IMG/VR virus record: IMGVR_UViG_3300023170_000065
Span: 1 to 40,633 of that record
Length of the DNA: 40,633 nt
Direction: 5' to 3' (one strand)
Origin: a virus
Shown here piece after piece: positions 1 through 40,633 of the stretch. The position numbers and the translations under genes are program-made. A model generated the notes under the pieces. That model ran no database searches. It was given only the letters and a program-made list of their open reading frames with translations, and was not told the DNA's origin. Position 1 is the first letter of the stretch. Each line of letters begins with the position of its first letter.

Positions 1-3000
1 CTAATACAATTGCATAGTATGTAACACCATCAGTTAAGTTTCCAATGTCTGTATTTGAATTATTATCATAAATTAAAGAAGCACCATTTTGTAACTTATG
101 TCCATTAGTTATTTCTATTTCATCATCCGCTGTAATATTTGCACCATTAAAGCTGTATATTACTGGGTCTACTTGAAAGTTAGTAGAAAAATCAAATGAT
201 TCAGTTTGAGTATTTGTAGCAGAGTATGCTCCATCAACAATTCCTATTTCTGCGTCTGTAGTAAAAGCTAAGTCATTACCTCCAGCAGAAGCTAAATCTA
301 TAATAAGACCACTGTCTGCTTTTAGCTGTATTCTGTCATTAGTTAAAACATTTACTCTGTAAGTAGTTTGATTAGCTAGTGTTGGATAGAACATTCCTTC
401 ATCATAAGAGTCAATTATACCCTCCATAAACTCTATTAATTCATTGTTATCCCATATGGTAGTTTCTTCTACTTGTAAACAGATTAATCCTTGTAAATCT
501 TCTTCATAAGAGTTGCTGTAGTTATAAACATAAATTCTGTCACCGTTTTCGCTTCTGTATGAAACCATCCAAGAGTTGCTATCATATAAGCTTCTATTTC
601 TAATTTTGTATGAAATAAGTATTGTATCTACATCTTGTCCAGTAGAGTTACCATAGTTTTTTTGCCAAGAAGCTGACCAGTAGTAATTATTATTTGTAGC
701 ACTGTAGCTTTGAGTATTTCTTTCAGAACCTGTATAACCTCTACCACTTACACTTCTATGATACAAATATAAATATTGTTCATATCGTGCATAAGTTGCT
801 CCATCTACTTCATTAAATTTTCTTAATGTTGCCCAGAATGGAATTGTAGAATTAGCAGTAAATGTTGTACCTACAAGTGATGGTTGGTCTCCATCATGTC
901 TTGTTCCTGCATAAGGGAAGTAAACATCTGTTTCATTTATATCAGCTGGAGTGTATGTTACCTGTTCAGTAACTTGGTCAGCCGTAGACCAATATCTTGT
1001 AGTAATAGCACTTGTAGAAACATAAGAATAACTTTTTACACTACCTGCTCTAACACCATCTGTTATATAACCTGTAGTAGATGGACTTGAAGAAGTTACT
1101 ATATCTACTCTACCTACATTGTTATCAAAATAATTATTTATGCCCTCTTTAATAAGAGAAAATTCAAAAGGTACTGTATCTGGATTTATTGGCGTTAAAG
1201 CACCTGTTGTTGCAGCAGGCAATGAACCTTGTGTAGCGTCTATAGTGATATTTGAATTTTGATTCAAAGCATGTTCTGGTAAATAAAAACTATTCTTAGT
1301 AGCATTGTCTGTTGTTCCAGACCAACCATATACTCCAGTTGCTTCTGTAATTCGCTGTGTAGTTCCTCCGTTTTTTAATCTAAATCTATCATTACCTACT
1401 TTTTCTATCTGATAAGTTCCCGAACCTATAGTGTCTTGTAAAATTAAGTTTCTGTTAGTAGATACACCTGTTAATACTTCTATATCGCCAGAGTTTATAG
1501 TTAAAGCTATATCATCACCATCTGCTAAAGCAAAATTTTCAGAATAAAAAGTATCAGCTTCATCATCTCTAATAAGCGGTACTACGAATACATCTCTAGT
1601 TCCAGAATATGCACCAAAGTATCTATAACCACCATTGTAGTTATAATTTTTTCTAAATCTCCAGTAACCACCATTTGATGTTCTAAAAGGTGTTCCTGCG
1701 TAATTTCTATTAAAGAACCAAGTACCGTCTATCCAATGAGCGTCATCTTCTATGAAGTTCCATCTATTTGGCTTAGTTCCTGTTTCCGGGAAAGTATAGT
1801 TTGTCGAATCTTGTTGTAATCCGTAAGTGTATGCGTCTTTTATATAATCTTCTATTCTTTGATTAGTTCTTGAGCAAAGCATAACTTTATCGATAGTTCT
1901 CCATGCTTCATCTGCGCCACCACCTAATCCATATCCACCTGCTGCTGAATCAAACTGGTTTATATCCCAACCAGAACCAACGCCATTGTTATACTCTGCC
2001 ACTGTATAAGCGTAGCCATAAGAATCTCTGTAGTTACCTCTGCCTCTCCATATTTCATAAACCATACCAATCATTGCTCTACCATAATTGTATGAGCCTG
2101 TATTTGTAAAGTTTATAGCAGAACCATCTCTGGTTGTAGTTAACTGAATATGGTCATCATCATATACTTTTACATAATAAAAATCAAATCTATCTAATCC
2201 ACCTATTTGAGTATCACCAGATGGAGGTACATAAAGTACTACATCATTTGCACGCATTCTGTGATTGGTCCATGCAATTGTATCGTTAGCAAGGTTTACA
2301 GCAGTTGCGTCAAACTTAATTGAGTGAGGAGGTCTCCATGCTTTAGTTTCTGTTTTAGTTAAATCTACAGTTGGTGTTACTGTAACTTCTTCAGCAAAAT
2401 CTACATAAGGTCTACCATCTGGTGCGTCAGATGTAGTAGTTTCTGTTACTTTAAGTGTTTTAGTTGCAACAGTATTTACTAGGTAGAAGTTTGAATTGTC
2501 AACAAATCCGTGTGGATTTGGAGTTGTAATACTAAGTGTTGATTGAGGTAGTCCGTCTGTTTGAACACCAGTGTCTTTATCATATGTTATTTGAGAACCT
2601 GCATAAAATCTTCCCGGAGTTACTGTAGAGTAAATAGAACCAATACTTCCTGTGTTTGGTTGTACTGCATTAGCAACATAAGTAAATGTAGTAGTACTAG
2701 CAGACTTAATTAGGAATTTACCTTCTGCTGTTCTTGATGTTAAACCTTGCACATCAATAGGTGTACCGATTACAAGTCCGTGCTCGTCACTACAACTTAC
2801 TGTAACAATATCAGAACCTGCTTTAGCAGTAATCCCTGTAACTATTTGTAAAGCAGCGTCTCCGTCTGCTACATAGAAAGAAGGAACATTATTTGATAAC
2901 TCTAATGTCTCCCATTTAGTAGGCTGAAGTCCATACTCAAAGTCTGTGTCAATTAGGTTCTCTGGAGTTGATACACGAATTTTATGTACTGGGTCTAAGA

Positions 3001-3298
3001 GAGAGTCCGCAACCTCAATTTCATTAAGAGGTCTATCTACAATAATTTGTAATTTTGAACTGTCTGTTACACCTAATGCACTTAAATCTGCAACTGTAGT
3101 AATTGTTAATTCTTCATCAGCTTCACTCCAGTTCCATGTAGCAACTGATAATTCTGCGTCAACAAAGTTAACAAGTTCTGTTCCAGTATCAACATCAACA
3201 ATAAGATATATTTCTTCTTTTTTTACATAGTATGGAAACTTAATAGTGTCATTAGCAGCGTCTATAGTGTAGTAAGATTGAATTATTTTTCTAGCCAA
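1..3298 (-). CDS. Very large tail or fibre structural protein, 3' end missing
   Basis: I read an uninterrupted minus-strand frame of 1099 codons that leaves the window at base 1 without a stop. The first usable start after the last in-frame stop is TTG at 3298 (reading M-A-R-K-I-I-Q-S-Y-Y), which overlaps the upstream gene by 8 bases and has a GGGTGG purine stretch just before it. The N-terminal ~100 residues (YYTIDAANDTIKFPYYVKK) look like the attachment regions of phage fibres. They are followed by several beta modules with a -HG-x6-G- motif, as in SDEHGLVIGTP and TPNPHGFVDN, and by a Tyr/Asn/Gly-rich middle. The last residues read (NGHKLQNG.. TDGVTYYAIVL) resemble a module inside the 1832-residue fibre at 7196-12694. 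A fibre or baseplate-type virion protein is inferred from context and modules; no enzyme motif was seen. Confidence 0.75.
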   Translation of the reverse strand, partial: MARKIIQSYYTIDAANDTIKFPYYVKKEEIYLIVDVDTGTELVNFVDAELSVATWNWSEADEELTITTVADLSALGVTDSSKLQIIVDRPLNEIEVADSLLDPVHKIRVSTPENLIDTDFEYGLQPTKWETLELSNNVPSFYVADGDAALQIVTGITAKAGSDIVTVSCSDEHGLVIGTPIDVQGLTSRTAEGKFLIKSASTTTFTYVANAVQPNTGSIGSIYSTVTPGRFYAGSQITYDKDTGVQTDGLPQSTLSITTPNPHGFVDNSNFYLVNTVATKTLKVTETTTSDAPDGRPYVDFAEEVTVTPTVDLTKTETKAWRPPHSIKFDATAVNLANDTIAWTNHRMRANDVVLYVPPSGDTQIGGLDRFDFYYVKVYDDDHIQLTTTRDGSAINFTNTGSYNYGRAMIGMVYEIWRGRGNYRDSYGYAYTVAEYNNGVGSGWDINQFDSAAGGYGLGGGADEAWRTIDKVMLCSRTNQRIEDYIKDAYTYGLQQDSTNYTFPETGTKPNRWNFIEDDAHWIDGTWFFNRNYAGTPFRTSNGGYWRFRKNYNYNGGYRYFGAYSGTRDVFVVPLIRDDEADTFYSENFALADGDDIALTINSGDIEVLTGVSTNRNLILQDTIGSGTYQIEKVGNDRFRLKNGGTTQRITEATGVYGWSGTTDNATKNSFYLPEHALNQNSNITIDATQGSLPAATTGALTPINPDTVPFEFSLIKEGINNYFDNNVGRVDIVTSSSPSTTGYITDGVRAGSVKSYSYVSTSAITTRYWSTADQVTEQVTYTPADINETDVYFPYAGTRHDGDQPSLVGTTFTANSTIPFWATLRKFNEVDGATYARYEQYLYLYHRSVSGRGYTGSERNTQSYSATNNNYYWSASWQKNYGNSTGQDVDTILISYKIRNRSLYDSNSWMVSYRSENGDRIYVYNYSNSYEEDLQGLICLQVEETTIWDNNELIEFMEGIIDSYDEGMFYPTLANQTTYRVNVLTNDRIQLKADSGLIIDLASAGGNDLAFTTDAEIGIVDGAYSATNTQTESFDFSTNFQVDPVIYSFNGANITADDEIEITNGHKLQNGASLIYDNNSNTDIGNLTDGVTYYAIVL

Positions 3299-3551
3299 GA
3301 GCCACCCACAATCCTACATTTAATTTACTAGCGTTATATTTAATCCACTTTGTTCCGTTATATTGTGTCATTACGCCTTTATCTGTATTAAAAATTAGTT
3401 GTCCCCTAGCAGGATTTGCTATAGCGTCTATTTCTGCTTGAGTTCTGCTAATAATACTTAGCGGAGAGTTCATTTGTATATCAGAATTAAATACAACAGG
3501 GTCATTAGAAGCGTCTAATGATTCAATGTTTGTTACTCTTATAGTACTCAT
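3291..3551 (-). CDS. Short fibre-anchor protein (minimal paralogue)
   Basis: An 86-residue protein starting MSTIRVTNIESL. It consists only of the module that forms the N-terminus of the larger fibres at 3969-5189 and 5422-7191: an opening M-S-x-I-x-V-x-x-I, a beta segment, then an RGQLIFNTD...YNGTKWI motif matching GDLVYDTD...YSGTDWL and GQMVFNSE...LTSLW in the paralogues. A clear GGAG lies 8 bases before the ATG. It probably binds the tail at the same site as the large fibres. It could be a remnant of a longer fibre, or a deliberate short plug or spacer. The family resemblance is visible in the sequence; the role is inferred. Confidence 0.75.
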   Translation of the reverse strand: MSTIRVTNIESLDASNDPVVFNSDIQMNSPLSIISRTQAEIDAIANPARGQLIFNTDKGVMTQYNGTKWIKYNASKLNVGLWVALG

Positions 3552-3624
3552 TAGTTACTCTCCATCAAAAGTAATAGGGATTGATTGAATTTTACCATGA
3601 ATAGTTCGTTTACAATTTTATATA

Positions 3625-3972
3625 TCATGAGGCTTCGTCTTCTTCTGGTTGAGGGTTATTATCTTTTACTGCCTTTATGGCATTATAAAATTCACCTGTA
3701 GTATCAAGTGTTCCATTTTCAATGTCATGAAACAATTTATCTAATTGTTCTCTAATTAATGGGTATTCGCTTTTTCTATCTCTTTGATACTCTTTGGCTA
3801 AATAATTATCTAACAGTTCTTGAGCTTTAGCTTCTATATCTTCCCAAGATGGATGTTCAACATCATTACTCCAACTAATATCATCTTCTGTTGTTCCAGA
3901 AACTACAAATACTGAATCTGGAGATAATGCTAATATAGCTTCTGATATCCAATAATCATTTAAACTGTTCAT
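3625..3972 (-). CDS. Conserved small fibre-associated protein of unknown function
   Basis: 115 residues, mostly helical and acidic. The C-terminal half carries the pattern YPLIREQLDKLFHDIENGTL followed by a Gly-Glu-Phe-Tyr and an AIKAVKDNNPQP segment. I recognise this from small proteins coded beside tail-fibre genes in many aquatic phages, where it is usually annotated hypothetical or related to fibre assembly. It overlaps the stop of the 406-residue fibre gene by 4 bases, so it is probably translated with it. An accessory or assembly role for the neighbouring fibre is inferred, not shown. Confidence 0.7.
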   Translation of the reverse strand: MNSLNDYWISEAILALSPDSVFVVSGTTEDDISWSNDVEHPSWEDIEAKAQELLDNYLAKEYQRDRKSEYPLIREQLDKLFHDIENGTLDTTGEFYNAIKAVKDNNPQPEEDEAS

Positions 3973-5189
3973 GCTAAGAGCTCCAATAATGTTACTGTTG
4001 AATGTCCTTTTTCATAGTTCAAAGAGGTACTTGTATTTAGTGTCCCGTTAAATCTAAAGTTAACAGTGCTATTACTACTTCTTGCTAAATAAAGTTTGTA
4101 AACAGTTGAATTAGTTGTTGCAGGACTATCAATATAAGTATAATTTGTTTGATATGGTGTACTGGAATAATCTCCGTCTGGATAGTTACCAACCATAAAA
4201 GCACCTCTTTGTCCTGTAACAGCTGTGGGTCTTAATTTAACTTCAGCAGAACCGGATACTGTTCTACTAAAATAACCCATCATATCGTGAGCAGCTGCTT
4301 CTCCATATAATGTCAATATAATCATTATTTTAGAGTTACCCTGTGTAGGAAAGATTGTTGTTGTAAGTGGAGTAATCTCTATACCTGTATCATCATAAGG
4401 TACTGCAAATGTTTGTTCAGTATCAGAAAAAGAATATTCCCAGTTGCCTACTTTACCAGTAGGAAACCCTACACCAGTAGCACCGGTCATATCTAGTTCT
4501 CCTGTAAATGTTATATCAGAAGGAATAGTTATTCCACCAGCAGCAGTAAATTCAGATATGCTATCAGCTTTTATACCGCCATCTACTTTCAAATCATTAG
4601 AATCAGCAGTTATTGTTCTTGCACCTAAATAGATTGTTGAACCAGCTAAATGTAAATCTTGAAATTTATAATCAGTACTACCTAAATCATGTGTTGAGTC
4701 TGTATTTGGTAATATATCTCCTGCTACAGTTATACCTCCATCTTTTAAAACAGAGCCTTCTATTGTTACACCTTGATTTGCAGTAGCTTCAACTATTGTG
4801 TCAGTTTCAATTCCGATATCTTTAATTAAAGTACCATCAATGTTCACACCAGCACCTGCGTTTTGTTCATAAATTCTATCTGTGTACACTTCTCCGTCTT
4901 TGTGTAATACACCGTCAGTAGTTACACCAGTACCTAATGTACTTTCATTAATGACATCAAATTCGTTAGGAGCACCTGCAACTTCTAACCAATCTGTACC
5001 ACTATATATTTTGAGTAGCTCTACATCTGTATCATAAACTAAATCGCCAATTTCCATACCAGTAAGTGCATTAACTTGCGCAGTTGTATAATTTTTTATT
5101 CTTACAGGTATGTTGAATGATATACCATCATTAATAATTAATTTACTGCCACCAGTAGTTTCTATTTGGTCAACTGTTATCTTACTCAA
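3969..5189 (-). CDS. Tail fibre protein with repeated shaft and C-terminal knob
   Basis: 406 residues. Residues 1-75 are the shared anchor (MSKITVDQIE... GDLVYDTD... SGTDWLEV). Residues 80-152 hold about three copies of a short repeat with the pattern I-x-E-x(n)-G-V-T/N-I-D/E-G-x-L-x-K-D, likely a shaft. Residues 163-205 hold the DLGSTDYKFQDLHLAG module also found in the 1832-residue protein. Residues 250-406 look like a beta-sandwich knob of the type seen at the C-terminus of aquatic phage fibres (NSKIMIILTLYGEA..., ending GHSTVTLLELLA), probably the receptor-contacting part. It overlaps the gene before it by 8 bases and the gene after it by 4. Confidence 0.8.
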   Translation of the reverse strand: MSKITVDQIETTGGSKLIINDGISFNIPVRIKNYTTAQVNALTGMEIGDLVYDTDVELLKIYSGTDWLEVAGAPNEFDVINESTLGTGVTTDGVLHKDGEVYTDRIYEQNAGAGVNIDGTLIKDIGIETDTIVEATANQGVTIEGSVLKDGGITVAGDILPNTDSTHDLGSTDYKFQDLHLAGSTIYLGARTITADSNDLKVDGGIKADSISEFTAAGGITIPSDITFTGELDMTGATGVGFPTGKVGNWEYSFSDTEQTFAVPYDDTGIEITPLTTTIFPTQGNSKIMIILTLYGEAAAHDMMGYFSRTVSGSAEVKLRPTAVTGQRGAFMVGNYPDGDYSSTPYQTNYTYIDSPATTNSTVYKLYLARSSNSTVNFRFNGTLNTSTSLNYEKGHSTVTLLELLA

Positions 5190-5421
5190 TTGGGTACCTG
5201 TTTTCTCCTATAGTATTGCCTGCCTCTACCCACTGTTTAACATGAGTTGAGTGTAATTCTGTTTCTGAATCTTCGTAATTACCCGGAATAGTTACTTGCT
5301 CTTCTTCCATTCCTTCTGGTTGATACATAATATTTATTGTTCCGGGAACTTCTGATTCTTGGTCATCATCTGCACCCCAAATAAACCATACTTCTGTAAT
5401 ATCATCTAAATAATAATTCAT
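5182..5421 (-). CDS. Small acidic hypothetical protein
   Basis: 79 residues, strongly acidic, with two tryptophans near the start (EVWFIWGADDDQ) and one late (HVKQWVEAG). No family recognised. It starts one base after the 589-residue fibre gene ends and overlaps the next gene by 8 bases, so it is embedded in the fibre operon. The downstream part (HSTHVKQWVEAGNTI) recalls short fibre-associated proteins, but the match is too weak for a call. A fibre accessory or assembly factor is a guess from position only. Confidence 0.65.
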   Translation of the reverse strand: MNYYLDDITEVWFIWGADDDQESEVPGTINIMYQPEGMEEEQVTIPGNYEDSETELHSTHVKQWVEAGNTIGENRYPIE

Positions 5422-7191
5422 TTATATCTCCGCGTCCCAATACATCCAAGCACTACTCTGATTTGTTATTGCCTGTGCAAATGTCAATCCAGCTCGGCTA
5501 GTTAAAGTTCCTAAGTCTGCATTCCAACAACCAGAACCGTAAGCTGTTTTATTATTGTTTAAGTTAGTATTAATATAATTACCATTTTGTGCTTCTGTAG
5601 ATATGATAAATCTTAATTGACCACTTCTTCTTAAAGTTGGTCTTCTATACAATGGAACTCTGTAATCTATAATACCGTCATACACATTAGCTCTAGTTGT
5701 TCCACCACCAGAAGCAAATATAGAGTTAACTCCAGCTGCTATTAATTGATAGTATCTCCAACATTGCTGAACAACATCAATATACTTTTCTGGTTCCCAT
5801 GCTGTGACAGAACCACCCAATTCAACTTTCACATTAGCTATGTAATAGTCAAAGGTAGCCCCATTATCATCAACAAATTGAAATGCTAATCTATCTCTAA
5901 TAGCTTGAAAACCGTCTGCTGTACCTTTTGTTTTTCCAGAGACACTAGGTACAGATACTGTAGCAGTAAATTTAGTCCATGTTGTAGTAACACTATGAGA
6001 ATCTATCTGTGTTGTAACTGGACTTGATTGACCACCTTGAACACCAAATGTTTGAGTAACAGCAGTCTTTAGAGTTTTACTTCCAGAAGCTGTTCTAGCC
6101 CAAAAACTTATAGCAATAGATTGACCAGCAGCTGTTTCAACACCTTCTATTCTTTGCTCCATAATACTTGTTCCAGTACCAGATGTTTTATACCACCTTG
6201 CATAATATAGAGGATTGTCTGGAACATCACTTTGCCCAAAAGTAAATACACCTTGGTCTATTGTTGAAGCAACTATAGAAACTAGAGAACCAGAAACATA
6301 GTTACCACCTGTTACCCATCTATCAACAGATTTTACTAATCCATCATTTGCGTTAGTTCCGGTTGTACTTTTTTGCCAAACTTGAAATCCACCATTAATT
6401 AATAAGTTTTTATTAGTTCCACCACCACCGCCGGATAGTCCTGTAGCAGAACCATTAGTAAAGTCTATTGTTACACCGCTAGCAAGAACTAAATCGCTTT
6501 CTAAATCTATATTTGCACTAGATGTTTTTTCAGATAAACTATCTGTTTTAATTGAGTCTGGATTCAAACCGCCTTCTACAGGAATACCTGTTCCACCTGT
6601 ATTAGATGATTCAATAATTCCAGATACTTCTACTTGGTCAGATACGACTAGCTTGTCAGAGTTTACACCAAGGTTAATAGATTGTATATCCATATTGCCT
6701 ATATAAATTCTATCAAGATAGACATTAGCCCATCTAGTATCTGTTGTTCCTAAATCTCTTGTACTATCAGCGTCTGCAACAATATTTTGTGCTACAGCAG
6801 AAGTATCTAATCCGTCATGGTCTATAGTTATACTTTGATTAGCACTGTTAAATGTAAGTGTAATATCAGAACCAGCAACAAATGTTAGGGTATCGTTTTG
6901 CTCTGTTGTGGTTATATTAGGTTGACCTGTAGCAATAATTGTATTAAAAGATTGTGTATGTTCTGTACCACCAACATCTGTCCACAAAGATGTTAATTCT
7001 CTATAAACTTGAACAGTACCTGTTTCAGAATTGAAAACCATCTGTCCGTCTGCTGGATTTAAAATAGCTGAAACTTGAGAAGTTGTATAATTCTTTAATT
7101 GAATTGTGTCATCTAAAACTAATTTAGAATCTAAAGTAACTTCTGTACCTGTAGGTGTTTTAGCTATTTCATTAACTTCTATTCTTGACAT
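5422..7191 (-). CDS. Tail fibre with NLLINGGF-type C-terminal domain
   Basis: 589 residues. Residues 1-75 are the anchor shared with the genes at 3291 and 3969 (MSRIEVNEIA, NYTTSQVSAI, GQMVFNSE). Residues 78-126 are a beta module, FNTIIATGQPNITTTEQNDT then LTFVAG, which occurs three times in the 379-residue protein at 12694-13833. Residues 138-180 hold the DLGTTDTRW module. After a Gly-rich hinge (253-258), residues 262-589 begin NLLINGGFQVWQKS. This is typical of a large beta-rich domain in many phage and prophage fibres and is thought to bind carbohydrate or other surface ligands. Host recognition is inferred from family and position. Confidence 0.8.
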   Translation of the reverse strand: MSRIEVNEIAKTPTGTEVTLDSKLVLDDTIQLKNYTTSQVSAILNPADGQMVFNSETGTVQVYRELTSLWTDVGGTEHTQSFNTIIATGQPNITTTEQNDTLTFVAGSDITLTFNSANQSITIDHDGLDTSAVAQNIVADADSTRDLGTTDTRWANVYLDRIYIGNMDIQSINLGVNSDKLVVSDQVEVSGIIESSNTGGTGIPVEGGLNPDSIKTDSLSEKTSSANIDLESDLVLASGVTIDFTNGSATGLSGGGGGTNKNLLINGGFQVWQKSTTGTNANDGLVKSVDRWVTGGNYVSGSLVSIVASTIDQGVFTFGQSDVPDNPLYYARWYKTSGTGTSIMEQRIEGVETAAGQSIAISFWARTASGSKTLKTAVTQTFGVQGGQSSPVTTQIDSHSVTTTWTKFTATVSVPSVSGKTKGTADGFQAIRDRLAFQFVDDNGATFDYYIANVKVELGGSVTAWEPEKYIDVVQQCWRYYQLIAAGVNSIFASGGGTTRANVYDGIIDYRVPLYRRPTLRRSGQLRFIISTEAQNGNYINTNLNNNKTAYGSGCWNADLGTLTSRAGLTFAQAITNQSSAWMYWDAEI

Positions 7192-7195
7192 AGTT

Positions 7196-10100
7196 TTATA
7201 CTACCACCAATCTTCCTTCGACAGTTATAGTTCCACCAAATGTTATAGGACCAACCATCATCATGTTTTGATTTTGAGGAACTGTTTGTGTTTCGTCGTA
7301 TGTGTCATTATTTCTATAACCCATACCATCTTCTCCTATCGCAACACCTAACTCATCTACTACAAGTCTTTTCTTACCTTCAGTAAAGATACTGACAGTA
7401 TCTGTTGTTTCAGTAGTAGATACTGATGTAGTTCCTTCTTCATTAGAAATAACTTGGAATGTTTCTCTTGATACAGCTAACTGAATATCATCATCAGTAA
7501 ATGTAACACCATCTGTTGTTTCTTGAAAATCTAATACAGAACCTGTTATTGGTAATGGGTCTGAATTATCTGAACTACCGTCGTATTCTATAAATGGTAT
7601 TTCAGAGTTAGTTACTGGTATATATTCTTCTATACCTAAGAAGTTTATAAGCTGAATAGAATCCGGAGTTCCTCCACCGCCACCGCCAGATACATAAGCA
7701 GGTTGCCATTCTCCAGCTCCAGAATTGTATTGTAATACTTGTTCATTTTGAGCTCCAGAAGCATTTACATCACTTAAATCATTTACAGAAGAACTAGTTG
7801 TAATAACTGTACTGTCTATATCAATAGTTACAGTATCAGAAGCAGATACAGTTGTATCAATACCTGTTCCACCGGTAATAGTAAATGTTTGTCCATCAGT
7901 TACTTCTTCAGAAGTTCCACTATCAGCTGCAACTAAGAAACTTGACATATTTCCAGAACCAGCAGAAGCTAACAATGCTGATACGGATATTTGTCTTAAT
8001 GCTGTTATAGAAGCGTCATAAAGTAAAACAGTATCATTTGTTGTATCAAGAGTTCCGCTATGTACTGTTCTGTCAGAAATAATTGAAGGTAAATCTAATA
8101 ATACTGTTCCATCATTATCTGGAAGATTAATTGTTCTATCAGCAGTAGGGTCTACAACTGTTAATGTAGTTTCAAATGCGTCATCTGTTGCACCTTCAAA
8201 GACAAACGCATTTTGTACATTAATACTTGTAGAATCTATTGTTGTAGTTGTACCTTGAACTATTAAGTTACCACCAATTGTGATATCTCCACCAGCTCCT
8301 AAATAATCTGAAATCTTAGTATCTAATGAAGCTGTAACTGCTTGGTTAGAAGCATTACCTATAAAGATATCTCCATCATCTAAGTTAGGTGTAGCATTTG
8401 TTCTGCTTGCACCCATAACATAGATTTGACCAGAACTTGCATGTACTCTAATTACTTTTGCAATCTTTTGTATTCCAGCTGTTTCTCCAGATGGTTTAGT
8501 ATTTGTTAAAGTACCTGTAGTAGAAATATATAAGTCATCTCCTACTGAGAATGATGAAGTATCAATTCCTATAAATTTACCGTGTGTAACTATTGTTACA
8601 TCAGTATTATTTGCTCCGTCTGCATACATAACACCGACTGCTGGCATTTTTGCAGAGTCATCTGCGTCAGCAACATCTACAGTAAAGTCTTGACCATTTC
8701 CTGCTTGACCAGATATATATACTGGAGTTCCTTTTGTAATTGTTGAACCAGATTCGTTTTTCGCAGCTACATGAATTGCACCTTTAACATCTACAGATAT
8801 TTCTTCTGTTAGACCTATAGTTACACTATCTGAGCCAACTGAAACCTCTATTTCATTAGTAGTACCATTAAATGTTACCGTGTCACCATCAGTTATTGGG
8901 CTTGTTAATGTTCCGTCACTAAGTGTAAAGCTAGACATACTTCCAGCACCAGCATTAGCTAAAATATCTCCTATTGTTGTTTTTCTTAAATCTGAAGCTG
9001 AATTATCCCACATCAACACTAAATCTTGTGCAGTATCTATAGTTCCAGAGAACGCAGTTTGATTTGTAATTATTGATGAATCAACACTTAAAGTTCCAGA
9101 AGAATATGTTATTCCAGTTCCACCTTGTAAGTAATTATCGACAAGATTATTTGAGTAATATAGATTGTTCACTCCCTGTAATATATCGTCTGTACTTAAT
9201 CCAGTTAAGTCAGAACCTGCAACAGACATAACAGCGTCTCCACCCATTCCAGAGTGAACACCGCAATAATAATAAATTAAATCTGGTGTTGTAGAATTTA
9301 CTACTATTTGTAAATATGAATCATCTGTTCCTTCACTACCTACTTTTGTTACCCCATCAGCACTTGTTAATTGAGTACCATTTGCATGTATGCCATCTTT
9401 ACCGTCAGATAAATAGAAAGGATGTGAGCTTAAACTAGAATCTGAAATATCAAATCTATATGTAAATCCAGATACTAATGTTAAGGAAGCACTTTCTTCT
9501 CCGTCTATAAAATATTTATTATTTCCACCAGAATCTTGCGCTACTGTTACTGCATAATTTATAAGTATTGTGTTTTGCTCTAAATCAATTATTTTATTTA
9601 CTATTGTGTCATCAGAATCATCTGTTAAAAATTTTCCAGAAAGTGCTCTTCTTGATTTAGCATTACCACCTCTATTTGTATTAGCTGAAGAGAATGGAAA
9701 CAATGTAGGAGTAGTTGTATGTACTCTTACATCTTTGTAAGCACCTGCTTGACCCTGTGTACCAACATCTGTAATATTTGTTGTATATTCAGTACCATAA
9801 ACATAAGTGTAAGTTCTAAATACTTGTTGTTGTGTAGCACTACCATTAGATATAGTAATTTGTGTTCCAGCACTTGCGTCTGAAGCAGAAGCAGCAACTT
9901 GTATTTCAGTTGTGCTTGTTACAATTGCATAATAATCTGTACCATTTGTAAGTCCAGATATATCAAAATCTCCAGCACTGTCATACTGTATTTCATCTCC
10001 TGTTGTTAAGCCGTGAGCTGCTGTAAATGTAATTGTGTCATTAATAATTAATGATGGGTCAAAAATATCTGTTACATAACTAGAGCTAACAACTGTATTT

Positions 10101-12694
10101 GTACCATCTTCTGTTTCGGAGAATTTTAAGTTATCAGTAGCTAAAGAACTATCAGATACATCAAATCTGTATGTAATATTTGCTTCTAAGTTTAGTTGTG
10201 CGTCTTCTTGACCATTAAATCTAAATTTATTATTAGCTACATCAACAACAATAGTTTTAACCATTGTGTTGTCTGTATCTATAACAGTCTTGTTACTTAA
10301 TGTGTCTGAAGTATCTCTTGCTACTAATGTATCAGTAGAAGCAATTGGCATTGTGATGATATTTGAACCATCACTAAATTCGTAGTTTCCACTATTTAAA
10401 GTTATTGTATTTGTATCTAAGTAGATAGATGTACCACTTAGATATAAATCTCTGAACTTAAATGTACTAGAACCTAAGTCATAGGTAACATCTGTGTCGG
10501 GTATCAGATGTCCAGCTATAGTTGTAGCTTCAAGTGTTTTGTTACTTAAAGTTTGAGTTCCGTCTAATGTAACTACAGTACTGTCAATATCTACTGTTAC
10601 TGTTTGACCAGATACAGTAGTATCAAGTCCAGTTCCACCAGCTATTGTTAATATTTGAGAATCAAGGTCAATTGAACCAGTTCCAGTATCGCCAGCTATA
10701 TCTAAACCTTCTAAAGTAATTTGCGCAGCTACATAATCTACAACAGCAGCAGATGTAGGAATAGTTGTATCATTATCATTTGAACCTATACCTTCGGCTT
10801 CTGTTACAACAGCAGAGGCAGCTAAATCTGCTACTTCAATATTAGATATACTGTTACCAGTACCATTAGCGTCAAAAGTTTTGTTTGTAAGTGTATCTGT
10901 ACTACTTGCAGTTATAAAAGCAGAAGTAGTGTTGTCGTAAAGAGATAAATCATCTTCAACAGTTAAGCTTATTGAATCACCATTATCATCATAACCAACA
11001 GTAATTCTTGTTTGTGTTCCAGAAGTTAAAGCGTCTATAACTGCGTCTTGTGCATATTCATCTAAATCTGCTTTTACTTCAGTAGCGTCAAAACTAAAAT
11101 CAAAGTTTCCAGCAGTATTAGTTATTGTTACACCTGTACCACCTGTAAATGTGACTGTATCGCCAAGAGCTATATCGCTAGGAGTAGTTCCGTCTGTAAA
11201 AGTTATATCGCTGTTTACTAATTTTGCATTTTCAATTGAGCCAGCAAGCATTGCATTTGTTACGCCAAGAGCTTTTACTTGTAATGTATCTGTATCTATC
11301 TCTATAGAACTATCGTCTACATTTACAGAAAGAGTTGGTGTTTGACCTTCAGAGGCAGTGCCTGTAGTTGCAAGACCATCTCCAGCAGTAATATCTTCTA
11401 CATAGTTACCAGTTGTATCAGTTCCTAAAGCAACACTATCAGCTGCAATAGTTGCTGTAATACTTGCAGTATCTCCAGCATTTGTAAATGTTGCAGAACC
11501 AGTTACATCTCCTGTAAGTTCTACCGTTACCGCAGAAGACAAAGCGTCAGCGTCATCAGCTGTTCCTGTCAAATCTCCGATAAAGTTAGCAGCTACAAAG
11601 TCGTAAGCTCCAACAGTCCATCTATCGTTTCCTTCGTCCCAAACTAATTCTACATTTGTACTTGTTCCTCTATTTACAAGTAAGCCAGCATTAGCAGTCG
11701 GTGCTCCAGTTTCATCTGCATTAAGTTCTAGTATTGCGTCACCGATAGTAACTGTGTTAGATTCAACTGATGTAGTACTACCTTGAACTGTTAAGTTACC
11801 TGTGATAGTTACATCACCAGTAGCACTAATAGAAGCAGCAGTTATATCATCTGAATAAAAAGTTCCATCTACTGTTAAGTTGTTTGTTATGGTGACATCA
11901 TCTGGTAAACCAATTGTCAAAATCTGACCACTAGCACTAGTTTCTATTTCGTTTGCAGTTCCAGCAATAGTAAGCGATTGACTGTCTAAATCAACTGCAC
12001 CGGTTCCTGTATCACCTGCAAAGCCTAATTCTTCAAGTGTAATTTGTGCTGCTACATAATCAATGATTGCGGCAGTAGTTGCAATTTGTGTATCACTATC
12101 GTTAGAGCCAATACCTTCTGCTTCAGTAACAATGACAGAGGCTTTAAATGCACCTAATTCAAAATCTTGTATAGTGTTATCGTCATAGTCAATAGTTTTG
12201 TTTGTTAAAGTTTGTGCAAGGCTATCTAGTACTACAGTTCCAGTTGCGTCTGGAAAAGTAATTGTTCTATCGGCAGTTGGGTCTGTAACTAATAAAGTAG
12301 TTTCAAAAGCGTCATCAGTAGCTCCCTCTAATGCTATAGAAGGACCACTAACTGTTAAGTTTGATGTAAGTATTGTGTTGAATTGAACATCATCAGATGT
12401 TCCTAAACCTAAAGAATCTCTTACTGTAGAGCCAGATTCAACAACCCACTCTGAACCATTACCAACAATGAAGTTTGAGTCTGTTGGGCTTAAAGCAGCT
12501 AATTGGTCTAAGTTTATATCATAGGCTTGAACATCTACACCGATTTCTAAACCTAAAGCTTGTGCGGCACCTAAAGCTGTATTAGCTCCAGTACCACCAT
12601 CTGATATTGCAATAAAATCGTCAGAAAGAAATTCAGTAAACTCGACAATATCACTGCCGTTGTAATAATACCTAATTGGACTTTTAGCTGCCAC
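7196..12694 (-). CDS. Giant modular tail fibre or tail structural protein
   Basis: 1832 residues, starting at a GTG that shares one base with the upstream stop (TAGTG). It is built almost wholly of Thr/Ser/Asp/Gly-rich beta modules. An AEGIGSND...YVAAQITLE...SLTIAG unit occurs twice (about 11.96-12.14 kb and 10.64-10.82 kb). DPTADRTI..P..GTV modules and a DLGSSTFKFRDLYLSG module also recur. Residues ~1071-1158 resemble a cupredoxin domain with Cys1144, His1147 and Met1150, and a decayed copy lies just before it. Residues ~1300-1430 resemble a capsid-cement-like beta fold (SGSTITKGTPVYISG...VGDDLYISTTG). It is probably a trimeric or multi-copy surface fibre. The exact site on the virion is unknown. 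Confidence 0.8.
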   Translation of the reverse strand: MAAKSPIRYYYNGSDIVEFTEFLSDDFIAISDGGTGANTALGAAQALGLEIGVDVQAYDINLDQLAALSPTDSNFIVGNGSEWVVESGSTVRDSLGLGTSDDVQFNTILTSNLTVSGPSIALEGATDDAFETTLLVTDPTADRTITFPDATGTVVLDSLAQTLTNKTIDYDDNTIQDFELGAFKASVIVTEAEGIGSNDSDTQIATTAAIIDYVAAQITLEELGFAGDTGTGAVDLDSQSLTIAGTANEIETSASGQILTIGLPDDVTITNNLTVDGTFYSDDITAASISATGDVTITGNLTVQGSTTSVESNTVTIGDAILELNADETGAPTANAGLLVNRGTSTNVELVWDEGNDRWTVGAYDFVAANFIGDLTGTADDADALSSAVTVELTGDVTGSATFTNAGDTASITATIAADSVALGTDTTGNYVEDITAGDGLATTGTASEGQTPTLSVNVDDSSIEIDTDTLQVKALGVTNAMLAGSIENAKLVNSDITFTDGTTPSDIALGDTVTFTGGTGVTITNTAGNFDFSFDATEVKADLDEYAQDAVIDALTSGTQTRITVGYDDNGDSISLTVEDDLSLYDNTTSAFITASSTDTLTNKTFDANGTGNSISNIEVADLAASAVVTEAEGIGSNDNDTTIPTSAAVVDYVAAQITLEGLDIAGDTGTGSIDLDSQILTIAGGTGLDTTVSGQTVTVDIDSTVVTLDGTQTLSNKTLEATTIAGHLIPDTDVTYDLGSSTFKFRDLYLSGTSIYLDTNTITLNSGNYEFSDGSNIITMPIASTDTLVARDTSDTLSNKTVIDTDNTMVKTIVVDVANNKFRFNGQEDAQLNLEANITYRFDVSDSSLATDNLKFSETEDGTNTVVSSSYVTDIFDPSLIINDTITFTAAHGLTTGDEIQYDSAGDFDISGLTNGTDYYAIVTSTTEIQVAASASDASAGTQITISNGSATQQQVFRTYTYVYGTEYTTNITDVGTQGQAGAYKDVRVHTTTPTLFPFSSANTNRGGNAKSRRALSGKFLTDDSDDTIVNKIIDLEQNTILINYAVTVAQDSGGNNKYFIDGEESASLTLVSGFTYRFDISDSSLSSHPFYLSDGKDGIHANGTQLTSADGVTKVGSEGTDDSYLQIVVNSTTPDLIYYYCGVHSGMGGDAVMSVAGSDLTGLSTDDILQGVNNLYYSNNLVDNYLQGGTGITYSSGTLSVDSSIITNQTAFSGTIDTAQDLVLMWDNSASDLRKTTIGDILANAGAGSMSSFTLSDGTLTSPITDGDTVTFNGTTNEIEVSVGSDSVTIGLTEEISVDVKGAIHVAAKNESGSTITKGTPVYISGQAGNGQDFTVDVADADDSAKMPAVGVMYADGANNTDVTIVTHGKFIGIDTSSFSVGDDLYISTTGTLTNTKPSGETAGIQKIAKVIRVHASSGQIYVMGASRTNATPNLDDGDIFIGNASNQAVTASLDTKISDYLGAGGDITIGGNLIVQGTTTTIDSTSINVQNAFVFEGATDDAFETTLTVVDPTADRTINLPDNDGTVLLDLPSIISDRTVHSGTLDTTNDTVLLYDASITALRQISVSALLASAGSGNMSSFLVAADSGTSEEVTDGQTFTITGGTGIDTTVSASDTVTIDIDSTVITTSSSVNDLSDVNASGAQNEQVLQYNSGAGEWQPAYVSGGGGGGTPDSIQLINFLGIEEYIPVTNSEIPFIEYDGSSDNSDPLPITGSVLDFQETTDGVTFTDDDIQLAVSRETFQVISNEEGTTSVSTTETTDTVSIFTEGKKRLVVDELGVAIGEDGMGYRNNDTYDETQTVPQNQNMMMVGPITFGGTITVEGRLVVV
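9221..9487 (-). other. Cupredoxin-like domain inside the giant fibre
   Basis: Residues ~1071-1158 of the 1832-residue protein read as a small Greek-key domain: FTYRFDISDSSLSSHPFYLS, then a loop, then DLIYYYCGVHSGMGG. His1091, Cys1144, His1147 and Met1150 are placed like the His...Cys-x2-His-x(n)-Met ligands of type 1 copper proteins, and the CGxHSxM string also resembles half of the CuA loop of cytochrome oxidase subunit II. The residues are visible in the sequence. Copper binding is inference, and the spacing to Met (x2) is shorter than in plastocyanin (x4). Confidence 0.5.
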
Positions 12695-13833
12695 TATAAT
12701 GCACTTTCTGCCATATCTATTTCAAAATCTTGCGTAGTAGTTCCGTCTGATTCTCTAAGTCTGAACAAAAGACTATTATCATTTGAAGCAGGCATTGTAA
12801 CTTTGTGAATAGTAGTTCCATCTGCTTCTCTACAGACAACAGCTCTCGTGCTAAAACCTACTGATGTTCCGCCACCACTTACTTCCGCACCAGATACAGT
12901 ACGATTTATAAAGTGATTATTAATCGGCATTCCAGACAGTGTTCCGTCCGCTCTTCTTGTAGGTATTCTACCACTCATACTTAAAGTTCTTGGTAAGACA
13001 GCTTTTAGATTCACAGTATTAGATGATGTATCTGTAGTAATCTCTAATTTATTTCTATCTGTAGAAGTAGCTAATTCAATACTATCTGTTTGAGAACTAG
13101 ATGTAATTGTACTTTGTCCAGACACTGTAATGTTAGACAAAGCATTTTGGTTTGATTCACCTACTTGTACAGACGATATAGTTATTCTGTCATTTTGTGT
13201 GTTAAAGTCTAAGTCTATTCCTTGACCAGCTACAAAAGTAAGAGTGTCATTTTGATTATCAGCTTCAATAGTACTACCACTAGCTTGACCAGCACCAGCA
13301 ATAACATCCATATATTTGAATGTGTTGTGTGCTGTACTATCGCTAGCAATTGTTATATTATTACCAGAAGTTGATATATCTATACCCGAGCCAGCTACAA
13401 GAGTTAAAGTATCTTCTGTAGTATCTGCTGTTACCGTAACTTCACCAGATACTGCTATGTTACTAAAAGCATTCTGGGTGTAATCCATAGTTGCCCATGA
13501 AATATTTCCATTACCATCAGTTTGTAAGAATTGACCAACAGTACCTGTATCTCCATTTATGGACATTTTTCCAGAAAGAAAGTTTATCTTTCCGTCTGTT
13601 TCTATTTTTAAGTATTCAGTAGAATCAGCACCTAAATATACAGGATTGCTATTAGTTGTACCTATTGATAAAGCACCATCAGAAAATATAGATTTACCGT
13701 CTAAATAAAGAATGTCATTAAGAGATTCAATACTTACTATGTAATTACTTGCTTGATATCCTTCAAATGTATATGTATAAGATGGGTCAGTCGCCATCTC
13801 CAGTGTTAAATCAGAATGTGTTACTTGGGCCAT
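12694..13833 (-). CDS. Tail fibre or tail-tip accessory protein with triplicated beta module
   Basis: 379 residues. After an N-terminal region with YLDGKSIFSDG and YLGADSTEYLKI segments, three related modules follow at residues ~118-262. Each opens with QNAFSNIAVSG, HNTFKYMDV or QNALSNITVSG and continues to a T-D/N-D-T/S-L/I-x-L/F-V-A-G-like core. The same module occurs once in the 589-residue fibre. The C-terminal ~100 residues (RTLSMSGRIPTRRADGTLSG, then a VGFSTRAVVCREADGTT segment) form a distinct domain. The gene shares one base with each neighbour (TAATG at 13833, TAGTG at 12694). A structural fibre role is inferred from composition and location. Confidence 0.75.
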   Translation of the reverse strand: MAQVTHSDLTLEMATDPSYTYTFEGYQASNYIVSIESLNDILYLDGKSIFSDGALSIGTTNSNPVYLGADSTEYLKIETDGKINFLSGKMSINGDTGTVGQFLQTDGNGNISWATMDYTQNAFSNIAVSGEVTVTADTTEDTLTLVAGSGIDISTSGNNITIASDSTAHNTFKYMDVIAGAGQASGSTIEADNQNDTLTFVAGQGIDLDFNTQNDRITISSVQVGESNQNALSNITVSGQSTITSSSQTDSIELATSTDRNKLEITTDTSSNTVNLKAVLPRTLSMSGRIPTRRADGTLSGMPINNHFINRTVSGAEVSGGGTSVGFSTRAVVCREADGTTIHKVTMPASNDNSLLFRLRESDGTTTQDFEIDMAESAL

Positions 13834-14123
13834 TAGACTTGCTCTCCGCGCTCATCAAATTCTTCTTCTTGAAAGTTTTCCCAAGCACCTCCCATCTTTT
13901 CATATATATATCTCATACGATATATTTCTTTTTGCAGTTCCTTATTCGTAGAAACCCATGCTTCATATTCGGAATGAGTTTCATCTAACATGTTTAAATT
14001 GTGATTAAATAGCGCAGCTTCTAAGTCGTAAATCATTTCAAGTATCATACCTAATTTGTCACTATGACTTAATAATTTATATTCAAAATTATTTTTTTCT
14101 TTTTTAGGTTTTTCTTCAGCCAT
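13833..14123 (-). CDS. Small coiled-coil protein between fibre genes
   Basis: 96 residues, Glu/Lys-rich and predicted mainly helical: a basic start (MAEEKPKKEKNNFEYK), a long middle with heptad-like hydrophobic spacing (LGMILEMIYDLEAALFNHNL), then an aromatic, acidic end. No family recognised. It shares single bases with the S74 fibre gene before it and the 379-residue gene after it (TAATG both times), so it is translated with them. A fibre assembly chaperone is possible, but only position supports it. Confidence 0.7.
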   Translation of the reverse strand: MAEEKPKKEKNNFEYKLLSHSDKLGMILEMIYDLEAALFNHNLNMLDETHSEYEAWVSTNKELQKEIYRMRYIYEKMGGAWENFQEEEFDERGEQV

Positions 14124-15433
14124 TATCCCTCCAAAGCTGCCAATCTTGATTCTAGCTCATCATTCTTAGCTGAGAGTTCTTGTACTGCTTTAATAAGAGC
14201 ATAAGTAAGAGGTCTCTCATCATAACTTTTTGTATTTTGTATTAACACACCATCTACCATTACACCTAAATCTTCTTCTGTTTCATTACCATCTTCATCT
14301 GTAACAATATGAGTGCTCGGTGCTGTATCAACTATATCTGGCATAACTGCTTCTACTTCTTGAGCTAAAAGACCATATTGTAATTCTGTATTTTCTGGAT
14401 ATGGTCTTACATCGTCTTTCCAATCATAAGTTATTGGACGAAGTTGTAAAATTTCCTCTAAACCATAATTTATATCTGTGATATTTTCTTTTAATCTTTC
14501 ATCAGAATAAGGGTTGTATAAGGTATAAGAGGAACCAGCTGAGTTGTATGTGAATACATAAGCTCCATTACTAGCACCAACTATTCTAATACCATTACTA
14601 GTACCACCTCTATGTATATCAACTGTATTGTTATTACCTCTAAATTCATCTCCAGTTACATACCCAGTTGCAATTAAATTACCACCAGAAGTAAAAGAGC
14701 TACCATTGTTAAGTTCAAGGTCATTTGCATTAGTGATACCTCTGTTGTTCAGATTTAATTCTCCGTACAAAATTGATAATCCGCTACTTGCGTTTACAAC
14801 AACTTGATTACCACTAATAGCTCCAAAACCGCTTATTTTAGATGGATTTAATCCAGAAGCTATTTTAGCGTCTCCAATTGCTTCATCAACAAGTGTATTT
14901 ATAATGTTTTGTGAAGTTATTGATAAGTTATCAAAACTTAAATCATCTGTTATAACACTATTTACATCTAAAGAGTCAGCTTCTATTTTTCCACCATTTA
15001 TTTCAGTAGAATTATTATTAATATCATTAGCAGCACCACCAGCGCTTATATAACCGGAAATAGTTGCAGAAGTAGCTGTTAAGGCTCCTGTACTAGATAC
15101 CTTAAATGGAGCACTTGAATAACTTGAAGAACCAACCCACATATTTCCATTACTATCTACATGAAAACTAGAATTGTCATTTCCACCAATATTGATGGTA
15201 CCACCAGATAATTCTCCAGTAAATGTTCCAGAAACTGCGGTTAAAGAACCCGTAAATGTTCCACCAGCTGCACTTAAATTTCCAGAAAAAGTTCCAGAAT
15301 TTGCTACTAAGTCACCATTTGCCCAAACATAAAAAGGTGCTTCTGAACGAGTAGTTGCGTCAAAAGTTTTTCTATCAGAACCTAACCAAAGGTTTCCATT
15401 GCTATCTACATGAAATCCGTCTGCTATTGCCAT
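14123..15433 (-). CDS. Tail fibre with C-terminal S74 peptidase/chaperone domain
   Basis: 436 residues. Two related N-terminal modules (residues ~8-70 and ~86-135) each contain FHVDSNGNLWLGS or FHVDSNGNMWVGS, then APF, then a GTFSG/ATISG shaft stretch. At residue 310 the sequence SDERLKENI starts the endosialidase-type intramolecular chaperone (peptidase S74). In this family Ser310 and Lys315 are the expected catalytic dyad, and the chain cleaves itself just before the serine after trimerisation. The terminal helix (LIKAVQELSAKNDELESRLA) is the usual trimeric coiled coil. The motif is clear; self-cleavage is known for the family and inferred here. It sits directly downstream of the tail tip gene, fitting a tip-attached fibre. 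Confidence 0.9.
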   Translation of the reverse strand: MAIADGFHVDSNGNLWLGSDRKTFDATTRSEAPFYVWANGDLVANSGTFSGNLSAAGGTFTGSLTAVSGTFTGELSGGTINIGGNDNSSFHVDSNGNMWVGSSSYSSAPFKVSSTGALTATSATISGYISAGGAANDINNNSTEINGGKIEADSLDVNSVITDDLSFDNLSITSQNIINTLVDEAIGDAKIASGLNPSKISGFGAISGNQVVVNASSGLSILYGELNLNNRGITNANDLELNNGSSFTSGGNLIATGYVTGDEFRGNNNTVDIHRGGTSNGIRIVGASNGAYVFTYNSAGSSYTLYNPYSDERLKENITDINYGLEEILQLRPITYDWKDDVRPYPENTELQYGLLAQEVEAVMPDIVDTAPSTHIVTDEDGNETEEDLGVMVDGVLIQNTKSYDERPLTYALIKAVQELSAKNDELESRLAALEG

Positions 15434-18429
15434 TATCCTATGTGTATCTCCCCAGCTGTAAGTGTACCACGGAACTCTCCAGCCTCGAACTCAACTGTTC
15501 CGTCAGATTTAATTATCCAACCTGCTGTTCCAGTAACATAGTTGTCACTTCTTATTGTTCCGAGTACAGGGTTTAATGGGTCACTACTATCTGTATCTAT
15601 TATTATTTCTTTACCACTAATAGTTCCTGCTGTAATTTTTCCAGCAGATAAATCATTTATCTTTGCATTTGTAACTGCTAAGTCATCTATCTTTGCACTT
15701 GTAATAGCAGCGTTAGATATAAATTGAGTATTAATTAAAACCTCTGTTACTTGACCTGCTGTAGAAGGGTCTGATTCGTTACCAGCAACATCAACTGCTG
15801 TTACTTTATAATAGGCAACACCTTCTGTTGATGAAGGGAAATCACCAATAGCTGGTATTCCTAAAGTCACATGTGCTGACTTTGCTTCTATTTGTCCTAC
15901 TAAATTACTTGAACTAATTGTAAAATCTGATGTAAGACCACGATAAACATTCAAGTGGTCAATATCTACTGGTAAAGAAAAGTTTGTAGGGTTAGAAATA
16001 GGGTTTCCATCTGAGTCTTTAGCTGCACCTAAATTGTGTTGTATCTGTACACGAGTTGGATTACCAGCAACAGTTCCATAAGTACCTGTTGGAGGCAATG
16101 GTTCTGGTGGGACAGTTGCGTCTGCCGGCATAGCTACTGCTGATAGTACACTAAATCCTCCAGAGAATCCAGAGTTATCAATTGCAGCTACTCCAAACTC
16201 ATAAGTGTTTTGAGAACCTAAACCTTTTATAACTACAGATGTAGTTCCAAACTCTACTGTTAAGTATTCATAGTCAGTAACTTGATTATCATTTTGGTCA
16301 ATTAAGTTATTACCATCACTATCGGTTACCTGCCTGTATCTTACGCGATACATATTTCCATCAGTAATTCTTGAACCATCAGTGTTAGTAGGTTGTTCCC
16401 AACTTAACTTAGCAAATGCAAAAGGTCTACCAGTTCCATCTTGATAAGTTCCAGTTGCAGCAGAAAAATTTGTTGGTGCGTCTGGTACTGTAAATTCATT
16501 AGTACCACCAACTGCAATTATTGAACCAGAACCTCTTAAATCTTCGTTTATATTTCTTGTAGTAGAACCTACTTCTATTTGAGTTACTCCAACTTCAAAC
16601 TCTACATAATCTGTTAAGTCTGTATAGTTACCATCACCATCTCTATAAAAAACACCCATCTCATCTGTTATAGGAAAACTAAGTCCCATAACTCTAATTT
16701 TTATTGGATGTAATATTTGACCTTGATAAGTTATTTCGTGTTTATCTCTGTTTTCTAAATTAGCGTCATTGTCTGTATCTTCAAATCCTACATCTGGGTC
16801 CCAGACAAAGATAATATCTCCTACACCAATATCTCCAGAGACATCATAATCTTCTAAACCAACATTTAAAGTTTTCTGTATTTTATTGTATTCATTTAAG
16901 TATGCTTCTGCTCTTACATCTCTTAACGAATCTGGTACATCATTTTCAGATAGTATCTGTATTCTCTCTAATGTATTACCAAACAAATCTTTATAAGGAA
17001 CACTTTTAGCGTCTGCTTGTCCTAAGTTTATTTCTACACCATAGTTAGAAGCTATAAGTTCTACACGGCTTACATAATCTTCTGCGTTGAACTCTGTGCT
17101 TAAATCTATTCCAGAATAACCTTTTATTTGCGGGTCAGCACCAGATAAATCTCTGACAATCATTCCTTGAGGAGTATTATTTTCGTGTCCAGTAAATAAA
17201 GCAGAAGGTGGACCAACATCTATAGTTCCGTCATTGTTCATTTTGAACTCTGCACCTAAAGCTACACAAATATCTTTTATAGCCTTATATGCAGATTCCA
17301 TATAATGTTTACCTGTATATGTTTTAGCAGCAGTCTGTGCTGATGGAGGATTTATAGAAAAAGGAAAAGGAGATTCCCAATACTTTGCTTCTCCTCTAGT
17401 AATTACTAAAGCGTCTAAATACCCTTCAAAATGGTTACCATTCTGTCCTTTACCAATTTGCAAAGATTCAGAACTAACTCTTATGTAAAGCTCATCTCTA
17501 GTTGCTTCCGAAACTTTAACACCATTTTTAAATGTTCTAAATTTTCCGCCTTGACGAGATACGGCAAAATGATTCCATTGATTTAAGTTAATAGAACCCA
17601 TATTCATATTCAAATCTTCTGATTCGTTATAACCATCTCCGTCGTGTGTTACAAGAAATCTATTGTTACCACTAACTAATTTACCGGCTATCCAAGGAGA
17701 ATAAGTATCATTATTTCTAGCCATTACAGTAGGATTACCGCTAGATGATGTTCTATATTCCCACCATTCAATTGTAAAATCTCTAAATGTTAAATCTAAC
17801 TCTGGTCTATCAGCAACTGTTACATATCCTCCCGGAAAAAATCCAAGACTACTATTTCCATATTTAGCTTGGTCCGTAGTTATTTCTGCTTCGGTTAATG
17901 TAATTATTTGATTTTGAGTATAGTTAGAACCATCAGTGGTTGTAGTATCTCCATCACTTCCTTCAAAGTTAAGTAGCAATACTGTTGTATCGAAATCAAC
18001 TTCAGTTACTGTACCTTTTCTTACAGCTCTTTGATTAGCTTCTTCATCTCTTAGTATTCCATAAGGAGTAGAAGTATTTCTATCAATAACATCATCTAAT
18101 GTGTCATTAACATAACTTCTTACAGCACCTACACCTGCATTTCTTGCAAGAACCATACCACGAGAATCACTATCACCTAAATATGCAAGTATTCCTTGAC
18201 CGCTTATGTCTATACCTTCTTCTCCAATTTCTTGAGAAGTTATGATACCTACATACCTAGCCATATCACGAATTTGTGCGTCAGTAAATTCCTCTGGAGA
18301 TATTCTTGTAGGAGTAAAAACTATGTTACCCCATGGCTCAATAGTATTGACAACAGAGTTTGGTGTTGTTTCTAAATTTAATAGCACATTAAATGTGCCG
18401 GGAGTCATTAATTTTTCATTTACACTCAT
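15433..18429 (-). CDS. Tail tip/hub protein with LamG and fibronectin type III domains
   Basis: 998 residues. The N-terminal part (1-145) and residues ~353-640 look like a siphovirus tail-hub or tail-associated domain (YKAIKDICVALGAEFKMNND, DGTIDVGPP, ASNYGVEINLGQAD). Between them lies a concanavalin A-like LamG domain at ~146-352 (VLLLNFEGSDGD, FTIEWWEY, WNHFAVSRQGGKFRTFKNGV, QIGKGQNG), which typically binds sugars. Two fibronectin type III-like domains follow at ~648-768 and ~773-898 (VPDAPTNFS, YEFGVAAIDNSG; VAYYKVTAVDVAGNES). The last 95 residues (SNAAITSAKIDDLAVTNAKI, then GKITAGTISG) are the usual J-type end that leads into fibres. It overlaps the upstream gene by 4 bases. It is the likely central tip joining tail tube to fibres. 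Confidence 0.85.
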   Translation of the reverse strand: MSVNEKLMTPGTFNVLLNLETTPNSVVNTIEPWGNIVFTPTRISPEEFTDAQIRDMARYVGIITSQEIGEEGIDISGQGILAYLGDSDSRGMVLARNAGVGAVRSYVNDTLDDVIDRNTSTPYGILRDEEANQRAVRKGTVTEVDFDTTVLLLNFEGSDGDTTTTDGSNYTQNQIITLTEAEITTDQAKYGNSSLGFFPGGYVTVADRPELDLTFRDFTIEWWEYRTSSSGNPTVMARNNDTYSPWIAGKLVSGNNRFLVTHDGDGYNESEDLNMNMGSINLNQWNHFAVSRQGGKFRTFKNGVKVSEATRDELYIRVSSESLQIGKGQNGNHFEGYLDALVITRGEAKYWESPFPFSINPPSAQTAAKTYTGKHYMESAYKAIKDICVALGAEFKMNNDGTIDVGPPSALFTGHENNTPQGMIVRDLSGADPQIKGYSGIDLSTEFNAEDYVSRVELIASNYGVEINLGQADAKSVPYKDLFGNTLERIQILSENDVPDSLRDVRAEAYLNEYNKIQKTLNVGLEDYDVSGDIGVGDIIFVWDPDVGFEDTDNDANLENRDKHEITYQGQILHPIKIRVMGLSFPITDEMGVFYRDGDGNYTDLTDYVEFEVGVTQIEVGSTTRNINEDLRGSGSIIAVGGTNEFTVPDAPTNFSAATGTYQDGTGRPFAFAKLSWEQPTNTDGSRITDGNMYRVRYRQVTDSDGNNLIDQNDNQVTDYEYLTVEFGTTSVVIKGLGSQNTYEFGVAAIDNSGFSGGFSVLSAVAMPADATVPPEPLPPTGTYGTVAGNPTRVQIQHNLGAAKDSDGNPISNPTNFSLPVDIDHLNVYRGLTSDFTISSSNLVGQIEAKSAHVTLGIPAIGDFPSSTEGVAYYKVTAVDVAGNESDPSTAGQVTEVLINTQFISNAAITSAKIDDLAVTNAKINDLSAGKITAGTISGKEIIIDTDSSDPLNPVLGTIRSDNYVTGTAGWIIKSDGTVEFEAGEFRGTLTAGEIHIG

Positions 18430-19688
18430 GAACGAATTACCCTTACATGCTCATACAAATAATCTAAATATGCGTCTCTCATTTTATCCGCAGTATTTTC
18501 TCCAGCAGCAGAAGTTCCGTCAAAACAAAAACCTATAAATGCCTTCATTTGTGTAGCAGTAAGGTAAATTCCACCTTCAGTTAAATCTTCGCTAAAGGTG
18601 TTAGGCGAACCAAGAATGAAGAAGTTTCCTTCTGAATCATTTGTAGAAGATACAATATAACCTGTACCAGAACTACATGCTTCTGTGGTTGTTCTCTGTA
18701 TTCTTATTTCGTCAGCATTTCCGTAAGAATGAACAATCAAGCTAAAGTATCTTGACCCTCTTCTTAGAGAAACATCGAATGTCAACCTACCACTACCATC
18801 ATTGTTTGCTTGTGAAGTAAATCTTAATGTTGCACACTCAGCATAGTTTTTAATAATCTGTACTGTATTCCAACCTAACCATTCTGTTTGTGATGTACCT
18901 TTAGATACGGCAAACTCTTTTACACTTCTCCAATCATCACTATCCCAAAGTGATATTGTAAATCTTGATTCTGTATTACTGTTTGTTAACTCAAACTTTA
19001 CTAATCCATTTTCTATAACTGCTTGGTCAACATTATCGTTAGGACTTAATAAACCATTTCTAACTTTTCCATTAGTAGAAACCTTTACTGCGCCTTTTAA
19101 ATAATCTATAGGGTTACACTCAAATTCAACATTGTCTGTTCTTATGTTTGAACCACTAAAGTAATTTAAGTTAATTGTTCCTTCTCCGTAACTAGCAATT
19201 CTAGTTTCAACATTTGGCGCTGAACCAGTTCCTACAGTAGGTATATGGACTGAATATGCTTGTTCTGGTATAGCAAAAAATTGAGAAGTAGTAGAAGTAA
19301 TACTATGGTCATTATCTAATAACGCACCAGAGAATTGTGATTCAAATCTTATTTCTCCGGGATTTCCTAACCATGTACCGGATATGTTATATTTAACACC
19401 AGCACCACCATATCTTGTAATATCTACGCTAGCATTTTCAATTTTACAATATCCTTTAAGCGAGCTATCTCCTGTATAAGTTAAAGGGTAAAATATTCCA
19501 TAATTAGCCATTGAAGAAAGTTCATCTCTAATATATTTAACTTCATTTAAATCTAAATTATTACCAGATGTATGAGCTATTGTTCCAGATAAACTGTAGC
19601 TTCTAGTTGTTGGGTCTGTTTGAAAGTTTAAATTACTAGGAGAAGTAAAACTTAAATGTCCAATAGTAACTTGATGAGTATTAGCCAT
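18426..19688 (-). CDS. Distal tail or tail-tip protein
   Basis: 420 residues, beta-rich. The N-terminal ~110 residues (HQVTIGHLSFTSPSNLNF, YSLSGTIAHTSGN, then a YIRDELSSMANYG segment) resemble the ring-forming first domain of distal tail or baseplate hub proteins. The later part (~210-400, SRFTISLWDSD, TLRFTSQANNDGSGRLTFDV) resembles a carbohydrate-type beta-sandwich. I chose the ATG at 19688 because it shares the A of the preceding TAA (TAATG) and has AAGGA nine bases upstream; a GTG two codons earlier is too close to that site. Its place between tape measure and hub supports a Dit-like role; the family is not certain. Confidence 0.7.
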   Translation of the reverse strand: MANTHQVTIGHLSFTSPSNLNFQTDPTTRSYSLSGTIAHTSGNNLDLNEVKYIRDELSSMANYGIFYPLTYTGDSSLKGYCKIENASVDITRYGGAGVKYNISGTWLGNPGEIRFESQFSGALLDNDHSITSTTSQFFAIPEQAYSVHIPTVGTGSAPNVETRIASYGEGTINLNYFSGSNIRTDNVEFECNPIDYLKGAVKVSTNGKVRNGLLSPNDNVDQAVIENGLVKFELTNSNTESRFTISLWDSDDWRSVKEFAVSKGTSQTEWLGWNTVQIIKNYAECATLRFTSQANNDGSGRLTFDVSLRRGSRYFSLIVHSYGNADEIRIQRTTTEACSSGTGYIVSSTNDSEGNFFILGSPNTFSEDLTEGGIYLTATQMKAFIGFCFDGTSAAGENTADKMRDAYLDYLYEHVRVIRS

Positions 19689-19837
19689 TAGCACATATCC
19701 TTTCTACGACAAGTTTCGCAATATCTATATTTACCATCAAAGTCCCAAAAATAATAAGAGCAACCATCTTCTTTACAACGCACCATATTATCTACATAAT
19801 CATTATCGTGTGTCGTTGCATGTAATATTTTTTTCAT
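19688..19837 (-). CDS. 49-residue zinc-ribbon-like protein
   Basis: A short gene, easily missed. It begins at an ATG overlapping the tape-measure stop (TAATG at 19837) and ends with a TAA overlapping the next start (TAATG at 19688), so it fills the space between two tail genes exactly. The protein starts MKKILHATTHDNDYVDNMV and has Cys21-x4-Cys26 and Cys40-x2-Cys43, with His6 and His10 near the start and a final Cys49. Two cysteine pairs 13 residues apart suggest one zinc ribbon. The product is lysine- and aromatic-rich with no membrane segment. Function unknown; a small assembly or regulatory factor is possible. Confidence 0.7.
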   Translation of the reverse strand: MKKILHATTHDNDYVDNMVRCKEDGCSYYFWDFDGKYRYCETCRRKDMC

Positions 19838-22800
19838 TATCTATTCCTTAAACCTGTTCCAGCATTACCTTCTTTTTCAAGCTTTGTTAATTCTTTTCTT
19901 ATATTAATAGCAGCTTTTCTTGCAGATATTGGGTCAGCAGGAAGTCCTGTAATATTAACATTCATATTCTCTACTGTAATACCTCCATAGCCACCTCCGG
20001 TTTTATTTGAAAATACAGATGTTCCACCCGGTGTTGACATAATTAATTCTGGACCCATTTCTCCAACTATAGATGTTTTACCTATTGGAACAGAACCACC
20101 GTAAGCTTTTTCATAAGGAGATAAAGCCCACTCTCTATCAATTTCAGACTGTGTCATTGCATAATATGGATTTACTAATGAAGATGATAAACCCCACTCT
20201 CTATCAATTTCGGACTGTGTCATTCCATAAAATGGATTTCTAGTTGGGTCTGCATGAATTGGTATACCATTTATAATTCTATCGTAATCACCTTTTTGTC
20301 CTCTAGTCCACCAGTTTGTTTTAGGCATTTGAGTACTTTCTCCATCATCATCAGTATTTACTTCATCTGCACTAGGAGTATAACCATTTTCAACTACGGC
20401 TTTTATTTTTTTTGCTATAGAGAGAAATCCGTTATAACTATCATCATAAGAATTTAATGTTTCTTCTAATATTCCAGCAGGTATTCCTATAAGTGTTGAT
20501 AGTTCTGCTAAGTGAGATTGTAGACCCGGATATTTTTCACCGATTTCATCTAATCTTAAACCTTGTTCCAACGCTGCAATGTTTGCGTCTTCTATTTTTC
20601 TAGACAAATCGTCTTCTAATTTAGCTAACTCGTCTGCTCTAGTTTTACCTATATTTAATGCTGAGTTGTAATTTTCTATAGCGCTAATAATTGCAGGGGA
20701 TAGATTTTTACTTCTTTCTTCTAGTATTTCTTTTTCAGCTTCAGCAACTTTAAGTTGTAAATCTAGTAAATCTTTTTCTGTTTGAGCCATTGGTTTAGTT
20801 AAATCTGCTAATTCTTCTCTTGCAGCGTCTAAGTCTAATTGTTCAGCAACTCCTTGCTCTACAGCTAACTCTAAGAATTTAATTTCTTTTTGCTTATCTC
20901 TTATTGATTTTCTTTCACGAGCAGTTCTTTGTTTTGATAATTTTTCTCGCATTCTATCTATATTTAAAGTTGCTTGCAATATAGCTATTTGTTCTTTGTT
21001 AGTGACAACTTCATCATCACCATATTCTGCTATAGCTTCTTTAAGTGCTAGAGTTGCTTCATCTAACTCCATTTGTTCTTTCATTTGAGATGTAATAGTT
21101 ATATTGTCATATACTAAATCTTTGTTAAAGTTGTCAACTTGACTTTGTAAATCAGCTATTTCTTTTTCAGTATCAACTTGATTTCTTTTCATTTCAAGTA
21201 ATTCTTTTACAATACCAAGTACATCTTTCTCATGATTTTCTTGGTCTTTTTTTCTTTGAGAAATAACACCATTTATAACAGCTCGTTTTTCTTCATTAGA
21301 TAATACTTTTTCGCCTAGCCCATATTGAGTTCTTAAACTTTTCTCTATTCCGTATAAAACTTCTTGATTTGTTTCTGCTAAGTCAGCATACTTTTCATCA
21401 CTAGCAATTAACTGTTCGTTCAAGTAAACTAAATCTGCAAGTGGTATGTCCTTACTTAATAAAGCCATAGTTCTACCTATATTTTCAGAAGTGACACCTG
21501 CCTCTCCAACTTGTCTTGATATTGCAAGCAGACCTCTATCTGCAAATTCTGTAACTGCAATTTGTAAAAACTTCTGTGCATTTTCATAATCTTCTATATT
21601 TTGTAGCATGTCTTTAGGGTCTGGAAATTCTATATCTCCTATACCTTCAAATATTGCGTCCAGATTTTCGGCTTCAGCTACTGCTGATGTTATAGCACTA
21701 ACAACATCATTAACTCTTCCGCTTACACTGTCTGCACTATCATCAACTTTATCAAACTTACCTGCAACTACATCTAATACTATTGCTGCTTTTTCAGCGT
21801 CATTTACAAATTCTGATATACTTATTATTTCAAAACCCATTTCTTCGGCTGTTGCATTGTAACTATCTAATAATCCTATTAAGTTATCTTCAATAGCACC
21901 AATTTCTTCATCAGAAATAGCACCTATTCTTGTAATAATATTTTCAAAACCAGAAACATCTTTTTTAACTTGAGCAAATTCTAATTGTAAATTAGGACTT
22001 AATTCAATATTTCGTGTGTCTATTAAACCTTGTAAGTCATAAATAGCTTTACCTACAGGCATATATAAAGTTGAATTTAACTCACCAGATAATTTTTCAG
22101 CAGCTTTTGGGTCTATTAATATTGCTCTATATATTGAGTTAGTTAAATCAGACAAATCTCCAGTTTCTAACATACTTAATAAGTCTTCTGGTGATAGTTT
22201 TAATATTTCAGCCATGCTGTTGACTAGTTCATCATTACCAATTACATTTTGAAATAAATCAATACCTGCTATTTCATTTAATTCTTTTTGAGCGTCGGTT
22301 AATTCTTCAGTTCCTCTAACAACCTTTGCAAATGCGTCACCATATTCAACAATTTCTACAAGACTGAAATCAGTTCTAAATTTTGGTAAATTATAAAATG
22401 TTTGCAGTGCTTGTGCTTCTAAAATTTCTAGTTCTTCAGTAACTATCTCTATCTCTCTTTTAAGAACATCTATAGCAGAAACATCGATGTTAGGGTCTGC
22501 CAATAATTTTTGGTACTCTTCCATTTTTTGATTTAAAGTAGCTTGCAAAGGAATTAAAGCAGATTGCGCACCTACTAATTTTCTAGCGCTATCTTCCATT
22601 TTTGCATTAGCAGCTGCATTAGCTCCTAAACCAATTGTTATTAATGTTAAAGCAGGAAGTAGTGAACCCATAGCTCCCCTAATAGCCGTGCTTAATCTCA
22701 AATAGGCTGCTGCATTTTTATTAACTTGGACTTCATTTATCATGAATGCGCCAGTAGAAGCTTTTGCTGCTACTGTCATTTCTGCTAAAGTAGCTCCAGC

Positions 22801-24108
22801 CATTTGTGCTAAAGCTCTTACTGCAAAAAATTGACCTGCTATAGCAGATATTGCAGTACCTAATACTGTAAATGTTCCAACAATTATTTTAGTACCTTTA
22901 GCGACACCATCCATAGCGTCTTCTGTATCGCTCATGGTTCCCACAAGTGCTTCCAAAGATTGAACTAAACTTTTTGTAAAGTTTAAAAAGTCATTACCAA
23001 CTTGTATTCTTAATTCTTGAAAAGCGTTTTTAAGAGTTTTTGTTTGTGATTTTAAAGTATCGAATCTTTTCTCTGCTTCTTCATTTAGAGCATTGTTAAT
23101 TTCATAAGCAACATTAGACCTAGCTAATGCGTCTGTTAACAAATCTCCAGCTTCAGCAACAGACAAAAGTGCTCGAATTGTTCTCTGTTGTTTAAGTCCT
23201 AATTCATCAAGTATTGCTACAACATTTCCACCAGAATTTGCTACTCTACTTAAACCTTGAATAAATAAATTAAGAGCTTGCGCTGGGTCTTCTGAAGCTA
23301 TTTGTTTAAATGCTTCAGTGGTTAATCCAGTCGTTTCTACAAAGACATTTAATGCTCTTTGATTACCTTGTACAGCAACTGTTAATTGCTGAAATACACG
23401 AGACATAGCTGTACCACCAGCTTGTGATTGAACACCAACTGCTTGTAGAGCTGTAGCAATTGCTAAAGTATCCGCTGCCGAAGCACCAGCGACTTTAGCA
23501 CCTGCTGCAAGTCTAAGTGATGTAGATAAAATTTCATCTTCAAGAGCTGCAAAGTTGTTACCTAAATCTACTAAAGCAGAACCTAAGTTTGCAATTTCAA
23601 ATTCTTGTAACTGGAATATTTCTTTTAATCTTGCAAGAGATAAAGAAGCTGTTTCTGTTGAAAGTCTAGTTGCTACTCCTAATTTTGCTATTGTATCTAT
23701 AAATATAGGTAAACCAGAAGCTTCAATTCCTAACTGACCACCAAGCTCACCTATTTGATTTAATTGTGATGTAGCGATAGGTATTTCTGTTGCAAGTTGC
23801 CTAATAGATACAGCAAGTCTATCAAATTCTTCTTCAGAAGCGTCAACAGTTTTCTTAATACCAGCAAAAGACTCTTCAAATCTTGAAGCAGCACCTATAC
23901 CAAAAACTAAAGCGGTAGCCATACCACCTATTGCACTTATAGCACCACCAAGAGCCGCGACTTTTAATGTTCCTAATCTGTTATATGCTTGGACTACTCT
24001 GTTTGTTGTTTCATTAGCAGCGGCCAACGCTTGCTTTTGAGCGTCGTCCATATTGACCTTAAGAGCAATTGTAATTGGTTTAATACCAGCATTAGGTGTA
24101 ACAGCCAT
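19837..24108 (-). CDS. Tail tape measure protein (TP901-like)
   Basis: 1423 residues, the expected large helical protein after the tail chaperones. Residues ~45-330 are the TP901-type core: ATALVFGIGAASRFEESFAG, LATEIPIATSQLNQIGELGG, then the typical ALQAVGVQSQAGGTAMSRVF stretch. Hydrophobic segments occur at ~50-75 and ~400-500. Residues ~960-1190 are coiled coil (many Glu/Lys/Leu, EIADLQSQVDNF). The C-terminus ends with the family's GKTSIVGEMGPELI motif after a 22-residue tandem duplication. It fixes tail length: at roughly 0.15 nm per residue the tail would be near 200 nm, an estimate from length only. The start shares a base with the chaperone stop (TAATG). Confidence 0.95.
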   Translation of the reverse strand: MAVTPNAGIKPITIALKVNMDDAQKQALAAANETTNRVVQAYNRLGTLKVAALGGAISAIGGMATALVFGIGAASRFEESFAGIKKTVDASEEEFDRLAVSIRQLATEIPIATSQLNQIGELGGQLGIEASGLPIFIDTIAKLGVATRLSTETASLSLARLKEIFQLQEFEIANLGSALVDLGNNFAALEDEILSTSLRLAAGAKVAGASAADTLAIATALQAVGVQSQAGGTAMSRVFQQLTVAVQGNQRALNVFVETTGLTTEAFKQIASEDPAQALNLFIQGLSRVANSGGNVVAILDELGLKQQRTIRALLSVAEAGDLLTDALARSNVAYEINNALNEEAEKRFDTLKSQTKTLKNAFQELRIQVGNDFLNFTKSLVQSLEALVGTMSDTEDAMDGVAKGTKIIVGTFTVLGTAISAIAGQFFAVRALAQMAGATLAEMTVAAKASTGAFMINEVQVNKNAAAYLRLSTAIRGAMGSLLPALTLITIGLGANAAANAKMEDSARKLVGAQSALIPLQATLNQKMEEYQKLLADPNIDVSAIDVLKREIEIVTEELEILEAQALQTFYNLPKFRTDFSLVEIVEYGDAFAKVVRGTEELTDAQKELNEIAGIDLFQNVIGNDELVNSMAEILKLSPEDLLSMLETGDLSDLTNSIYRAILIDPKAAEKLSGELNSTLYMPVGKAIYDLQGLIDTRNIELSPNLQLEFAQVKKDVSGFENIITRIGAISDEEIGAIEDNLIGLLDSYNATAEEMGFEIISISEFVNDAEKAAIVLDVVAGKFDKVDDSADSVSGRVNDVVSAITSAVAEAENLDAIFEGIGDIEFPDPKDMLQNIEDYENAQKFLQIAVTEFADRGLLAISRQVGEAGVTSENIGRTMALLSKDIPLADLVYLNEQLIASDEKYADLAETNQEVLYGIEKSLRTQYGLGEKVLSNEEKRAVINGVISQRKKDQENHEKDVLGIVKELLEMKRNQVDTEKEIADLQSQVDNFNKDLVYDNITITSQMKEQMELDEATLALKEAIAEYGDDEVVTNKEQIAILQATLNIDRMREKLSKQRTARERKSIRDKQKEIKFLELAVEQGVAEQLDLDAAREELADLTKPMAQTEKDLLDLQLKVAEAEKEILEERSKNLSPAIISAIENYNSALNIGKTRADELAKLEDDLSRKIEDANIAALEQGLRLDEIGEKYPGLQSHLAELSTLIGIPAGILEETLNSYDDSYNGFLSIAKKIKAVVENGYTPSADEVNTDDDGESTQMPKTNWWTRGQKGDYDRIINGIPIHADPTRNPFYGMTQSEIDREWGLSSSLVNPYYAMTQSEIDREWALSPYEKAYGGSVPIGKTSIVGEMGPELIMSTPGGTSVFSNKTGGGYGGITVENMNVNITGLPADPISARKAAINIRKELTKLEKEGNAGTGLRNR
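20107..20238 (-). repeat. 66-bp tandem duplication in the tape measure gene
   Basis: Two adjacent 66-bp units (20173-20238 and 20107-20172) code for NPFYGMTQSEIDREWGLSSS and NPYYAMTQSEIDREWALSPY. The frame is kept, so it is a 22-residue in-frame duplication near the protein's C-terminus, with most bases still identical. Confidence 0.9.
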
Positions 24109-24799
24109 TACTTATTAGCTCCAGTCTGTGGGTTATCTTTTAGAAATTCGTCTAAGGACATTTTTTGTCTTGGTCTCCTATCACGGCCATGTTGCTTTCT
24201 TAACATGTCGCGTGCATTTTTTGTTTTAGCAGTTCCTTTAGAAACTACTTCTCCAGATTCTGTATACTCTATTTGATTGCTTTGAAGAATACGCATAAAT
24301 ATCGATTCTTCTGGTGGTAAATACGACAGCAGTTTTAAAAATTTACCCCATCTTAAAGATAAAGGGTCTGCTGTTTGATAATGCCTTTGAAAATCTGCTT
24401 CTATAGGACCCCAGTACTCTAATACATTATCTAGGGTCCAAGTTATTTTGGGTCGTCAGAGCCTTCTTCTGAAGCTGATTCTCCTAGTGTTTCATCACTT
24501 GAACCACCCGCTAAACCATAAGTTTCTAATAAGAACGCAAGTACTTCATTCATTTGCTCCCATGTCATTCCGTCATCAAGCATTTGATTGAAATTATCAT
24601 TACCTACTAGTGATGATATCCATTCTGGTAAGACATTCATTGGAATTTCTTGACCTTCTGTAGCGTATCTCATTTGAGTCAATACAGTTCTGGCAGGTAA
24701 AGTAGCTGGTAGTGTGTAAACTTTTCCAGCTACTTTAAGCTGCACATCTTCTTTTTTGTCGGCTTCAATTGCCTCGTCAAAGTCTTTATACTTTGCCAC
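24108..24799 (-). CDS. Tail assembly chaperone, frameshifted long form (GpG-T type)
   Basis: Join of 24799-24447 with 24446-24108 by a -1 ribosomal shift at CCCAAAA (24452-24446). The first part is the 118-residue short protein. After the shift the chain continues I-T-W-T-L-D-N-V-L-E-Y-W-G-P-I-E, then LSLRWGKFLKLLSYLPP and MRILQSNQ, and ends NPQTGANK, adding 112 residues for a total of about 230. The EYWGPIEADFQ and LRWGKFL patterns match the T part of siphovirus tail chaperones. The start is GTG at 24799 with AGGAG upstream. The apparent ATG at 24296 is an internal methionine of this frame. Long and short forms are needed in a fixed ratio to fold the tape measure. Confidence 0.85.
24406..24452 (-). 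promoter_or_regulatory. Programmed -1 frameshift signal
   Basis: The slippery heptamer C-CCA-AAA (24452-24446) fits X-XXY-YYZ exactly and is followed at once by the zero-frame TAA. Six bases downstream a hairpin begins: GGACCCTAG (24439-24431) pairs with CTGGGGTCC (24414-24406) over nine pairs including one G-U, with a 16-base loop. Heptamer, spacer length and stem are all in the range known to drive efficient -1 shifting. Confidence 0.88.
24443..24799 (-). CDS. Tail assembly chaperone, short form (GpG type)
   Basis: 118 residues from the GTG start to TAA, made when the ribosome does not shift. It is acidic, with a compact helical core (TVLTQMRYATEGQEIP, VLPEWISSLVGN, WEQMNEVLAFLLETYG) and a disordered Ser/Glu tail that leads to the slip site. 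Size, acidity and position between the major tail protein and the tape measure fit the G-type chaperone, which binds the tape measure during tail assembly and is absent from the virion. Confidence 0.9.
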   Translation of the reverse strand: MAKYKDFDEAIEADKKEDVQLKVAGKVYTLPATLPARTVLTQMRYATEGQEIPMNVLPEWISSLVGNDNFNQMLDDGMTWEQMNEVLAFLLETYGLAGGSSDETLGESASEEGSDDPK

Positions 24800-24826
24800 T
24801 ATATTCTCCTATCTAAATTAATTGAA

Positions 24827-25480
24827 TTAGTTGATGTCTAATTCGTCACTATCGTTTCTATTCTCAACGACTATGAAGAGATAGTTATTTCCAGCACTAT
24901 CAGCACCAACATTTAAAGTTGAATCTGGAACGAGTAATTTAAACTCAGTTGCCAAAGTAACTTTTTGTGGAGCTTTTTGATGTGCCATAGAGAATGAACC
25001 TACATTCACTGCTCTAGGGATATGGAATTGTCTATCGCTTCCTGCTTTACCATCAGTATGCAAAACTAGTGCATACTCAGTAAACTCATCTGTTACTGGT
25101 GGTACATATTTATAGTAACCACTAGCATAGTTCACTGAATCTTCAGCAACAGAACCGCCGCCTAATGCAACAGCTAAGTTATCAAGAGAGGCTTGTGCCA
25201 TTTCTCCTGTAAGTCTAACTTCTTGTGCTGACTTCAATGATTTGATTGGGTCTAGCTCTTCTGCGACCATTACATCTTCAAAAGTTTTATCAACTTCTAA
25301 AGTCCAACCGTCTTCAGAATATCCTACTTCGTCCCAAGGAACTGCTAGTCCTGTTGGGTCTTCCCATGCACCGGTGCTATCGCCCGGAAATGCAAGAGAA
25401 GAAGTAGAACGGTCTTTGATATATAGAACACCTGTACCAATTAATACTTCGTTAATTGTACCTGTTGTACTGAAACTCAT
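24827..25480 (-). CDS. Major tail (tube) protein
   Basis: 217 residues, beta-rich with an acidic middle, starting MSFSTTGTINEVLIGTGVLY. The pattern near residues 60-110 (WTLEVDKTFEDVMVAEELDP, VRLTGEMAQASLDNLAVALG) is typical of siphovirus tube proteins that stack as hexamer rings. It lies immediately upstream of the chaperone pair, the standard place, and has one of the best ribosome sites here (AGGAG six bases before the ATG) after an unusual hairpin leader, in line with high expression. Confidence 0.88.
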   Translation of the reverse strand: MSFSTTGTINEVLIGTGVLYIKDRSTSSLAFPGDSTGAWEDPTGLAVPWDEVGYSEDGWTLEVDKTFEDVMVAEELDPIKSLKSAQEVRLTGEMAQASLDNLAVALGGGSVAEDSVNYASGYYKYVPPVTDEFTEYALVLHTDGKAGSDRQFHIPRAVNVGSFSMAHQKAPQKVTLATEFKLLVPDSTLNVGADSAGNNYLFIVVENRNDSDELDIN

Positions 25481-25517
25481 TTGTTTCTCCTAACATATCT
25501 TATACTTATACTTAATC

Positions 25518-25556
25518 AGCAGAGCTCTGCCGACTTAATAAAAAGTCGAATCTGCT
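25518..25556 (-). promoter_or_regulatory. Nested inverted repeats in the major tail protein leader
   Basis: A perfect 12-bp palindrome GCAGAGCTCTGC (25519-25530) adjoins a hairpin CGACTT-(6)-AAGTCG (25531-25548). AGCAGA (25518-25523) can instead pair with TCTGCT (25551-25556) around that hairpin, so two exclusive folds are possible. No T-run follows, so it is not a standard terminator. An mRNA stabilising, processing or regulatory element for the tail protein gene is likely. Confidence 0.5.
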
Positions 25557-25562
25557 TTGTCG

Positions 25563-25841
25563 TTACTCTTCTTCAGCAATAAAGAAGTCTTCCACTACCT
25601 CCTCAACAGCGTCTTTGTCATCTTCTGTTGATTCGTCGATTGGTTCTTCCTCATAACCTTCATCATCTGCAATCAATACGGATATGCGCTCTCCGCCTTG
25701 ATTGTATTTATTTGGTTTAAGGCGCTCCCAAGTTTCGACCGGTATTTCTACCCAATCACTTTTGAAAACAATACCGCTGATAGTATCTCTAACAACGCTT
25801 TTGTTTAACAAAGGATTAATCTTAACTTTTATTTTCTTCAT
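25563..25841 (-). CDS. Small acidic-tailed protein in tail region
   Basis: 92 residues: a basic N-terminus (MKKIKVKINPLLNKSVVRDT), a central WVEIPVETWERLKP segment, and a C-terminal third that is almost all Asp/Glu. No family assigned with certainty. Proteins of this size with a similar middle (x-V-E-V-P-x-x-x-x-x-x-L) occur between tail terminator and tail tube genes in siphoviruses and are of unknown function. The acidic tail could act in chaperoning or partner binding. It is the last gene before the structured leader of the tube gene. Confidence 0.7.
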   Translation of the reverse strand: MKKIKVKINPLLNKSVVRDTISGIVFKSDWVEIPVETWERLKPNKYNQGGERISVLIADDEGYEEEPIDESTEDDKDAVEEVVEDFFIAEEE

Positions 25842-25842
25842 A

Positions 25843-26334
25843 CTATGTTCCTCTATAATACATGTTTAATGATAGCCGATAAAGTCCTAATCCAGTGTCA
25901 GTCTCTTCGACTCTCTCTGGTAATTGAACTACTTCAAATCCATAAATAACTGCTTTAGTATCAGAAGTTGGAGTATGAACAATAGTTTTTCCTGTTTTAA
26001 AAGCGCCTTCAGCTACTGCATTTGCTAAAGCATAAGCGTTTGCATAATCTGGTTGAGAACTATTTCCTCCACCCCATCTTCCAGCAAATGCTTGAACATT
26101 TATAACAGTATTTGCTATTGCAGCGTCTCCACTTGGTGAGTGCATTACCCCACCAGCATTAAAAAATGTTAAAAAAGGTAATTCGGCATTTCTAGGTAAT
26201 CTTGTTGCAACTCTAGTACTACAAACATCAGTTATAGATGTAGTGTTTATAGCCCATTCACGAAATATAATTTCAGCGTCTGGTGGAAAGTTCATTTCTT
26301 GATGTGGTTGCACACCTACTTTTTTAATAGCCAT
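25843..26334 (-). CDS. Tail terminator (tail completion) protein
   Basis: 163 residues. It opens MAIKKVGVQPHQEMNFPPDA, then an EIIFREWAINTTSITDVCST helix-strand, RVATRLPRNAELPFLTFFNA, and later VINVQAFAGRWGGG, an alanine-rich helix (YANAYALANAVAEGAF) and YGFEVVQLPERVEETDTGLG. This layout (helix, strand with x-R-x-P-x-x-x-x-P-x-L/F, helix, final strands) matches siphovirus tail terminators, which cap the tail tube and bind the head connector. The position just upstream of the tube gene agrees. The fold is inferred from pattern and order. Confidence 0.72.
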   Translation of the reverse strand: MAIKKVGVQPHQEMNFPPDAEIIFREWAINTTSITDVCSTRVATRLPRNAELPFLTFFNAGGVMHSPSGDAAIANTVINVQAFAGRWGGGNSSQPDYANAYALANAVAEGAFKTGKTIVHTPTSDTKAVIYGFEVVQLPERVEETDTGLGLYRLSLNMYYRGT

Positions 26335-26352
26335 TGTGATTGTATTCTATCA

Positions 26353-28350
26353 TTAAATACCTAAATCCATGGCTCCTTTGTAAATCTCGTCTAATTCAAC
26401 TGTACTTAAGAAAGATTTAGATAACTTATCATACATTTCCCTATCAGCTTCTCTAGCTTTAGAAGCATTATCTCCTCTACCTTGTTTAAGTCTTGTATAT
26501 ACAACTCTTTCATTACCTTCTCTTCTAACATTAAACTCATACATACTTCTAATGTAACTCTTAGTTCTTTGATTTTTTCTTCCAAGATTGCCTAATTGAG
26601 CTTCTGTAGATTTGAAGTAATTATATAATCTTTCTGCTTCTCTATTTGAAATACCTGTACTCATAAATACTGTATCACCAACCGCTGATTTCTTTGAACC
26701 TCCTCGTTTAATAAATCTAGCTACACCAGCTTCTGAACGAAGAGTTCTTAATCCTTTCTTTCTTAACATATTTCCTCTATGTGGATTATTTTGTAATTGT
26801 CTATCTAAAGCTTTAATTACATTTGCTTTAGAACCTCCTGTTGAAACATAAGTCTTTGCCAATTCAGCTAAGAATTTAGCACTATGAGGTTGTCCTCCAT
26901 CTGTTGCAATATCCGCAACTCTAAATCTAAATTTAAACTCTTCTGGTATATGTTGTAAACCAATAGCACTTGCAAGTTCTTGTGAATAAAAGTTTCCATG
27001 AGCCATTTCAACTCTTGGACCGGGAATTTTTTGTTCCATTCTTGACCAAAAGCTAGCTTGTCTAGAAGTTTCTTGGTCCATTCTATATAAAGCTTCTAAT
27101 GTATCTTTTGTATTACTTGGTCTTGTGTAAGATGTTTCGTCTTTAAAAAAGTTATCCATACCGTGTTTTTTCTTAGCCATTTGTTGCCATTGACTAAAAT
27201 ATCTAGTTGAAGACTTATCTATATCTCCTAGATACTCAAAGTCTGCTGCTCTTTTAAATTTTTCAAGTGAATCAGCAGCGGCTCTATAAATAAACATTGA
27301 TGGAGGTATGTATTTATAATCTGGTACATACTCACCAGCTTTAGCGCCTTTATTTTCTTTTAATGCACCTAATCCGTTTGCAAGTTTATAAGAGTCCATT
27401 AAATGTTCATCATAACCTTGAACTCTCTTACCACCTTTATATTCTCTGCCTGTTCTTTTATAAAATGGTAATTTTCCACCATATTCAACAGCATGTATCC
27501 AAGGAAACAATGTAGAACCTCCTACATCTATTTCTCCATAAAAGAAGTAATCAGCAAAATCATTTTTAGATGCAAATACATTTTTCATGTCTATAGAAGA
27601 CAACAAATAACTTCTTGCTTCTCCCGGTTTTTCAAAACCAAATATATCTCTGTAAGCATATTTAGCACCACCTTGATAATTTTTAATTCCCATTTCTTTA
27701 AATCTTTCTTCACTCATCATTGCTGATTGATTTAATTTTTTTTGAGTTCCTCTAGTCTTTCTACCATCCATTCCTATAACATACTGTCCGGAAGAAACAT
27801 CTGGTGCATAAGCTCTTAATCTAGTATCAATCATACTGAGAAGGAGTTGAGCTTCTTTATGTACTTGAGTATTTTTCTTCACTACATTATTGGCTGCCGA
27901 ACCTTTTATTTTTACATTCCCAGAGAAAGCAGTTGTTATACCTTCTCTAAGAAATTTTTCATATTTGTTTTCTTTACTAAATTGTTTACCTAATTGAACA
28001 CGAGCCATACGAGCTAAAAACGGAGGTAATCCAAATGGTCTAACTGCTTGGTCAATAATTCTACCCGATAAAGAACCTGTAGCTATACGAGAAAATCTAC
28101 CTACTAATTCTGCTTTAATATTACCCTGCATAAGAGCACCAAATGTACCAATACCTCTAGCAAGAGGATAAACATTTCTTCGGCTATTAGTAAGAAATCT
28201 TCCTACACCTGTATTTTTAACACCCGGCAATACTTTGACTGTACCGGCTCTTTTACCGTATGAGTAAAGACCACTTCTAAAGACTTGAGATTTTGTACCG
28301 CCAGATTTTTTAGGCGGTTTAGCTTTAGTAATATTTGCAAATAAAGCCAT
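26353..28350 (-). CDS. Oversized gp10-like neck/minor tail protein
   Basis: 665 residues, strongly basic. Gene order places it where HK97 gp10-like neck proteins (usually ~110-160 residues) are found. The segment WIHAVEYGGKLPFYKR (~residue 285) and YIPPSMFIYRAAADSLEKFK (~345) resemble that family's VEYGTxxxPxxPFLRPA pattern, but within a much longer chain. The N-terminal 150 residues are Arg/Lys/Gly-rich. The C-terminal 300 (LRKKGLRTLRSEAGVARFIK, YNYFKSTEAQLGNLGRK) are basic and helical with no recognised domain. It starts at a TAATG junction with the head-closure gene. The gp10 link is tentative; a DNA- or capsid-contacting structural protein is plausible. Confidence 0.55.
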   Translation of the reverse strand: MALFANITKAKPPKKSGGTKSQVFRSGLYSYGKRAGTVKVLPGVKNTGVGRFLTNSRRNVYPLARGIGTFGALMQGNIKAELVGRFSRIATGSLSGRIIDQAVRPFGLPPFLARMARVQLGKQFSKENKYEKFLREGITTAFSGNVKIKGSAANNVVKKNTQVHKEAQLLLSMIDTRLRAYAPDVSSGQYVIGMDGRKTRGTQKKLNQSAMMSEERFKEMGIKNYQGGAKYAYRDIFGFEKPGEARSYLLSSIDMKNVFASKNDFADYFFYGEIDVGGSTLFPWIHAVEYGGKLPFYKRTGREYKGGKRVQGYDEHLMDSYKLANGLGALKENKGAKAGEYVPDYKYIPPSMFIYRAAADSLEKFKRAADFEYLGDIDKSSTRYFSQWQQMAKKKHGMDNFFKDETSYTRPSNTKDTLEALYRMDQETSRQASFWSRMEQKIPGPRVEMAHGNFYSQELASAIGLQHIPEEFKFRFRVADIATDGGQPHSAKFLAELAKTYVSTGGSKANVIKALDRQLQNNPHRGNMLRKKGLRTLRSEAGVARFIKRGGSKKSAVGDTVFMSTGISNREAERLYNYFKSTEAQLGNLGRKNQRTKSYIRSMYEFNVRREGNERVVYTRLKQGRGDNASKAREADREMYDKLSKSFLSTVELDEIYKGAMDLGI

Positions 28351-28685
28351 TAGGTTCTAACTAAAGTTTGAACTTGTTTGTAACACTCATTTCCATATCT
28401 ATCTAGTGCAGGAGTTACAATTACAATTTCGTGGTATTGACTTCCTCTAACTAATCTATCTCCCGGAACAACAGAAACACCTTTTTGTAAATACACATTA
28501 AAAGTTTCTACAGTTGTGTTTCTACCATCTCTATCTTCTTGTATTCCTCTTGATTCAAACTTTGCTCTTACATTGGTAATAGAGTCAGCCCAGTCGTCAG
28601 AGGGTAAACCTCTCTCATCAAGGTTTGTTTCGTTAACACTTTGAATAGTGCATGTCTCTGGTAAAAATCTTTCTCTGAGCGGCAT
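28350..28685 (-). CDS. Head closure / head-tail joining protein
   Basis: 111 residues. The pattern fits the Phage_H_T_join family: a short N-terminal tail (MPLRERFLPETCTIQSV), a DERGLPSDDWADS loop, a strand (VRAKFESRGIQED), TVETFNVYLQKGVSVVPGDR, then a YHEIVIVTPALDRYGNE ending. These proteins close the connector after packaging and receive the tail. It is followed at once (TAATG) by the gp10-like gene, the usual next member. An accessory cassette upstream separates it from the connector gene. Confidence 0.8.
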   Translation of the reverse strand: MPLRERFLPETCTIQSVNETNLDERGLPSDDWADSITNVRAKFESRGIQEDRDGRNTTVETFNVYLQKGVSVVPGDRLVRGSQYHEIVIVTPALDRYGNECYKQVQTLVRT

Positions 28686-28707
28686 GCTTGTATTTTACAA
28701 CAAAAAG

Positions 28708-29886
28708 TTATAAAAATTGGTTAAGCATATCTCCCATCATAAATTCTTTATACACAATGCTATAAAGCATTTTATTTTTACCAAGCAAGTGAGGGTTGTG
28801 TCCCATTTGAGCGCTGTAATCTCTAATTATGTTAATTATTTCTGCACCGATAATTTCATAAAGAGAAAGTATCTTTTTAAAATCTTTTGACCACCTAGCT
28901 GTACCGTCGGGGTTAAATATTACAAATGACCTAAATCCATTCATAATAATAAAACTAACTGCGTCATGTAGTTTATAATCCATCTTTTTACCAAGTAAAG
29001 GAAAGTCATAACCTTTTTGTTTATAAGATGTAGCTATACCTAAACTTCCTATGCTTCCTTTTTTAGAAGGCCATATTTCCTGCGTTTTAAAATTTACATA
29101 ATCATATAAGTAAAGAATGTCTTTAAGAATAGTTTTATACTGTTGATATCCTTTAGGATTATCTCTGTACATTTCTAGTACTCTTTGTTTATCCCAATAA
29201 GGATATATTGGTTGATTTTCTACTTCTGCGTCATATTGATTGCTTCTTAGTAAATCTATAAGTCCAAGTACATATACAGCGTCTAATTGGTCTTTGTAAT
29301 CTGTTTCATCAATTATTTCATCTATCCAAGAAAGTTCTTTCTTTGATACATCAATATCTTTACGAGATGTTAATTTGTTATCTAGTGTTGTAGTTAAATC
29401 ATCAGACAAAGACATATCATGTCCAATAATTAATTCAACTTTAATATAAGAATTTTTAGCTACATCTTCTACTCTCATGTCTTTTAGAAGAGTATATAAA
29501 TTTGCTCCATCAATAATTCCTTGTGTGTCAGCGTCTTTTATAGTAACAGTAACTCTTTCAGCAGATTCATTAACTTCTACATCAGAACAATATATTTTTA
29601 TTCCTTGTGACTTTAAGTGAAATGTTCCTTTTTCTCCATATTCTTCTTTAACACTTTTAATTATTTCATCAGCAACTTTTGTGTCGTAATCCACGATATT
29701 ACAATTAGGATGTATAGGTATCAATTGTTTTTGCGCAGGTCTATCAAAAGTTAAATCTCTAATAGGAAGATACATAACAAGTAAAAAGTTTTTTGGTTGT
29801 ATTGGGTCTCTAATTATTGCATAACTTTTATAATTAAAAAAGTATCTTCCAACACCAGAAACAACTTCTTCCGTTCCTTTATCCAT
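28708..29886 (-). CDS. AIPR-like protein
   Basis: 392 residues from the ATG at 29886, which shares a base with the upstream TAA; an ATG two codons earlier is possible. The middle resembles AIPR (abortive infection phage resistance) proteins: FHLKSQGIKIYCSDVEVNES for the N-x-GI-x-I-x-A strand, TQGIIDGANLYTLLKD for the GIVNGGQT loop, YIKVELIIG, then a DNKLTSRKDIDVSKKELSWI stretch like the N-x-Q-x-x-V-x-x-x-D/S-L motif. The C-terminal half (LSWIDEIIDE onward) is helical. AIPR proteins are bacterial defence factors of unclear mechanism. A phage copy could exclude rivals or counter host defence. The similarity is pattern-based and moderate. Confidence 0.5.
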   Translation of the reverse strand: MDKGTEEVVSGVGRYFFNYKSYAIIRDPIQPKNFLLVMYLPIRDLTFDRPAQKQLIPIHPNCNIVDYDTKVADEIIKSVKEEYGEKGTFHLKSQGIKIYCSDVEVNESAERVTVTIKDADTQGIIDGANLYTLLKDMRVEDVAKNSYIKVELIIGHDMSLSDDLTTTLDNKLTSRKDIDVSKKELSWIDEIIDETDYKDQLDAVYVLGLIDLLRSNQYDAEVENQPIYPYWDKQRVLEMYRDNPKGYQQYKTILKDILYLYDYVNFKTQEIWPSKKGSIGSLGIATSYKQKGYDFPLLGKKMDYKLHDAVSFIIMNGFRSFVIFNPDGTARWSKDFKKILSLYEIIGAEIINIIRDYSAQMGHNPHLLGKNKMLYSIVYKEFMMGDMLNQFL

Positions 29887-30131
29887 TACCATCTGTATTT
29901 TTTCTTTTTAGCTTGGTTATATTGTTTAAAAGATTTTTCAGACAAATTACTAGGGTCTTTTTCCCACTGAACATCAACAGGTGTTTCAAATCTAATATTT
30001 TTACCAATTTTTCTTTTAGTATCTGAATTACATTTAGGACATTTAATTAACGGGTCTTCCGTAATAGAATGCGATACTTCCCATTCAAAAGAACATTTAT
30101 GTAATATACATTGATAATCGTATCTAGGCAT
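29886..30131 (-). CDS. FmdB-like zinc ribbon protein
   Basis: 81 residues, start MPRYDYQCILHKC at ATG 30131, which overlaps the previous stop by 8 bases; a TTG two codons upstream is less likely. The PRYDYQC...C...F-E-W opening, then CPKC, is the FmdB/CxxC-CxxC regulatory-type zinc ribbon, with four cysteines able to hold one zinc. A basic, disordered tail (KQYNQAKKKKYRW) follows. Such proteins occur as small accessory genes in many phages; their role (transcription or nucleic acid contact) is unproven. It ends at a TAATG junction with the AIPR-like gene. Confidence 0.75.
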   Translation of the reverse strand: MPRYDYQCILHKCSFEWEVSHSITEDPLIKCPKCNSDTKRKIGKNIRFETPVDVQWEKDPSNLSEKSFKQYNQAKKKKYRW

Positions 30132-30930
30132 TGTCAAAATCTAACTTAGTTGCTTTTCTGTATCCTTGGTTAAAGTTACCACTAGAAAAATTTTTTCTAG
30201 CGTTTTCAGCGTTTACTTCTTTTTCTGTAACCATATCCATTTTTAAATTCCACTTGCTTCTTTTAAAAGGAATTGCTTGAACAAAAGGTGTTCCTCTTTT
30301 TATCATAAAATCTTTTTTCTTATGAATAAGTGTAGGAAAGTTTACTTCATGCCAAGTATCAGTTTCTACAATTCCCGGAAGAACTGAAAAGTCTGTTTGA
30401 AAGTCATAGTTGTAAGGTATAAACAATGTTGAATATCCTTTTGGCGTAAAAAATTTCCATGGGCTATGAAATTTTAATGGGTGTTTATAGGTGCTTTTTG
30501 ATGGTAAATCCCAATTATATATTTGGTCATTTTGATGAAATGAAGCTCCATAAGGAAAATCTCTGTTATCCCACTCAAGTATTTCTTCTCCACCCATGTT
30601 AGGTGGAAAACCTCTTTGTATTAAAAAATCGGACCACATAGGAATTACAAAACCTTCTGTCATAATATCTACTATTGCAGGACATCTTTTAACAGTAAAC
30701 GAATAATACATATTCTGTGCAGTCTTGCCCATTTTTCCAAACAAATTTTTAACTTTACCGGGTCCAGCGTTTGGATTCCAACCTTGTGGTTTTTCCTCCA
30801 TATAGTGCTTCATCTCTTTAAACCAATTTGGCACTGCTTCTTGTGCTGGAACAACAGGTGCAAATTTTGCTAAACCCATTATGTCTGTTTTAAATTCTAT
30901 TGTCTGTTTCTTATTAAACTTAAATTCCAT
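30124..30930 (-). CDS. Conserved phage protein of unknown function
   Basis: 268 residues from ATG 30930, chosen because AAGGAG lies 11 bases upstream and the overlap with the preceding gene is then 11 bases; a start at 31008 would overlap it by 89. Recognisable pattern: VPAQEAVPNWFKEMKHY near the start, then FTVKRCPAIVDIMTEGFVIP with MWSDFLIQ, and later FHSPWKFFTPKGYSTLFIPY. I know this T-x-K-x-C-P...GYxIP...D and PW-x-x-x-TP-x-GYS arrangement from conserved hypothetical proteins of T4-like and other marine phages, possibly DUF6065-like. No catalytic motif is evident. Confidence 0.7.
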   Translation of the reverse strand: MEFKFNKKQTIEFKTDIMGLAKFAPVVPAQEAVPNWFKEMKHYMEEKPQGWNPNAGPGKVKNLFGKMGKTAQNMYYSFTVKRCPAIVDIMTEGFVIPMWSDFLIQRGFPPNMGGEEILEWDNRDFPYGASFHQNDQIYNWDLPSKSTYKHPLKFHSPWKFFTPKGYSTLFIPYNYDFQTDFSVLPGIVETDTWHEVNFPTLIHKKKDFMIKRGTPFVQAIPFKRSKWNLKMDMVTEKEVNAENARKNFSSGNFNQGYRKATKLDFDNA

Positions 30931-31564
30931 TCCTACTTTGTCTCCTTTTTCTGCGTTTAAATGCTTTATGACATTCTTTACAGAATATTTTAAGTTTATC
31001 TTGTGCATTAGGATTTTTTGAAAACTCTGAAGTTTTCTTATCTTTTTTGCATGATAAACATAATTTCATTTTATCATCACCTAGTTCTTCTTTCTTATCT
31101 TTTAAAATAATCATACAATCTTTACAAAAGCGAGTAAGACCATCTAGGTATTTTTGATTTCTTGAATACTCTTCTACAGGTTTCCATTCACGACAATACT
31201 TGCATTCTTTTTCAATAGGGTCTTTTAAATTTTTAAGAGCTTCTTTTTGAGCTTGTTCAACACGCTCTTTCAAACCTTCTTCTTCTTCTATCCAAGTTTT
31301 AAATCTTTCTAAGCCAATAGGTTGACCTTCATAAGTTCTTGGAGTTGTTAGACCACCTCTACCTGTACGAATAATTTCTAAAATAGCTTCTGCTGTTTCT
31401 TCGTTATAAGCACCTCGTTGAGGTACGCCCGATTCTATTCTTAATTGTCTAACTCTTTCATGTGTTACACCCCATTCATCTGCCCATGACTGTAGCATTT
31501 TATTAGGGTCTGCTAAAAAGAGTTCCCTAGCTTCCTCTAGGGAAGGAGCTTTTCTATGTACCAT
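30920..31564 (-). CDS. DNA-binding protein with HTH and two zinc fingers
   Basis: 214 residues. Residues ~25-50 (LQSWADEWGVTHERVRQLRI) form a helix-turn-helix like sigma region 4. A Glu/Lys-rich linker follows. Two zinc units come next: CKYCREWKPVEEYSRNQ...FCKDC (~118-147) and CLSCKKDKKTSEFSKN...FCKEC (~168-197). Each is C-x2-C-x(n)-F/Y-S...C-x2-C, a form often seen beside phage HNH and endonuclease VII proteins, but no nuclease residues are obvious. The C-terminus is very basic (KRRKRRQSRNGI). Likely a transcription or DNA-binding factor inserted among head genes. Confidence 0.72.
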   Translation of the reverse strand: MVHRKAPSLEEARELFLADPNKMLQSWADEWGVTHERVRQLRIESGVPQRGAYNEETAEAILEIIRTGRGGLTTPRTYEGQPIGLERFKTWIEEEEGLKERVEQAQKEALKNLKDPIEKECKYCREWKPVEEYSRNQKYLDGLTRFCKDCMIILKDKKEELGDDKMKLCLSCKKDKKTSEFSKNPNAQDKLKIFCKECHKAFKRRKRRQSRNGI

Positions 31565-31571
31565 ACTTTAA

Positions 31572-32216
31572 TTATACAAAGAATCTTGAACGAAAGGGGT
31601 TTAATACTGCCATATCTGCATTAGTTAAAACAGGTTGTAAGTTTTGCACTATTACATCCCCAAAGGCTATGTCGTAATCTCCGATTCTCTCTGATAAAGT
31701 AACATCAAAGTTTGTAGTATTAGTATTGTCAGCTAAGTGACTTGAAACTTCTCCAGTGTCAGCTTTTGCTGAAACTTGTAATGAAGTCATAATTAAACGA
31801 GCTGCGGCTCGTGCAGAAGTTTGTTTTATTTGTTCTGGAATGTCAGCAGCTTCATATCCACCAACATAAGTAACAACTATATTTTTAGGTTTTATACCAG
31901 ACCAACGAATAACTATTCTTCTCATTCTTCCGTTATCGTAATATACATAGTCACTCTCATTACCTTCAGTAAGAGTGTTACCATCTTCTGTAACAGAAGT
32001 TATAGAAGCAATAGGAACATGCCTCAAAAATAAATCTTGTTGTTCGTTACCGTCGAATGTTTCTGTATAAGTTGCTTGTTCTACATCATGACCTAGATAA
32101 CGCTTAATAGCCGCGTCAACATAAGGTATAAAAGTATTTGTGACTGAAGCTTCTACAGTGGAGTTTAAATCTATCTGTAGGAATTGCTCTACATCACTAA
32201 CGCTACAAAGAGCCAT
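31572..32216 (-). CDS. Head-tail connector (gp6-like adaptor)
   Basis: 214 residues. It opens MALCSVSDVEQFLQIDLN with an all-helical N-terminal part (FIPYVDAAIKRYLGHDVEQA), then FDGNEQQDLFLRHVPIASIT, VTYVGGYEAADIPEQIKQTS and a long alanine-rich helix (ARAAARLIMTSLQVSA). This is the standard pattern of gp6/Ad1 connectors, which form a ring under the portal. It follows the capsid block, as in HK97-type phages, but the head-closure gene is 2.9 kb further on instead of next to it. Confidence 0.85.
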   Translation of the reverse strand: MALCSVSDVEQFLQIDLNSTVEASVTNTFIPYVDAAIKRYLGHDVEQATYTETFDGNEQQDLFLRHVPIASITSVTEDGNTLTEGNESDYVYYDNGRMRRIVIRWSGIKPKNIVVTYVGGYEAADIPEQIKQTSARAAARLIMTSLQVSAKADTGEVSSHLADNTNTTNFDVTLSERIGDYDIAFGDVIVQNLQPVLTNADMAVLNPFRSRFFV

Positions 32217-32226
32217 TTAGGACTCC

Positions 32227-32484
32227 TTACTTATCTTCTGTATCTTCTGGTTTAACAGCTTTGGTTTCTGGTGCTTTTTTAGCAGCTTTTTTCTTAGGAG
32301 CAGCTTTTTCTTTCTTCTCCACTTTACCCCAACCTTGCTCTTTGAGCCAGTCAGCTGGGTATTCTTTACCTGCTTTAGCAATGAGAGAAGCTCCAGACTT
32401 AGGAAGTTCTGATAAAGGACCTTCCCAAATGGAACCATCTTTCATTTTCCAAATGCTTTTCTCTGGTTTAATATAATCTGACAT
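32227..32484 (-). CDS. Small protein with histone H1-like lysine-rich tail
   Basis: 85 residues. A folded N-terminal part with several tryptophans (MSDYIKPEKSIWKMKDGSIW, YPADWLKEQGWGKV) is followed by a Lys/Ala/Pro tail (KKEKAAPKKKAAKKAPETK), then an acidic end. Tails of this composition in histone H1 and phage proteins bind nucleic acid. It lies between capsid terminator and connector gene, so a minor head protein touching DNA, or a decoration protein, is possible. Family not recognised. Confidence 0.78.
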   Translation of the reverse strand: MSDYIKPEKSIWKMKDGSIWEGPLSELPKSGASLIAKAGKEYPADWLKEQGWGKVEKKEKAAPKKKAAKKAPETKAVKPEDTEDK

Positions 32485-32504
32485 GATGTTCTAATTTTAC
32501 ACTA

Positions 32505-32536
32505 TAAAAACAAAAGAGCGGGTTTAACCCCGCTCT
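32505..32536 (-). terminator. Rho-independent terminator after the capsid gene
   Basis: On the minus strand AGAGCGGG pairs with CCCGCTCT over eight perfect bases around a 6-base loop and is followed by TTTTGTTTTT. It lies 23 bases after the capsid stop and upstream of the remaining late genes. It probably ends part of the transcripts so that capsid protein is made in excess of the downstream genes. Confidence 0.92.
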
Positions 32537-32558
32537 AATGTATAAATCTAAACTAACT

Positions 32559-33800
32559 TTAGAAGTTAGTGATTTTATGGAAAGCTGCTTCTCTGTAAAC
32601 AGGGAAACCGACTCTCATGGTAGCTCTGATAGCTAATTGATTCTTAATAAAGAAATCGCTATGTGAATCAGATACGGCTAATTCCATACCTTGTCTCATA
32701 ACTAAGTTAGCTGCTTCACCACCACCGAATTTACCAACAAGAACTGTTCCTGCGGCAATTGCGGTTGTAGGAACGACTTTTAGTCCCCAGATTTGAGCTG
32801 AAGGACCTGCGCCCATACCACCAGCTGCTACGAAAAGTGGTGACTTTTCTGTGTAGCCAGAACCGGAAGTACCTGCGAAGTCTGCACCTACAGAAGTCAC
32901 AACATCATTCCAGTCACTTGGGTGCATTACAATAGCGTCTGGCTCTGTAAATGCGTTGACTCTGATGTCTGTGATTGCTCCATAAAGTGCACCAATTTTT
33001 CCTAAAGTTCCTGCGTAAGAGCTAAAGTCAGTAGAACCGACTGAAGCTTTACCAGCGTCTAAGATACCTTCTAGGTTTGGAGCAGTTCCATCACCATTAA
33101 GGAGTTGGTTGTCCAAACGAAGTCTTATCATTGTTTGTAAACGAGAGTTGATGTATCCTTGGATACCACTTTCGTCTGCAAGTAATTCGTCTGTTACAGG
33201 AATGAAGATACCCATTTTACGGATAGCTTCTGTTTGCTCTGTGAAAGCCAAAGCTGCTTCTCCAACAGCAGAACCTTCAGCAGCTTCAGCTGCGTTATTT
33301 GTGAAGGTTGTTTCTTCCAAATAGCTGAATGCGTTTTGGTCTGTGTTGATTACATCAAATAATGATATAACAGCATTTGGGTCTCTAAGAGCTGTTTCCA
33401 AGATACCCGGTTGTCTTAAAACCTCTGGTGGGTATCCAGTAGTTGTCAAAGTTGTTTTTGTCTCAATATGAGAATCTACACCTTTAACACCGCCCTCCAT
33501 ATAATTTTTATATGCGTCGGTTTGTACAAATTGCTCACCAACAGTTTTAACTTCTGCTGATTTGCCAGCTAGTGGCATTTCTGCAACTGGCTTTGAATCT
33601 TCTTCGATAGCCTTAGCATTAGCGAGTTTTTTCTTCTCAATGTTAAGGTCTTCAACTAATTCAGCAAGTTCGTCATTTCTTGACTTGATTTCCTCTTTTT
33701 GTTCAGAGGTGTACTTGCCGTCTTCGTTGGCTTCAAAGACAGATTTTAATTCTGCTCTTTTAGCAGCAATTTGGTCCATGAGTTCATTTGTTTTACTCAT
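32559..33800 (-). CDS. Major capsid protein, HK97 fold
   Basis: 413 residues. Residues 1-~65 are a Lys/Glu coiled coil (MDQIAAKRAELKSVFEANED), the delta/scaffold domain typical of HK97-type capsids and normally removed by the prohead protease. The body contains YPPEVLRQPGILETALRDP, VINTDQNAFSYLEETTFTNN, a GIFIPVTDELLADESGIQGY spine-helix segment, LRLDNQLLNGDGTAPNLEGI, DAIVMHPSDWNDVVTSV and an LVMRQGMELAVSDSHSDFFI end. This set is diagnostic of the Phage_capsid family. GGAG lies ten bases before the start. It forms the icosahedral shell. Confidence 0.95.
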   Translation of the reverse strand: MSKTNELMDQIAAKRAELKSVFEANEDGKYTSEQKEEIKSRNDELAELVEDLNIEKKKLANAKAIEEDSKPVAEMPLAGKSAEVKTVGEQFVQTDAYKNYMEGGVKGVDSHIETKTTLTTTGYPPEVLRQPGILETALRDPNAVISLFDVINTDQNAFSYLEETTFTNNAAEAAEGSAVGEAALAFTEQTEAIRKMGIFIPVTDELLADESGIQGYINSRLQTMIRLRLDNQLLNGDGTAPNLEGILDAGKASVGSTDFSSYAGTLGKIGALYGAITDIRVNAFTEPDAIVMHPSDWNDVVTSVGADFAGTSGSGYTEKSPLFVAAGGMGAGPSAQIWGLKVVPTTAIAAGTVLVGKFGGGEAANLVMRQGMELAVSDSHSDFFIKNQLAIRATMRVGFPVYREAAFHKITNF

Positions 33801-33827
33801 TCTTAGATTTCTCCAATCTTGCTTGTC

Positions 33828-35015
33828 TTATACTTCTTCTATTTCTTCGGCTAAGGATTCAGCAATTAATTGTTGAGCCCTTACCCACTCAGCGTCAAAC
33901 TCTTCGTCAGAGGAGTCAGTGTTATCTTCTGGAGTTTCTTCTTCAGCAGCTTCATCTTCCGGTTCTTCAACAGCAGGTTCCTCTACTGGTGCTTCTTCCT
34001 CAGTAACTTCTTCGACTTCTGTTTCAACATCAATAGTATCAGTTGAAGCCTCAGCTACCTCTTCTGTTTCAGCTGGTTCATCTTCCACAAGTTCTTCTTC
34101 TACTTCTAACTCCAAAGCACCCTCAGTTCCGACATTTCCGATGAACTCATCAATCTCGGTCCAAGCGTCGTTCAAGTCGTCTGCGACTGCACGAAGTGCT
34201 TCGGTGGCTTTTACGCCTAATTTCCTACCATCTTCACCACGGAGCATAGCAATTGCTTTTGCTCGGGCTACTAAGTCATCTAATGCAGCAAGCACATCTA
34301 TGACTTCTTCAGAGAAAGACTTGCTGTCTTCCTGTGAAACTTCTAAATCTTCTTCACTCTTCATTTCTTTTTTATCATCCTCCATTTTCATGCAAGGACC
34401 ACCGTCGTGATACTTACAAGATTTCATTTCTTCTTCGTCATCTCCGTAACTTTTTTGACTACAACCACAATTTGCGCCACATCCAGATGATTGTTCTTCT
34501 TTTTCATCACCTTTAACATCTGCAATTTCTTTTAATAATTCAGTATTAGATTTAATTGCTAATGTGTATGTGTCTTGGTTTGCTCCAACAAGTACTGGAG
34601 AGACTTCGTAAACAGTAAGGTCTTTTAGATATCTAGCGTTTGTATCTTCTCCGCCTTTATCTTTTGCCTTACCAAAATCTGAATCGTTAACTTTATAACC
34701 GAATGACCATTGTTGCATGTCACCCATGTTTTTAACTAAATTGTAAGCTTCTTTACCAGACTCTGTATCCATAAAGAACTCACCTTTGAACACTGCTTTA
34801 TCATCGTCTTGAGCAATTGTTCCTTTTCCAATAGGCATATCCCATTTGTGAGACCATACCATTGGAACTTGGTTGTTTTTAAAACCCGATTTGACAGCTC
34901 CCGGCATAACAACATCCCCATCACTGTCAAGGGAATTGAATATACTGAAAACTGCTTCTACTTGACCAGAGTCATCTTTCAACTCTATGTCTATATTTTT
35001 AGATTCGTTATTCAT
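33828..35015 (-). CDS. Prohead protease fused to acidic scaffold-like tail
   Basis: 395 residues. Residues 1-155 are a U35 (HK97-type) prohead protease: FSIFNSLDSDGDVVMPGA, WSHKWDMPIGKG with likely catalytic His56, QQWSFGYKV with likely catalytic Ser104, then LTVYEVSPVLVGANQDTYTL. Residues 175-210 hold a cysteine cluster (Cys179, 183, 185, 200, 208 plus His203). After that come a helical block (~230-305) and a 90-residue run dominated by Glu, Val, Ala and Pro, ending in a short helix (EWVRAQQLIAESLAEEIEEV). The protease usually has ~200 residues; the rest may serve as an internal scaffold. It cleaves the capsid delta domain. Confidence 0.88.
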   Translation of the reverse strand: MNNESKNIDIELKDDSGQVEAVFSIFNSLDSDGDVVMPGAVKSGFKNNQVPMVWSHKWDMPIGKGTIAQDDDKAVFKGEFFMDTESGKEAYNLVKNMGDMQQWSFGYKVNDSDFGKAKDKGGEDTNARYLKDLTVYEVSPVLVGANQDTYTLAIKSNTELLKEIADVKGDEKEEQSSGCGANCGCSQKSYGDDEEEMKSCKYHDGGPCMKMEDDKKEMKSEEDLEVSQEDSKSFSEEVIDVLAALDDLVARAKAIAMLRGEDGRKLGVKATEALRAVADDLNDAWTEIDEFIGNVGTEGALELEVEEELVEDEPAETEEVAEASTDTIDVETEVEEVTEEEAPVEEPAVEEPEDEAAEEETPEDNTDSSDEEFDAEWVRAQQLIAESLAEEIEEV

Positions 35016-35099
35016 ACATCCTTCAATCTTAAATTGTACAATAGATTATTCAGATGTGCGTTTTAACTATTATATGATACGATTGCGGATTTTAGTTTT

Positions 35100-37916
35100 T
35101 TATTGTCTAAAGTCTGATATTATTCTTAGCTTTGAAATTGGCATAGTGACTTTTCTATCAGTCTTTTTATGGTCGCCATTTTCTAATCTAGCCCATACTT
35201 CCATTGTGGCTTCATCATCATTTACTGATGTTACAATACCATGTACAACTGAAGGTGGGTCTGGTTCTTTGTTGATTGACCAGCTTACAGCTTGACCTAC
35301 TCTTACTGATTCTGCTTTGTTACCAGATTTTTTTGATGACAATGGATGTGAGCTCGGCAACAAGTCTTGGTCATAAGGTTTTCTTCTGAACTTACCTGTT
35401 CTCAATGCTCTTAAAAAGCCATTAACTCTAGCCATTGCCCATTGCTCTGCTGAACTCACATTACCTCTTACTGAACCCGGATTAGTTCTATAAGCACCTA
35501 TTCCTCTGTTATATACCGCAATTAGCATACGAAGTGTTGCTCTATGAGTAGGATTATTTTTATTATGGTCTTCTACTTTTCTAGTAAGACCTGCTCTAGC
35601 TTGGTCAGATATTGCTTTTAATAAATATTCCTCTGCATAATCAAGAGATTTTTTTCTTCTCTCTCTAATAACTTTTTTGTAGTCATTTACAACAGACTTC
35701 ATTTGTGAAACTCCACCAGCTGTTACTCCACCCCACTTCATAACTGCAATAATGCCGTTAAGTCTATTATTTTTCTTATGACGATTCATAAAGCGTTCTC
35801 TTCTCTTAACCCAGTTAAGAACTGATTCGCTTCTATCTCCACCTTTATATGCTGTCCATTTATTAAAAGCGTCATTACCAGTAAATGATGTTGGAGGATT
35901 ACCGCCCGTTCCAGCTCTCCTCCAAATCTCTGGCCAGTTCTCTTTTAAATCTTTAACATAAGCGTAGCTTGGAAATTGTGGGTGTTGAGAGTTAGATAAA
36001 CTTATTTTTTGATTATCTCCACTTCTAGGAAAGTTTGTTTTGCTAGGTGCTTTTTCTTCTGGACTGTGTAATTTATCACCTTTTTCGTACATTACTTCTG
36101 CTTCTTCTAGAGATACTTTAAGTTCTTCTATATCTCCGTCTTTTTTAGGTTTGTAGACTGCGTCTAAATAATCTTGATGTGTAGCGCAAGCCATATAAAA
36201 TTTATCTCCGTCTACTTCAATGTAATGTGTACCTTCACAACCTAATTCTTTAGCTCTCTCTTGTGCTTCTTCAATAGTTGTGTAAGTATCTTTCATTAAA
36301 GCAGCTGGTTCTTTTTTATTATTTAAAAAGTTCTCTGCTTCTGCTCTTGTGTCAAAGCATTTTATTATTTCACCATCTTCATGGCTTATAACACAGAAAG
36401 CACCATTAGGCATTTCTGCAATATATTTTTCTTCATTAAGATAAGTAGGTGTTGGTTTAACAACATCTTCTCTTTCTACCTCTGGCGGTAAATCAATAGT
36501 AGTTAACTTACTCTCGTCATCTTCGGGTGCAGGTTCTTCGTCATCATTGTTATTTGCCGGTGCAGGTTCATTAGTAGGTTGGTCATTTAGAAGTGGTGAA
36601 CCATCTTCTGTAACTTGAATCATGTTAAGTGGCCTTAGATAAACATCATGTCTTTCATCAGCCTCTAAACCAACTACTTTTCTTGCTTCGCCAATTGTTA
36701 CCCAACCTCCTTGAACAGCAGTATTCATGCGTTTATAGAGATTGTCTTTGTCATCAGCTAGTGCTCTAACATTACTGATATCAAACTCTGCGTATTGATT
36801 ATCATTTCCGCCGAACTCTGGTCGTAACAATTGATGAGTCAGTTCTTGCGCAACCATGTTCCACATTGGGACCATTTTTGACTCTGTAAAGAACTCTCTA
36901 AGTTCTTTTGTATTTGAATAAGTCGCCGAATCCAATCCAGCTCCGAGGCCGGCGAGCACTGCTGGAACGCCAAGAACTGCTGACACTCTTTCTTCTGGGA
37001 TTCTTCTTAATTCAGCTAACTTCATTTGGTCTGGAGAGAAAGAAACTATTTCAACATTCATAGCACCGGATAAGACCATAGGCGCACCTCTGTTCTTACC
37101 ACCAAACTTTTGCTTATACATATCTGCAATAGCTTCAGCTTCTTCTCTAGTTGGGCCACCCATAGCGTCATCTCTCGGTGAGAGAATTACTCCGGGTACC
37201 GCCATATTATGTAACAAAGCCGCAGTGTATTGTCCTGCTGCTTCGTCTCCTGCTATTTCTCTTAGAACGCCTCTAAGTGGAGCAAGACCACGCCTCATAT
37301 TATTAGGGTCAACATTTTGGCGTAAGTGAACCATATCTGCTTTTTCTATGCGTACAGAATCTTCCCCCTGTACACCGCCTTGTGGTTGATAGTTATAATG
37401 AGTTATAAGTTCATTCTCATTTCCTTTTGCTTCAACCAAGTGAGGCATAAGAGGAACTAGCTCTACAACTACCCCTCTTGAGTTTCTATTTTTATAAATA
37501 AAAGCGTCGCCGTTTGCATTTAAAGCTGTAACAATATAGTTTGCTAGCAACTGTTGTGTCATGTAAGGATTTGGTCTTCTGAATAGTCTTGCTAATTCGT
37601 GATTCATGTCTTGTGCATAATCACCTTCATTATTTTTAGTAGCAACTAAAAGTCCCGGTTCTGCAAAAGCAGTAGCTAGTACATTGAGACATGCGATAAC
37701 AGCAGAGTTTCCAGTTCCGTCACCTAGTTCTGCTAATGTTTTGTGGTCAAAATAACCAGATTGGGTGTTGTAACCCATAACTGCTTGATTAAGATATGAA
37801 TACTCTGATTGGTTTACAATTAAACCTTTTTGATTTGCTTCTCTTCTAATTCTTGCGTCAGTTGGTGCATTCAACCAATCTAACGCTTTTGAAAATCTTG
37901 ACTTCTCTTCAGCCAT
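35100..37916 (-). CDS. Portal protein with long multidomain C-terminal extension
   Basis: 938 residues, about twice the usual portal. Residues 1-~440 are an HK97-type portal (VIACLNVLATAFAEPGLLVA, NPYMTQQLLANYIVTALNAN, RGLAPLRGVLREIAG, then a RIPEERVSAVLGVPAVLAGL stretch). Then follow an acidic linker, a KCFDTRAEAENFLN motif (~519), a GCEGTHYIEVDGDKFYMACA motif (~559), a domain at ~625-750 (FPRSGDNQKISLSNSQHPQF, ESVLNWVKRRERFMNRH, MKWGG), a DUF5824-like part at ~758-850 (VYNRGIGAYRTNPGSVRG, QWAMARVNGFL) and a Tudor/HVA1-like end at ~869-938 (VRVGQAVSWS, VVHGIVTSVND). The core is the DNA entry ring; the extensions are unexplained. It shares a base with the TerL stop. Confidence 0.9.
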   Translation of the reverse strand: MAEEKSRFSKALDWLNAPTDARIRREANQKGLIVNQSEYSYLNQAVMGYNTQSGYFDHKTLAELGDGTGNSAVIACLNVLATAFAEPGLLVATKNNEGDYAQDMNHELARLFRRPNPYMTQQLLANYIVTALNANGDAFIYKNRNSRGVVVELVPLMPHLVEAKGNENELITHYNYQPQGGVQGEDSVRIEKADMVHLRQNVDPNNMRRGLAPLRGVLREIAGDEAAGQYTAALLHNMAVPGVILSPRDDAMGGPTREEAEAIADMYKQKFGGKNRGAPMVLSGAMNVEIVSFSPDQMKLAELRRIPEERVSAVLGVPAVLAGLGAGLDSATYSNTKELREFFTESKMVPMWNMVAQELTHQLLRPEFGGNDNQYAEFDISNVRALADDKDNLYKRMNTAVQGGWVTIGEARKVVGLEADERHDVYLRPLNMIQVTEDGSPLLNDQPTNEPAPANNNDDEEPAPEDDESKLTTIDLPPEVEREDVVKPTPTYLNEEKYIAEMPNGAFCVISHEDGEIIKCFDTRAEAENFLNNKKEPAALMKDTYTTIEEAQERAKELGCEGTHYIEVDGDKFYMACATHQDYLDAVYKPKKDGDIEELKVSLEEAEVMYEKGDKLHSPEEKAPSKTNFPRSGDNQKISLSNSQHPQFPSYAYVKDLKENWPEIWRRAGTGGNPPTSFTGNDAFNKWTAYKGGDRSESVLNWVKRRERFMNRHKKNNRLNGIIAVMKWGGVTAGGVSQMKSVVNDYKKVIRERRKKSLDYAEEYLLKAISDQARAGLTRKVEDHNKNNPTHRATLRMLIAVYNRGIGAYRTNPGSVRGNVSSAEQWAMARVNGFLRALRTGKFRRKPYDQDLLPSSHPLSSKKSGNKAESVRVGQAVSWSINKEPDPPSVVHGIVTSVNDDEATMEVWARLENGDHKKTDRKVTMPISKLRIISDFRQ

Positions 37917-39148
37917 TAATACGCGCTCCAGCTTCTTTGTTCTTGCAACATTTGTACGCCGTAGGCTAGGGTGTCAATAATATCATCATGAGCTCCAGCA
38001 GGAAAGGTCATAATTTCTCTCTCCACCTCTGGTAGCCAATGTGTATCTCGTAATAAATATACATCACCCGCTTCCATGCGAGCAGATAAAGGAAGTGCGC
38101 GTGTAACTTTGTCTTTATCCGTCTTTAGATTTTTCACACGAATACCAGCTCGTTGCGCCATCTGGATTATCGTGGTCTGAAAACCTTGGCGTTCTATACC
38201 TACATATTTTAGCTTATTTTTATCCATTGCGCGTTTTATCGCTGGAATAATGTCTGGACCTTCTAATTTTGCTCTAGTCATATCAATAACAAGTAATCTG
38301 TTGTCTGGAGTTCTTGCAAATGATGTGATTACAGTAAAGTCAGAATCTTTATTTGTTGTAGTAGCTAAGTCAACAATTCCAAACTTTTCTAAGTTAGCTA
38401 GATAATATTCTGAGCCGTCAACTAAGCATTTAAGATTTCCTGCTTCGTCTGGAACAATTGCAAAGTAATGTATCCATTCTGGCTTTAACATACCTTGACC
38501 TGCGTCAACAAACTCTGCTAGATACTCTTGTGCAAAAACAATAGAGCCAACTTCTTTTCTAGCTGCTTCAACTTCTTCGGGGTCAATCATAGGATTGTCA
38601 GTAGTAGCAAATCTAAATCTTTCCCAGTTTTCTCCTTCTTCTGCTTGCTCCCATAAATCGTAAAACCAGTTATCTCTTCCAATAGGAGTGCTAATAAATA
38701 ACGCAGAACCTTTTCTTTCAGTAAGTGTAGGTCTAAGAACTTCTGACCATACTTCCGGTTTAACGAATGCAGCTTCGTCCATAACTAGAAAGTCAAGACC
38801 CTCACCACGAAGTCTTTGTGGGTTATCAGCAGACCTTACAGCAATAGAGCCCCCGTTAGCTAAATCAATTTGCATATTAGCCAAAGATACTTTTGGTTCT
38901 ATTTCTCTAGGAAATGATTTTGCACTTGCGGCGATATCACGCCAACCAACTCTAGCAATTGAAAATGTAGGTGCTACCCACCAAGCTCTACCTCCGCGTA
39001 AAGCTACTTCCATACATAATTGAACACCAAGTCTTGTTTTGCCGAATCGTCTACCTGCGCAAAGAATTTTCCAACGCGCTTCTGATTCTTTTACTTTTTG
39101 TTGACCGCTATGTAAAGAAGGAAGTTTAGGAACATACTTATTCGTCAT
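37916..39148 (-). CDS. terL: Terminase large subunit
   Basis: 410 residues, complete. ATPase: Walker A AGRRFGKT at residues 31-38, Walker B DFLVMDEA with Asp124-Glu125, and an ISTPIGRDN coupling motif at ~152. Nuclease (RNase H-like): Asp260 in FGIVDLATTTNKDSD, Glu319 in YVGIERQG, and Asp388-Asp389 in HDDIIDTLAYG. It drives DNA into the prohead through the portal and cuts the concatemer. No small subunit is evident next to it, although the HNH and small genes upstream occupy that area. Overlap of 11 bases with the preceding gene and TAATG with the portal indicate one transcription unit. Confidence 0.96.
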   Translation of the reverse strand: MTNKYVPKLPSLHSGQQKVKESEARWKILCAGRRFGKTRLGVQLCMEVALRGGRAWWVAPTFSIARVGWRDIAASAKSFPREIEPKVSLANMQIDLANGGSIAVRSADNPQRLRGEGLDFLVMDEAAFVKPEVWSEVLRPTLTERKGSALFISTPIGRDNWFYDLWEQAEEGENWERFRFATTDNPMIDPEEVEAARKEVGSIVFAQEYLAEFVDAGQGMLKPEWIHYFAIVPDEAGNLKCLVDGSEYYLANLEKFGIVDLATTTNKDSDFTVITSFARTPDNRLLVIDMTRAKLEGPDIIPAIKRAMDKNKLKYVGIERQGFQTTIIQMAQRAGIRVKNLKTDKDKVTRALPLSARMEAGDVYLLRDTHWLPEVEREIMTFPAGAHDDIIDTLAYGVQMLQEQRSWSAY

Positions 39149-39416
39149 AGAGTTCCTTATACATCACAATTGGAGTATAAGGACCAACATAAGCAGATAT
39201 AATATTGTAATCTATGTGTGCAATAGCATTATCAACTGCTTCTTCTTCTGTGCAGTCATCATCTTCCAAAATACCATCTACAACAATATCTAGCATTGTG
39301 TAGTAATCGTAAATAGCGATACCTTTAGTTGTAAATCCTAAATATGCTTCTTCAAAATCATCAATGACAATTGCTTCGGGATTAAATTCTTTAAGTTCGT
39401 CATATACTTCACTCAT
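39138..39416 (-). CDS. Conserved small phage protein of unknown function
   Basis: 92 residues from ATG 39416, chosen because it overlaps the HNH stop as ATGA and has GGAG six bases upstream; an ATG four codons earlier lacks this spacing. The pattern EAIVIDDFEEAYLGF, then GIAIYDYYTMLDIVV, EEEAVDNAIAHIDYNI and SAYVGPYTPIVM matches a widespread family of small phage proteins (A-I-V-x-D-x-F-D/E-x-A, Y-D-Y, EEA, N-V/I-x-x-A-Y-V-G-x-x-T-P). Their function is unknown. It lies between HNH and TerL and overlaps TerL by 11 bases. Confidence 0.82.
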   Translation of the reverse strand: MSEVYDELKEFNPEAIVIDDFEEAYLGFTTKGIAIYDYYTMLDIVVDGILEDDDCTEEEAVDNAIAHIDYNIISAYVGPYTPIVMYKELYDE

Positions 39417-39805
39417 TTCATTCTCCATTGTAGTATAAGAAATCCTTTGAGTAGTTCAGTATATTCAAACTTAGAACCAACTTGTTGTCTTCCGTCAAAT
39501 ATATCGTGATGATGTTTACAAAGAATACAAACATTCATTGGGTCATCAGATATATCTCTGTCGCGTCCACCCATACCCTTTGCTCGTAAGTGAGCCATCT
39601 CTAGCCATTTTTTGGAATTGCAGTTCGGCCATTCGCATTTATGTTTTGCTCTCTTTAAAGCTTTCTCCCGTAGCTCTGAAAGATTTTTTTTGCCGGTGCC
39701 TTCTCTTTTTTTCTGCCCCATACCGGATATACCAGAGTTTGCACTTCTTCTTTTTTTAAACTCCGCCCAAGTTTCATTTTCTGGGTCCCATTGAACTTTA
39801 CTCAT
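39413..39805 (-). CDS. HNH endonuclease
   Basis: 130 residues. A basic N-terminus (FKKRRSANSGISGMGQKK) precedes an HNH core: CEWPNC, then LEMAHLRAKGMGGRDRDISD, MNVCILCKHHHDIFDGR. The first His is in MAH, the Asn in MNV, the second His in KHHHD, and the two cysteine pairs would hold a structural zinc. HNH proteins next to terminase in long-tailed phages help cut the DNA at packaging, so it is likely a packaging partner and not a homing enzyme. Confidence 0.9.
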   Translation of the reverse strand: MSKVQWDPENETWAEFKKRRSANSGISGMGQKKREGTGKKNLSELREKALKRAKHKCEWPNCNSKKWLEMAHLRAKGMGGRDRDISDDPMNVCILCKHHHDIFDGRQQVGSKFEYTELLKGFLILQWRMK

Positions 39806-39920
39806 TAGGTGTGCTTGGACTCCTTTTGGATAAGGCTATCCCCGAAAGAATAGCCAGTGATGGGAGGATATCGGTTAGTGGAGCCGACAAATCTATCTTA
39901 ACACTTAAATCTAAAACCAT
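39798..39920 (-). CDS. Possible 40-residue membrane peptide
   Basis: A short frame starts 8 bases after the stop of the upstream small gene and overlaps the HNH start by 8 bases. The product begins MVLDLSVKIDLSAPL and has a hydrophobic stretch DILPSLAILSGIALS that could cross a membrane, followed by KRSPSTPNE. No good ribosome site is visible before the ATG. It may be real, given the gapless packing of genes here, or chance. Confidence 0.3.
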   Translation of the reverse strand: MVLDLSVKIDLSAPLTDILPSLAILSGIALSKRSPSTPNE

Positions 39921-39928
39921 AGGTTTTA

Positions 39929-40120
39929 TTATAGTCGAATTAATTCCTCTTTGTATAGATAAGCTAAAGAAATCATTCTGTCAATCACATATCGTTCTAA
40001 TGCTTTTGGATTTAGATTTGGTTGAGTCCAAGTGTCAATCACTTGTTTATTTTTTATGTAAGAAATTTGATTATCGTTGATTTTAAATCTCATTCCATTT
40101 TGTATATAATCCAACGACAT
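39929..40120 (-). CDS. Small hypothetical protein, first gene of the leftward unit
   Basis: 63 residues (MSLDYIQNGMRFKINDNQIS, DTWTQPNLNPKALERYVIDR). No family recognised. It looks like a small two-part protein with a beta start and a helical end. The upstream sequence is AT-rich with no strong ribosome site. It is the rightmost credible gene; if real it opens the leftward operon. Confidence 0.55.
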   Translation of the reverse strand: MSLDYIQNGMRFKINDNQISYIKNKQVIDTWTQPNLNPKALERYVIDRMISLAYLYKEELIRL

Positions 40121-40383
40121 AGTTTATTTATAATAGCACCCAACCAAAGAAATTATTTTTTGTTGCCCCAACCACAACTCTCTTTTTGTAGATACAGCTA
40201 ACCCTGTGCGGCCCCGCCCAAACCAAAAATTAAATATGCCGAGGAATGTCCCTATGACGGACGATTATGGTCTGGCTAGTCCACTTAGATAAGTTCTGAA
40301 CGCTACACTCATTCTGAAAGCCAGTGCGTGTAGTTACTTGTAGTTAGATACACTAGCGAATAAAAAAATTAATGCAAATCGTT

Positions 40384-40411
40384 TTGTATAAGTTTTTATT
40401 TATGATATATT
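40384..40411 (+). promoter_or_regulatory. Possible plus-strand promoter
   Basis: TTGTAT and TATATT are separated by 16 bases, resembling -35 and -10 boxes (the -35 is poor, the -10 is five of six). A transcript from here would run about 90 bases to the terminator at 40472-40506. AT-rich DNA gives such matches by chance, so this is weak. Confidence 0.25.
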
Positions 40412-40471
40412 TTCAATATATAGAAATGGTTGTATTGCAATTATTTCCTTTTGACTCAAATACTAGAAGAG

Positions 40472-40506
40472 ACCGGTGTTCTGTTAAAGCCAGCGCCGGT
40501 TTTTTC
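40472..40506 (+). terminator. Rho-independent terminator, plus strand
   Basis: ACCGGTG pairs with CGCCGGT (seven pairs, one G-U) around a 15-base loop and is followed by six T residues. It is oriented for rightward transcription, opposite to every gene in the window, so it must end a transcript that begins within the ~350 bases to its left. Confidence 0.75.
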
Positions 40507-40633
40507 TTTATACTGCTACACACCACACTGCCCTGCATATATGCAAAAAGCTATCTCCTGTTGTGAGGGTGGTCCTATAGAGGAATGCGCAATATAACTA
40601 ACGCTAGATATAAAGCCTCGCAATATATACTCA

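Follow-up and report, generated by a model that had tools for sequence, protein, structure and literature searches.

Restriction-site avoidance has long been known in phages. A survey of prokaryotic viruses reported elimination of sites in 7.5% of cases, mostly those of orthodox Type II systems, and found GATC to be the most consistently avoided site: it was under-represented without exception in the 46 phages with a host encoding the enzyme (Rusinov et al. 2018, PMC6286503). Twort-like staphylococcal phages, such as phage K and fRuSau02, are GATC-free, a property credited to host restriction endonucleases (PMC5618024). The small ssDNA phage phiX174 also has no GATC, a lack discussed in terms of Dam-directed mismatch repair (PMC5014478). 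In this work we analyze the linear virus record IMGVR_UViG_3300023170_000065 over its full 40,633 bases (hereafter, the window). Like the phages surveyed in PMC6286503, the window belongs to an apparently unprotected dsDNA phage and has nearly lost a set of contiguous words of the Type II kind; unlike those phages, it has lost about eight words together, including two asymmetric 5-mers, it has been matched to no host, and the state of each word can be traced over its clade and inside mosaic genomes. It shares the complete absence of GATC with the Twort-like phages, to which it is unrelated and with which it is compared on GATC alone, and with phiX174, for which the passages of PMC5014478 considered here describe no further set of purged words. 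The present case is unusually complete, and its contribution lies in the number of purged words, two of them asymmetric, and in a clade with traceable gain and loss.

The window covers the structural half of the genome of a tailed phage, HK97-like and uncultured, and the record is probably a genome fragment. Its main genes all lie on the minus strand, in the order HNH, terminase, portal, S78 protease, HK97-type capsid, tail genes and long tail-fibre-like genes (Table 1); a marine origin is inferred from the marine phages that its tail genes resemble. The window also carries one copy (30124-31008) of a phrog_7084 protein, a family of unassigned function common to haloarchaeal tailed viruses and cyanophages, of which the relative G010 has three copies (L088:3974-4684, 8841-9602 and 9609-10355). 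The phage integrase family PF00589 was found in none of 21 records searched.

Table 1. Features of the window, with positions on the 40,633-base record
Feature	Position	Strand	Evidence or remark
Tail-fibre/structural protein	2..3298	-	Related to marine cyanophage virion proteins
Long tail-fibre-like gene	7196..12694	-	
Sole GCATC/GATGC site (GATGC)	27569..27573	+	
Protein with endonuclease VII/HNH-like matches	30920..31564	-	PHROG matches
HK97-type major capsid protein	32559..33800	-	Pfam Phage_capsid
Prohead protease (S78)	33828..35015	-	
Portal protein with C-terminal extension	35100..37916	-	Pfam Phage_portal, E 9e-61
Terminase large subunit	37916..39148	-	Pfam Terminase_6N/6C; PHROG terminase
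Small HNH endonuclease	39413..39805	-	Adjoins terminase

Expected word counts were derived from a maximal-order Markov model and from 200 synonymous shuffles that keep every protein and the codon usage of each gene. GATC does not occur in the 40,633 bases, where the Markov model predicts 98.0 instances and the codon shuffles yield a mean of 98.2 and a minimum of 81, and every positional bin along the window is empty. An earlier note, made by inspection of the same sequence, had reported this absence and had taken codon choice as a sign of active avoidance, and the counts bear out both statements. Aspartate preceding a codon that starts with C is encoded by GAC in 66 cases and by GAT in none, while elsewhere GAT predominates (629 GAT, 272 GAC; 70% GAT); none of 57 isoleucine codons following a codon that ends in G is ATC, and serine following NGA is encoded 27 times by AGY and never by TCN. 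When the comparison with other 4-mer palindromes that the note had proposed is carried out, these range from 0.59 to 1.35 of their Markov expectation, and ACGT alone is as completely absent as GATC.

The depletion extends well beyond one word. Measured against the codon-shuffle mean, the window contains no ACGT (65.4 expected), no CCTGA, which is the reverse complement of TCAGG (57.9), a single GCATC (62.0), no CCWGG (19.5) and no CTGCAG (19.7); GAATTC and ATGCAT are likewise absent, with small expectations of 11.4 and 11.0. Besides GATC, at least five other restriction-type words are therefore missing, and probably seven. Weaker avoidance is observed for CATCG (6 against a shuffle mean of 31), TCGA (20 against 46), CATATG (2 against 14.5) and TCTAGA (3 against 16). 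Among interrupted words, whose two parts stand 1-8 bases apart, none is comparably avoided in the window, so the purged words are short and contiguous, like Type II sites. Several would match the targets of known Type II enzymes: GATC to MboI, ACGT to MaeII/HpyCH4IV, GCATC to SfaNI, CCWGG to EcoRII, CTGCAG to PstI, GAATTC to EcoRI and ATGCAT to NsiI. For TCAGG/CCTGA, the least familiar of the set, Type IIS methylation has been reported from the Bacteroides fragilis group (PMC10333322). A single degenerate word, CCTGR, was considered in place of CCTGA and CCWGG and rejected, since relatives lose one and keep the other.

The breadth of this set bears on the suggestion that GATC is avoided through processes linked to Dam methylation, such as MutH mismatch repair or SeqA-like binding, and not through restriction, an idea raised for phiX174 and enterobacterial phages. 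The precedent of phiX174, which has no GATC and in which such sites reduce mutation by way of mismatch repair (PMC5014478), speaks for such a mechanism, which should nonetheless affect GATC alone; ACGT, TCAGG, GCATC and CCWGG are equally purged in the window, and we regard this origin as very unlikely, at least as the sole cause.

Relatives were collected from IMG/VR with the terminase large subunit gene as the query, yielding 80 loci, 71 of them in a close clade and nine in a sister clade. GATC is absent from all 71 fetched loci of the close clade, against about 1,585 expected instances on contigs that are partly redundant. Among the longer records, the count is zero in the 56-kb G010 (148 expected), in G006 (123) and in G013 (117). 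The stretch of the near-identical relative G001 that continues past the end of the window has no GATC (16 expected), and the opposite half of the genome is also free of it in G020 (31 expected) and G006 (74). G014 has two GATC sites, both within the final 380 bases of the contig; this end matches nothing in the other fetched loci or in the phage database, and the two sites therefore seem to have been imported recently or to stem from a join at the contig end. The nine sister-clade loci contain 9-33 GATC sites each. As a separate observation, the sister clade (L072-L080, including G015) has both GATC and ACGT and is missing CATG; in its longest member (G015, locus L073), CATG is found 0 times against 93 expected and CCWGG 0 times against 26.

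The part of G001 lying past the window end also holds about eight copies of a repeated intergenic element within 4.3 kb (L082:12669-17000), which recurs at L096:7047, 8393, 9315 and 14196. The element has a TCCAA..GGACC layout with two GC-rich hairpins of differing sequence, is often followed by an inverted repeat of the TTCACAA..TTGTGAA type and preceded by a terminator-like hairpin. It has no match in Rfam, and single-sequence folding is clearly significant in one of five copies.

To follow the words across lineages, a word with an expectation of 3 or more was counted as purged at any observed/expected ratio under 0.25. On the unrooted terminase tree, GATC and ACGT each require one change of state, as opposed to 6 changes for GCATC, 7 for TCAGG, 9 for CCWGG, 5 for CTGCAG and 5 for GAATTC, numbers to which short contigs add noise because the state depends on a ratio threshold. 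GATC and ACGT are purged over nearly the whole clade, and GCATC, TCAGG, CCWGG, CTGCAG, GAATTC and ATGCAT in the sublineage of the window. ACGT is near normal in the subclade of L037 and L041-L045 (59 observed and 65 expected in L037) and is at zero in most other members. The same variation is seen within single genomes. In G014, 22 of 24 GCATC sites lie beyond 30 kb, almost all of them at 30-36 kb and beyond, and alignment places most of the GCATC sites of this genome in the counterpart of the window's long tail-fibre-like gene, a mosaic module. In G013, islands of GCATC, TCAGG and CCWGG sites at 0-3 and 9-22 kb are separated by stretches nearly without them. Such patchwork genomes would be the expected trace of modular recombination among lineages with different restriction histories.

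Shared absence among relatives could reflect mere inheritance, and the terminase genes allow this to be distinguished from active maintenance. Homologous synonymous codons were exchanged column by column among 54 distinct terminase genes (51 for ACGT). The permuted genes contain on average 16.6 GATC (minimum 10) and 26.9 ACGT (minimum 20), as compared to none of either in the real genes, with GCATC (2.5) and TCAGG (2.7) pointing in the same direction. The control words CATG, AGCT, TGCA and CTAG occur as expected, and GTAC (48 real, 67.9 permuted) and AATT (370 real, 383.9 permuted) are mildly low. As permutation creates GATC and ACGT and the real genes have none, neighbouring sites must co-vary to exclude these words; the purging is kept up by purifying selection, beyond mere inheritance.

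The same result weighs on the proposal that mutational or compositional bias, through G+C content, codon usage or polymerase context, removed the words without selection. The low G+C content and skewed codon use of the genome lend this proposal some appeal, but the words stay missing when proteins and codon usage are held constant in the shuffles, normal numbers of ACGT, GCATC or TCAGG occur in relatives that do not differ in composition, and exchange of homologous codons brings GATC and ACGT back. Compositional bias is refuted as the cause, and we assign this proposal virtually no probability.

The earlier note had also stated that no phage-borne protection system is present in this half of the genome. 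This agrees with our searches of the window, a fragment of the genome, in which no member of PF01555, PF02086 or PF00145 (N6/N4, Dam-type and C5 methyltransferases) was found; the DpnII family is absent from the window and from 25 records searched. Because the genome is incomplete, an undetected phage-borne system may lie in the missing part, and modified bases would leave no mark in the sequence. Among 37 records, only G013 has a methyltransferase of the searched families: a DNA adenine methyltransferase near the terminase (L089:69-845), with CcrM and DpnA as its nearest entries in the PDB. Separately, an M78 metallopeptidase domain is encoded by an early gene at L096:9467-10357 and L084:6505-7404, and this gene or a relative of it occurs in eight contigs; the copy in L084 weakly resembles the N-terminal domain of the anti-restriction protein ArdC, below cut-off (E 0.01).

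The nucleases of the phage itself offer another potential source of the pattern: a GATC/ACGT-cutting nuclease encoded by the clade in its unsampled early region could act against host or competitor phage DNA and spare its own genome through absent sites instead of methylation. The strict absence of GATC over the whole clade, the presence of phage nucleases (HNH and endonuclease VII-like) and the unseen part of the genome would fit such an enzyme. Both nuclease genes of the window, however, also occur in the GATC-containing outgroup G015, which makes the HNH protein an unlikely cause of GATC loss; the DpnII family is missing as noted above, and one enzyme cannot explain eight words that switch independently among close relatives. 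We therefore consider a nuclease of this kind extremely unlikely.

Attempts to identify a host gave little direction. Scans of 84,980 prokaryote genomes with the terminase and the capsid returned no relative, and isolate phages include none at 60% identity or above, their matches being remote only. These matches point in different directions: Microcystis phage Mwe-Yong1, Sinorhizobium and other phages for portal and capsid, mostly actinobacteriophages plus Pseudanabaena phage Pam4 for the endolysin, and marine cyanophages and pelagiphages for tail proteins. Shine-Dalgarno-like sequences, which Bacteroidota rarely use, are found in the 22 bases upstream of the start in 19 of 30 window genes, compared with 13% of random positions. 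Their frequency argues against a host among the Bacteroidota, which had been considered since methylation at TCAGG, GATC, CTGCAG and CCWGG is reported there (PMC10333322).

Taken together, these results favor a lineage in which host restriction-modification systems have long selected, and still select, against the words, a reading to which we assign a probability of roughly 0.86. Host Type II restriction endonucleases would cut unmodified phage DNA on entry, and each new site would cost infections and be eliminated, mostly through synonymous codon choice. The earlier note had likewise invoked long selection, but by hosts that target GATC; the long-lasting, active selection stands, while GATC proves to be one of about eight purged words, implying pressure from several specificities and not from GATC-cutting hosts alone. 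At GATC itself the acting enzyme may be MboI/DpnII-like, methyl-dependent and DpnI-like, or of another kind. The lack of avoided gapped words fits contiguous Type II targets rather than the bipartite sites of Type I systems, and the presence of GATC in the sister clade, which lacks CATG instead, together with the differing word states of lineages and modules, counts in favor of host restriction. Counting against it are the lack of a matched host, and hence of any cognate enzyme, the missing part of the genome, where a phage-borne system may lie, and the asymmetry of GCATC and TCAGG, given that avoidance elsewhere mainly concerns orthodox Type II sites (PMC6286503).

The set of missing words reads like a record of the restriction systems met by an uncultured marine phage lineage, one that varies among close relatives and even from module to module within a single genome. 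It provides a usable clue to the host, directing attention to marine bacteria with GATC, ACGT, GCATC, TCAGG and CCWGG systems, and the clade offers a natural system for the rate at which sites are lost and regained following a host switch.
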